Source of the DNA: Bryoerythrophyllum caledonicum
Lineage: Eukaryota > Streptophyta > Bryopsida > Pottiales > Pottiaceae
Assembly: GCA_963971425.1 (NCBI GenBank)
Contig: OZ020514.1
Coordinates: 39,593,158 to 39,657,157 of the forward strand
DNA length: 64,000 bases
Direction of reading: 5' to 3'
Positions 1 through 64,000 of the stretch are shown in pieces (the first letter of the stretch is position 1; every line of letters starts with the position of its first letter). Below the pieces are notes generated by a model that did no database searches, was not told where the DNA came from, and saw only the letters and a program-made list of their open reading frames with translations. The translations under genes were made by a program, and so were the position numbers.

Positions 1-984
1 ATTGCAAAAGCATTTGGAAAAAAGACCAAGCTCAAAAAGAAATAGCTTATGAAAAGATTTAGCAAACTTTCCACCATAGTTAATCCATCTCATGGAGTTG
101 ACTTTCTTGATGAAGTGCGTTCCACAATTCAAACAAATATTATAAATATTTAGAGGAGGATATGTTGTAGAGAGTCTCGTTTCAAATCCAAATCGTAAGA
201 AGGGAAAATATTCTAATGAGTTGGGTAACTTAAAAGAACTCGGTTGTCCAGGAGAGTACGCAAATTTGATACTTCATAAAATCTAAGGTTTAGAGAGTGT
301 ACCTAGATTTGTATATCTCCTAAATACGGAGAAGATCTCATCAATGGTGGAGATACTTCTTGGTCTGAGGAGGTCCATCCGGGGCGTACATGCCTTCATG
401 GAGAATACCCCTTTGGAATAGACATGGATACACTCTATATAGGGGTACTACCATAAATAATCACCTCAGACCAATGAGGTTTGTTTGGGGACTTTCTCTC
501 TGTATAATAAGTACTCTTTCGGCTTGGGAAGGGTGCCCGACAAATACCCTCCTTGAACTGTGGTGATATACTCCATGTAGGAGAGAACTACCCAAATAAA
601 ACTACTCCATCCTAGAAAGATCATTTTTGGAGTACCTTCCTATATGCGACATTTAAGTAAATTAAGACTTTAGGATGAAATCTAGACTCTGGCACATTAT
701 TATGTACGGGATGCTAGACCTTAAGATCTGCCAATGTTACCATTATAGCAAAGTATTGAAAAATATTACAAGCAATGAGCGCGAAGAAAGACAGTAATAG
801 CCATTGAATTGTTATCATGGGACAAAACTGAATTAGAAACTGATCAAATGATAGCTACATAGAGGGATCTTCCTATAGATACATTGATAGATCTATCGAT
901 CCATGAAACACATTATCTAGTAAGCATTAAGGTAATACGTGTTCAAGGGCACTCAAAGAAAGACAATAATACTCATTGAAGACT
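1..984. other. Non-coding left edge of element II
   Basis: I see no convincing reading frame. The stretch carries degenerate members of the AGATCT-centred word family that marks element II, at about 328-358 and 862-902 (the latter includes GATAGATCTATCGATC). It lies downstream of the minus-strand FCP1-like pseudogenes and probably belongs to the same element, whose left end is outside the window. Confidence 0.4.
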
Positions 985-1704
985 TTATTCATAGATAAAA
1001 AGCGAATGAGAAGCTGTGGCAAAAAAAATGGTAAAACCAACCATGTAATTCAATTTAGTTCTACAAAGTTTGTAGTACTCGGTCAATGTGTCATGATTCA
1101 AGCAATCTTCATTTGTACTTTCCATCCATCTGATATTGACGTAGATAGTTTTCACCGAGGCATAAGATTGCAGCGGAAGGATGAACAGAATCAATGCTGT
1201 AGTAGTAATTGGTATGACATTGGATGCATTGGGCAAGACCATTTCACCACGCCAAGGCTTCGGAAAGTAGCAAGCCATGTCTCCGTTTAATACATGCCGC
1301 ATTGGTTGATCATCAACCATCAACACTTTGTCAGGAAGGCAAGTTTTCTTCGTCTTTTGGTCTATTGATAGTCTTCTAAGAACCTTGTCACGATAAAGAT
1401 AAAATTGGGGCCTTGAGCACTTGTTTTGCTCATAATCAAAGAAAAGTCTTCACCTTATGTCATAAGAGAAGAGCACTTGAAGAACCCTCTTCAGCCGTCC
1501 GAGGACCATGGACGACGATATACCAACATGGAAGGACCTCATTAGGATTTTGAAGAACTCTATCAGACCAGGTCGAACAATAATGTTGTTATGATCGAAG
1601 CGTCGGGGGGTGCAGTTATTGTACTGCTCAAAGCAAAGCAATCCGTTCATAGACAATACGATGACTTTTTTTGAGTCGTCGCGGACTAGTTGCGAATTTA
1701 ACAA
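985..1704 (-). pseudogene. FCP1/HAD-like phosphatase-domain pseudogene, second tandem copy
   Basis: About 240 codons in one frame with a single internal TGA at about 1450. The start codon is not visible, because the frame is open upstream to a TTG. Two FCP1/NLI-type HAD signatures are recognisable: a strand-1 motif VIVLSMNGLL near the start and VLMVDDQPMRHVLN about 110 residues later. The latter corresponds to the VDDSP motif of CTD phosphatases, and KPWRGE follows, equivalent to PSEWSGE of the neighbouring copy. In strand 1 the nucleophile Asp of the family's DxDx(T/V) is replaced by Ser, so catalysis is unlikely. It lies directly downstream of, and in the same direction as, the first FCP1-like copy, suggesting a tandem gene or a two-domain gene. 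HAD/FCP1 assignment is by motif only. Confidence 0.55.
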
Positions 1705-1855
1705 AAGAGAAGAGCTGGAAGTTAGATCGGCAGAATTTCCAAGTAGGCATCAGAGCAAGAGAGGACATGAAGCGTGTTACATGTGGTAGTTGTAAACCAT
1801 TGACAAAGATATATTGAAGCCCTATTAACAAATAAACAATCACGGATAGCAGTGC

Positions 1856-2542
1856 TTAGACAATGAAATTTCCATTCTTGGAATCCCATAGTTTAGAACA
1901 CCCTAATACGATATTACGTACAATCGCAGACTTCCTAAATCCAGTACTAGCCCCACATCCAGAAAGAGGATTCTCTCGAACAAAATCAGCAATAGGGAGC
2001 TTGGAGGCAATCATAATCTGCAGCCACGGAAGCATGGTGTTCATGAGGATCCCGTTTGGCGATTCACCAGACCACTCCGAAGGATGAAGAACGTTGAACT
2101 GCTTGTTGAAAAGGTTCTTCAATGGGCTGTCATCAACGAGCAATGCCCGATCAAGGTCCACATGCTCAAGAACACCTCTAAGTTTTCTAAGATCTTTTAT
2201 CATGTACCTCTTGTCTATCTTGCTTTTACTTCTGGGAAAGGAAGACAATGTTGCATCGTTCTGTGACAAAACTGGCAGTTGCTCTTATTTGAGAGAAGAA
2301 CCAGACATAACAAAGTTTATCATGAATTCTATGTTTCTCAAAACAGCGAAACTCCATACCACAACATCAGCCTTACTCCACAACCAGTTCAAAAATGGAA
2401 CACAGTCAGGTCTAGGGATACAACCGCGACCGCTATCCGTTCTGTGGACCAGAAATCCATTCAAGTCAGGATGACCGTATACCTCGATGCTCAATGTCGC
2501 ACAACAATGCCACTCCATCCATCGCCTCAGTATGAGCATCAA
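1856..2542 (-). pseudogene. FCP1/HAD-like phosphatase-domain pseudogene
   Basis: About 229 codons in one frame, interrupted once by TAA near 2285, where the sister copy at 54.4-55.5 kb has CAA (Gln). Motifs in order: HPDLNGFLVHR (strand 1 of the HAD fold, DxN rather than DxD), VVVWSFAV (motif II Ser), ALLVDDSPLKNLF (motif III) and HPSEWSGE. This is the order of FCP1/SCP/TIM50-type CTD phosphatase domains. Known members dephosphorylate proteins such as the RNA polymerase II tail; whether this one is active is doubtful because the second Asp is Asn. It ends in ADFVRENPLSG and a short tail. An upstream intron is likely, because the sister copy has a 332-bp intron just before this domain. Cargo of element II. 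Confidence 0.65.
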
Positions 2543-3074
2543 GACGTATCACCACGTCTTCACGAGTGCATGCACTCACTCCTGGATATTTGGCCACCGT
2601 CGAGCTTTCCCAATGGAGGGATCTCCCTTCGCACATAACCTCAACGGCATAGATTTAGGATAGAGAATTAGAATTTGATAGAATTAGGGTGCTCAGATCT
2701 TCGTATTAAAAACGGGCAAAGCGTAAGACCAATGTGGATGGAAAGATCCTCCTATCCTCCACTACTCACTGAGGAATGAAGGATCCTCCAATCCACAAAG
2801 ACTAACCCAGGAACTTCTAAAACAAAAAAAAAATAATGAACAAAAATATTACCCTATTAGATTATTGAGCATCTAAAAAAATGATATAAAACTGTCCGAA
2901 GATTGATTGTTCTGGTGATGGAGTTTGGAGTTAGTTGATGCATCATACTTGAGAACTATACGGAGAGGCTTTTCCTACAGAAGCTCGAGTTGGTAGAATC
3001 TCATCATGCCAATGGGGTAGCAACTCCTTTGAGGCTTTCTTCTTCAAGATCTTACTCTTTTGAGGCTGGCGAAC
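2543..3074. other. Non-coding, upstream of FCP1-like copy
   Basis: No gene seen. Two degenerate element II words lie at about 2736-2758 and 2775-2792 (GGAAAGATCCTCC and AAGGATCCTCC), in the position where the sister FCP1-like copy has its word-bearing intron. The N-terminal exon found in that copy is not recognisable here. Confidence 0.4.
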
Positions 3075-5232
3075 TTAGACATCCTCCTCTTCCTCGTCCT
3101 CCTCCTCGTCCTCCTCCTTGTCCTCCGTCTCGATGGAGTGCTTGCTATGAATGTTGTCTGGCTCCGTGCTCAATTTTTCATCAGATCACTCCTGTTGTCG
3201 TTTCTTCTGCCTCTCCGCCTTGTCGTCCTCCTCCTTGTCTTCCTTCTTTGCTGCGTTGCCATTCTCCTACTCTTCCTCTTTGTCCTCATTTGTCTCCTCC
3301 CCCTGCATATGCTTAGACGCCTCAATCACCTCCTGCTCGTCGGCAGGAACCAAATTCAAACAATCGTGCCCTCTCTTTAAGGCCCGCTCCTTCTTCCTAG
3401 GATCCTTCTTCCTGGGCTCTATCATCCTAGGCTCCTTCATCTTAGGCTGCTTCTTCTTGGTTAGTTTCTCATGTTCGGGAACTGTCACTGCAGCCACTTT
3501 TAAAGAGTCCCAGATACATGTGGCCGTCCTTATGGTAGCCAGACGTTTGTCTTTTGAATAGACGACCTTGATGACTTGTGCGCCCTTTGTCTGCAAGCAA
3601 AATCAAGCGACACAAACAAAAACTTGGAATGCCAACAATTACAATGCAACAACAAGATTCACACACATCATAGCATACATGGGGGAGTTCGAAATGTATT
3701 CCTATCCACTTACCAAACCGAGCCAGGTTATTGCAGGGCCTCCACCGATATTCACAATGACATTCTTGGGCGCCGCAAGTGTCCCAATAATATTATCAAC
3801 CGCGTTGATATTGAAATTCGCCCACCTGAGCTGATTCCACAACGTTGTCGCATTCTTGAAATCCGATGCGGATACTACAAATTTGAATGGCATGTTGTTC
3901 CCAAAGAATCGACAAAAGGATGCCGTAGGCTGGCAACCCTGCTCATTCTCATAGACAAAATTGAAGTCGAGAGGAAGTGTGAGTTCAGGAGTTGGAGGTC
4001 TCTTAAAGCCCTCAATACCCTCCGTGATATATAAAGTCGATGAAAAATTCCATGGTTTGATCTGTTGAACCGTCAAACCCTTCTCCGCAATAGCATTGGC
4101 AACCTCCAGCATACCATCTTGGTCGGTGATAAAGACACCAGGATTACGAGCCCTCCAAAATTGATGCTCATCCTTGTACTCCATGGCTTGCAAAGTGTTC
4201 AAGACCCGCTTATAGATACCGCTGAAATCGGATTCTCGGCCAGTTTTCTGATTATCAAAGGAGGAAACAAACACCTCGTTTGCATCCATCGCCAACCATC
4301 CCTTCTCCAATAATGTGGACAAGTGGATAGACTTTTCAACATTCCCAGTAAGCCTATCCATAGTCTTGCACTTATAGAAGGCGGAAAACGACTCAACGGC
4401 GGTCGACGGCTCAGGCAGAAGCCCCTACGATGAAATTTGCCTCTATTGCTCGAAGAACAACTTTAGAACGGCCGGAAAGTCTTCTAGCTTAGAGGATGGC
4501 GCCAAGTTATTTCCTTGCTTTGCAAAGAACTTAATGCCAGCCTTTTCTTTCATCAACTTGTCATACCAAGACTCAACGACAAACTCCGAAACCTTGAATT
4601 CATTGGCGGCATGAGCGTACTCCTTCTCCGTATAAGACACATCCTTCTGAGTCTTTGACTTCAGCGGCTTTGTCTTAAAGTAGTGCATAAACTCATTTTT
4701 GATGAGTCTCTTTTTCTTCTCGATGCTACACTAGTATTCAAGTCCCTTAAGAATAGGGGCCTTCTTTGTGGACTTTGTCGACTTAATCGAGCGCTTCTTC
4801 TCCATGACCAGCTTAGCAACCTTGTCAATTTTGGTCTCCCACATGGCATACAATGGTTGAAGATCGAATTTTCTCAAGGCCCTACTTTGGTAGCGCCTCT
4901 GTTTTGCCTTTTCTCTCCTTACCACTGCATCGGCATCATCGGCTTCGTCGGCAGAGTCGCCGTCCGCACCGCCAGGGAAAGTGCATTGCACCCCGTAAGG
5001 CGTATGGGTCAGGTAGTAGACCACTTATCCAGTTCTCCTGGATGCTTAGCAAGGTCTGGTAAATCCACTCATCGACGAAGAGAAGCAGTAGCTTTGGCTG
5101 TCTAGTGGCATCTTCTTTTGTGAAGTCATTCTTTGTGAAAACAACGGGAACCATATCTAGCCAAGCCTGTACGAAAAAATTCGACACAAAGAACATCAAT
5201 AGAGACTTGGATCAAAGAAAGCACAAGTGAAT

Positions 5233-5494
5233 GATAGGAAGATCTTCCCATCTAGTGAGACGCTGAGGATACGAAGATCTTTCGATCTATATGAATGACC
5301 CAAAGTCTAGAGGTAGAGAAGTTAGAACCAACGCTAATGCTACGGGGTCAAAAGGTGCAGGGGAAAATCTTTAGAACGACAACATCCAACAACAATAACA
5401 GACGTCCAAGGACCCTGCGGATAGAAGGATATTTCGATCTTTGTGACCACTGCGGTGATTAGAGGACCTTTGAGATAGGAATATACTCCGATCA
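5233..5494. repeat. Element II words in intron 2 of gene Y
   Basis: Four members of the element II word lie in the 395-bp second intron (5561-5167): about 5233-5252 (ATAGGAAGATCTTCCCATCT), 5268-5287 (ATACGAAGATCTTTCGATCT), 5420-5439 (GATAGAAGGATATTTCGATC) and 5473-5493 (GATAGGAATATACTCCGATC). The words avoid the flanking exons. Confidence 0.75.
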
Positions 5495-6617
5495 ACTCCA
5501 CGGTAAACAACATAACAATGCGAACAAGAGAATGCAATTTAACAAATGGTTTCAAACTTACATTGAATTGAGGCGAGTGTGTCAAACCATTTGGAGATGG
5601 CTAGGGACACTTCGCTTGGGCCCAATTCTTTCGTGCAAGTCCCAGTTGAGTAAGGTAGTTGCTCTCCGCCCTAACTCCGGCCAGATCTTGGTTAAGGATT
5701 CTTGAGTAATAGCACAACTTTCCAAAATTGGTTGGATCTGCCCAAACGATGGTAATGATGAAGCTTTGTGTGTCAGCTAGTTCATCATCACTAAGAGACT
5801 TCTCGGCAATAAGGACTTCATGTGCAGCGATGCAGTGTTGCTCACCGATGATAACATAGTGCGTATCATCTGTAATGTCCCGTCTCGTCAGCTTTGTCAC
5901 AAAATACTCAAATAAACTATTGACGGGATCCACACCAAAATCGTCAGCAGCAGGCTTGTTCTTAATCGGCATAACGTACAGATGATGAAGCAAAGCTTGA
6001 AACGGCATCGTCTGCTTCTAGTGAACAATCTCGCCAACACGTTTCTTCTCAAGCTTCCGATACATTACCACCTCGGGTGTGGCCCTATGTTGACATTGAA
6101 TTTCGACGACGAGGTCAGTCTTCGCATCGTCAAGTCTCCTTATCGGGCGCGTACCAAATATATGCAGACTCAAGAATTCTTTCTCGTACAAGGCCCCTAC
6201 TTTCTTCAGGATCTCTGCCAAATACTTCAAAACTGATTTGCTCGATAACATCACCGCCTGAGCCAATGAGAATTCTTCCATATTGAGATCTGACTTCTTC
6301 CATAGTTTCTTCGTGTCCCCAAGTCGTGAAGTCTCCCCAGCTGCTTGTGACGGCCACTTCTTCTTTCTCGGAGAAGAGTTCTAGGAGATTGTCCGCTTCG
6401 ATTCATCCCGTATCGAAACAAGACCCCATTTGGTGACATTACTTGCATTGAACAAGGGGCTCGGTTTACAGTCATTGAATGTGCGGCCATTGGCCTTGAC
6501 ACCACAGGTCACCGCATCACAAAGGCTCTGAGAACGCCACTCCTTGTTTGTTTTCGACCACAGAATCAAGTTTTCACTGCTCATACAAACAGAATGGTCA
6601 AATCAAACGGCATGATG

Positions 6618-7180
6618 GGATAGGGAGATCTACCGATCAAAACTAAACCAAACGTCGCAAGGTACCCTTGCGAAGGGATAGGAAGATCTATTGATCCACA
6701 TACTCTCAAGCAACTCAAGCCCACCGCACGGTGGGATAGGGAGATCTATCAATCAAAACTAAACCAGACGTCGCAAAGTATCCTCGCAAAGGGATAGGAA
6801 GATCTACCGATCCACATACTCTCAAGCAACCCAAGCCCATCGCAGAATGGCATAGGAATATATTCTGATCTATGAACTCCCTCTGAACTAATCTCGATCT
6901 TATGACCTCACAAAGAGAGATGGAAAGATCTACCGATCTACAAACTCTCAAGCAACCCAAGTCCACTGCAGAGTGGGATAGGAATATATTCCGATCTACG
7001 AACTCCCTCTGAACTAATCCCAATCCTATGACCCCACAAAGAGAGATGGGAAGATCTTTTGATACTCAAAGCTTCTCTCGAACCTATCACTTGATTTTGA
7101 GAGATAGGAATATATTCCGACCTACTGAATTCTGCTCATTTCTACGTTGAACAAGTAGATAGGAATATATTCTTTCATCT
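6618..7180. repeat. Regular array of palindromic words in intron 1 of gene Y
   Basis: Ten copies of a near-palindromic 20-mer (type GATAGGAAGATCTACCGATC, with a variant GATAGGAATATATTCCGATC) start at about 6618, 6676, 6734, 6792, 6850, 6918, 6975, 7044, 7102 and 7157. Spacing is 58, 58, 58, 58, 68, 57, 69, 58 and 55 bp. The segments between words are partly repeated in an alternating pattern. The array fills most of the first intron (7405-6577). It is a tandem or satellite-like structure, possibly a protein-binding array. Confidence 0.85.
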
Positions 7181-7613
7181 AAAACCCTAAACCTCAAGGA
7201 GATATTGCTATATCCACTGATCCACAAAGTGCTTTGGAAATCTTTTTATCAATAAAAAGAGGGATACATAGATATATCTATCTATTGCACCTTGAATTGC
7301 AATGCATAATATAACTAAGCGTAGTTCATATCATTCATATGATATTATCATTGAGCTTGGTTCATGTGTATCACAACAAAGATCATTCAAAGCATGGAAT
7401 CTTACTTGACGAGATTGTCTGAGGCGGTTTCGGACATCGTGTTGCATCCAAAACAGTGCGCAAGCTGAAAATCATCAGAAAACATGTTGGAAGTAGTTGT
7501 TATTGATTGGTTACATGATTAATTATGTAATTAGTATAAGTAGATTGATATTCATTTGAGGAACTCGATTTCAAAGTGAAAAAAAAACGAACTGGAGAAA
7601 TGACCGAGGTTAA

Positions 7614-7979
7614 ATATGTTGTTTTGGTTCTAAAAACCTTCAGGCATGCAAGAAAAGCTGAGGAATAAGAATGAAAGCTGTAATTACCTTCGTCTTAATA
7701 AATCATCACGTCGAGGCACGCGCCGGTTAGCACTGAGGTTGCACCCGTCAGCTGCAGCCGCTCGCTTAGAAAATTTACTCGCTTTCTTGCTCTCTTGGAA
7801 CCTTCAAACACCCGCCGTGAAGGTTTTGTTGGTGACGGTGGCGCTATCAGCGCTGCTCGTGCTCTTCTTGAACCTTCTGACGCTGCTCCTGGCCGCGGTG
7901 CTCCTAATCTTGTTGCTCTTGATCACGATGCTCAGCTTTTCTTGCATGCCTGAAGGTTTTTAGAACCAAAACAACATAT
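7614..7979. repeat. Foldback element with perfect 49-bp inverted repeats
   Basis: Positions 7614-7662 and 7931-7979 are exact reverse complements over 49 bp (outer end ATATGTTGTTTTGG), separated by 268 bp. No target-site duplication is visible (flanks GGTTAA and CGCGCTC). The loop is G+C richer than the surroundings and has no recognisable gene; a Leu-rich open frame across it looks incidental. Perfect arms suggest recent origin or gene conversion. It could be a small non-autonomous transposon or a hairpin RNA source. Confidence 0.8.
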
Positions 7980-8634
7980 CGCGCTCACGAAATCGCCTTC
8001 GACCGACACTAACACCTTGCACTGTTGGTGTTGCTGCTACTCACAAATAGACCTCGCACTCATGCTCACGCTATTGTACTACACTCCATACACAACGCAA
8101 GAAGAGAACAACACGCGGGAGGAGAGAAACGAAGGCGGGGAAGCTAAAAAATCAAGTAGCATTTAAAAAGCAAGAAATGGAGGAGTTGGAAGAGCTATAA
8201 GGGCTGAAGTTGGTGGTGGCGGGAGAGAGGCGATGGAAAAAGTAATGATGATGGAACCAAGTAGTCGACCATGACGGCTAAGTTAACATTTGGCATTTTT
8301 AATGATGATTTTTCCATCATTTCTCTCAAGTGAACTTCTCTTCAAGCTGTGAACTTCTTTTCCTGATCTAACTCTTCATTACTTTCTTGTGTGATTTGAG
8401 TCTTCATTACTTTCTTTTCAAGAATTTTCATTACTTTCTATAACATGAACACCTTTTTGTGATTTGGTTAATAGTTTTACACATTTAATTTACTAAAATT
8501 CTTTTCATTACTTTACAAATTTAATTTTCAGATTTAACTTCTATATTTAATTTTGAAAAAATATTTATATACTTAATTTGCAAAATTGAATTGTAAATTT
8601 AAATTGCAAATGTGTAAAATTATATTTGATTTCC
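7980..8634. other. Non-coding stretch
   Basis: No gene seen. Purine-rich near 8100-8230, T-rich with imperfect repeats of CTTCATTACTTTC near 8330-8440. It lies in the interval (7.44-9.7 kb) where the left boundary between element II and element I must fall; I could not identify terminal repeats. Confidence 0.35.
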
Positions 8635-8757
8635 AAATTTAATTTTATACATTTCATTTGCAAATTTAATTTTTTACATTTCATTTGCAAATTTAATTTT
8701 TTACATTTCATTTGCAAATTTAATTTTACACATTTGATTTATAAACTTACTTTTCAC
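8635..8757. repeat. AT-rich tandem repeat, about 27 bp unit
   Basis: Three to four tandem units of the type ATTTCATTTGCAAATTTAAT. The repeat is open in several frames but has no protein-like character. Confidence 0.7.
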
Positions 8758-8989
8758 AATTTAATTTCCAAAGTGGCGGCTGCTGTATTCTACATGTATT
8801 GTGGTGTATTTGAACATGATAAAGTTCAAACTTTGGAATAACCTTCAAATGAAAGATGTTAAATGAAATTTATCAATAGAATGAAGTCTTGCCAATTTGA
8901 ATATATTTTCTATATACATCAAAATCCAAAAAAGTGTGTTAAACAATCAAGGTATATACTTTTGAATTTGTGGATTAAATTTAAAAAAA

Positions 8990-9060
8990 TTTAATCCTAA
9001 TCCTAAACCCTAATCCTCACCCAAACCCTAAATCCTGTTCTAACCCTAACCCTACATCCT
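8990..9060 (-). repeat. Degenerate telomere-like tract
   Basis: Interspersed CCCTAAA/CCCTAA units (for example CCTAAACCCTAATCC) resemble the plant telomere repeat TTTAGGG on the minus strand, but with many interruptions. It is interstitial, not a chromosome end. A second tract of opposite orientation is at 43.5 kb. Confidence 0.6.
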
Positions 9061-9214
9061 ACATCCTTATCCTCGAAACTTTGTATCCCTAAGTCCTAGA
9101 GATTCTATAAATATAGTGTAGACTCTTAAATCGTATGACCCTAGATCCTATATTTTTAGTAAAAAAAAATTCACAAATTATTTGGGTTTTTTTGTACTAT
9201 TTAATTTACACATA

Positions 9215-9445
9215 GGTATAATTGGTTTACAAATTGGTTCAAATGGTTTTCAAATTGGTTCAAATGGTTTACAAGTTGGTCCAAATGGTTTACAAATTGG
9301 TTCAATTGGTTTACAAATTTGTTCAATTGGTTTACACATTGGTTCAATTGGTTTACAAATTGGTTCAATTGGTTTACAAATTGGTTCAATTGATTTACAA
9401 ATTCGTTCAAATGGTTTACAAATTCGTTCAATTGGTTTACAAATT
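9215..9445. repeat. 21-bp minisatellite
   Basis: About ten tandem copies of a 21-bp unit (type ATTGGTTTACAAATTGGTTC). Because 21 is a multiple of three and the unit lacks stops in several frames, both strands appear to encode seven-residue repeats. I regard this as a non-coding minisatellite. Confidence 0.85.
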
Positions 9446-9476
9446 TTGTTTCTAATTTATCAATCTAATATTTGAT

Positions 9477-9690
9477 TCTAGTAATTTCTATTCAATCTTT
9501 CATTCTAATTCTTTATTCTATTTTTTTATTCTAGTTATTTCTATTCAATCTTTCATCCTATTTCTTTATTCTATTTTTTTATTCTAATTACTTCTATTTA
9601 ATCTTTCATTCTATTATTTTATTCTATTTTTTGATTCTAGTTATTTCTATTCAATTTTTCATTAGACTAATTCTTCATTCTATTTCTTTC
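9477..9690. repeat. T-rich tandem repeat, about 60 bp unit
   Basis: Three to four imperfect units containing TTATTTCTATTCAATCTTTC and TTCTTTATTCTA. It immediately follows the 21-bp minisatellite and abuts the 3' end of gene X, so the lost C-terminal half of gene X may have been replaced by these repeats. Confidence 0.65.
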
Positions 9691-9736
9691 GGTTTAGAAT
9701 CACGTTCGGAAACTTCTCCACCAAGTGAGATGTTCA

Positions 9737-11613
9737 CTTAAGCTTCCTAGCATTTTAGAGCCTCATGGAGAAGAACTCCTTGTCGGGCTGGACAAGGAGC
9801 ATATTGTACGTCGCGGAAGACACGCAGTGTTCTTGCTTCCACGCTTTCCACACCTCGTCGTTTGTGGACCCGTCTAGCATCAAAAACTTCAAGGAAGGAT
9901 CAATTGCAATCAATTCCTGAAGGACAATGCGCTTCCTCTTCCGGCGATCTGCCCACTTCCTCTAGTGATAGCAGGACCCGTGAACCACGCTTGTCCGCTG
10001 GAGTGTGAATTTTGGATATCCATTTGGGCCTTCACTGTCAACCAGGTAGGTGAACAGGTCCCGTAAGTCCTTATTGGAGAGGTGGCCCAACCTCTTGAAA
10101 AATTCACGATGGATGGGGGAGGCTCTGAAACCTCTAGCCTTGTTATACAAGACCATTGTGTCCAGGGTGATGATCTCACCTTTCGTGTGTTTTTCAAGAA
10201 AATCTCCCGACAGCTTGAAAATGTCATCAAGCAATGAGATCACCTTGATCTCATTCGTGATATCTGATGACTTGTTTACCTGCTTCCCTTCCTTCGTGGG
10301 GTCGATGTTTTGGAAGCGGTTCACGATAAGTTTGAAGAACAACTGCAATATAGGAAACCCTTACATGTCAAATAATTAATCAATAACAATCAAAATGAAG
10401 AAGACATGCATGACGAGAATAATGGACGTTGTTTCTTCTCAAGAAGTATCCTCAGCTTGAGGATACTTCCAGAGACGGAAGCTTACCGAGTATTTCTCTT
10501 AGTCGAAAACTGCGGCATTTCCGCGAGTTGCGCCCTCTCCTTGCTGGTAACTCGGTCGACCCAAGTTGAGTCAAATTCTTCGGCAACTTAAGATGTGGTT
10601 CCCCCATGTCGGTTGAGCATGGTCCAGGTAGTTGGTGTCGTTGTAGAATTTGGAAATCCTCTGCAACTTTAGGGAATCTGTTGATCAAACTACATACGCA
10701 TCCCAATGCTGCAAAACATTCTTCCGATTCTCCTCGCACTTTTTGATGTTTTGTAGACGCCTAGAGGCCTCCACGCTATATTGTCCATTGATTAGCATGA
10801 ACTTGCCATTTCTGATATCGTCCCAAGACGTAGGCTTTTGCTGAAGAGGCTCACCATCCGCATCGATTGGGCAAACGCAGATCTTTTGGCGTTGACCAAT
10901 TTTGCCAAGTTGCATGAGGAAGTCCATGGTGCTTAATACGATGCCCTCCTCCATTCCCCGAATGACGTATTGGGGTTTCGCTACGACGCACTGCTCGATT
11001 CCGACTGAATATGTTCAACTTTCGAACAGAAAGCATCCCTTGCATTCCTCCCCAAGCAAGCGCTGCGATTCGGTGACCACCTCAAAATCCACCTACAAAT
11101 CGTTTCGAACTTTGCTCAGAGTCGCAGCCCGCATTACGGTCGAGGTGGAGCTTCCACTAGTAGTGGACTTCCTCTTCTTTGAGGAGGGCTCTCCAGCGGT
11201 TGGAGTCGTTGTCGACAACCTTCTTGGCGGAGCACGGCTGGAAGTTCTAGGTGTAGATGAACCTAATGGATTGGTTCCATCAGTACCAAGTCAGCTCCTC
11301 CATCATCGAAAGCTTGAACTCCGAGCACAATATACTCCTTCTGTTGTTACTCGACAAAAGTCACTCTCTCCTTTCGGTTCAAAAGCACATACGAGACTTC
11401 GTCACTGACTTTCATCGTTATCTGCACAAACTTCCCAGATTTTGATTTCAACCATGTTCGCACTGTATCTCGAAACGCCCACAGTGTGCCATAGTTCTCC
11501 ACCACGTCGTCGATGAAAAAGGACATATCAAACGGATTTTTGAACCTCTCAATAAAGAACTCCTCCGCGGAATAGTCGTAGTCGTCCACAATATCCATTG
11601 GGTCGTTTGCCAT
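9737..11613 (-). pseudogene. ParB-like cargo gene of element I (gene X), 3' truncated
   Basis: Two coding exons: 11613-10487 and 10342 to about 9737, with donor GTAAGC and acceptor TTGCAG. The junction is in frame (EKYS then LFFKL). The start is the ATG of MANDPMDIVDD. A motif KFMLINGQYSVEASRRL near residue 260 resembles the ParB-like core seen in gene Y and in the 23.8-32.5 kb gene. It follows KPTSWDDIRNG, and a helical middle region follows it, as in those genes. The methyltransferase-like half present in the other two is absent, and the frame runs out at 9.74 kb beside tandem repeats. Decay is heavier than in gene Y, with several TAA, TAG and TGA stops and at least one frameshift (near 11260). 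A possible non-coding 5' exon lies at 12382-12560. The intervening intron carries the element I word array. Confidence 0.5.
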
Positions 11614-11658
11614 CTACTGGATGCATGACCACGCAGTAATTAGAAATCAATTTGTGGC

Positions 11659-12187
11659 CTATCCTCGAGTTGAGGATAGATATTCTTTTTCATGACAAAC
11701 CACATTCTATTGTGTGTTCTGGTATCCTCGAGTCGAGAATAACTAAACATGTAAATGCTCGAAAGTCATGGATTCTTGAATTTTTTATCCTCGAGTCGAA
11801 GATAAATGTTTCCTAAGTCGTTGATTGTATTGTGATTTGGAAGCCGGTTATTCTCGACTCGAGGATAAACAAGGAATCATTTTTACAATTATGGTTTTAT
11901 ACATGATGCTTGGTATGGATGTGAAACGGGCAAATATATTTTTTGCATACAATTTCATTGGCTGCTTAACATCAAACATGATTTCAGGTCCTTAGTGCTT
12001 TTTACCATTGACTTTTAACCAGTTTATCCTCGGCTTGAGGATACGTCACTTCTTGTCATTGTTTTTTCTTATTTTTATTCTTGGGTCGATGATAAATTGG
12101 TTGAAATTCGAACAAATATTAGTGAATCAAATGTCGTTTACATGACTACTGAACCATGACAACAAGTTTATCCTCGGCTCGAGAATA
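11659..12187. repeat. Palindromic word array in 5' intron of gene X
   Basis: Copies of TATCCTCGAGTCGAGGATA (a perfect palindrome around one central base) and close variants start at about 11659, 11722, 11786, 11848, 12024, 12076 and 12168. The first four are spaced 62-64 bp apart. One more lies in the second intron at 10447-10466. The sequence between the words is not repeated. Confidence 0.85.
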
Positions 12188-12381
12188 AACGGTTCTCAGG
12201 TATGGCAGTTTTTGTTACGATCTACTGTCCATTGCACCAAAAGCAGCAGACAAACTAGCAAACAAACAAACAGTGGTTTCAGGCACTTCTCCACTCACGC
12301 ACATATACAATGTTATAAACACAAAATCAGATGCAGCTTAAAACACAGAATGTAGAATTGAAAAAGTTATCATTAACTTAC

Positions 12382-12560
12382 TTGGACTGTCTGCAAATAA
12401 AACAAACAGTAAGCTCTGAATCCGATTGAAGTCGCCGTGCACAATTGATGTGTGGGGAAGCTTAATTAATTTAGGGTTTCCTTCACAACAAAACCTCAGA
12501 AAACCCTTGCACACCGACAATCAAAACCATAGCAAAGACAGCCTAAACCTCCAAAACCTA
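12382..12560 (-). other. Candidate 5' non-coding exon of gene X
   Basis: On the minus strand a CTCCAAAACC-flanked leader ends in a strong donor (TCCAA|GTAAGT at 12382/12381), matching the donor context of gene Y exon 1 (GTCAA|GTAAG). An acceptor (CAG or TAG) sits directly before the ATG of gene X at 11613. The exon is open but does not join in frame, so it is more likely 5' untranslated. Confidence 0.4.
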
Positions 12561-12663
12561 AACAGTTGAAAATCTTTGCGAATCACTACCAAAACCCTCC
12601 CTTAAGTGAAACTTAATCCAGAAACTTTCAAGCCCTAAGCACTGACAATCACGAACTCGTGCG

Positions 12664-12965
12664 CACATAGACACACACCTAATGCTCACACACTCACCTA
12701 TACTCACATACACACACCTCAAGCACCTCACACAAACCCTCACACACACACACACCTCACCTTTCACACACAAACTCACACTCACACACACAAACTCACA
12801 CTCACACACACCTCATACACACTCGCACCCACTCGCACGCACTCGCACACACACGCTCTCACACACCGCACACACAAGCACACACACCTCACACACCTCT
12901 CACACACTCACACACGCGTAAATACACCGCACACACTGGCAGACACAACTCCCACACTCTCGCAC
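12664..12965. repeat. CA-rich microsatellite region
   Basis: Long run of ACAC-rich units (CACACACTCAC, CTCGCACACAC). It is followed at 13040-13065 by a short GAGAGA tract. The open frames across it are repeat artefacts. Confidence 0.9.
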
Positions 12966-15900
12966 ACACTACAATGACAGACCCTAACATGCACAGGGGT
13001 AGCGAGCAAAGAGAGAGGGAGAGAAAAGAGGATCCTTAAAAAGAGCGAGAGAGAGAGAGAGAGAGGTGTCACGCCCTTATTCACTCTTGAAAAAGTGAAG
13101 GGATTGGCGGCACTTGAACTTTTTTGCCTACTTTCGAGACCAAACCAAACCTAATTTTAAAGCAACGCGATGGATGAATGTCCAAATATTTTTAATTTAG
13201 AAACTATACCAAAACGACGCGTTGCTTCAATTTACTTTTCAGTTAATGAATGTTTGTGAATTGGAATGAATATGGGACGTTTTCATCCATCAATTTGATT
13301 GTACCTAGAATGATTTGAAAACTACCAACTTTGACATACTCTTGCATGATGAAAATGATTTCTAAATTAGTTTCTTTGGGTAGTTCATAAAAAAATTTAC
13401 TTGATATACAAATGTATTTAGAATTTTTTATTTTTTGAAATCAATGTTAATAATATTATTTTTTCATTACTATTGTATTCTAAATATCAAATTCAAATAA
13501 TTTTTAAATTGTAACTTTGTAAACATTTATTAGAGTCATTGTTCATCAAATTAGGACTCATTGAGTGGATCTATATAAAACTACATTTATATGTCTTTCT
13601 TTGTATCGATATGTGTTAATTTCATGTTGTAAATTGTCAGTTTGTAATCAGTTATGATTATAAAGACATTGCACTTGATTTTTCAAAGAGGTCCAGAAGT
13701 TGCATTTCAAATTTAAAGTTGCAATTGTCGAATAACAATTTCTTACAACTTATATGATGCAAACAAACTTAACCTGGATTCTATATGAAAATTATCACAT
13801 TCCATTAGTTTTTTTCTATTTTAGGCCTCTTTGAGATGAATATTCTATGTTTTAAAGTTTAAATGAATGGAAATTTAAAGAATTATAAATTTAGTTCAAA
13901 GACTTCAAGATAATTTTCATATAGTCTCTTCAAAAACTGTTATTTAACGCAAACTTGTTAAGATTTTACAGTGTCTCCATTGTTTGAGATTGATTAAGCA
14001 TTCAACATCTGTACTTTGATGACTCACTTACTTCAAGTAAGTTTTAATGTCAACTATCTCCTGGCTTATCTACCTTTGTAGAACCACTTAACCTGTTCAA
14101 AATACTTCAATATTACTTAACCCCAATAAAAGTTCCTAGTCAATTTTACACCAAAATCGCTTCTAAACTGTTGATTATAGTGCAATGAGTAAAGAAAGAA
14201 ACAAATACTTGTATTTCCAAATTTTACCATATGATTTAAGAAATCATTATCAAATACTCTACTTACAAAACTTCATTGACATTGACCGCATGGATTGAAA
14301 GATTTCTTCTCTGCATTCAGTCACCACTAGATCAACAAAGTTCTTTGACTTCACTTGTTGTTAAATACTTGCACTATTCAAGGGATTCTAAATGCATTAC
14401 CATCATGTTTAGCATGATTCTAGTTCCTTATTATGTGTGAATAATCTAAATGTCAATAGAAACTTCTATGAAGAATTTGGAGCTGCGCGGTGTCTATATT
14501 TTTTACTTTGAGTGGTACTAACTTTTGAACCACAAATCCAAGAAACATAATAAAAACACCTCCACAAACCTTTGACCAAGGAAAATAGAGTATAAAAGTT
14601 TAAGACATACATATACATTTTTAAAATCACAAGTATTTGCCCAAACTCAAGCAATCTCCTCCAAAGACATTTTGGTCTTTAGGGGTTAAGTATAGATTTT
14701 CTACAAGAGCTGGAACAAGCTACAGAGTTTAATTTCATCTAATATTTTATAAAAACATTTCATTATAGTTTTTATAAAAGTATTATCAAATATACATTTT
14801 TAAAAACATGGAATGATTTAACAACAATTGGTTGTTTTTAAAATCATGTTTATAACAATATGATATTTGGGATTATTGATATCATTTTATAGTTTTCTTT
14901 CTTGGTATAGAAAAGAGTAAAATGTAAGTTTGTGTTTGTAATAACTTTATGTGTTCTAAAAATTTGCATGTGATATTTTGCTTCTCTATAATTTCTCTTT
15001 GTCTTACATTTCATTTTTCCATTGATTGGTAATTTTATTTATCAAATTGTTTGGTGTTCTTTTATGCCATTCTTCTGAAGATATATTATAGAGGCTTGCT
15101 TTAGATTCTACAAAAATTTCAACCTTGAACGTTTAAAAAATATTTTAAGTTGAATTCAAGATTTTTTTTGTTTAAAAATAATTAAATATCATTTAAAATT
15201 TTCCTTGTTACCTAATTTAAGGTTCGACTTATTTTTAAAGATTGTGAACAAAATTGATCTTTTTTCCTGTTCTTCGTCAACTTTAAAGAACAAATATGTG
15301 TGTGATATAAGTCCAGTGGACATGGACTTAGCGGTGGATCAAATAAATATTTTATTCACGCCGGCCCTTCGAACAGGAGTTCTTCTACTTCTTGTATGTG
15401 ACATAAAACATTTATCAACTTACTTAAATATAATCAAAAGTTGATAATAAATTGAATTTTTATCAATGAAACAAAAAAAGCTTTAATGAATATACAATTT
15501 TATTTAAGACAAAATTAAATTTTCTTCAATTCTTATTTGAAAATAATACTTAAAAAGATTATATAGGTTAAAAGTTTTAATATTCTAAGAGTTATTTTCT
15601 TTAAATGGATTCTAATTTTATAAGGCTTATTTTATTTTTTAATAATTTTTTAGAAACTAATTTAGCAGATTTTTGTTAATTTTTATTACTTTTTTATATA
15701 TGAAACCAAATATGACTTTCAATTTTTCATTGCTTAGAAAATCCGATTTTGTCAAAACGAATCTCATTTTGTCTTAATTGGGTTGGTCGCATTTCTAAAT
15801 TGAAGTGACTCGAGAACCTAAAAAGGTCACCATAAAAGTTGTGACAAAGATACATTGTTTTCCTGCCCAAAAATGCAACCATTGGAAAAAATCTTTCAAG

Positions 15901-16561
15901 TTTCCCGCCCACCTCCGTTTTTTGTGCACCAAAGTTCATCACGACATTCTGACTTTCCCCTGGAAATACTCATTTCGATCTCTTCCCTCTCTGAAGCTCT
16001 TTGTGCCTCGTTGTCATCAACTGACTAGGGCAATCCCAAGCTACATAAACATATGTAAATGCAAAAATCAAATTTACCCATTATATATGCATTATGTACT
16101 ATATATACCTACTATTCACTTTAAATACCCATTATTTATTTCATATAAGTGTTGTTGTCTTTAGATAACTATCATTTATTTTATGTACTCAAGGTAGTAT
16201 ATTGTATAGTTTCAATATGTTGGAAATTATGGTTTTATTTTTTTATTTTTTAAACATAATATCATTTTAAAACTCAATAAGCCAAATTTGAATAAAACGG
16301 CACTATTAAGGATTCCTCCAAAGGGCAACATAAAGGATCCCTTCAAAGGGCACATATGAAGGATTCTTTCAAAGTTCACATTCAATTCAAAAGGCACATT
16401 TGATTCAAATGGCAATTCCAAAGGTCACGTGACCAGGAGCTGCGGACGGACAGATTGTCGCCTATTATATATATAGATAAATCATGAATTCATCAGCTCA
16501 ATCAGGGTTTGATGTCAAGTCAGACTTTGCCCAAAATGGATGGTATATCCTACCTGAGTGT
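12966..16561. other. AT-rich spacer between divergent gene X and DUF7869 copy A
   Basis: About 3.6 kb with no recognisable gene, RNA or transposon. A short imperfect repeat with AAGGATTC/AAAGGGCACAT units lies at 16310-16430. The spacer is flanked on both sides by the same palindromic word family (11.66-12.19 kb and 16.56-17.04 kb), so I treat it as internal to element I. Confidence 0.5.
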
Positions 16562-17042
16562 TAACCTCGAGTCGAGGATATCAAAAATATGATATACAAT
16601 GACTAAATCACTTAATTTATGATGGTTATTCTCGAGTCGAGGATAGGAGACTACGAGTTAAATGTCACCTAAGATGATGTTGAGTGTAGTTTGTGAGGTG
16701 GTGAATGCCTTTGTCATGCATGCACTTATGTGTTTCAGATTCGCAGATCTATCCTCGAGTCAAGGATAACACACTGAGGCTTCATGATGTCTGTATTATT
16801 ATCATAAAAACAGATTGGTTCCTTGCAATTTCATATTTTAGGAGATATTTTTACTAATCCGGAATTGATGAATAGATTTTTGAATGTTGATCTTCGTTTG
16901 AAGTGTTCTGAATATTTGATGTGTTCTCTCCGAGTTTGAATCATCTTTGTGATGTTATGAGTAACTAGGATTTTTAATGAATGTTATCTTAATTCAGTGA
17001 TATATCCTTCTATATCTGCAATTATCCTCGTGTCGAGGATAA
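16562..17042. repeat. Palindromic words upstream of DUF7869 copy A
   Basis: Four copies of the element I word: 16562-16580 (TAACCTCGAGTCGAGGATA), 16626-16645, 16749-16768 and 17022-17042 (TTATCCTCGTGTCGAGGATAA). They are the same word as in gene X's 5' intron, 4.4 kb away on the other side of the spacer. They end about 100 bp before the DUF7869 reading frame. Confidence 0.85.
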
Positions 17043-17142
17043 TCATGTCTTATTAGTATCAATGCCCTCTCGTTGGAGCTGTTTTTTACAAATATGCCGA
17101 TTAACTCGATAACTAACCCTCTGTCCTTTTCATTGTGATATC

Positions 17143-18627
17143 TTGACACTGAAAGAACGCTCAAATGATGGTGTAGTCCATGTTCCACCTACCTTACCTC
17201 CAGTTGTTGGTGCATGTGAGATTATTCCTCGTGCATCGTGGTTCTCAAAGCCCGTTATCCTTAAAAACTCATCTGGGGCTGATGTTGGAATTGGACTTTG
17301 CTACAGTGTTGATTCTGGATTTGTTCTTGAAACTAGTGATCGTCCACTTGGAGATGATCATGTTGCTATTCTAATTGCTGAATTCTTAGACGAGAATGAA
17401 ATTCCATTGAATTGGATATTTGCCCTCCGAGCATGGCCAACTCGACAGGTCTTTCTTTGTAATGTGAGTTTGTATGACTAAGAGCAAACTAGCATTTACA
17501 ATGCAGCTCTCAAAGTTTTTCGTCGCGGACCTATAGTAGGCGTTCGACAGTACAAAACCACTCGTCAGAGGGTAGAGGGTCCTTCCCCACCAAAGAAGGA
17601 AGTATTTCTTACTTCACAATCGATCAACTCTGTTGCGAGCACCGTCTGTTGTCCAAGAAATTGTACTCAACGATTTTCACGGTGTTCAATTTCTGTACTT
17701 CGCTCCCAAGTTTACCGTGACATTGGATGTGTTTTCTTTCAGAAACATGTTTGGCTTGATGTACATAGGCGGATCCACATGGATTTCAATGGCAACCATG
17801 TGGTGACGCTTGATGGAATTGATGTATGCCAAAATGCATGGTGTACTATCATGGGGGTTAGCCGAGCCACATTCTACCGGTACAAACGAGAGGCAAAGGA
17901 TGGGATGCGGGCAGGGGCACACGACAATACTGGTTCAAAGAAGCCTCGGACTCATACTCTACAGGCAATTGCTACTCTGCATGATATACTTGATGATGAT
18001 GTTGATCACAGTCCTAATAAGACTACTACACTTGGCACTAGGGAGAAGGTGCTCTCCAAATACCTTCTTGCCTCATTTCAATGGAGTGCAGTGTTGCCCA
18101 AAGTGAATGAGGTGAATGCGAGGTTTAGCCTTCAACCAATATCTTTGTCAGGTCTTAGTCGAATTTGGAGCTTCCAGTTTGAACAATACTCTACGAAAAA
18201 GCCTGGTGACAACTTTGCTCGCTGCGGTAGATGCGACCAACTCAAGCAAGTAAAGAAGGCCTGTACACGGGGGTCCTCCGCATACAAGATGTGGGAAGTC
18301 AAATTGCAGTTACATCAGGCTTCTCAACAGACTCATCGTATTTTATATTATGGGAACCAGATGAACTCGGAAGAAAAACCTAATGAGGTTGTGTGCATCA
18401 TCCATGATAAAATGGATCATAGCAAAACCGCATCTCATCATTTTTCTCACAAGAATAAAGCAACGGAGTCCTTCATGAAATTGCTTGTCGCTGTAACTGG
18501 AATGATTGCGCATGGAAATGGAGATGTTTGCTATGCCCATTATAGTCTTGACAACTTCCCCACTGACTTGAACCACACTATTGGATCCATTATGAAGTTA
18601 TTTCGGGACTTAGAGAGTCCACCGGTG
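17143..18627 (+). pseudogene. DUF7869-type transposase-like gene copy A, 5' part
   Basis: About 495 codons in one frame with only one stop (TAA at 17479). The gene is interrupted by a 15-kb insertion and resumes at 33604. The true start is unclear; copy C begins with an ATG next to an acceptor, so an upstream intron is likely. Visible features: CCPRNC near residue 180, GDNFARCGRCDQLK (C-x2-C pair) near residue 360 and VCIIHDKMDHSKTA near residue 418. The last is the first Asp block of the family; the later blocks D-N-x3-DNKN and GHTHEDID are in the 3' part. The D...D...HxxxD spacing suggests an RNase-H-like DDE nuclease. DUF7869 is recognised from memory of the family motifs; the transposase role is inference. 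Host gene of element I. Confidence 0.65.
18617..18627. repeat. Target-site duplication, left copy
   Basis: GTCCACCGGTG is repeated exactly at 33604-33614. Reading across after removal of the insert and one copy restores the open frame (ESPP then VYSSCEL). Length 9-11 bp is typical of Mutator-like elements. Confidence 0.9.
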
Positions 18628-18676
18628 AGCGACGCTATTTTGTGAGCCTAGAGCAGTGAGCGGTGAGCAGAGAGCA
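18628..18676 (+). repeat. Left terminal inverted repeat of the Mutator-like element
   Basis: It begins AGCGACGCTATTTTGTGAGC and continues with TAGAGCAGTGAGCGGTGAGC. It pairs with 33553-33603 in reverse complement. The inner ~30 bp match almost perfectly, apart from a 7-bp GTGAGCx duplication in the right arm; the outermost ~14 bp match poorly. Confidence 0.8.
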
Positions 18677-18927
18677 CAAAAAATATACTCATTTTAGGAA
18701 AAATGATTATTTTATTATAGTTTTATTATAAAATTTCCATTTCTATTTATATTTGGTAAATAAATAGCCCTATTACCGTGTAAAGTTTTACATAATAAAA
18801 AACAATATACGTCCATTAAAATAGGTATAGGGTCAAAAAACTTGAACTACATGAATCATGATACATAATCAGTAATAGATGAACATAATTGCCAGAAAAC
18901 AAAATAGGAATTTGTACAATCAAGACA

Positions 18928-21900
18928 TTACACCACTGAAGAGATAATACTTTGTAGTGGCCCTTTTAGTCTCACTACATTTTTACTGCACATTGAATAT
19001 TGATTGCAGTACAAGGATGCCGAACGGCATAAGAAACCTTTAGGAATAGGATGCCTAAGTAGACCACTCTCAAGAATATGCTTGATCTCGTTAAAGCTGA
19101 GACTTGGAGCATGTATAAACACATTAATTTCGGAGTTTAATCCACATATCACAATAAAAATGTAATACAAGTGCTTATAATTTGTCCACTGACCTCGCTT
19201 ACCTAGAGATTTCCTCATCATCTCTTGAAAAAATGGACATGAACAAGTGAGGAACTGTCCAACAGTGATAGAGTACTATTCAATTTTTGGAGGAGTTCCG
19301 GAATCAAATGTAACAACGCAGCCAAGAGCTGTATTAGGTATCATAGTCAACCGGTGAAGACGGCCTATGACCAATAGGGCTGATGCACAAACATTGGCTT
19401 GTTTCGATGATGGTGCTTTTGCATTCCTACGAATGTTTTTTCCAAATCTCCGCTTGGGATGATCATCAGGAAATTCCGGAGAAATATATCCGGACAAATC
19501 GACTGGAATTTGGTGACCTTCGAATAATCTCCGTGGCGATATTGCAGCACGTGGCTAAAGATGAAATCCTGCATTTTCCAAAGCAAGAATTTGAGAGATA
19601 GTTAGATTAGTGCCCATCTTCACTGGCCAAGTCTCTGGCACAGCTGGTCTTGACACCACCCACTTGCGCTTTGTACCCTTCACGCATCTTTCAATATCAT
19701 CGTTGCAGAAGAAGAACTGCATACGCTCCATCCGGTTCCTCTAGTAATTGTCCAGTATTCCAGTGTATGTTGGAGCCGCCGTGTTCTTACCATCTTGGAC
19801 AATCTTCGCAACACACTTTTTCTTCGTAATTGCCTGTTGCGCAAAACATGCTTTCGCTGAGGTCTTAGGTAATCTTGCAATGTGCCACTCAGTCACATCG
19901 CATGCAGTTTCTTGGACAGAAGTCACATGCACTTTTGAAGGTGCAACAATAGTTGTCTCCACATCTTCACGTGCATTTTGTTGATCTTCATCTGTCTCTT
20001 CTTGAACTCTAGCTCTTGGTGATGCATCCTCTCGGGAAGTTGATGATCCGCGCCTAGTTTGAACACGAGGCCGAGAGAAGTTGACCTTGTCGGGTTTGTG
20101 GGAGTCGCCGTCGCAACCGGGAGGAAGATCTAACTTCCGTTTCAAAGAACCAAATACCTCCTCACCTTCAAGATGTGGTTCCCGAGTACAAATATAGGAA
20201 GCTCCAGGTAGTTTGGCCATTGCAGCATGGAGTGCTTTAGGATTACCTGATTGTTGAGTTGTACGCTGAGCCACTCGTAAAAGGAGTTCCTCCTTGTTAG
20301 GACCCGTGCCTGGTCGATCACCATTCAAATATTGGAAGTAGGCAACCACTTGCATGAAGGCTCGAACATAATCATCCATAGTTGCAACATAGAGATCATT
20401 GCCACGATTCCCAGACTATTGTAACCACTTGTTATGTACGGTCTCCGCAAGATTGCAAGAAGGCATTTCAGCCAACTCAGGTTCGGAGAGAGGCTGTAAA
20501 AAATCACGCATTATACAAAATATTAGAGTAAAACAAAAGAATGGATTAAGAACCATCGATTAAAATTTGACAAGTTCAACATTGACGTGGATATCATAAA
20601 AAGAATGGGTCAAAATATACCAATTGCATGAACCCGCCCCATTGGCGGTAGCGAAAATGCCAAAAGGCTAACCAAAGATCTAGATGGACGATCTCCTCAT
20701 TTGTTGTTGCTCCAGAAGACAACCACCAAGATCGGATGGCATGGTATCTAGCCTCCGCCTCGTCAATGGTTTTTGCATCCTTGTATTGCTTGCACATCTG
20801 GCGATGTTGTGCTTGGAGATCCGACCGAATACTTGCTTTTGTGTGTTTCTCCAAAGATTGGATCCAATGGAAGAGACATGTCCTCTCTTGATTCTCCATA
20901 GGCACCGATGCATCTCCAGTACCGTAGATGATGCAAATAGCATTCCAATTTGCTTGTGCACTATCCGCCATAAAGCCTTTAAATTTTGGATTTAGAATGC
21001 CATGCCTAGCCATGATGATGTTGAGATTCTTCCAAAATAGTATTTGGGCAGTAGCATCTTCTGACTGCATATCACAGACGGCAATAGTCATGACTCAACA
21101 GTATTGAGCGTCATAAACATGGCAAGCCATGGTAGTCCATCCTTTGACACGCTTGACGTGGTCATACATGATCCATGCGTTCTCCAAGTCCCCTCCAGAC
21201 TGCATCCGCTTGACAAGATCTACTCCACTCCCGGGGCCAACTTCAGACATTTTGAAAACGAAGACTTTATCAGAGTCCGATCCTTGGCCAGGAGATTGGT
21301 TTTCTTAAACAAACGCCCACTTGCTAGATCCGCGAAGCTTAGTAATACTATCCATAACTCCAAATCGACGCAAGTACCGAAAGGTGGTGACCTTTTTGCG
21401 AATGCTTGGCAAAGTCATGTGCTTGCAAGTATTAAGCACTGGTATAAGTTCCTTGAATATGAGAGTAGTTTGAGGTGCATCGTCAGAGTGAAGCAATAAC
21501 TCTCCGACTAAATCCTTGCTTGCCTCCATTATAATGGCAGAATTGGTGGCTGAAAGTGTCCTCTCTACTTGCTCTCCTAGAATACAATCTGCCCTATCTA
21601 CAAATTCCCTATCAACTCCAATCTTTAGGGGATGTGCATGTGAACCAAGGTGGATACAAGCACGAGTCATATGATCTTTAGTAAGAACATAATTGATTTT
21701 TGTAGGACAGATGGCTAAGCAAGAGGGAGGAACTTTACACACCTTACAAACAACGGACGAACCTTTGGGATGCTCAGATCCTACGTCAAAGGTGATAGAG
21801 TTGAACCCATCCCATTCAACTTCATTTGCCGCTGAGGTTCGGTGAACTCGTGTCACATAATCACAGTTGACATTAAAACATTTGAGATGCCCCAAACAGG

Positions 21901-22714
21901 ATGATGATCTGAATGTCAGCCCCATGTCGTTCTTAATATTGGATGTGATGGTTCGTGTCCACTCATGTCCGTCGTGTCGTTTGTCCATCCCAAGGAGGAG
22001 TCGAGCTTGAGAGTGCGTTGTTGAGGCGCCAATAGGGGGAAGTTCAAACACAACGTCTCCATCAAATGTGGGTGGCAAGAATTCGACCTTCTCTACTCTG
22101 ATACGGTTGTAATCAATCTTGGTAACTACAGACTTCGACCCTTTCCTAGCTGATAACGTTTTAAGACAATCAACGACACTCAACGAATTTGAGGCGCGTT
22201 GAGGAAGTGGAGGTTTGCCAATAGAACCCCGAAATGATTGAGAGGGTTGAGAGAGTGGAGAAGAGACAAGTTGGTCAACAAGACGAGGATGAGGAGGTAC
22301 AGGAGCTGGAGAGTCATCATCGGAGTCATCACGAAGAAGATGGATAGGTTCAAGCCCAGGCTCTATCTTTACTGACCGGACAGGAGGTGTGTTGTGCGTG
22401 GAAGTAGATGACTGCCTAGGCGTGAGAAATTCAGTAGACCCATTAAGGAGAGAGTCAGAGAGACCATATAGTCTAAACCTCCCTGGCGTAAGGCGCCTGA
22501 ACTTTACACCACCATTCATATAGGAGAGTTGACCGATAGTATGTGTGAGCTCACCGGAGGCATTGTCAAAAATCTCTTGATCGATGTGAATGGTCTCCTC
22601 CTGGAACTGAAACCTAAGACTCAATTGAGAAGCTGTAACAATACAAAACCCTTCATCGCCAATAGGAAATGAGACAGGGATTCCGTGCCCATTCGCATGA
22701 ATGAAGGCCATCAT
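18928..22714 (-). pseudogene. Mutator-like (MULE/SWIM) transposase
   Basis: Exons 22714-20621 and 20493-18928, joined by a 127-bp intron (donor GTATAT, acceptor TTACAG) in frame, about 1220 codons. The first in-frame ATG pair is MMAFIHANG. Order of features: a Ser/Pro-rich N-terminal region, a Cys motif CLGHLKCFNVNCDY (residue ~265), and a catalytic region with VMTIAVCDMQSEDATAQ followed by KGFMADSAQANWNA (second acidic residue). CLFHWIQSLEKHT and LAFWHFRYRQWGG come next. The C-terminal SWIM-like element is CSCPFF then YKHLYYIF, with the third ligand Cys changed to Tyr. Five in-frame stops (TAA, TGA, TAG, TAG, TAG) but no frameshift, so decay is by point mutation. From memory, similar proteins with an ADSAQANWNA block occur in bryophytes and lycophytes. 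It should catalyse cut-and-paste of the surrounding element if intact. Confidence 0.8.
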
Positions 22715-23796
22715 CAGAAGGAGAATTGTGCAATCTAGTACTTGACAAAGAAGAGGCAAATTATGGTGCTTGAAAACCAATTGGAGTCATTATAAACGCC
22801 ATGAATGCCAAGCAGGGTACATTCAAGTCAACGCTGTAAAAGGTTGAGTAAATTGAACATAATTAATCATTGTAATAAAAATGCATTTAACAAAAGCAAA
22901 CATCGGTGCAAATAAATATATATAGCATATAGAAGACGGCGGAATTCAAGAATAACAAAAAAAATTGTATATTATTGAAGGAGACAACAGAATGCCAAGA
23001 TAAGTAAAATGTTGTTGATTTTTAGATCAAAGAATAAAGAGATCTTTAGCATAGGATAAATATTGCCCCTATTGGGCAGTCGATAACGCATTACATTGTA
23101 ATACTCGGACAGTGCTCAGCGAAGTAGTTTTTGAAATATACATGAATCACTGGCTCAAGCATTTAATAGACTAGAATCACAACTATACGATCCAATAACA
23201 TTAGAAAAGAACCAGACAAGCAAAAAGTGGCATGACAATGCATGTAATTAAGTAATGACTAAAGGTCACCAAAATAATGGAGATGGTAGGTGATATGATA
23301 ATATTTGAACTATCGAATTATAGTTGTTCTAAAAGTCGAGGAATGGCAATCCTCTCTGTTATATAAAATTCTGTAAATAAGTCGTCCACCTACAAGTAAG
23401 GTGGGCGATCAATAATAATAGAATGTGAGGGTGAATGTAAGATGTTTTGTATTTGAAATAGAGCCAAGGAAGGAGGGGCAAAGATGAAGCAAATGAGGGA
23501 TTTAGGCACATTACACATGGATACTTGACTGCGGATTTAGCCACAAAGCATGAGGGCTTGACACCACATTTCATCTCATGTCGGCACAATTCATGTGAGT
23601 AGATGCGGCGTGATTAACTTACCTCAATGTAAATTTTTGGACTTCTATCTTACCCTCTCGATTATTTGGATTCAAGATAGGTATCCCCAGATTTGTGCTT
23701 GACAAACACTCAGCATAGCCATCCTTTCTTCCTTCAACTTGTAGGAATACTCAAAGGTGAGAGTTTTGATGTCATTTGAGAGTTGCAGATCCAGAT
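22715..23796. promoter_or_regulatory. Divergent intergenic region of the Mutator-like element
   Basis: About 1.1 kb between the divergently oriented transposase and the ParB/methyltransferase-like gene, so it must hold both promoters. I see no clear TATA arrangement, no palindromic word and no repeat that I can defend. Confidence 0.35.
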
Positions 23797-25829
23797 GCCA
23801 GAGGAGAGAGATGAATTGTTAAGTTTGGCAACTGCACAGAAGAAGAAACGTAGGAGGCGTGGTTTGTGCTTCTCTAGTACGAAGCAACTAAAGAGGTATA
23901 GGATGAGCAAGAGAGTTGCTCCGAGGGTAGACTGTGATGTAGGGGACACTGCACGCGTGCTATCATTTGACACTGAGAATTGCAGAACCAAGGGCAGTTT
24001 ATGAACTGTTATCGAAGTGCAAGGAAGCCTGCCATCAGACCTTGTGGGGAGTGGTGGTGTTCGGAGCGGTAATCCTGGAAGTGGTGACTCGGAGGGGCGG
24101 AGGCAAGGGATGAAACGAGGAGGTGAGGTGGAGGCAAACGAGATGGAAGGAGAGCAGCCACTATTAGAGTTAGGTACAAGTGAAGCGCCTTCAAGTCAAT
24201 CTGAGGAGCATGATGGATTATTGAACAGTCAAAGCAGTGAGTTTGATGCCTCCAATGAAGAACCAAAGAAGAGAAAAGTAAGATCTGACTTGCTTTGCTT
24301 GAAATTTTTTGGACTTTTCATGTGTCTTTAAGAAAGTGAGTTTAAGATGCATGCTAAGTCTTCTCAAGTCAAATATTAATGATTAGGAATGCTCATGGAA
24401 TGGTGGCAAGGAATTGGAAGATATTGAGCTCGGTAGGCTTCGGGGCCGAAGCTTCATTTGGGCAACCGTTGGGCCTTGTCTAAACATATTCTTCGTATGC
24501 AAATTGACCAATTTACTCTTGGAGTACATAGTGGTTGGACCAAAAAGTATTTTTGAAAGTCAAAAGTTTCTATCATCATGAAAGTATTTGATTGTAAATT
24601 ACTTCCACTATCATTCATCCAACTCATCTCAACCAGACTGGTCAAATATTTACCAACTTTGGCATTCTGTTGGATGTAAAACTTCATTTAGTATATATTA
24701 GTATTAGAGAACAAATAAGAGTATAATACCCTCAACATGTGGGTCACATTTTGATCAGGTTTTGATGCCAATATCAACAACTTCAAATACGTTTGGTCCT
24801 TTAGAAGGTAGAATAGTAACTGAGCTTCAGTGATTAGATTTCATACCATTATTATTGACACAGTTTGTCAAATATGGAACCCATTAATTATATTAATTTT
24901 AATGTTATAGTTAAGAATAATAAATTCAAAAGAGAGGGACAAACTATTTGTTAGAAATTGAATGGTATTCAGCCCATGGGGCTAAATTATCATAATGAAG
25001 AATAAAAATTGATAAAAAATCAAGTCATAATCATTCAATTAAGTCTGTTCAATATATCACAATTTCGATGAGAGACTTCAACTGTAATGTGTACTTTTCC
25101 ACTAATACATGTCTTCAAGTGTACATTTTCAGTGTACATTTCCAGTGTACAATGAGAGACTTCAAGTGTACATTTCCACTAATACATGTCTCTCATGTGT
25201 TGAATTAAGTAATTTGTAGATTTGAAGTCTAAAATGTCTTTGTTGTCCAGAATTCTTTGCAACGATGTTCCTGTGTAGTATAGATGATGATTATTCTGTG
25301 CACGATGTTCCTGTGCAAGTACCTTCACCTGTTTTAGATCTGAAGGTCTTGCTTTGGAATTGTATTCGTTACAGATCCCAAGTCTGACGGAGTGCCGGCA
25401 GAAACGGATTCGCCGGTTCAGTCTTGGTGAGAAGTTTGCAGGATTCGTCACAGAGAAGTTTGCTGGATTTGTTGCTGGATTCGTCGTGTATGTGGTGATC
25501 ATCGTGTGTGTGTGCTAGATTCGTCGTAGTTGAAACTTGTGTTTGTTTGCATACTCTGGTTGTGTCCTGGTGCGAACGCTAGATCGATTATGGGTCTCGT
25601 TAGGTCTCGAAGTGCGTCGTTAGGTCTCGAAGTGGCAGGTTCCAATAGCTTAAATTAATTAGCATATTTGTGAGCTGGTCGGAGGATGATTGATCTTCGA
25701 GTGGAGGAGGCTTCGGTGCCGAAGCCTTCTCGATGCGCAGAACACAATATCTCCGCCAACATCTTGGCGACAGGACCTCGACCTCCCAGCGCCGAATTTC
25801 AGGCACCATGGGATAGTTTTCATCGGGAC

Positions 25830-26020
25830 AACAAGTGGCGGGACACGCAGCAAGACTCTTCGCCGCGACACACAATGCCGGGACTTGCAGCGAGACTTGT
25901 AGCGAGACCGCAGGGAGACAGTGCCGGGACTCGCACCTGGACACTTTGCAGCCGGAAACCGAGTGCCGGAATTGCAGCAGGACACTCCGCAGCGGGACAC
26001 CCAGGGCCAGGACTCGCATG
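25830..26020. repeat. G+C-rich short repeats in intron
   Basis: Imperfect reiteration of GCCGGGACTTGCAGCGAGAC-like units. Several overlapping open frames on both strands are artefacts of this composition. Confidence 0.5.
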
Positions 26021-26495
26021 TAGAAAGTACAAATTCCTTTAGACGATCTCACCAACAGTGCCGACTTCTTCCGTGTAGTTCGTAAGGCCAAGCTAGAAGA
26101 GACCAACTCATCCTACGTTGCAGATCAGTGACAGGCTTCGCACAAACAGAACAGCCAGGCACCCAGCAAAGCGTCAACGAATTTCGAATCATTGAAAGTT
26201 CGTCAAGACACAAATCCCTTCCTGCAAGTAGAAGCTACCGGAATATGCTTGTCTAGACACACCATGGCCTCCAAAACTTGGCTAGAGCGACCACGGATGA
26301 TCCCTTTCTCGCTCGTGCACACAGTTGCGAGAAGCTACTATCTGTCTCCGAAAGTTAGCACAGAGCAGGAAAAGAGGGTGTAGAAAGTAAGTGGGGCACA
26401 ATCACCATGTGAAGCTGCTCTTTTCAACTCATCTGACAGAATCTTGAGTGTTAAACTTTCCAGCAGCCTATGCGCTCTCCCAGTTTGCGACTTGC

Positions 26496-26600
26496 AGTGA
26501 ATCAGTGCATTGCATCATTGCATCAGTGAATTAGTGCATTAGTGCATCAGTCCAGTTCGCGACTAGCAGTGCATCAGTGCATCAGTGCAGTGCATCAAAC
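26496..26600. repeat. GTGCATCA-type microsatellite
   Basis: About ten loose copies of AGTGCATC/AGTGAATC in tandem, inside the first intron region of the ParB/methyltransferase-like gene. Confidence 0.7.
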
Positions 26601-29600
26601 ATCGGTGCTCAAATTTGACGCTTGGGTTTGGTCAATTGGTTCAATTTTGATAATTGTGTTATGTGGGACTCTGGCTGGTGATAGGAAGTTGACAGAGGAA
26701 CAATGGAGGCCCCTCTCGGAGAGAGTTTGGCACCGAACCCTCCTGTAGATACGAATGTAAATCTTCCAGTTGATTACGGTTTTTGATATGTATCTCTCCG
26801 GTATATGCGCTTGGTGCGCTTGATGCGAATTGTTTTGAAAACCTTTCGAGATCGTTCTAGCTGAATCCAGATTCTCTTGTCCTATGTTGGTCACAGGTGG
26901 GAGCCGGGATGACTAAGGATAGAGAGCTGCTGGAGCCTTCGGCCCCAAACCCTTGCTTGGCGACCGAGGTAAGCCTTAATATTCTCTTATGAATTGTGCA
27001 CTTTGTCCATACTTTGATTATGTTAATATGGAGGTAAGGTTCAGTATCATGGAGTTGCTAAGTGTTGTTGCTCTCTATGCTCTTTGTGCTCCTGTTCGAT
27101 TTGAAATTATATCAATTAAATTGGATTTTTCATGGAAATTATCATGTGCTCAAGAGATCACGAGTTGCCTGATGAGGCTTCGGCACCGAAGCCTCATCAG
27201 GCAACCTATCATTTCTTCTATGAAATATGTATGAAGTTGATATATCAAGTTTAATTAAGTCCATTTCCTTGGTTCTGTTTGTGCTTAGCTATAATTTTTG
27301 TGTTATTTGTCTTTGGATGCCGCATGAAGAAAGCTTTCGCTTCGAAGATTTTATTTAGGATTTTTATATCGGTTCATAAATCATGTTCTACACTCCTTCA
27401 ATTGTCCACTTGAAGTGGTTTAGATTACGTAGCTGGGTTTTAAGACGATTGGCAATTTATATTTGATGAACCGTCATTCTCATGATATGTTGAATTCAAT
27501 GCGGATGCCATGATTGACTTTGCTACGGTTATTTGTAATTTTGTTGCTTTCAACTTGTCCAGCTGTGTCCAACATGTTATTTAAAATATTATATTTGCAT
27601 GAGTGTATTACAACAGCTTAAATTAATTAGCATTTAACTTCAATTTAAAATCGCTTGATAATATTTGGAGATCAGTTTAAGATGCTCCTTAGAAAAACAA
27701 ATTGTTTAACCGTAGCTTAAGTTTTTAGATTTCTCTCCATGAGTTATATGCCTTATTCATAAATGAATTTTATAAACAATTTAAGGTCTGATATGGTTTA
27801 TGATATGGTAATTTTTCTGGGTGTTGGTGTTGTGCTATGCTATTTATGCTCAGAGTTTGAAATGGGTCGGTGACATGTCAAAATATTTTGATAACTTGAT
27901 AACATAATATTTTCATCTTTGTGCTTTAGAATAGAGAAAATTCAGCTAATTGTCAATCTCTAAATGCGATATTACTATGGATTTTGCAACTATGGAAATA
28001 TTTACATATATAGTTCATATTGTCTTTAAAATGAGAGTGGAACGAGATTCACATGTAGGCATGTGATACAATCTTTAGTAACTACCTTCCATAGATTGTA
28101 ATAAGAAAAAAAAATCTCTTGTAGGTAATGGCACATATAACGATGAGGCTTTTGTACCAAAGCCTCCTTGACAGCCATCCTAGGGTATTCTTGACCGCAA
28201 TCATTCCTAGGTTTAGCATGTTTTATGTGATGGACATGTTTAATATATGGTAATTCATCAAATGTGCTTATGATTGTGACTCTCGTTTGTTTCAACTGTG
28301 GAGGAATTTGCCGTTGTCCTAATCAAATAATTGAGTCTTGAGTTTATAGACCCAATTTGAATATGGATATCCTATTTCATGCCCCATGTTTAATGTGCCG
28401 CATGTGTTAACCCTGACTATTTTGATATGTATTGAGACCACTCTACTTTAATGATATGTGTGTTACCTTGATTTGTTTTCTTGAAAGCTTTGGCATTATC
28501 TAGTATTGCTATGATTTAGTGAATTCTTTAAAAAAGGGGATACAGGTCTCTGATTCGGCGGATTCAGTTGCCGACTCCGACGACTGCACAACAGTGAAGT
28601 GTCCACCAAATTGCGACGATGCTAAAGAAGGGGAGCGATTGCGGCGCAAGTTGGAGAAGCGACACTATCACTCCGTTTTAAATAGCATGCGATCTTTGGA
28701 TTCAGGGTTACAAATCCCATTATGGAGGCTCTTACCTTTGCCACGAGTTAGACCAGTTCAATAGGTGGATGTCCGACGCTTGGAGATTCTTTTTGAAGAT
28801 TGTGATGGATGTGATGATGCAGATCGTGCTCTATACGTGTCCATCTACAACGATAAGGAGACCACTACTGACGTTGGAGACGAGCATCGGACTTCTTGGG
28901 GTCATCATTGGCATGATGCAAATGACCGGTTTGACGCCCAGCTTGAGTATTCACCTTTATATGCTCATTTGAGAGGTAAGATGTTCTATGTTTGGGATGG
29001 CAATCACAGATTCTCCGCTTGGTGGCGCAAAATCAACAACGATCACTCTGAGGAGGCTCGCTGGCATTTCTCAGTCATCTGCATCGTCTTGGACCCCCGA
29101 GGCCACATTGGACCTCTTCTAAATGCAATGAACGAGGTTAACTGGTATGTCTTTGAAATTTCTATTCATACAAATTCTATTATTTCATTTATTTTCTTTA
29201 ACCACTCTCAAATTAGGTCCACTCAAAATGATCATGTCAAGACTAGTCTCCCTGCTCGATTGACACGGATGCGATATTTTGGAGCACTTTCATTGGAGGA
29301 CTTTCGTGACTTGCTGACTCCCACTGAGTACAAAACTTGTGGAAAAATAGAAAAGAGTAGGCCGACGTGGTTCCCTCTCATGGTTGATGTCTTCATCTCC
29401 TTTTTGTATCGGGTGCGTTTTCTTTTATCACATTTGAGATTTCAAGATTATTTCACTCAATTTGAAAAAATACTTCGTTGCTGATAATAGAAATTCTCTC
29501 CCCAGGCTGACATATCCGGTGCTTCTGATGAGGCTGTCCGTGAGTACAATGATCGTACTCAGGAGAAGGATAGGACTGCGGAGGCCGTGTGGAGGGTCAT

Positions 29601-32516
29601 GCAGGCTGCTTCAGAAAAAGCCATTAAAGTCATTAAGCAGAAGGACTTTCTGAAGTACTTGACTGTGGCGAATCCTAGAAATGGAGAGGATTTCTTCAAT
29701 CAGGTTAGAGCATTACATCTCTATTTCTACTTTCATGTCGTTTACATATACTGTCTTTCATGACTTTTCATATTTTATTTATTCTCATATATCATATTTA
29801 TTTTTTATGGGCAACAGATCAATTTGCACTATAGTACAAATTCCAAGCCGGAGATGACAATTGAGAAGCTTCAAAAGATTGCAACATCTATGGTGGAGTG
29901 AGAATTCAAAGCCAAATGGCTTCGGTGGTGGAATTCAGGCACTATGCGGCGAGCCGCCTACCGCTTCCTTCCTGCCAATTTTAAGGAGGCAGACCTTGAT
30001 ACTTGGCTCAACAAAGCCACATTTTGGGCTCAGGTAATATGATTTCCTTGCATTCATTCTTCTACTTCTGTAACTTTATTTAATTCCACTCCTCAATTGT
30101 ATATCTTCATTGCAGATCGAAGACCGTGTTGTCAAGTAGTTCAATGAGATTTCTCGTGATGAATTGGGTAATATTGATTGGAGTGCATATGGAGGCATCA
30201 AAAAGCCCTCAGATTTTGTGGAGTCTTGGAGAATTTTGCTTTGGGACAAAGCGTTCCAAACTTTTCTCCACCCAAATGTTACCCCTCCTTTTATGAAAGG
30301 ATCCATATTTGATGATCATCCTGGAGCTCAATTGGCAGAGAGACGGGTGTTATATTGGTATTTTTTGAACCTTAACTTATATAGTTATAATTGTCTCCTT
30401 TTACTACATTGAATTTTTTGAGCTAACTAAATATTTTTCTTTTGCTAGATATATGATGCGGGAGCTCATTACTAAACATGCCATTCCATCTCAATCTCTC
30501 CCACCCTATATTGAAGCTTGGATCAAGCTTTCCTCCGACCTTTGCATGTATACTCCAGTGCAGCAAAAGAGATACGCAGCCAATCACCTTCAAGCTGGGT
30601 GTTGGTACCGTGTTGGTACCTTGATGTTCACCAATGAGATACACATTAGGAATAGCCTTGATGTTGTTTCTGTGTCTCCTATTGGAGCTACCGACGTTGT
30701 CAACCTTCTTGAGGAAGACTCCATTCAACCAATTCATGTTCGTGGCGACGGTTCTTCTTAGAAGAAGAAACCTTTGACCAAAGCCCAAAAGGAGGCGGTA
30801 GACAAGGTTGCACAAGTGAAGGAGGTAGGAGATGCCACTATTGCTGCGGCCTCTAGTCTTCCTACATTCTCAGTATTACCTAGCAATATCACTGCCCCAA
30901 CAAGTGACCAACATGGTATGTTACCACACTCTTCATCTCAGTTCCCTACCACTTCAAGTGTTGTACAGGCCACGGAGGAGCTCCTTGGGCAACGGAAAGT
31001 CCGCCAGTTGCTCTCTGCTTCCACCTCTGTTGCACAGATACATCCTTTGGAGGTGATGTTGGAAAATGCATCCCTTTTTGTGGTAATGGAGCCTCTTGGA
31101 AGGCCAGCAGGCCGTGATCAACTATGGGAGAAGCTTCATTAATATATTACCCAGGTATTTTTTCATATTTATTACCTATTTTGGTTCTTTAGACTATTCA
31201 TCAGATTATTCATCAATTCATCTCATTTCTTATTGTTTCATGCAGGTTGGTTTTGGTCGAACACGTCGTGTGTCTTCTCCACATTGTAAGAACACCGGTT
31301 TGGATTTCATCATCGCCGACATTCCAGAGAATCTGCGAGTGCCTGGCATTTCAACGCCCCCTTCGACAATTCCACAATGGAATTCACGACCTGAACGGTA
31401 TGTAGAGTCCATTTTTGAGTTTGGTGATGCATATTTGCACGATGACGCCGCCATTCTTCTTTTCCACTGCGATGATCGTGCACTCTACTCCGAAGTTGAA
31501 GAAGTTACGGAGCAGTATAGCTTCCACCTTTGTAAAGATTGGTGGGGAATTAATGATATTGCCTTGGCATCTCCAAAGTTCCCCTCGACCACGGTACGAT
31601 ATATTTTCCAATTCCGTTGTCTCTTTTGGAATTTTCTTTATCATTTGTGATTTTTAATGGATTGGGTCTATTGCCGTCGCATCGCTTTTGGATCCAGCTC
31701 TTTGTCCGTGATGAACCCATTCAATCACAGTTCTCTATCATAGAGAATCGCGGGCTTTCGGATGTGGGTCTCGAAGTTGAGCAGACTGACACTTTTTTCA
31801 ATCTCACCACCGTCAAGAACCAGCTCATGCGAGGGAGTTTGCCCTGGCATGGTGCACGGGAAAAAGATCTCCTTTTCATGCAAGTCTTGATTGAGTCCTT
31901 CAAAAAACCTGGTGACATCGTGTTGGATTGGAAGGCCTGCATTGGTACCTTTCATGAACTCTTTATTTATTTTTGCAATTTGATTTCTTATTAACCATTA
32001 TCATATGATTATTTATATGTTTTCTAATTCTTGCAGGTGCCTCTATTCGTGCCTGCCAAGCCACTGGTAGGCACATTGTTGCATTTGAAGATGATCTGGA
32101 TATCTTCACTACAATCCTACAGCCTTTGGTTGCTAAGCCTTCTCCTCCTCCGGCGGTTGCCAGGAAGGCTCTCAGGAAGGCTAGCCAGCCTCTTTTAGAG
32201 GAGCGCCCATCAAAGAAGCCAAAACGCAATTGATTTGCCTGTGCGTAAGTTTTTTTTATTTATCCATTCTAAAATATTTGTAATCCATATACTCTACTTG
32301 TTAGCGGATCACTAACTGTATGTTATGCAGAGCTTTTCGTTCGAGCCTTCCAGAGGCTTTCAAGTTTCCAAGCTATGCCGAGGATATGGCTATTGCATAT
32401 GCACACACTCCTTCTCCAGCTCCTTCTCCTCCCCGCGGCGCATTCCATTCTAGTGTGGAACAATTTATGGATGTTGAGGCTTCCGAAGGGGATGTTAGTG
32501 AGGGATATAGTAGTTA

Positions 32517-33552
32517 GGAAGGGTCTTCACTTGTAGCCCGTGATTTTACTAGTATTTGTATTTTCAGTGTCATTGACTTGTGAGTCCGACATGCATATTT
32601 TTTATGTGCAATTTGGCTAACAATCATTAGATGTGTTTCTATATATTTATTTCATATATTATCTATTTTGTTTATGGCCTACTACTATTCATAGTTTTAT
32701 TTGTGAGCCATAAATAGTGACTAATGTATTAAATAGAATGAAGTAAATAAAATGGTAGAATTTATGAGAATTTAGCCTTAGTTAGACAATTAGATGTGTG
32801 TAAATGATTAGCAAAGATATTTCACTCAAATTTGAATTTCTAGTTTAGCAAGGATTGTATTTATCAAAGTCATTTTGTATTAGTGGATAACGGTGACTTA
32901 TCTAGAGAAATGATATGGATAGAAGTTGTATTGGTTATCACTAACCAATATTAAAGCTTGAGTTTTCTCATTGCGAAAAACATGTTTTTAAATAATTGAT
33001 AATAAAAATACAATAAAAATATAGACAAAGAAGGAGAAGAAAAAGAAAAAGAAGATAAAATTTTAAACAAGAAAAAATAGAAGAAGAAAAAAAGGTAAAA
33101 AAATTATTAAAAATAAAAAAAGAAAAAGAAAATATAAAAGAAGAAAAGAAGAAAATGAAGAAGAGAAAAAATAGAAAAGAAGAAGAAGAAGAGAATAAAT
33201 TTAAAAGAAAATGATAAGAAAATAATGGAAAGAGAAAAAGAAAAAGAAAAAAGAATGAAGAAAAAAAACAAAGAAGAAGAAAAAGAAGATGAATGGAGAT
33301 GAAGAACAACAACAACAATAAAAAACAAAATCAAATCAAATTAAATCCTCCTACCATTTTGTTTGCTCTTTTTTTCTCAAAATTTCAATACAACAGATAT
33401 AATGTCAAAATGCCCCACTCACTTTAAACAAATCCCATGGTTATAGAACCTCTAATTACTAAAAAAATCCTTCCAACCTCTGATAATCCACGGTAATAAA
33501 TCCCTAAAATCTAAATTTTTGGAACTTTCATCTCGTCGTCGCTTAAAATTCT
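32517..33552. repeat. Non-coding 3' region with purine-rich tract
   Basis: After the last exon there is AT-rich sequence without a gene. From about 33000 to 33330 runs an almost pure A/G tract (GAAGAAGAAAAAGAAAAAG type). The long Phe/Ser-rich minus-strand frames over it are compositional. It ends just inside the right terminal repeat. Confidence 0.7.
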
Positions 33553-33603
33553 CTGCTCACCGCTCACAGCTCACCGCTCTATGCTCACATGATTGCATTC
33601 CCC
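33553..33603 (-). repeat. Right terminal inverted repeat of the Mutator-like element
   Basis: In reverse complement it starts GGGGAATGCAATCATGTGAGC and runs into TAGAGCGGTGAGC, with a duplicated GTGAGCx unit, then GGTGAGCAGAGA. It is followed directly by the right target duplication at 33604-33614. Confidence 0.8.
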
Positions 33604-34943
33604 GTCCACCGGTGTATTCTTCTTGTGAATTATTTACGGGACGAAAGGCTTCTCCTCTCTTTGAGGCTGTGTATGCGGATGCTAACGTGTGTCTTCGATC
33701 CCTTGCTGCTCCACCGGTTGAACCTATTCCTGCGAAACAGTTACCATCAATTCTCCAAATGTAGTTGAATAATGCCACATAGGACAATAAAAAACTGATT
33801 TGTGTTTGTTTTTTTTTCCCTCATCGTTCATATGGGTGTTTTCCGTGAAGTGTATGTCAACTTCTGACTTGTTGGTCATACTCGCGAGGATATTGATGCA
33901 ATGTTTGGGAGATGGAGTTCCAAACTCAAGTCAAATAGCTATCCAACGATTCCACTCTTCATGAAATCATTCATGGATATTGAGAAAATGTCAATTACTC
34001 CACACCTCATTAAAGAGGTGCCGGACTTCAAGGGCTTTTTAGAAGGATATTTGTACATTGGCAAAGAGGCCCTTACAGGTCACACAAAGGACCAACAATT
34101 GAAGTTCTACAAGGGCTCAGATGGATTGCTAAAGATGCAATATAAAATTCTTTGTACAAATAGGGATTGGTTGCCTGAGGGGGATGGAGGATTTTAGCTC
34201 TGGAGAGTGACGACAGATGGTAGGCCAATATTGCCTCGTGGACAGCCACTTCCTCTCATTCCGCGACGTCATGAGAGTGATGATGAGGTTCGTAAGGGTA
34301 TCTCTGGGTTTCTAAGTTTTTGGGAATCTATGGCTAACGAGGATCTCTCGGGTGGATATAGGAGGAAGAACGAGCATATTATGTACTATTGGAGAGGTGT
34401 TAAGGCTTCCCTCAAGGTGCCTTTGGAAGAATCGCCTCTCCTACGAGAGGGATTCTGGCCACTATCTAGATATGCTCCATCCATGGTGGATGAATATGAG
34501 ATTGATGGGTCGTTGAGGGAGGAGTATGCGGAGGACCCTCCATTCATAGGACAACGACGTCATTGTCCCCCTCCTTTGTTGGTAGAGATGTGTACGAGGG
34601 CTATGTACTTGCAGTGCGTTTCGCTGATGGGGATTTGCGCCCATTCTGGATTGCCTTGCCATTGACTAATCCACATCCAGATCGTGAACATTCTCATGAG
34701 ATTAAAGTGCAATACTTCAAATCTGCATTCCAACGTCATGTGGAGTTGGAAACATACCAAGGGTGGGATTCTGATCATGGAAATAATTGGGTTGAAGAGA
34801 CTGAATCTGAACCAATTTGGGTGTATACAGATTGTATTTTAACAACTTGGAAGCCTAGGTTGCGTGGAAACACAAGCTCCTCTAGGTTAAAAATTCCAAA
34901 ATCACAGGGGGACATAATCAAGGCATCTTTAGCTGAATTATAG
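33604..34943 (+). pseudogene. DUF7869-type transposase-like gene copy A, 3' part
   Basis: Continuation of the gene split at 18627. It restarts as PPVYSSCELFTGRK in the same frame, then PSILQMQLNNAT (second acidic block, D to N here). A T-run near 33810 shifts the frame to GVFREVYVNF and LVGHTREDIDAMF (third block, HxREDID), with a TGA between them. The conserved stretch from PTIPLFMKSFM to KMQYKIL matches copies B and C. After a TAG at 34195 and a shift near 34560 comes a C-terminal domain (VRFADGDLRPFWIALPL, EPIWVYTDCIL) ending LAEL. Copy B keeps a matching C-terminal segment, so this tail belongs to the family. Pseudogene: stops, frameshifts and the 15-kb insertion. Confidence 0.65.
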
Positions 34944-35840
34944 ATTTCAACGGTTTTTGTGGTTTTTGGGGACTGGATTTATTTTACCAATATAAAATAG
35001 GGGGGGTTGCATGATCTTTTTGATTTTTTGTTCTTCCCTTCTAGATATCCTATTAAATATGTAGTAAAATTGTATCTATAGGATGGAATTGTAGACTTTG
35101 AATGTGGGCATAGCATATTTGTAGATAGAATTAGATTAGTGTTTGTAGTTCCATATAGTGATGTATTGTGTTGCTTTGAATATTATACAATAGAGGTGGG
35201 AATTTTGTTACATCATTGATGTATAAATGGCGGTCCACATTACGAGTGTCATTAATTGTACATTTATCCTTGATGCATCGATACTTTTTTTTATAGCAAC
35301 TATTGAATGGATTGCTACAATACATGCTAATTTTTCAACGCTAGGTATTTCAACGACATTGTTGTATGGAAATAGTATAATCTTTTGAAATTGGTAATTA
35401 TGTCTCTTTCAAATGAAAAAAATATGCATTCTAGGTGGAATTTAAATGAATTTATATGTGTATTTTAGTGCAATTTTGAACCCTACTTAGTGAAGTTATC
35501 AAATTTATTCCTGCTTCTATTTTCATGCAATAATTTGATTCTCGCAATGAATTTTTTTTGTGGATGTATTAGTTTTTCCTAGGTAATAAACTCCATATCT
35601 TGGTACATTTATGATCATCTATTACCTCTACACACACAATTGAATATGATATTCAATTTCATACAATATGAATCCAACAATCCATGAAACGGCTAGATTA
35701 TGTAGCATTTTCAATCGAGATTGAGTCTCAATTTAATACGTAGTCTCAAATTAATGAAATTATAAATTGACTAAATGAAGACACCATGATAAATTGAGAC
35801 TCCGAAATGTCTCATTTTAATGATTATGGTGTGTGCCCAG
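34944..35840. other. AT-rich non-coding, right end region of element I
   Basis: No gene seen. The junction between element I and the right part of element II must lie here or slightly right of it. Paired GAGTCTCAATTT/AAATTGAGACTC sequences occur at 35720-35810. I could not find a matching terminal repeat at the left side. Confidence 0.35.
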
Positions 35841-36250
35841 CATAGGATCCCGCGTCGATCCTCTTGATAGGAAGATCTTTCGATCTCACTTGATTTGTCT
35901 TAGGTTTTGCGAGACCTCGTGGATTGGAGTATCTTTCAAACTCCCTTACAGATAATTTTGGCGTATTTGAGACCTAGAGATCGGAAGATCTTTTGATCAC
36001 TCTCATGGTTAACTTCAATTTGTGAGGTAACTTGGGGATTGAAAAATTATCGATCCGCTTAATGTTCTAGTCAATCTCTAGGGAGACCCTGTAGATAGGA
36101 AGATCTTTCGATCTATCTTATGGTTTACTATGGCTATTGAATAACCTTGTAGGCTGGATGACCCACTAGATAGGAAGGTATTTCGATCTTTCTCGTGGTC
36201 AACTTGTCTCTCAGGGTGACTGTGAATTTTGCCGAATATGTTGATCTGTC
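35841..36250. repeat. Element II word array upstream of DUF7869 copy B
   Basis: Members of the GATAGGAAGATCTTTCGATC family start at about 35841, 35866 (exact), 35920, 35977 (GATCGGAAGATCTTTTGATC), 36037, 36093 (exact), 36169 and about 36236. Most are 54-76 bp apart. The word is the same as in gene Y's introns at 5-7 kb, 29 kb away. Confidence 0.85.
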
Positions 36251-36304
36251 AATCTCTCTTCTGTGCCCTCTAAGTAGTTTCTGTCCTCTGAGTATGTAAT
36301 TTTT

Positions 36305-38058
36305 TTGAAACAACGGAGTCAGCACTTGAATCTTCAAGCTTCATGTAGGCGTGTGGACCGTAGTTGGAGAGAAGAGCCAAAGCGCAATAAGGGGGAGATT
36401 CTTTGCATTATCCACGATAAAATGGATATAGCCAAGACTATGATCCCGCGCATGCGTGTTTCTACCAAACTCACTTCACCTCTTGGTTAGCTCCCAATGA
36501 ACATCACCGGTGTGGTGATGCATGGACATGGAGACGGTGCGTACACCCACTATTCTACCAACTTGTGGCCAAAGGACTCAAATACACAATCTCATCCCTT
36601 GCGAGATTGCTTTGTTGTCTTGAAGAACCTCCCATCCGCGTTACGGGTAAACTTTTTCCTCACAAGCCGGCAAACTCATTTTTTAAGGCTATGCTGAGAG
36701 GAAAGTCCAGATGTATAAACCTATTACCTACGGTGGTACCAAACCACTCAATTGCAGTCGTCCCACTTCCTATTAATCTGTATTTGCAGCTGGACAACTC
36801 CACAAAGGACAATAAATACCAGTTTCTCATGGCGTCCTTATCGATGGTGGCTTATCGTAGGGTGTTCAAGGAAATCCAAGTTGGATTCTTATTAGTCGGC
36901 CACACGCATGAGGATATCGATGCTTACTTCAGCCACTTATCCAAGGCCCTTAAGAATCAGATTACTTGTGAGGTAGATTATTTGATGAGGTCTTTTATGG
37001 AATCGTAGGAGATGGGCTTTATGCCCGAATTTTTTCAGGAGGTTGCGATTTTCAAATCATTCATCAAAGGCTTTTTATGTGACGGCCAAAATACACTTAC
37101 TGGTTTAGGAGATATGCACCTCTTCAAATCCTACGTAGATAACGATGGCTAGCTGGTCATGCGCAATAAAGAGAACGCAGTTGATGCTCAGTGGCTACCC
37201 GGAAACAACTCTGGTATACGACTTTGGAAGTCGGATGCCGACGGAAATCCCAAGATACCTTCCGGCCTCCCAAAGCCAGTGCCTTTCAGGCGAGTGTGGG
37301 GAGACGAGGTTCCTTCTCCAACAAGCAATCAAGAAATGGCAATTTAGAAGGCAAGAGAGAGGGTCTCCAAAGCAATTGATAAGAGGTCCTTCATTAAATC
37401 TGGAATTCAAGGTTATATCAAATTCTGGGAAAAGGGGATGGAAAAATGCGAGGGATTTCGGCATGATTTTCCACCGTATATTGCATACTAGAATGCAATT
37501 CTTGAAGAACTTGAGAAACCTCTTCCTTCCACATCCCCGGCCTTGGTAGAAGGGTTTTGGCCGATTCGGGATTGGAGTGCAACAATTTCTGCTCCTGTGA
37601 GCCTTATTACTAGAGGAGATGTTACACCTGAAGATGAGGAGCCTGAACCGTTTTGTAGCCCACGTTCAAGGAGACCAGAGGTCGCTTTGAATCCATGGCG
37701 AGACGTCGTTTCCGGATCTTGAGTCCTTCTCCGTCTATCTCATTTTGAGATTCATCTTGTTTGATTAGAGAGAGCGCAATCAGTAGTCAGTAGAGTAGTC
37801 GGTGATGAGCAACATGGAATGTTCATTACCCAATTCTGGAAGCCACGAAATGCGTTCAAGAACCACATGAAGAAGTACAAGGATTGTTGGTCGGCGACGT
37901 GGGTTCCGGAGAAACAATGTCCGGTGCACATTCATGTTGATTCCGTCGTATTTTCTTCTTGGTCAAGTACATTGAACCCTCAGACTCGAACAATTCCACG
38001 GAGGGACCAAATAGCAGCAATGATTAACCTTGAAGCTGCAAATGCGGCGGATCGTTGA
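36305..38058 (+). pseudogene. DUF7869-type transposase-like gene copy B, 5' truncated
   Basis: It starts in mid-gene relative to copy A (equivalent to residue ~390) and shows all three acidic blocks: LCIIHDKMDIAKT, YLQLDNSTKDNKY and LVGHTHEDIDAYFS. One frameshift near 36580 is the only indel up to 37720. The five in-frame stops before that point are all TAG (36488, 37006, then about 37150, 37345 and 37489). A C-terminal segment homologous to that of copy A resumes at about 37815 (QFWKPRNAF to AANAADR) after a gap. It is preceded within 60 bp by the element II word array, so the missing 5' half is probably an internal deletion of the element. Confidence 0.65.
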
Positions 38059-38120
38059 ATTAAAAACAAGTCAACCTATCGATCCTCAGGCAATATCCTC
38101 TACTGACCCTGAGTCTAGAG

Positions 38121-38847
38121 AATTGGAAGATCTATCGATCTCTACTGTATCCGAATGTGTAAGATTTTCACATCCTAATACATACGATATTGAATCGCCT
38201 GTTGTTGTGATAAATTGTCTTTAGTGAATCAATCCTCCTTGAAAAAGCCTTCTGTGCCTATTGGAACCGATTGTATGTTACATTTGTTGGGTGCTCTTGA
38301 GTGTAGGAGATAGAAAGATCTATGGATTGCACCTATACCAGGAGGTGTCTGATTTGCGTATCTTAATACATTCGAAGATCTATCTATCCCTCCTTTATCC
38401 ACATGTGTTAGATTTTCACATCTCAATTTATTCTATTATTGATTTATCTGTTGCTGTCATGATTTATCTTTAATGTCTCCGCCTTTTTTTAAATTGCTTG
38501 TTGTGTCTATTAGATCCGATTGTGTGCTACATTTGTTTTCTACCGGATTGTTCTCGCATGTACTACTAGCATGTCCCCCTTCATCTACTTTGGAACATCA
38601 TCACTCGTTTTGTAAAGGATCCATTCACCCTTATTTATCATCAGATATTCTTTCTACATACTTTCAAGGAATTCACTTCCAAGGTCTCTAGGTACACTTG
38701 GTCATATGGAAAGATCCTCCTATTTGTTCTTGCAAGGGCACATGGTTCTATTTCACACCCATTAATGTTTCCAACGCTTCTTCCATAAAGCTCCTTTCCT
38801 TTTAAAAGAATTTCACTATCTTCGATTTCTTCGATAGATCTCCCGAT
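38121..38847. repeat. Scattered element II words downstream of copy B
   Basis: Degenerate copies at 38121-38140 (AATTGGAAGATCTATCGATC), 38309-38329, 38373-38390, 38706-38724 and 38831-38847. Otherwise I see no gene here. This is the likely right flank of element II. Confidence 0.65.
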
Positions 38848-39035
38848 GCACCTTTATGCCATAATTTTTACACATTATCGTGATGACTAAAACTAGACTT
38901 TGACCACTCTGGACTTTCCAAAGTCTGGATTTAGTTAAATATGGCATATGCTCAAAGTTTAGCTAAAAGTGAGCTACATGACGGACAAATAGCCAGTCGT
39001 AAGAGAATTAGCAAAACAATATTTTGAAACCGTAT

Positions 39036-39330
39036 TTAAATTCAAAAGAATTTTGGTTCACCTTGTGGAATATATGGCTAAAAAAAAGTGGATAGTTTCA
39101 AATGATGGTGTTGAGAAGTGGAAAAAAAATTGCACACACATCAGCTCTCTACGAGCTAAAGTGTACCCATCTCTAGGTGCAATGAACTGAAATAAGTAAT
39201 TCCACACACTTTAGCTCCATTTGACCAAAGTGCGCACCATTATTAAGTGCAGTGAACTAAGAAGTAAATTTGCTCACACTTTAGCTCCACTAGAGCTAAA
39301 GCGTGCACCAGCATTTACTTTCTATCATAA
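39036..39330. repeat. Direct repeat with element III words, left copy
   Basis: About 295 bp, similar and in the same orientation to 44850-45985 (shared landmarks: TTCACCTTGTGGAATA, TTGCACACACAT, TTTAGCTCCACTAGAGCTAA, GCATTTACTTT). It contains three palindromic words (about 39140, 39204, 39272) of the type CTTTAGCTCxxxGAGCTAAAG, 64-68 bp apart. Confidence 0.75.
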
Positions 39331-39709
39331 ACCATGAAGGCAATTACTGGAATTATTGGTTTTAAGATTAGAGGCAATTTATTACATTGTTATATAGAAA
39401 AGGAAACAAAAACATACTGCATATTATCAGTGATACGCAAAAGCAATGGAGAGAATAATATGCCCAAAATTTAGCTCAAATCAACTACAAGGTGAACTAG
39501 TCAATACTTCATTGCAATCATTGGCATCAGATATAGTCATATTAAGAGTAATGGAATACAAATGATATAGGCGTATCCATTGGAAGAGTCAGAGCATCTA
39601 TAACATCGCGCCAATGGTACGATAGCGGCTCAAAACATGATCTGGCTTCTATAGATTCCCGCAATGATTGCTCTCAATGATTGATAAATCTTAAAAGTCC
39701 CTTCACCAC

Positions 39710-41848
39710 CTAAAGGAGATGCCGCATTGTAGAAGGCTTCAATGCATCAGGTTCTCCGCTAGGCCATAAAGCCCTTCCTTCAGAATCCTCCTTCCACAAT
39801 TCAATGCCACTACCTTCTCCTCCTTTAGGAAGCCAATCTTCATCATGACCAAGGATTTTATACTTCATTACCGGACAGCCACTTGAGTCCACATAAAACT
39901 TGAACTGATGAACCTTCGTATGACCGTGCAAAGCTTCATCACCGTTCGCAATCATATCCCCAATGAAGTTTTTAAAGTAAAGAACCTCTTGGATGGGATG
40001 CGGGATTGTAGGAACACTCTCATTTTTCATGAACGACCTCATCACAAAAGGAATGGTTGGAAAACTCTCCTTCCTCAGTGTCATACTGCAACGTGCAAAT
40101 AATACATCTATATCATCATGTGTGTGACCAACTAGCATGAAATTAACATATACCTCGCGAAAGATGCGTTTTGCAACAAGAAGAGACCAAAAACATAAAA
40201 CAAATCTATTTTTGTTATCATCAACAGCATTGTCCATTTGCTTGTTCAATATTGAAGGCAAAGGCCTCCCTAGAACAAGGATATCAAGAATCTTCCCTAA
40301 TGGATCCAAACACATCTCTGCACCACGTAATACCGCCACATACAATAAATGAGAACTAGATTTTGGAAAGAGTTGTCGGAACGATGATTTCAAAGGCGCC
40401 TACAGGTCACGCAATAGTTTTGCGAACGACCTGACCGTGTATTTGGCATCATGGGAGTATAAATCGAGGCCGTTTTGAGCGTAATGCTAGTCCACATGAC
40501 AATGGCCAAGCATGCTCGTGACTGCAAGAGGCAACTTCAAAAGCCCATCTAAGTGCTTTGTTTTATGTGAAAAAATTGGGGAGGCGGTCTTTGGCTGATC
40601 CATCTTATCATGCATGATGGTAAGAACGTCCTAGGGCAAGAACTTTGATCGAAATTGGTTCAGGTAGTACAAGTTCCGATGTGCGGAATCAGAATCGATG
40701 TGGACCTGCATCTTCTTTTGCATAGCAGTAATGCTTGTGTTCCAAGTTGAGTAATCTTCTTCTGATCCTAGTATTTGTCACACGTAGAACAAAAGGCAAA
40801 GTTGTCTCCACCTTTCTTGGCATAGTACTCTGAGAAGCTCACTCGCCGAATCTTATTCAAGCTTGAGGTTGAGATTGGCGGCAATCCACAGTCAGCGAGG
40901 TGATCATCAAGAAGCGGTATTTGATCCTTCCACTTAAAACTTGCAGGGAGGACTTTTTCCACAACCTTTTTGCCAGATGGCAGAATACAAGACTTGTAAG
41001 GCATATAGTCCGCATGTCTATCGAGGATGGCTCCAATAGCGGCAGTAGCGATAACCGTTTGACCTCTAGGCTTACGCAAACCGGGATTCCCCTGGTGTTG
41101 AGCCGCATGACTAGCGGCAACGTCCTTTGCATTTTGATAGAAAGTACTCTAACTTACACCCATGATTTTTATCCAGGCATGGGCACACATGTCCACACCC
41201 TCTAGGGTCACAACCTTCCTACCCGTAGAGTTCTATGAAATTGTGTGTGAACGTCGGGTTTAATATAATTAAAAAACTACACTCATTGTACAAGCGCGTC
41301 TTGAGGGCTTTTATTTTATCTCTAGGGTAGTGTTGGACACAATTTTGAATGCAACAACTATTGCGCGCAACTCTGTTAATGGAATGAGGGGTCATGAGGA
41401 ATTCAACATTCCTAGTTACCGTTGCACGTGTATTCCTTGAGGAATTGTCGTACGAACGTGTGCTCCCACTCAGAGGTTTGTTATGCTCAACCAACCAGAC
41501 ATTGTAAACGTCCCTAGGGTAATGATAAAAGAGACTCACACCGTTTAAAAAGACTTGTTGAATTGGCCAGGACTTATACGAGTACCTCCATTCATCAAGA
41601 GCTTTCTCCTCAACTAAAGTATTAGACACTTGTACTACAACATTTGAATCGCCAAGAGGACAAGAAGAATCTAGAATTGCATCGGATTAGACATTGCAAA
41701 CCAACCCCTCTGCAACGCGAACACTCAAACCATTGTGAAGCAAAATAGTCATCCTGATCGAGAGACGGCAAGGAATAACATCAAACTCAAGAAGGTCTAG
41801 GTTCACGGGAGCGTCTACCTAAACCACGTCATCCTCCGAGAAAGACAT
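39710..41848 (-). pseudogene. DUF7869-type transposase-like gene copy C
   Basis: The start is the ATG of MSFSEDDVV at 41848, one base after an acceptor-like TGCAG, so a 5' untranslated intron is likely. Segments in order: SYKSWPIQQVFLNGVSLF, NSCCIQNC, KWKDQIPLLDDHLADCG, GGDNFAFCSTCDKY, IMHDKMDQPKTA (first acidic block), NKQMDNAVDDNKNRF (second) and FMLVGHTHDDIDVLF (third), then MKYKIL. It aligns along its length with copy A. The three acidic blocks and spacing suggest an RNase-H-like nuclease, inferred. It is decayed by in-frame stops, mainly TAG (for example CDKY-TAG-DQKK, where copy D keeps CAG), one TAA and a few frameshifts. Flanked by element III words on both sides. Confidence 0.65.
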
Positions 41849-42118
41849 CCTGCATTCCGATAAGAAAATATTAGATTATCCTTTCAATCAGTATCGGTGA
41901 ATACCCTATAGGAATGGAAAGCAATGCACAAGCAGATGAAATGGGTAGTTTAGCTCGAATCAAGGTAAAGTCTGGCGTTTGAAAAGAAGGACTTGCATCA
42001 AAGTGAATTGATTTTGTAGAACATGCAAATTTAGCTCGATTTGAGGTAAACTCAAGTGGTATAATATGATAAGAATACAATTTCATGCCTATGCTACGAA
42101 TGCAAATAATAAACTCAA

Positions 42119-42918
42119 TCAAACAGTAAATATCCAACTGAAATAATGGTTCAGGTAGTATAAGTCCCGATGTGCAAAAGTAAAATCGATATGGACCTGC
42201 ATTTTCTTTTGCCATAGCAGTGATGCTTGTGTTCTAGGTTGAGTAAGCTTCTTCTGATCCTGGTATTTGTCACACGTGAAACATTGGGCAAAATTGTCTC
42301 CACCTTTCTTGGCATAGTACTCAGGGAAGTTCACTCGCCAAAACTTATACAAGTTTGAGGTTGAGATTGGCGGCAATCCACAGTCAGCGAGGTGATCATC
42401 AAAAAGTGGTATTTGATCCTTCCACTTAAAACTTGTTGGGAGGACCTTTGCCACAACCTTCTTGCTAGATGGGAGAACACGAGACTTGTGAGGCATGTGG
42501 TCCGCATGTCTATCGAGGATGGCTCCAATAGCGGCAGTAGCCACAACCGTATGACCTCTAGGCTTATGCAAATCGGTATTCCCGTGGTATTGAACCGCAT
42601 GACGAGCGGTAGCGTCCTTCGCATTTCGACACAAAGTACTCGAACTTACATCCATGATTTTCATCTAGGCATGGGCACAAACGTCCACACCGTCTAGAGT
42701 CACAACCTTCCTATCCGCAGCGTTTCTATGAAACCGTTTGTGAATGTTGAGTTTGATATGATTTTGAAACTACTCGATGGTTTCACTGTACAAGCGCGTC
42801 CGTAGCATTTTATTTTATCACTGGAGTAGTGTTGAACACCGTTTTGAATGCAACAACTGTTGCTTGCAACTGCATTAATGGAATTATCGCCGTCATTTTC
42901 GAGCATAATATGGACCAA
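42119..42918 (-). pseudogene. Partial DUF7869 copy D (duplicate of 5' half)
   Basis: A 181-residue uninterrupted frame (42664-42119) plus upstream remnants to 42918. It matches copy C from NSCCIQN through KWKDQIPLFDDHLADCG and GGDNFAQCFTCDKYQDQKK. It stops after HRDLYYLN, before the first catalytic Asp block. The homologous stretches are about 42149-42885 and 40660-41390, same strand, so it is a tandem partial duplication or a nested truncated copy 1.5 kb upstream. It contains no catalytic residues. Confidence 0.7.
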
Positions 42919-43487
42919 CGCTTCAACCTAAGAATCTGCATTTCTATATACTAGAACCCAAATCTTTGCCTTAGTAATCGAGAAACTCATAGTGATGCTT
43001 GAGAATCACACTAGCAATTGGAACTAGAGCATTAAGCATCACTCTCAAATCCTTAGAATACACGGAAAATGCAAGAAGTATATTTTGTGTACCTTAAGAA
43101 GTAGACAACCGATGCGTTGTTGCCTCGCTCAAGCGCCTTGCTCAACCGTGCACAACCTATAAAAGCTACCCTCCTCAACCTCCCGTAGTTGTGCCACCTC
43201 CAAGCTTTCTACCCACCACACATGCACAAGAACCAAACTGAGAAGGAAAGAAAAGAAGAAACTTGGCGAGGTTTGCCGAGGTCACTCACGGACACACGAC
43301 GTTTTCAATTGCAGGCTACGATTTCAAAATTGGCCAGATGAAACTTTCCCACAACCCCTTAAAATGTGCAAATTTGAAATCTTGGTGGGAAACTGAACCT
43401 ACTATTTCTTGGTCGACTAAATTAAGAAGAGTACAACTCTCGAATATACTCGCACATGTGACCAGTATACACATAATTTTGGAATTA
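42919..43487. other. Non-coding stretch
   Basis: I see no supportable gene. Sequence around 43090-43300 is less AT-rich and could include a 5' leader of the DUF7869 copies, but this is not provable here. Confidence 0.3.
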
Positions 43488-43618
43488 AGGATTAGGGTAA
43501 GGGTAAGGGTTAAAGTTTAGACTTGAGGGTTTAGGATTTAGAATTTACGATTTAGAGTTTAGGGTTTAGAGATTAGGATTTAGGGTTTAGAATTTAGGGT
43601 TTAAGGTCTGTGGTTCAA
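43488..43618 (+). repeat. Degenerate telomere-like tract
   Basis: Runs of TTAGGGTAAGGGTAAGGG, then TTTAGGG/TTTAGGAT/TTTAGAAT variants (GAGTTTAGGGTTTAGAG). Plant-type telomere motif in plus orientation, heavily diverged and interstitial. Confidence 0.7.
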
Positions 43619-44849
43619 AGTTTACCCTTGTGATGATATCTCATTGCAATTTACTAATACTTTGAATATTTTGGATATTAACATTACAACTAAGGTTTAG
43701 AAAAATGTAGAGAAGATATTGAGGTCAATAGAATGAATTTGTGGTACAATACAAATAGGACCTTATCTATGAAGTTGACAGCATAGTTCTTGACAAATGT
43801 GTTGCATTAAAAAAACCAATATTTTTTTGTCTGTGCGCACGTAATTTGTGCAGAAAATTATGAATTCAACCATGCTTTTGGACATCATTTCTTTCGGGTT
43901 TTTAAAAAGTGCATAATGCTTTTATTTTGTGATCATTTTAGAATGTTCATTCTTTCAAAAGAATCCCCAATGTCCCCATGGTATGGATTTGGAATTGAAT
44001 TGGTTACTATCTACTAAGTACTCAAAGATTGAAAATGTGCGAAAACAAATAGTTGGATCAAAATGTTTTAATCTTGAGTTCACATTGTATTATCATGAGT
44101 TTACACGGTGACAACCTAAGCATGACATGAAAGATGTAAGAATTATTAACAATACACAATAAATTTTATGTTTTAACTTGAAATTATAAACTTTGTCATT
44201 TGTAAAACATAAAGAGTGGAACAATTTTAAAAGATTCAATCAAGAAATGGAAAGACCTCATCATGACAGAAAAAAGAAAATCAAAATATCAAATATAACT
44301 ATTACAAAGAAGAAATATACACTTAGTGCATTAAACATGATTTAATGTTCATAACGTAAGTAATTTTAGATTTATTTGTACATGCAATAAAAGAAAAATT
44401 AGTGTTTGAGCATGTTCCAATGGTTGCAAATCATATTTTAAATTCTCAAAATTTTGTAGAAGGATGATAAGAGACATGAGGCATATTATTAAGTTATCTA
44501 TTTTCTCATTGAACGTCTTCTATAAAAGTTATGCTAGCCAAAAGAGAAACTTCTCGATTGCCGGCACGTCGAGCAACTTAAAAATCTTTTGCTATGACAC
44601 GCTATTGAATGTGAGATTTTCAATACATAGAAGTAATATTAGAACGTTTGATATTGTGCAAAAACATTACCTTTTTTAAGTGAAAAATAACATCATATTT
44701 CAAGTCACACATTTTTACAGATTGTCACATATTTTCGGTCATGGTACCAAGAATACTACTTCATATACACTTATGACTAGGAGATCTTCAAATATGTTTT
44801 TTAAAAATATTTTTATTGGAGATTTAGGTATACTTATTTTTTAAATATT
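43619..44849. other. AT-rich non-coding
   Basis: No gene or repeat that I can defend; short open frames only. Confidence 0.4.
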
Positions 44850-45985
44850 TTTAAAATTCAAAAGATTTTTTATTCACCTTGTGGAATACTTAACCATAAA
44901 AAGTAGGGAGTTTGAAATGATGGTTTTAAGAAGTGGAATTACACATTGCACACACATTAGCTCGGTTTTTAGCTAAACTCTGCCCCATCACTACGTGCAA
45001 TGAACTCAAAGGAGTAAGTGCACACACTTTATCTCCTATGGAGCTAAAGTGTGCCCCATCACTAGATGCAGGAACTAAAAAGAAAATGAAGCTACAAGTA
45101 CAAGATTGGAAAAATATGAACATTCTTTTGGAAACAAATGTAAGAAAATAAAGAAATATTGGTAAAAGGAAAAACTTAAACTTACAATAAATATAGAAAT
45201 ACAAGTAAAATACTCATTAGATATCCATCACATATGCATTCAATATACATTACATATTCTGTAAATATTCATTAAATAATTATTAAATATTCAAACATAC
45301 ATTGATTATACATTAACTATTCTTTATTAGTCATTAATTATTCATTAAATACTCTATAAATAATCATTTAAAATATAAATATTCATTAAATTGTCATAAA
45401 ATATACATTTAAAAATCTAAAGATTCATCAAATAATATTTAAATATTCTTTAATTGTTCTTTAAAGTTACAGATATACAAATATACATTTAATATTCTTT
45501 TAAAATTCATTACAAACTCATTAGGTTTTTGCAAAATATATAATTACACATTAAATATTCATTAGATATTCAATAAAAATGTATAACAAATGCAAGAGAT
45601 GGGAATGGGAATAGTTAAGAATGGGAGGATAAAAAAATGAGGTTGAGGATGAGACAAGAAGAATACATGCATGGCGGCCGATAGGCAGCAGATTGTGGGC
45701 CTGCTCTATTTATCAACTAACAAAGTTGTGTGCTAGGATAGGGTTTTGATTGGAGGCTAATACAAAATGAACTAGAGTAGGTGGACAATTGAGGGATAAT
45801 ATTCATGACAATGTGGCTGACACTAATTGCCAACTTGTTAACAAATAGTGTACTAGGCTAACTACACTCTTTGTACCATTACACTGAAAGCAATCTTTAG
45901 TGTAAACAAAATTGTGCACCATCCCTAAAAGAAAATATTCACACTTTAGCTCCACTAGAGCTAAAGTATGCATCGGCATTTACTT
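44850..45985. repeat. Direct repeat with element III words, right copy, interrupted
   Basis: Homologous to 39036-39330 but split by about 850 bp of AT-rich sequence (about 45080-45930). Words are at about 44953, 45021 and 45938. The interruption is flanked by similar strings (CTAAAAAGAAAAT at about 45072 and CTAAAAGAAAAT at about 45924), suggesting an insertion with target duplication. Inside it, 45200-45560 is a diffuse repeat of CATTAAATATTC. Confidence 0.65.
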
Positions 45986-46642
45986 TATAATTTTTCATCT
46001 GCAAGATGTGGTCTAAACCTACTTATTGACTATTTGATTCTCATTGTAAAAAAATATCAAATTCCCAAAAAGGAAAAACTTGAATTCAAAGTAATAGAAT
46101 CTTAAATCGTAGCTTAAAAATTATTTTAAATGTGCTTCACCCCTCTCCAACACCTAACTAGTGTAGGAGGAACTTATATATCACGATGGAAATGAATTTA
46201 CTCCTTGTGTAATGCAGAAATTGAAATCGAGTCAAGTCTAAGCCAACTGATCCACTCAAATTATGAAAGAAAACTAATCACTATAATCCTCTTTTTAACA
46301 CTAAATACTATAATCGTTCACTTCCGTGCGATCAAAGTTTGTGTATTATTGAGAATATGTCAATTTGTAAGTCTTAATTGAGATCATATGGTTGAAATTG
46401 GAAGTAATTATTTTTCTTGGTTTCCTACTCATTGCCCCTGAATAAACAATTTTGTAGTGTTTAAGGCTTAGAGAAATTGTGTAGGAAATTTATGAATAGA
46501 AAAATAGTAAACGCGCATAATATCTTGAACTTAGCCTAGTGAGATTAAATTTACTTCTTGAAATTCCGAGTATCAATAATGAAGGTGAATGATTTGTGGT
46601 GCATCCACCATTAATACCTGAGGTTATTATCCCAATATCCCG
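45986..46642. other. Non-coding stretch
   Basis: No supportable gene seen. Confidence 0.35.
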
Positions 46643-46741
46643 AAGTGTATCTCGAGGGTATCGGGGGAGCACCACAGGGCTATAGGATTTCAACCCTCCA
46701 CGGCTTTAGGTGCTCGAGGGAGTACCCCCGAAGTCGAGGTG
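46643..46741. other. G+C-rich inverted-repeat segment
   Basis: An island with CGGGGGAGCACC and, about 40 bp later, GGTGCTC...CCCCCG, capable of imperfect pairing; TCTCGAGG and CTCGAGGGAG also occur. Function unknown. It stands out from an AT-rich surrounding and lies just upstream of a possible leader exon. Confidence 0.35.
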
Positions 46742-47115
46742 CAAGTCTCTTTTCTCTCATTGTTATGTGCATGCTAGCTTTGATGCTGAAGTTTCTTGCA
46801 TTATAGTTGCCGCTTGTGTTCATATTGTCTTTGTTCTTTGCGTTAGAGTTGCCCCTTGTGTTTGTGTTGTTTTCTGTAGGGTTTGCTGAATTTGTGTACG
46901 TTGTAGCGCTAGAGTTTAGGATTTGTTGGGCTTTTTATTTGTTGCGCTCTTTATATGCAGCGCTTTGCTTTTCTACGGATAGGGTTTGTAGGAACTGTGG
47001 ATTATTGTTGTGTGAGTATATAAGTACGTAGATTCAGTTACGGTTGTGCGAGAGGGATCGAAGTGAACGTGGACCAAGACGTGCAACTAAGGAGTCGGAT
47101 TTCTCACTCTTAAAG

Positions 47116-47859
47116 GTAAGTGCACACATTCATGTTTAAATGCATTGTCTTGCATTGCTTTTTATATATGTGTTGTTTGTCATTGAAGTTTTTTTTGTTC
47201 TGTGGTTATGTTTAAATGGCTAGTTTTGTAGCATTTTGGAGGTCCAATTTTTGCTTGTTTTGTGTGGTTTGTGGGAAGTTCGTTATCCTCAATTCATGCT
47301 TATGAGTTGAGGATGATTTATTCTTAATAGTTCATTCACGGCATTTTGTGTGTTTTAAACAGTGAGTGTATCTTCAATTTTATTATGTGTGTATTGCAAG
47401 TATGGTCTTGTGGTCTTGGTGGTATTTTCTGTGGTAGTGTTCAGTATTTTTTTCTCGTGAAAGAGGTAGAGTAGCCATTAATCTGGTTTCTGTTTGTATT
47501 AGATTATGTTGTGAGTGCGTGTGTTCATTTGAATGTTCAATGTGCTACTTTGTGTTTAGGTGAGTGTTGAATTATTGTGTTTATGTTGCAACACATTCTG
47601 TGTGCATGTTGTTTTTTATTTTGTTTCGGTGCTCAATTCATGTTGACTCTATGTGTTCTGGTTTGGTGTTTTGTTACGAATTTATTGTTTGGTTGTTTGT
47701 GTGTGTTTGAGTTCCACTATGAGTGTTTGTGTTGATGTTGTGTGTGTTTTTTTCCATGTTATATTGTTTCTCTTCATGATCGATTAGTTGACTGAGTTTG
47801 TGATATGGTTTTTTAGTTGGTTTTGTTGCTAATAGTTTGGAATGTTATTCTTGTTGCAG
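47116..47859 (+). other. Candidate intron of a plus-strand leader
   Basis: A consensus donor (AAAG|GTAAGT at 47115/47116) and acceptor (TTCTTGTTGCAG ending 47859) bracket 744 bp of T/G-rich sequence. The flanking segments (about 47030-47115 and 47860 on) have no long frame, so this would be a spliced 5' leader. It lies where elements I and II have the 5' end of their ParB-like gene, and the element III word array follows at 48.0 kb. The coding part that should follow may have been replaced at 48391 by the Ty3 element. Confidence 0.35.
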
Positions 47860-48021
47860 GACTTCAAGTTCCAATTGAACAAAACTGTGGTTGAAGTTCA
47901 TTAGAAATGGCTAAAACGTAAACTCAAAACTCTCGTCACAGAGGCCTAAACCCTAAGCTTTAAACAATATATGAAGGAATAGAATCTGCACAAAACTTAA
48001 TGAAATTAGCATTTCGGTCAC

Positions 48022-48339
48022 CACACTTTAGCTCGAGCCGAGCTAAAGTGTGAACAATAGCGCACATTGTTGTTTCCATTGTAGCTCGAATCGAGCTCAA
48101 GTGCAGCCAAAGACGAACAAGGCCAATACACATTAGCTCAACTCGAGCTAAAGTAACGTTATTATCTACTCTCAATTCACAACTCTTGAAGGGTATATTC
48201 CAAAATTCTTTTGAGCCACTCGAGCTAAAGTGTGGCCAATAGCACATTCTATTGGCTCGTCTTCAGCTTGAGTCAAGCTAAAGTGCGGCCAAAGACGCAC
48301 AAGGCCAGTACACTTTAGCTCGACTCGAGCTAAAGTGTG
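48022..48339. repeat. Element III palindromic word array
   Basis: Six words start at about 48022 (CTTTAGCTCGAGCCGAGC plus TAAAG), 48080, 48129, 48210, 48264 and 48308 (CTTTAGCTCGACTCGAGC plus TAAAG). They are 44-81 bp apart, and several are followed by TGTG or TGCGGCC. It is the same family as at 39.1-39.3 and 44.9-46.0 kb. The array stops 52 bp before the Ty3 left LTR. Confidence 0.85.
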
Positions 48340-48390
48340 AAACAAAGCAACAAAATCAGAACCCAAACACCACAACATACAAAGCTTTAC

Positions 48391-48593
48391 TGTTATGAGT
48401 AGACACTCGTCTGGACTTACTAGTGCTTAGCAAAGAGGTAGTTAGAACTGTTGTGGTGTCTTCCTTATAGCAAGTGAGAGGAGGCCTTCCCTCTCACTTG
48501 TCATCTTGTTTACTTATGAATATTACTAAAGAATATCCTCTAAGAAACCTTGGTTCATGATGTATGAGCGTTGACATGAATGGATCCCTAACA
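48391..48593 (+). repeat. 5' LTR
   Basis: Starts TGTTATGAGTAGACACTCGT, ends GGATCCCTAACA. It is the same length as the right LTR and about 97% identical by eye. Confidence 0.95.
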
Positions 48594-49486
48594 TTATGAC
48601 AAGTCACGAGTGTTCACGCTCCTAGGAATCATGCAAGATATGAAGGCAAGAGGATGAGGCGGCAGGAAAAGAAAATTAGGGTTTGAAATTCCATGAGTAT
48701 CAATGTCGGGATTTAAGGAGTGCTCACACGCTGCAAGCATTATAGAAGGAGATGTCGGATTCAAGTGTCATGATGCAACGAGGTCTTCGATTGTCCTCAC
48801 TGTACAATGAAGCAAAGAACTCTGACGAGGTTGACGATTCAAAGTGCCACGAGATTCCGCGACAGCGTGTTGAGAAGGTTATCTGTTCGCTGTGTGATTA
48901 TGAGCAAGATGTGAAGTAGAATTGGTGGCCGAGGCAACTATTTCCATTGTGATCGTTGTGGTTCATGTTATAGCAACGCTCTCAAGAACGGACATCCTTG
49001 TATTGAGAATTTTATGCACTAGAATTTTATATCGGAATTTTATATCGGAATTTTATATTGGAATTTTATATCAAAATTTTATATCAAAATTTTATCTCGG
49101 AATTTAATATCGGAATTTTATATCGGAATTTTATATCGGAATTTTATATCGGAATTTTATAGCGGAATTTTATATTGGAATTTTATATCAAAATTTTATC
49201 AGAATTTTATGCAGAATTTTATGCAGGATTATACCAGAATTTTATGGGAAGGTCATCGGGATTGCTATGAGCTAGAAACGCAGTAATTCGACTGTGAAGT
49301 ATCACCGAATTTTAGGTATGCACGATCAATTTATGTAATTCACGCCGAATTTTATGTATCGTAATGGTGCATTTTAGGTATCGCCGAATTTATGGATGAG
49401 CACACCGAATTTTTGCTCTCTTCGTTTAAAAATTATTCAGGTGCAATATTGACGCAACGTATTACAGAAAATAAGGACCAGTAACC
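48594..49486 (+). repeat. Ty3 leader with 13-bp tandem repeat
   Basis: An 893-bp untranslated leader. From about 49010 to 49250 it holds some fifteen tandem copies of GGAATTTTATATC with variants (AAAATTTTATATC, AGAATTTTATGC), followed to 49410 by looser CCGAATTTTAGGTATC-like units. The repeat lies inside the element, so it was present when the element moved or arose by slippage later. Confidence 0.75.
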
Positions 49487-50538
49487 ATGGATAAAAAAAG
49501 ACTTAACACGGAAGGTGCCCCGCCTGTGCAGGATGGAGTAGGGCCCGACTGGGCTATGTTTATACAACAACAGATTCAGAACGTCTTCCAAGCGGCGATT
49601 CTTCATATGGTGCAACAAATTTCTGAGCGAGCAACTCCTCCTCTTTCTACACTGTTGCATGGTGGAGAAACCGCGGTATCAACTCCCAACATGTATCGAG
49701 GGGAATACCACCGCGGCAAGGAACTCAAGGTGGCGTAACCGGATAAGTTCACCGGCAAAAAGGGAGGAGAGGTGTACAAGTGGTTTGCCCAACTTCGTCT
49801 GGTTTTTCGAGGCAACCCTGGCACTTATAATTCTGACGAAGACAAAGTAGCGTATGCTCTCTCCTACTTAACACGGGCGGCCCAAAACTGGGCTATGCCC
49901 ATCCTTCAAGCCTTGGATGAAGGAAGACCTCATGATTTATTGCACAATTACGAGGCCTTCCGGGGAGCTATTGTGGTTGTTTACGGCGAGATAGACCGAC
50001 GAGGCAATGCTGAGGACCGCCTTGCAAACATTCGACAGACTAGCGCCGTGGCTATTTATATCTCAACATTCAACAAACATGCGGCCCAAGTGGAGTGGAA
50101 TGAGCCAAGTCTTGTGGCTCGGTTTCGCGCTGGTTTAAAGGACGACCTTCTCGACTCCAAAGCAACCGCCGAGACTTAGCCTCCCACTCTCCAGGAATGG
50201 ATGTCTATGGCTTCAAGAATTGACGATCGACTATGGACGCGACAACAACATTGGCGATCTCTGGGGTCTACTTTGGCACCACGAGAATATGCTGCACAAT
50301 CCCGGCCCCCTTCGATGTCAACCGATCCCACTCCCATGGAATAAGATGCCACGTACACCGCATCCACGGCTCTTGCTAAAACAACGGCCGACAGATTGGA
50401 GTATCAACGTCAAGGAAGGTGCTGGGGGTGCGGGAAGATGGGCCACATATATTCACGGTGTCCTACTAATCCTTCCAAGCCCCTTCCGTTGGCTGCTACT
50501 GGCGATGAAGGCTTGGGAAAAAGAGCAGCCCGGAACTA
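49487..50538 (+). pseudogene. Ty3 gag
   Basis: The ATG at 49487 opens one frame of about 350 codons with three in-frame stops (TAA at 49736, TAG at 50177, TAA near 50341). Capsid-like region: YKWFAQLRLVFRGNPG, ALSYLTRAAQNWA and FRGAIVVVYGEID. A CCHC zinc knuckle, CWGCGKMGHIYSRC, near the C-terminus binds nucleic acid in this family. A single frame throughout indicates point-mutation decay only. It forms the virus-like particle in intact relatives. Confidence 0.85.
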
Positions 50539-50663
50539 AACACTTGGAGGCAGTACCCGGGCACTAATAAGGAGGCACATAATACACCTCTATGCCCAAA
50601 CTCAAATGACTCTACTACATGTAACTACTCTTATATAAATATAGAAAATTATATTTTGGCTTT

Positions 50664-53600
50664 ATGTGTCCATGCTACCATAGATATGGAGAACATCTAA
50701 CAATGAATGTGCATATGAACAATGTGTCGGCCGTGGTGCTTGTGGACTCCGGTGTAACGGGAGTGTTCATGCACCCCGACTTTGCCAAGCGATGTAATGC
50801 TACCATCAGGTTGAAAGCTACCCCGCGGGAGGTCCGCATCATTGACGGCCGAATTATCAGTTCTGGACTCATCACTCACGAAACAACCGTGGACTTGACC
50901 GTGGGAGGTCATCAGGAGAAGCTACTTGCGGACATTACCAACACGAGGCGCTACGACTGTATCCTTGGCACCCCTTGGCTTGTCCGCCATGATCCAACCA
51001 TCCGGTGGTCTCAGCAAAAGGTGTTGTTCGACTCTCTCTATTGCCAACATACGTGTTTCGGTGGCTTACTCCAGGAGAAAGGCCACGAGGAGAAACCAAC
51101 AAATTATCGACCACGAACGACCGCCCCCACCCGGGTGTGGGCGACAGTATTCCATCAGTTAACACGGGAAGCAACAATTTATTGCCTGGAGATTTCTGAG
51201 GTGACCTCTGTCGAGCCCGCACCTATTCTGGCGGTGTATGCAGACTTAAGCGATGCTTTCAGTGAAGAGGCGGCTAACGAGCTTCCAAACCATGGCCCCG
51301 TGGACATGAAGATAGACTTCAAGGAAGGCGAGGAACCTCGTAATACGGGATTGCGCCCTATGTCCCCGATTGAGCTGGAGGAGCTCCGACGCTATCTTGA
51401 GGAAAACTTGGGCAAAGGGTGGATCCGGCGGTCCAAGTCCCCCGTTTCAGCCCCTATTGTTTTCGCCAGGAAGAAGGACGGCTCTATTCGATTTTGCGTA
51501 GATTATCGCGACCTCAACAATGTCACGGTGCGAAACCGTTATCCATTGCCCTTGATTCCCGAGCTCACAGACCGCCTAACTGGTGCAAAAATATTTTCAA
51601 AGTTGGATGTTTGCCAAGCTTAACATAGAATCCGCATGGCTCCTGGGCATGAATTCAAGACGGCTTTTAAAACTCCTTATGGGCTATATGAGTATTTGGT
51701 CATGCCATTTGGGTTAACCAATGCCCCGGCACAATTCCAAGCTCACATGCAAAATATTTTCAGTGTCCTATTAGACATCTCAATGGTGGTTTACTTGGAT
51801 GATATACTTATTTTTTCTACCAATTTAGAGGCTCATCAAGCTGTGGTTCGCGAGGTCTTGAAGAGATTACACAAGCATGGCCATTATGCAAAGGCCGCCA
51901 AGTGTGAATTTCATAAAGACTCAGTCGAATTTCTGGGCATGACAGTATCTGCTAGCGGCCTTCAGATGTGTCAAGACAAAGTTCAAGTTGTTAAGGATTG
52001 GCCGACTCCAACAACGGTGAAAGAACTCCAATCTTTCCTTGGTTTTACAAATTTTTACAGATGCTTTATAGTGGACTATTTACACGTTGCAGTTCCCCTG
52101 ACAAACTTAACACAAAAAGGCGAGCGTTTTTAGTGGACCCCTACGGCCGATGTTGCTTTCACAGATCTTCGGTCCCGGTTCCTCAAGGCCCCGGTATTAA
52201 TCCACCCCAACTTCGAGCAACCATTTGTGGTAGAGACAGACGCTTCCGACACAGCCACCAGGGGCATCTTGTCTCAAAGGGGTGATGATGGACATCTTCA
52301 TCCATGTGCATATCGGAGCTCTAAGATGAACCTAGCTGAAAAAAACTATGACATTTACGACAAGGAACTTTTGAGCATTGTGCTAGCATTCCACGATTGG
52401 CGCGTTTACCTAGAGGGCTCCCCCCACCAGGTTCGTGTCATTTCCGATCATAAAAACTTAGAACAATTTCTATTTACAAAACATCCCAACAGGCGTCAAG
52501 CTCGTTGGTCTGAGATGCTTTTGGCCTTTGATTTGGCCATCCACCACCGGCCAGGCTCTTTGAATGGAAGGGCAGATGTATTATCTCGACGCGTAGATGT
52601 CACGGATGGGACAGATGAGGAGCCTCGGCCTTTCTTGCGCCTAGCTTACTTGGAAAGACTTGAACCGGTGTGGACCGACGCGCGCATCTTTACTCAGATA
52701 AAGGCAAGCCTGAGAGAGGACTCCAAGCTTCGGCCAATATTGGCGTTCTTTGAAAGCAACCCGGAGGCAGCACCAACAGACATTCGCCGTCGGTTCCAGG
52801 CTTACACATGGGAGGACGGCCTTCTCCGATTCGAAGGGGCGGTTTTTGTTCCCGACCACGAGGAACTCCGCCGTCAGATTTTGCGCTCGCGCCACGACGC
52901 CCCTGCTACAGGCCACCAAGGATGTGCCAAGACCCTCGAGCTGGTGTCTCGGGATTTTTATTGGCCAACACTGTGTCGTTATGTTCACCGCTACGTCGAT
53001 GGCTGTGACACCTGCCAACGTTCCAAGCCCACCCACCATGCTCGCTACGGGCTTTTGCAACCTATTCCCACCGGCGACGCTCCTTGGAAAAAAGTAACAG
53101 TGGATTTTATTGTTAAACTTCCTATGAGCAGTGGTTATGATTCTATATTAGTGGTGGTGGACAAAAATACCAAGCTGGCTCACTTTATTCCTACGACAGA
53201 AACCATTGGTGCTAATGGCACGGCGTCACTATATTTACAACACATATGGAAACTTCACGGTACTCCCCAAGACATTATTTCTGACCGGGGGACTGTTTTT
53301 ATCTCAAAGTTCATGCGCCGCTTATGCCAACTCCTATGTATTAATCCTTCTACAACTACGGCGTTCCATCCTCAATCCAACGGGCAAACAGAAAGAATAA
53401 ACTAGATCTTGGAACAATATTTGCGTATGTTCACTACTCGACGTCAAGATGACTGGGCCGACTTGCTTCCATTAGCAGAATTTGCATATAATAACTCCAC
53501 TCATTCATCGACCGGCTTCTCCCCGTTTTATGCAACATACGGGTATCATCCTGTATTATCTTTCACTACTCCGACCTCGACCACCGTTCCGGCAGCAGAG

Positions 53601-54244
53601 GACCGCATAAGGCACCTTCAAGAGGTACACAACGAGGTAAAGACTATGATCAACCTTGCAGTGTGCGAGCCCGACACTATTACAACCAAGGAGTGCAGGT
53701 TCAATCCACATTCCAAGTTGGTGAGAAGGTATTCCTATGACATGAGAATATTTCAACGACAGCTCCTTCCAAGAAATTGGCATCACAATTCCTCGGCCCA
53801 TTTCCAATTATTGCCAGGCTTTCTGACTTGGTTCACAAGCTTAAGCTCCCCAAGACCCTCCGAATTCATGATGTGTTTCACGTCAATCTTCTACAGCGGC
53901 ACCACGAGGACACCATCAAGGGGCGGCGTCGACAACCTCCTCCGCCGATTATTATGCCCGACGGGGATGTTCAATGGGAGGTTCATGCTGTCTTGGACTC
54001 TCGGTTGCACGGCTGGTGGCGGAAGCTACAGTATTTAATCAGTTGGGAAGGATATGGGCCCGAGGAAAACTCTTGGGAACCAGTGGAGAATCTGCAGAAT
54101 GCGGCTGACGCGATTCGGGATTTCCACCGCTGGCACCCGGATGCGGTAGGATCAACCCCGCTTAGGAGGAGGGCCCGCAACCTTCGACCTTATGGGGGGG
54201 GTAATGTTACGAGTAGACACTTGTCTAGACTTACTAGTGCTTAG
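50664..54244 (+). pseudogene. Ty3 pol with C-terminal chromodomain
   Basis: A single frame from 50664 to about 53650. Protease: VVLVDSGVTG. Reverse transcriptase from about 51330, with FCVDYRDLN and catalytic VVYLDDILIFS. RNase H: ETDASDTATRG and DKELLSIV. Integrase: zinc-binding HHCC (HQGCAKTLE...CDTCQRSK), catalytic Asp in VDFIVKLP and the FHPQSNGQTERIN block. Stops TAA (51621), TAG (52131) and TAG (53403); the last follows TERIN, where relatives usually have Gln. After a frameshift near 53660 the frame resumes with LASQFLGPFPII and a chromodomain (LQYLISWEGYGPEENSWEP). Chromodomains of this class can direct integration to histone-marked chromatin. The reading frame runs into the right LTR. 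Confidence 0.9.
54193..54203 (+). other. Polypurine tract of the Ty3 element
   Basis: A run of G residues (ATGGGGGGGGTAA) directly before the right LTR, in the position where plus-strand synthesis is primed. Confidence 0.65.
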
Positions 54245-54407
54245 CAAAGAGGTAGTTAGAACGGTTGTGGTGTCTTCCTTATAGCAAGTGAGAGGAGGCC
54301 TTCCCTCTCACTTGTCATCTTGTTTACTTATGAATATTACTAAAGAATATCCTGTAAGAAACCTTGGTTCATGATGTAAGAGCGTTGACATGAATGGATC
54401 CCTAACA
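54205..54407 (+). repeat. 3' LTR
   Basis: Starts TGTTACGAGTAGACACTTGT, ends GGATCCCTAACA; 203 bp, aligning without gaps to the 5' LTR. Confidence 0.95.
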
Positions 54408-55525
54408 AGATTGCAGAAGAATTGCTGGCTGGGATATTCGATGAGGCCAACGAATCTCTGCAGGTCTTTAGTCCTCTTGCGAACGTGTTGAAGTCTGCGG
54501 TCAATGATGCAGATTCAAACTCACTGAAGTACAGCCAGGATTACAGGGTCGACTCGGAGTTTCTTCATGATGAAGCTGCTGTTGGGGAGAAGAATGCGCG
54601 CTGCGGTGCCCATTTTGGTGGTCGACACTCTACTGAAGGTATATCTCTTGGAGGCCGCTCTACCTTCACTACTCTCCTCTTTTTGCGATGTATCGATAGA
54701 TGGAAATATCTTCTGATGTCATTGCCTTCTTGGTGCTCTATATATCTAGATGGGAAGATCTTCTGATGTCATTGCCTTCTTGGTGCTCTATATATCTAGA
54801 TGGGAAGATCTTCTGATGTCCTCGCCTCCTTCATTTGGTGCTTTATAGATCTTAATAGGAAGATCTTTCGATGTCCTAACCTCCTCCTTTTGGTGCTCTA
54901 TATTGCTAGATAGGAAGATCTTTCGATGTCCTTCCCTCTCTACTAACGCTTGCTCTTTGGTTCGCTGCAGCTAAAATACCTCCACCCGCTCTGACTGTCG
55001 CCCCTCGCTCTCCAAAGGTAATGGATCCGAGATACACAGTCGTCCTGGACTTGAATGGATTTCCGGTCCGCAGAACTGATAGCGGTCGCGGTTGTATCCA
55101 TAGACCCGACTGTGTTCGGTTTTTGAACTGGTTGTGAAGTATGGCTAATGTTGTGGTATGGAGTTGCCATTCCGAGAAACATAGAATTCATGTTAGATTG
55201 TATTGTGTCTGGTTCTTCTCTCAAACAAGAGCAACTGCTGGTATTGTCACAGAACGATGTGACGTTTTCTTCCTTTCCTAGAAGCAAGAGCATTGAGACA
55301 GACAAAAAGTACATGATGAAAGATCTTAGAAAACTTAGAAGTGTTCTTGAGCATGTGAACCTTGATCGGGCAGTGCTTGTTGACGACAGCCCAAAGAAGA
55401 ACCTCCTCAACGGGCAGTTCAACAATGTTCATCCTTCGGAGTGGTCAAGTGAATTGCCGGACCGGTTTCTCATGAACACCATGCTTCTGTGGCTGCAGAT
55501 TATGATTGCCTCTAAGCTCCCTTAT
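54408..55525 (+). pseudogene. FCP1/HAD-like phosphatase-domain gene, third copy, with N-terminal exon
   Basis: The first exon is cut by the Ty3 LTR and runs to 54638 (EELLAGIFDEANESLQVF and downstream). A 332-bp intron (GTATAT...TGCAG) with words follows, then an exon from 54971 that joins in frame: HSTE, AKIPPPALTVAP, YTVVLDLNGFPVRR. Strand 1 is DLNGF (DxN). Later, after a TGA where copy 1 has TGG and a frameshift near 55170, come SGSSLKQEQLL, AVLVDDSPKKNLL and HPSEWSSE. It breaks off after IASKLP, where copy 1 continues with ADFVRENPLSG, at the junction with hAT-derived sequence. Because it carries element II words it must come from a second element II-type copy. The upstream exon shows the protein has an extra N-terminal region of unknown role. 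Confidence 0.65.
54695..54928. repeat. Element II words in the FCP1-like intron
   Basis: Five words start at about 54695, 54747, 54797, 54854 and 54908 (the last GATAGGAAGATCTTTCGATG), 50-57 bp apart. Two adjacent units including GTGCTCTATATATCTAGATG are identical, a recent tandem duplication of about 50 bp. All lie inside the intron 54639-54970. Confidence 0.85.
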
Positions 55526-56248
55526 TATACTATTTTCATGTTTGTCGGAAATACAACAAGGGTAATTTAAATTACTGCACCAATGAAGTATTCAAAGAAC
55601 GGTGCATCCAAACGTACCAACACATCTACAACACAGCAAAGGTTCAACAAAAGGAGGTGAATCTATCCATTTTACGTATGGTGTATGCAGAAATTATACT
55701 CGAAGTAGTAGTCGATTGGAGGACGATGGAAATACAACCAAACTCCAAGATGACACCAGTATCCATGGCAACACTACCAATACAGCGCAAGTTTCCGGGC
55801 GAAGCTCTAGAAAAAAGGCCAAGGAGGTTGAAGTTCCAAACGAGGAAGTCATGTGGTCTGACACTTCCATTCACGACTCGAATATTGGGTGTGACTCAAC
55901 TTTTCAAAAGGAGATTGAAGGCTTTATTAAATGCCATTGGCTAGATTCTGCCCTCCAAGAAACACCGACAATTGGAGAAGATTCCGGCAAGGAAGAAGAT
56001 CCAACTGAGATGGACGCCGTTGCATTCGAGAACAACAATGAAAACCTGGAGTCTTCTGATGATGTTCCAATTGGCCGAGAGGCTCATCTTCAACTTCTTG
56101 CTAAATATCAGTAGTCTACAGGAAAACAAGAATCTAGTAGAAGAAGCCATCCGCAACAAAGAGGAACTTCAAATATTATGCGCACTACTCCAAGAAAAGG
56201 ACAAACAAATCTAGGAATACGCGAAGTTGGTGTTTACTTTAAAGTTGT
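55526..56248 (+). pseudogene. hAT-associated accessory ORF, truncated copy
   Basis: It aligns with 57600-58330: NLNYCTNEVFKERCIQTYQ, NLSILRMVYAEIILEVVVDW and RKFPGE match the second copy. A frameshift near 55790 leads into an acidic middle (SGKEEDPTEMDAVAFE) and a coiled-coil-like end (NKEELQILCALLQEKDKQI). The function is unknown to me. Its 5' end is missing and fused to the FCP1-like pseudogene. Because the second copy precedes a DUF659 hAT transposase, I infer it is an accessory protein of that element type. Confidence 0.5.
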
Positions 56249-57227
56249 AGAATTTGATAGCAATGGAAGTAATGCCATGACTGATAAACGGGCAATTTTG
56301 TAACATTTTAAAATCATAGACCTTGTGAATTTTGTAAATTGCACTTCGTTTGTAAATGGCTTTAGTTCGAAAGAATATTGTAGAGCTCCGACGTTAATCA
56401 AGTTTGTATGGTTCAGCATGTTTTGTAATTTGTTCAATATAATAAAGTGAATGTTCTGTACACTCTTGTATACGTTTAAATTCAATATTTGATGACTGTA
56501 TTATGATCTTCCATGATTGTACAACTTCATGCACTCCAGTCAATAAATTAAATTCACTTTTGTCTAATATTTGAAAACCGACTACAATAGTTTGTAGTAT
56601 CATCGAGAATTTTTTTGTAGTGGAATTTATATCATGTGGTGAAGAATAAAACTTAAACTTTTGTCTCAAACATGTATATCATAAGACAAAACAATATAAT
56701 CATGTTACTTTCTTGCATAATAAATGATTTGGGATGTAACAAAATCTCCAATATTAATGCAACATTATTATTCTTGGTTGAATTATATGTAACTATTTGC
56801 GATAGCCTTCCAAATGATATGAGATGGCATTCTATATATCTTAATATGAGTATATTAAAAAATATTGGATTGTTAATGATTTTTTTGTACGTAAATCAAA
56901 TTTCCAGTACATGCTTATAGATTTATGGAAGATAGAAGTCAAATCATTTGAGCCAACCAAATAGATTCACTAAAATGTCATAGTGCCAAAATTATAGTAA
57001 TATATCGTAACAGAGAACAAATTTGCCATATACAAACCCTATCTACCCACTATATGCAATTTTTATTTTTAAAGAATTCATGGAAATTGCAAATTAGTAA
57101 TTTTATGTAGATGACCCATTGTGTAAACTTGAGTGAAGTAGACATTGGCATTTCTACATGTCAGAAATGGAATATTTGAAAGGAGGTTTTATGTCAAGTT
57201 CAAGGCACTAGGTAGGTGCTTGATCCA
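56249..57227. other. AT-rich non-coding
   Basis: No gene, palindromic word or terminal repeat recognised. Confidence 0.4.
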
Positions 57228-57440
57228 GAAATGTGCGCGCCCGACCCTACTCAAACGCGCCTAACCAGCCCCGTCATGTACACGCGCAACCCCATCTTGT
57301 AGGCGCACAACCCCCCCACGTACACGCGTAGCCCCGTCTCGCATGCGGGCAGCCTACTCGCGTATGCGCACACCCCTCTCGCTTATGCGCGCAGCCGTCT
57401 CGTGTATGCGCGCAACCCTCTACCGTACGCGGGCGGTCCC
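57228..57440. repeat. CG-rich repeat cluster, left, of hAT element
   Basis: Short degenerate units such as GCGCGCCCGACCC, CACGCGCAACCCC and TATGCGCGCAGCC about every 20-30 bp, strikingly CpG-rich in an AT-rich background. It precedes and slightly overlaps the accessory ORF. Confidence 0.7.
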
Positions 57441-58330
57441 CACGGAAAACGACAATATGATAAACATCACGCACGCTCAAAGCAGAAGGAGCGCCTTCAC
57501 GTGTTGATGGATGAAAAGATGAAGGCATTTTCTGGTTGGGAGGCAGTTCCAATTCCATGGACATTTGCACAATGTGCAAAATACATTGGAATGTGTCACT
57601 TGGGGCACCTCTGGCCATACTCGCGGTATTCTTTAATGCGACGTACAAATAGGGCCAACTTGGGGTAGTGCACCAATGAGTTCTTCAAGGAGCGTTGCAT
57701 CCAAGCGTACCAACACATTTATGACGAGGCGAAAGTGCGCCGCAACTCGGTAAATATTTCAATTTTATGGATGGTTTATGCGGAGGTGGTACTTGGCGTA
57801 CCGGTTGATTGGAGGACAATGGAATTCCAAACACACTCCAAGATGGCGCCAGTCTTTGGATTAACAATACCGTTTGTGCGGAAGTTTCCAGGAGAAGGTC
57901 TCGGGAGAACCATGGAAGTTGAACCATTGGATCAAAAAATCGAGTGATCCGCGTCTTCATCTGACGACTCGGATACTGGATGTTATCAGTCTGCGCGTAG
58001 GCAAGAAGAATTGACCTTCAAATCAGGCTTGAACCGAATACCGTTGATTTCACAAAAAGAGGGAGATGCCACGAAGACGGATGCGGTACCTGAGGAGGGC
58101 ATGGATAATAAAAAAAAGTCTACGTAGGGTGACTGGGTGAGTCGTGACAATTATCTTCGAGTTGTGAATTGACTAAATGAAAGCTTGAAGATAATTGAGG
58201 ATCTAGGAGAAGATCTCGATGAGAAGGAAAATGAAGTTGCGGAATGCCACGAAGAAATTCAAGACTTAAAGGAACAAGTTCGGGAGAAAGACCGTCTTCT
58301 TTCAATTTTTACTGGCTATATTGGAGTTTA
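57441..58330 (+). pseudogene. hAT-associated accessory ORF, second copy
   Basis: The readable frame begins GKRQYDKHHARSKQKERL, with a candidate ATG at MDEKMKAFSGWE. Then come TFAQCAKYIGMCHLG, CTNEFFKERCIQAYQ, MVYAEVVLGVPVDWRTME and RKFPGEGLG. After an acidic region the end is a predicted coiled coil (ENEVAECHEEIQDLKEQV). Stops: TAG after NLG, TGA after KIE, TAG after KKST, TGA after VVN; otherwise one frame. Its place between two CG-rich arrays and ahead of the hAT transposase suggests it is the first gene of the same element. I do not recognise a named domain. Confidence 0.5.
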
Positions 58331-58589
58331 GAACTACACTAGTGCTAGAAATGTACATAGAGCAATGTTGAAACGTTTTGAAACAAAAGCTTTCGAAAAT
58401 TTTGTAACTGCCATTAAATATTGAGCAAAATTTTGAATATTAATAAAACCTTGTAAATTGAGTCGCATCATGAATATTTAGTGGATTTTTATTAGATGTT
58501 TTATATATCAAAATATAAAGTGTTGCAATGTTCCAATATATCGTCGAATTAGTGCAAACCTTGAAGTATTATGGAAGAATCTAAAACGT

Positions 58590-59030
58590 CAGCCCGACCC
58601 TTAGAGTGCGCGTCCGACTGCACAATGCGCGCGCCCGGCCACACATTAAATGCGCCCGGCCCCTAAGCGTGCGAAAACGGCCACATAGAGTACACGCACG
58701 CCCTAACATTGTGCGCGCCCGGCCCTAGAGCGTACGCGCAAGCCCCCACATTGTGTGTGCCCGGCCCAAGAGCGTACGCGCATGCCTCCACAATGTGCGC
58801 GCCCGGCCCTAGAGCGTACGCGCACGGCGCCACAGCTTGTGCGCCCGGCCACATGGAGTACGCACACGACCCCACATTGTGCGCGTCCAGCCACATGGAG
58901 TGCGCACACGACCCCACATTGTGCGCGTCCAGCCACATGGAGTACGCACACGACCCCACATTGTGCGCGTCCAGCCACATAGAGTACGCGCGCAGTCCCC
59001 CTTGTGCGCGCCCGGCCCTAGATGCTCCTG
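58590..59030. repeat. CG-rich repeat cluster, middle, with 42-bp tandem
   Basis: Units of the type GCGCGCCCGGCC alternate with GAGCGTACGCGCA at roughly 20 bp. From about 58840 to 58990 a 42-bp unit (landmark GTCCAGCCACATGGAGT) is repeated three to four times almost perfectly. Open frames on both strands here arise because 42 is divisible by three. Confidence 0.85.
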
Positions 59031-59236
59031 CTCTAGCACTCTATAAGAACCATATGCGATGTGCTTGACGCACCTCACATCCTTGGCTTCGTGTCGTGGA
59101 ACTCCTTATTGGGCTCCTTGCATGAATCTACAACTTTGTGAGTGACCTTTGGGTCCACATTTTCTATGCGCACACAATTTCCTATTACTTTTGGTGCATT
59201 CTCTTTGGCACAACATTGCGCGCCGATTTTATTGTG

Positions 59237-62124
59237 ATGTCGTCTCAACAAAGGGTTCAAACAAAGGAGTCGGCCCCATGGTACACATTTAACAAGAAGG
59301 ATCAAGTGACATGAGTTTGGTGCAATTACACGTTCGCATACAAACGTGGGAGGTTCATGTCACACTATGGGTATCCACAATGGACGAAGACTTCGTGCAC
59401 TAAGGCCCTAGCAGTTGGTAAGGCCCGTTTTAAAAGATGCGGGAATATTATTCCTACTAGGATGATCGAGGCGGAGATCGTTGGCCTTCCTAGCGCACCA
59501 GCAACATGTTCAACTGAACCTTGTTCTAGCCATTCCATCCAACAAGGTAGTTTCTTGGAAACTTGAAATGAGGAGAACACGCAATCCACAAATCCTCTAA
59601 GCCAAGGAGCATCATCAACACCAAGATCTCTACGACAACGGAGCTTCCCAGTGGCTTACCAAATAGAAAAACGAAAAAAGTTGGACGAATTATGGGCACA
59701 ATTTTTGATGAAACAAACGTTGCATTCAACGTGGTTAGACATCCGGCCTTCATGAAGGCCACACTCGCAACGTTAAAGGCGGGTTTCAGTTATACACCGC
59801 CATCATACAATGCCATGAGGACGACATACATTGAGCCTCTAAAAAAAAGTGAAAGACCTTGTAGACAAGAAGACCACTGTAGATATTGCCAAGTATGGGG
59901 CAACAATATGCTCGGACGGGTGAGACAATGTTACGCGTCGCCCTCTCATGAATATCATGCTTGTATGTCCAATGGGTGATATCTTCTTGGGGTCTATAGA
60001 CACCACGGGCATGAAGAAATCTACGGCATATATAGGGGACCAATTGAAAAGTTTTATCCGTAAGGTTGGACCATTGAATGTGGTCCAAGTGTGCACCGAT
60101 AATGCTTCAAACATGTTGGGGGCAATGAAGAAGGTCAACGATGAGTACCCGCACATATATACTCAAGGGTGTTGTGCACATATTTTGGACCTCCTCCTCG
60201 AGGACTGGGGGAAGGAAGACATATTTGCAGACCTCGTCCAGAAGGCGAAAAAAATTGCATTGTATATGGGGAACCACCATGTGCCCATGGCTCTTTTTCG
60301 TCGATTTTTGCCAAAATTGTCTCTGTTGTGGCCAGCAGCAACAAGGTTTGCATGCAATTACATAATGATCCATTGTCTGTTGGAAGTGAAGAATGCCCTG
60401 AAGATGGTTGTGATAGACCCAACATGGATATTTTACACATCCTCTCTTTTGATAGGCGAAACGGGCACCACGCCCATGCAAAGGCATTGCAGGTGCGGGC
60501 CTCTGTTCTAGACGAGACTTTCTGGCATCGGTGCACTAACTTTGAATTTGTAGTGGCACCAGTACTAAAGGCATTGCCGACTTTTGATGGTGACACTCCG
60601 GCAATGGGAATTGTTTGGATAACCATGAACAAGCTAAAGGAGCAGGTGTTCAAGGTGCGCAATGCGTTGTTCAACATGCCTGACGGAATTGCAACTCGCC
60701 TCGAAGGATCATTCCTTGCCCGTTGGGAGATGATGACAACAGATCTCCATTATGCAGGGGCTTTATTGAATCCTTATCTAGCCAATAACTTGCAAATTCA
60801 AAACAATGGTAAGGCCAAAAGGGCCCTAAACAAGGTTGTTATGACGCTTTGTGGTCCTTTCGAAATGTCTTTTTCGGCACTAATGCTCAAAATCACAGAG
60901 TATGAAGAATTGCGAGGCCCATATTCACCATTGGAAGCTGGGAAGATTGAAAACAACAATATGTTGCCTCACCAATGGTGGAACCGCGTGGGCGGGCAAT
61001 CATTGCCTATCATTGCGAAGCCCACCTAGGGACAACTTTGCAAACAACGAGCACGGTGGAGATGCACTACATGACCATTTTCACAACGTCCACGGTGACC
61101 CAGTGGATCTTTTTGTGTTTGATGATGTCAACGCAGAGCAGTCCATACTATAGTAGAAATATCGGGTGAAGACCGTGCCCAAGAAGCTAGGGCAGAGGAA
61201 GATGGGTCGGCATTGGGAGGCAATCTTGATGGAGATGACAACATCTCGGAGAATCAATCTCCGAACTCAAAAGGCTCTAGCGCCTCAAGCCCTTCTACTG
61301 AAGATGGCCCTGATCTTGAGAGTCATGGCATTGGCATTGTAACGCACAATGCATTTCCTGACGATGGGAACGAAGTGAGCAGTGGTGGAAACAATAATGA
61401 ATCCCATGAGTCAATGGCCACCACGGGGTCCATTGAAGTTGTGAGGAGCACTCAGGATTTGCCTCAAGCAATAGAACCGGCCTCAAAGGACGACATGCTA
61501 CTCCAAGATTTGTTTCGGCGGCCACGTGCTCAAAGTACCGCATCGATCAGAAGAACTCTTTTACGTGTAAAGAAAAAGACCTCTTCAACCATAATTCGGC
61601 CACCCGTCCACCGTAGCGCACTTGGCCCAAATGGTGGTGTGGAGCGTGCGATACCAACCCCACAACTTCCCTGCGCGAGGGTTGGGTCCTCTACTATGAG
61701 CAGCCATTTAGGGATATGGAGGGGCCAGAACAATGGTACTCTTCCATATTTTATGGGACCTGGGCAAAGTGGAACCTTGGAGAGAGTCATTGGGGCGAAA
61801 GGCAACCGTTCTAAAAACATCGATGGAGTAACAGACAAAAAGATGGGTTTCCGAGTAAAACGACTTGTGAACGCCGCATCAACTACTGGAGCCGAACTAC
61901 AATCACGAAACTTGGCCTCGGAGATTGAGGAGTACGTGGCACCAGTCTTGAAAAATTCAGTAGAGAACTTCTCATCATCGGGCAATCATGCAAACGATGA
62001 GGATTGTGATGAGGTACCTCGCGACAATACGGTGGTGCTTCGCGGGCTCTCTCTTCTCCAAAATGTTCGCCGATTAAATCGGAAGCAGAAGCACAATGAA
62101 GAATCAGAGAGCTTAAATGATTAA
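59237..62124 (+). pseudogene. hAT transposase, DUF659 type
   Basis: The start is the ATG of MSSQQRVQTKE. A BED-like N-terminal region is weak. Then, across two or three frames: FNVVRHPAFMKA and YTPPSYNAMRT; after an A-run frameshift near 59850, YGATICSDG, a TGA where Trp is expected, DNVTRRPLMNIM, VVQVCTDNASNMLGA and QGCCAHILDLLLEDWG. Another shift near 60370 leads to VRASVLDETFWHRC, YLANNLQIQNNGKAK and the start of the dimerisation region (RGPYSPLEA, MLPHQWWNRVGG). The usual SSCERNWS block is missing or shifted near 61030. A Ser/Asn-rich 300-codon tail (to 62124) stays open. In intact relatives the protein cuts and pastes elements with 8-bp target duplications. Decay: stops and at least three frameshifts. 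Confidence 0.8.
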
Positions 62125-62339
62125 AAGATGACGGACACGAGGGTACTACAAGTTAAAAGTGTCTTTAGTAGTGTGGTGATGGCATGGTACAATAGTACCG
62201 CGGTTTTAAAATATGTACTTGGAGTTGAGAGTGCCCATTCATGAAGGCACCACATTGAATTAAATAATTTTAATGTTAGACCACCCTTGTACAATTGTAT
62301 TCTTTCAAATTCTCTAAACCTCAGTCCTTTTGAGGGGCA

Positions 62340-62760
62340 AACGCATTGTTCAAGCGCGCACGCCCGGCCCCTAACCGCGCGCGCCCGATAGGCAGGTGCG
62401 CGCGCGACCCACGATGGTATGCGCCAGGCCCGTGACGTTGCACGCCCGGCCCCTAACGGTACGCGTATGACTTTAACGGTACGCGCCCGGCCCTGATGCG
62501 TACGCGCCCGACACTGATATACACGCGCCCGACCTTGATATGCACGCGCCCGACCCTGATATGCACGCGCCCGGCCCTGAGGGGTACGCGCCCAACCTTG
62601 TATGTACGTCCCCGGCCCTAATTGGTACGCGCCCAACCTTGTATGTACGTCCCCGGCCCTAATTGGAACGCGTTCGGCCCTGCACGAACGCGCCTGATCT
62701 GGATTGGTACATGCCCAACCCCAAATGCTGCGCGCGCGGTCCGAAGGCACGCAGCCGCCC
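62340..62760. repeat. CG-rich repeat cluster, right, of hAT element
   Basis: About eighteen units around a core ACGCGCCCGGCCCTGA or TGATATGCACGCGCCCGACC, often 21 bp apart. They are the same word family as at 57.2 and 58.6 kb, here downstream of the transposase, so the word family brackets the hAT genes. Confidence 0.8.
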
Positions 62761-62865
62761 CTTGATGTGACGTGGAAAGCCGTCTTACGTGTCGAGCACA
62801 CGTGTTTTACTTGGGGATAAGTTTAAAATTTGATTTGGGGTTTGTAATTTTTTTTAGACGCAACC

Positions 62866-62959
62866 GTCCTCCAAAAAATGTTGTCCGTCCTATCCGTACG
62901 TCTGACTGTCCGGTTGTCCGCTATTTTTGGGCCCCTGTCCGTCTATGAAGACAACCCTG
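62866..62959 (-). repeat. Candidate right terminus of the hAT element
   Basis: Read on the minus strand the segment begins CAGGGTTGTCTTCATAGACG and contains repeated GGAC/CGGAC motifs (subterminal repeats). CAGGG is a common hAT end. The 8 bp outside (GCTGCCCA) would be the target duplication, but I did not find the left partner, so the left end may be lost. Confidence 0.45.
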
Positions 62960-63030
62960 GCTGCCCAAACTAGATCCATCCAGTGATTAGATGTACTAAT
63001 TAGGAGCAATTTCTTGAGTTTCAAAAATCA

Positions 63031-63373
63031 GCCGGAGATCTCCAGATGATTTCGTTGTCTCATGGATCATGAAAGCCCCTTTAATGATGTGTTTATTCTA
63101 GCACATAGCCGGAGATCTCCGGACTTTACAAAGGAGTGGAGATACTCCTTGATGACGATGTGAAGATTTGTGCCCTCAATTTTGGGATCATGAACCGGAG
63201 ATCTCCGATTGTTGCATAAAATGGATCCTTTTCATCAATAGAGGTACTTTTTAAGACGACTTTCTAGAGTTCCACTAATCAGCCGGAGATCTACCGATTC
63301 TTTCGCTGTCGCCCGAAACCAGAGGACTTTCCATTGTTGTTCTAATTCTGACACAAAGCCGGAGATCTTTGGG
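63031..63373. repeat. Palindromic word array, CCGGAGATCTCCGG type
   Basis: Five copies start at about 63031 (GCCGGAGATCTCCAGATGAT), 63108 (GCCGGAGATCTCCGGA, perfect), 63194, 63282 and 63358, spaced 77, 86, 88 and 76 bp. The intervening sequence is not repeated except for short TTCTAGxAC-like pieces. It lies 180 bp upstream of the next reading frame, as in elements I-III. Confidence 0.85.
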
Positions 63374-63554
63374 ACCCCCATGATGCAAAGGTCTCTCTTC
63401 TATTTGAGATGGATGACGCGGTGGTCCAAAAGTGGATCCGAATTGATAAGATGTACGTCGTTGGACTCCTACCAGATGCAACCGGAAGACCGGCGACCCT
63501 ACTAAGCTGAAGCGCAAAACCTCTCGTGCAAAACAACTTTAAGCCACTTAATAA

Positions 63555-64000
63555 ATGCGCGCCGAGGACCTAGACTACCTTGCGGACTTAGAGCTTGCAA
63601 AGAAGGTCTGTGTGAAGTCATCCAAAGCAGCGAACAAAGGTACCATGCAGGGGCAGGCCGAGACTTTCGAGAATGTTGCCAAGCAGGAGAAGAAAATCGG
63701 AACGATGAAGAGTGAACTCATTTGAAATACAAGAATCACCTCCTTCCCTTCAAGTTTGCTGACTTTGTCCCATATACAAATTAGGAGTGGGACAAATTTG
63801 CGAAAGGGAAGAATATTGGACGAATTCAGCTCGAGTCCTAAATGGACGCCGCAAATCACTCGGCAAAGGATAAAGCTTGGCTGGACGGCCGACTGAAGGC
63901 GATTAACAAGGAGACCGACGCCACCTCATACGTCTTTGTGTCTATTTGGAATCAGCACATTCCAGATGCAGCTACCGAAGCCACCCCCAGCGACGACACG
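63555..64000 (+). pseudogene. Start of an unrecognised gene, cut by window end
   Basis: The ATG at 63555 opens MRAEDLDYLADLELAKK with a charged, helical composition. A TGA at about 63722 and a frameshift are followed by HLLPFKFADFVPYTN, TAG, EWDKFAKGKNIG, TAA and AKDKAWLDGRLKAINKE to the edge. I do not recognise it. Its position right after a palindromic array matches the 5' end of the ParB-like cargo genes of elements I and II, but no ParB motif is in view. Confidence 0.35.

Follow-up and report, generated by a model that had tools for sequence, protein, structure and literature searches.

Palindromic words in the non-coding DNA of large DUF7869-encoding transposons of a moss

Described systems and the moss elements

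To our knowledge, few systems have been described in which a transposon recognises its own sequence specifically. As background, CACTA transposons create target duplications of 3 bp, TnpA of Spm also counters methylation, and bacterial ParB-parS combines a ParB protein with palindromic sites. The carriers of the palindromic words described here are large DNA transposons. They encode a DUF7869 protein, which is probably their DDE-type transposase, and have a partner gene with a putative ParB-like motif and an FCP1/NIF-like phosphatase; this motif and the palindromic sites recall ParB-parS, in motif resemblance only.

In the available parts of two papers, the VANC proteins of Arabidopsis VANDAL (Mutator-like) elements target 8-9 bp motifs in one orientation (PMC5735166, PMC10398659). 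The moss elements resemble VANDAL, as these parts present it: both are multi-gene DNA transposons whose non-coding parts, namely introns, upstream stretches and terminal regions, are dense in short family-specific motifs, often in tandem arrays whose members change together (PMC5735166, PMC10398659). Moss words were found to cluster in the non-coding DNA of the element that carries them, a pattern that is weak under a rotation test, and to diverge as a set between related elements. Unlike the VANDAL motifs, they are palindromes of 14-31 bp whose arms vary together, and the transposase candidate is a DUF7869 rather than a Mutator protein, with 29-bp inverted repeats and 4-bp duplications. DUF1985 and DUF287 gave no match in that part of the open frames of the window (the whole 64-kb stretch of moss DNA analysed) and of the L021 segments that was given to Pfam.

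CACTA elements (En/Spm, Tam1, Tgmt*) likewise have family-specific repeats and a diverging element-encoded reader, with palindromes in Tgmt*, according to the available part of one paper (PMC2613891); the moss reader is a candidate only. CACTA repeats lie near the ends in the same account (PMC2613891), whereas moss words occur throughout the element (34 over 18.2 kb in the copy called C below), and the moss termini read AACACC, not CACTA, in three copies, with 4-bp rather than 3-bp duplications. The Sola2 transposons resemble the moss elements in the size of the transposase (about 900 aa; a probable transposase in the moss), in the shortness of the inverted repeats and in target duplications of 4 bp, which are often AT-rich; palindromic word arrays, which the moss elements have, are not described in the available part of the Sola2 paper (PMC3627910).

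Five word families in the window

A preliminary description had proposed five unrelated palindromic words, each confined to one transposon. All five families (W1 to W5) are present where it had placed them, with counts above chance, and the comparison with shuffled sequence that it had suggested showed the words to be much commoner in the window than in 60 second-order Markov shuffles of it. W1 gave 25 matches (at most 4 mismatches) against a shuffle mean of 0.05, W2 12 (at most 4) against 0.25, W3, taken as a 23-mer, 16 (at most 7) against 1.3 with a maximum of 5, W4 7 (at most 4) against 0.7 with a maximum of 4, and W5 5 (at most 2) against 0.1. When 300 palindromes with permuted arms were counted in the real sequence, none reached the counts of W1, W2 or W3, while 2.3% reached that of W4, the weakest of the five families, and 1.7% that of W5. 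Unbiased clustering of near-palindromes in the window returned six clusters of at least three members, corresponding to W1, W2 (split in two), W3, W4 and W5, and no further word family; the same procedure on eight shuffles gave three small clusters. The W1 cluster includes one chance-looking member at 59442.

Other parts of that description needed revision. Its 18-letter form of W3, CTTTAGCTCGAGCTAAAG, was wrongly written, with no exact copy in the window and none reported in the 437-Mb genome; the real word, with a central base, is CTTTAGCTCGANTCGAGCTAAAG. Not all of the words are unrelated, since W2 and W3 have the core CTCGANTCGAG in common, and W1 is found at three separate loci (2.7-7.1, 35.9-38.7 and 54.7-54.9 kb) rather than in one element.

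The two arms of the words were compared in alignments of 24 W1 copies (leaving out 3687, which is chance-like, 7159, 54698 and 54799) and of 20 W3 copies, 13 from the window and seven from L001, a related DUF7869 copy from another DNA source (leaving out 38957, 39209 and 48090). With the W1 and W3 copies alone, covariation of the arms is only suggestive. The arms vary from array to array, yet the two arms of a word are complementary above chance (0.65 versus 0.30 at one position, among 182 matches that are linked by common descent and by tandem duplication and so do not count as independent events). The asymmetric arm classes were GTTTA/TAAAT (14), ATTTA/TAAAC (8) and GTTTA/TAAAG (5), with one to three words in each of the others. 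At the second gene of L009 the consensus is ATTCAG/CTGAAT, exact on both arms in 6 of 12 words, and other arrays carry GTTTAG/CTAAAC and CTTTAG/CTAAAG arms. Variants altered on both arms agree with the expectation that words change as a set between related copies. The idea of one own word per transposon was too simple, with different arrays of one element differing in arm variant and a core that crosses families. The palindrome-based recognition system proposed earlier is supported in part.

Words, genes and element ends

W1 words (GATAGGAAGATCTTTCGATC-like) at 2737..7122 comprise single copies at 2737, 5233, 5268, 5420 and 5474 and an array at 6619-7122 in 58/68-bp steps. A partner gene (3702..6602, minus strand; putative ParB-like motif VIIGEQHCIAAH, recognised by eye) has W1 words upstream of it and in a gap between its open-frame blocks. 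A NIF/FCP1-like phosphatase domain lies at 1859..2548 on the minus strand (Pfam NIF, 25.9 bits, cut-off 21.8); a second copy at 55028..55567 on the plus strand (27.3 bits) is 86% identical to it in DNA, and a W1 array of five copies in 50-55-bp steps (54698..54928, the first, at 54698, degenerate) appears by eye to sit in a GT...AG intron (54640-54970) of this second NIF-like gene copy. Further W1 words flank a DUF7869 gene remnant on the plus strand (36278..38031), four upstream (35866..36188) and three downstream (38121..38724). W2 words (TATCCTCGANTCGAGGATA) at 10447..12187, namely at 10447 and 11660-12187, include four in exact 63-bp steps (11660, 11723, 11786 and 11849) just upstream of the ATG (11613) of a broken minus-strand partner gene (9758..11613; ParB-like LINGQYSVEASRRL, by motif only). 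Four more (16562..17041) lie upstream of a plus-strand DUF7869 match that retains about the first half of the gene (17176..18645).

W3 words at 38957..39491 lie downstream of a minus-strand DUF7869 gene (39560..41848, part of it duplicated at 42137-42885), and two (41948..42051) lie 100-200 bp upstream of its first codon (41848), a distance similar to that between a word (488-510) and the first codon (604) in L001. Other W3 words occur within 45027..48335, at 45027, at 45944 and in a cluster at 48026-48335 that contains dyads of 31 bp at 48022 and 29 bp at 48310. W4 words (GGCTTCGGNNCCGAAGCC) span 24436..28164, with copies at 24436, 25709, 27176 (inside a 42-bp palindrome, 27164-27205) and 28147 and degenerate ones at 26723 and 26935. 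Beside them lies a plus-strand gene (28504..32514) with ParB-like VWDGNHRFSAWW and methyltransferase-like GDIVLDWKACIGT motifs (by motif only), which, by position only, is paired as partner with the DUF7869 gene at 33.5 kb. The latter (33468..34943, plus strand) retains its later half, and an inverted-repeat-like right end on the minus strand (35805..35833) lies 0.9 kb beyond it, with 3 mismatches in 29 bp to the end beyond a W2-type gene in L024. All four DUF7869 genes of the window are broken. Five W5 words (CCGGAGATCTCCGG) in 76-88-bp steps (63032..63372) continue rightwards of the window in L003 and L005, and their owner gene was not found.

Words occupy upstream regions, gaps between the open-frame blocks of partner genes and element flanks, including 3' flanks. 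DUF7869 coding DNA contains none of the seven words at the 36-kb locus, none of 15 at the 39-48-kb locus (a 16th match, at 48090, was left out of the count for its overlap with that at 48079) and none of seven in L001, with p values of 0.0013, 0.0028 and 0.00023 under independent placement and of only 0.063, 0.034 and 0.056 under a rotation test that keeps the clustering. Of the earlier claim that words sit in introns and upstream regions but not exons, avoidance of DUF7869 exons held, weakly under rotation; the introns of the partner genes are putative, as read from the sequence. In L001, related words occur in the gene flanks only, and words make up nearly all of the flank DNA that can be aligned between the window locus and L001. 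The L001 words were found by their likeness to W3, so this footprint is partly circular, and its added value lies in how little else aligns.

Three copies of 18-19 kb were delimited in the 220 kb beside the window by 29-bp inverted repeats, with ends starting AACACC, and by 4-bp target duplications (GTGG, AATT and ATTT), features that agree with the short inverted repeats and 4-bp duplications of Sola elements. The expectation that hits fall in and around one element class was supported in the DNA examined: 80 of 104 strict W3-core words in this region lie inside the three copies, and no word occurs in six 10-kb stretches (L010, L015-L019) that lack a DUF7869 gene. In copy C (18.2 kb), 31 of the 34 words lie outside open-frame blocks; the words are spread through the element, with one array at 7.7-8.0 kb, another at 13.8-14.1 kb and words in the partner gene region.

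What may read the words

We hypothesize that the words are sites of two-fold symmetry, bound by a dimeric protein through which the element that encodes it recognises itself, and we give this reading an even chance. The tendency of the two halves to vary together points to self-recognition by an element-encoded protein; the reader might be the partner protein, or the probable transposase might read the words through a helix-turn-helix region. Through arrays of many sites, it could mark the whole element, and divergence of the arms would separate families. The most likely use would be anti-silencing, with the element's own promoters and introns protected from silent chromatin and from DNA methylation by the host, as by VANC in Arabidopsis. 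Self-recognition would then occur here in another transposon class and in a moss, and its words would be symmetric, with covarying half-sites. Since a single genome offers many copies of one family in which to trace how word and reader are paired, the divergence of protein-target pairs is directly testable, and DNA-binding proteins that differ in their targets are a possible yield.

The partner might, further, be a eukaryotic ParB-like clamp with the words as its parS, which would load at scattered palindromes, spread, coat the element and exclude the methylation machinery, while RNA polymerase II would be the target of its FCP1-like phosphatase domain and families would separate by joint change of half-sites and protein. 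We consider this unlikely. The ParB-like motif is seen in L007 as well as at the loci of W1, W2 and W4, and the reading found no support from Pfam, NCBIfam, PHROGs, protein search or fold prediction. The gene at 28504..32514 had no family match above chance, and the joined W4 partner had none in a protein search at E<=0.001. Two ParB-like exons gave chance matches in phage tblastn, one of which, when followed up, was a Thy1-family protein; ParB-like exons returned chance xylanase rows against PDB sequences, and a fold model built from three sequences (pLDDT 36) was not used. The DUF7869 profile gave one chance row against PDB sequences, and its model no Foldseek match at E<=0.001. Viral contigs contained neither a DUF7869 relative nor any exact copy of a word, and Rfam gave no match. 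Literature searches found no paper on DUF7869, none joining ParB, Physcomitrella, transposon and methyltransferase, and, among the matches listed, none on such an element. A further candidate, in which the methyltransferase-like partner would methylate the words at GATC or TCGA in the manner of Dam, was set aside; GATC is absent from W1 variants with AATATATT.

The main rival to self-recognition for anti-silencing, possible though on the doubtful side, is assembly of a transposition complex, in which the words would bind a TNPA-like accessory protein or the transposase and bring the element ends together, with regulation secondary. Subterminal repeats of CACTA elements are family-specific, are presumed to have dissimilar TNPA-like proteins as their readers and can form palindromes in soybean Tgmt*, as the available part of that paper has it (PMC2613891). 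Words of copy C at 335, 593 and 665 bp from its right end make such a role possible, and another lies 637 bp from the left end; however, most of the 34 lie far from the ends, and W1 words sit in the putative intron. Arrays upstream of both genes would also fit ordinary promoter elements for host transcription factors, copied by the transposon. This seems quite improbable to us, given that words also occur in partner-gene gaps and 3' flanks, that variants are changed on both arms and that the six stretches without these elements carry no word.

Neutral tandem-repeat expansion, with palindromes as by-products of slippage or hairpin-prone sequence, would account for the true tandem repeats among the arrays (W1 at 6.6-7.0 and 54.7 kb). 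It is nonetheless very improbable: the W2 array keeps its words (16-17 of 19 positions identical in pairwise comparison) and its 63-bp spacing, while its spacers are unrelated (11-16 of 44), little besides words aligns with the L001 flanks, and arm complementarity exceeds chance. We regard as least probable that the words work at the RNA level, as hairpins for transcript processing or as small-RNA sources, a role that would fit inverted repeats located in transcribed or flanking DNA. The central gaps of the consensus words (0, 1 or 2 bases) are too short for a normal RNA loop, and most asymmetric W1 words at 5.2-7.1 kb are oriented to their own gene opposite to those at 54.7 kb, the single word at 2737 being an exception.

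Palindromic words and the genes beside them

We searched the five palindromic words (W1-W5) and their near copies across the 64-kb window, where W1, W2 and W5 were present as the preliminary description had reported. W4 was also real, but its good copies were few (two exact, one of them within a 42-bp palindrome at 27164-27205, and one with a single mismatch). W3 as originally written had no exact copy in the window and none reported in the genome, but it became clear once a central base was added (CTTTAGCTCGANTCGAGCTAAAG), with dyads of 31 bp at 48022 and 29 bp at 48310. Clustering near-palindromes without prior words returned the same five families only, with a single chance-like member, at 59442, grouped under W1. 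In the shuffle comparison that had been proposed for the words, their counts in the 64-kb window surpassed the average over 60 Markov shuffles by a factor of roughly 10 to 500.

The window contains four genes, all broken, for DUF7869 (PF25273), a probable DDE-type transposase, at 17.2-18.6, 33.5-34.9, 36.3-38.0 and 39.6-41.8 kb. W2 occurs upstream of both the first gene and a divergent partner gene, W1 flanks the third gene on both sides, and W3 likewise the fourth. W4 is upstream of a putative partner gene of the second, a pairing that we take from position. No owner gene for W5 was found within the window; W5 words continue into two further stretches (L003 and L005), where a DUF7869 gene was looked for and not found. 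Among 104 full-length DUF7869 relatives, the eight with a species assignment were all from mosses (three from Ceratodon purpureus, five from Physcomitrium patens), which suggests that the window, too, comes from a moss.

Elements that carry the words

The 220 kb adjoining the window contain further DUF7869 genes (in L004, L008/L009, L009, L013, L022 and L024), all surrounded by W3-type words except that of L024, which has W2 words upstream; stretches L010 and L015-L019 had neither words nor DUF7869 genes. Here one element is present in three copies (A, B and C) of 19.4, 18.8 and 18.2 kb, with 81-95% identity per aligned block, inverted ends close to AACACCATATTCGTTATATTGGGAGATTT, and GTGG, AATT and ATTT flanking the copies on both sides. 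Close to its right end the element has the DUF7869 gene, in rightward orientation. The partner gene is oriented leftward; its product has a phosphatase domain of NIF/FCP1-like type (23.8 bits; cut-off 21.8), and the L007 version also shows the motif IINGQYSVAASK. A 238-bp stretch (L008:5292-5529) within copy A, absent from copy C at that place, has the element's inverted-repeat ends and is probably a non-autonomous relative.

The strict core occurred 104 times in the 220 kb and not once in ten third-order shuffles; copies A, B and C hold 80 of these words, and most of the remaining 24 are in stretches (L004, L009, L020) that contain additional DUF7869 genes or fragments of elements. In copy C, 34 words (≤6 mismatches) span positions 637 to 17,892 of 18,227 bases, partly in arrays with steps of 52-53 and 46-47 bp, and only three touch a stop-to-stop block, one lying wholly at the block end and two overlapping by 2-3 bases. 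When the DUF7869 protein was used for a first look at the whole genome, 5,120 candidates emerged, and among the matches listed, 29 of the 48 scored had no internal stop. Four of these 48, hand-picked from different contigs, carried 10, 12, 16 and 15 words, none of them in the coding stretch.

Conserved words and coupled arms

Words are kept where their surroundings are not. Four W2 words at 11660-11867, spaced exactly 63 bp apart, are pairwise identical at 16-17 of 19 positions, versus 11-16 of 44 in the spacers. A scan of genome contigs for a DUF7869 locus found one, L001, a 4.3-kb contig (CADCWO010000071.1) assigned to a desert-crust cyanobacterium genome assembly and probably misbinned moss transposon DNA. 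Its open DUF7869 frame (944 codons; DNA 72% identical to the window's fourth DUF7869 gene) holds no W3-type word (≤7 mismatches), and its flanks hold seven; the best of them is GTTTAGCTCGACTCGAGCTAAAC, in which each arm departs from W3 at the outer base. When the flanks (1,492 bases, 161 of them covered by words) were compared with the W3 locus by blastn, 57 of 64 matches at E≤1 and 18 of 18 at E≤0.01 overlapped words, a footprint that is partly circular because the L001 words were picked by likeness to W3; the comparison adds that little else is alignable beyond the words.

The two arms also vary together. All core-only matches (GCTCGANTCGAGC, ≤2 mismatches; n=182) in the window, L001 and L003-L028 were scored at flanking bases unused in detection, against 1,000 shuffles that redealt right arms among words. 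Cross-dyad complementarity was 0.96 (0.92 shuffled), 0.88 (0.71), 0.65 (0.30), 0.80 (0.69), 0.69 (0.54) and 0.53 (0.34) at outward bases 1, 2, 5, 6, 7 and 8, respectively, each above the shuffle maximum; the third base equalled that maximum (0.96) and the fourth barely exceeded it (0.86 vs 0.85). The chief arm classes were CTTTA/TAAAG (48), GTTTA/TAAAC (34) and ATTCA/TGAAT (11), and the asymmetric ones GTTTA/TAAAT (14), ATTTA/TAAAC (8), GTTTA/TAAAG (5), CTTTA/TAAAC (1) and others (1-3 each); as the 182 copies are related by kinship, these counts describe classes, not independent events. The suggested comparison between related copies, asking whether words change as a set, agreed: around the second L009 gene the consensus is ATTCAG/CTGAAT, with both arms exact in 6 of 12 words. 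For W1 and W3 taken singly, in small alignments, covariation is only suggestive, its score being equalled or passed by 13 of 500 shuffles for W1 (24 copies) and 30 of 500 for W3 (20 copies). In W1 variants, the central change from AAGATCTT to AATATATT is two-sided, and of 23 distinct copies compared at this pair, 4 show it; W1 has one pair with such a change, below the shuffled mean of 1.8.

Starting from the words, the element, their placement and the coupling of their arms, all observed directly, we consider it very likely that the words serve as sites for a dimeric protein of the element's own making, because they are symmetric, have coupled half-sites, are kept amid diverging neighbours, occur in non-coding DNA throughout the element and are class-specific. 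A candidate reader encoded by the element would bind the words as a dimer and, once bound, would alter chromatin. Such sites might instead serve end assembly, as described for TNPA of CACTA elements (PMC2613891). We prefer anti-silencing, since both upstream regions and the interior of the partner gene contain sites, an arrangement like that of the sites of VANC, the anti-silencing protein of Arabidopsis VANDAL elements (PMC5735166).

Other features of the window

The gene at 28504-32514, set in a plant-type transposon, has two motifs, one ParB-like and the other methyltransferase-like (GDIVLDWKACIGT), and its profile matches were at chance level only (NCBIfam E 0.092; PHROGs E 0.31). Large open frames of unknown family occupy the minus strand at 19741-22786, in the interval from the W2 to the W4 locus, and no cluster of palindromes accompanies them. 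The Ty3-type retrotransposon at 48392-54408, whose junction connects the W3 locus with the W1 NIF locus, has LTRs 97% identical and lacks a target duplication, as the LTR flanks differ (TTTAC vs AGATT). In a fold-back stretch at 7614-7979, two perfectly matched inverted arms of 49 bp are separated by 268 bp, and GC-rich tandem repeats of 21 and 42 bp (57269-57421, 58630-59017 and 62479-62672) lie on either side of a DUF659 (hAT-like) gene.
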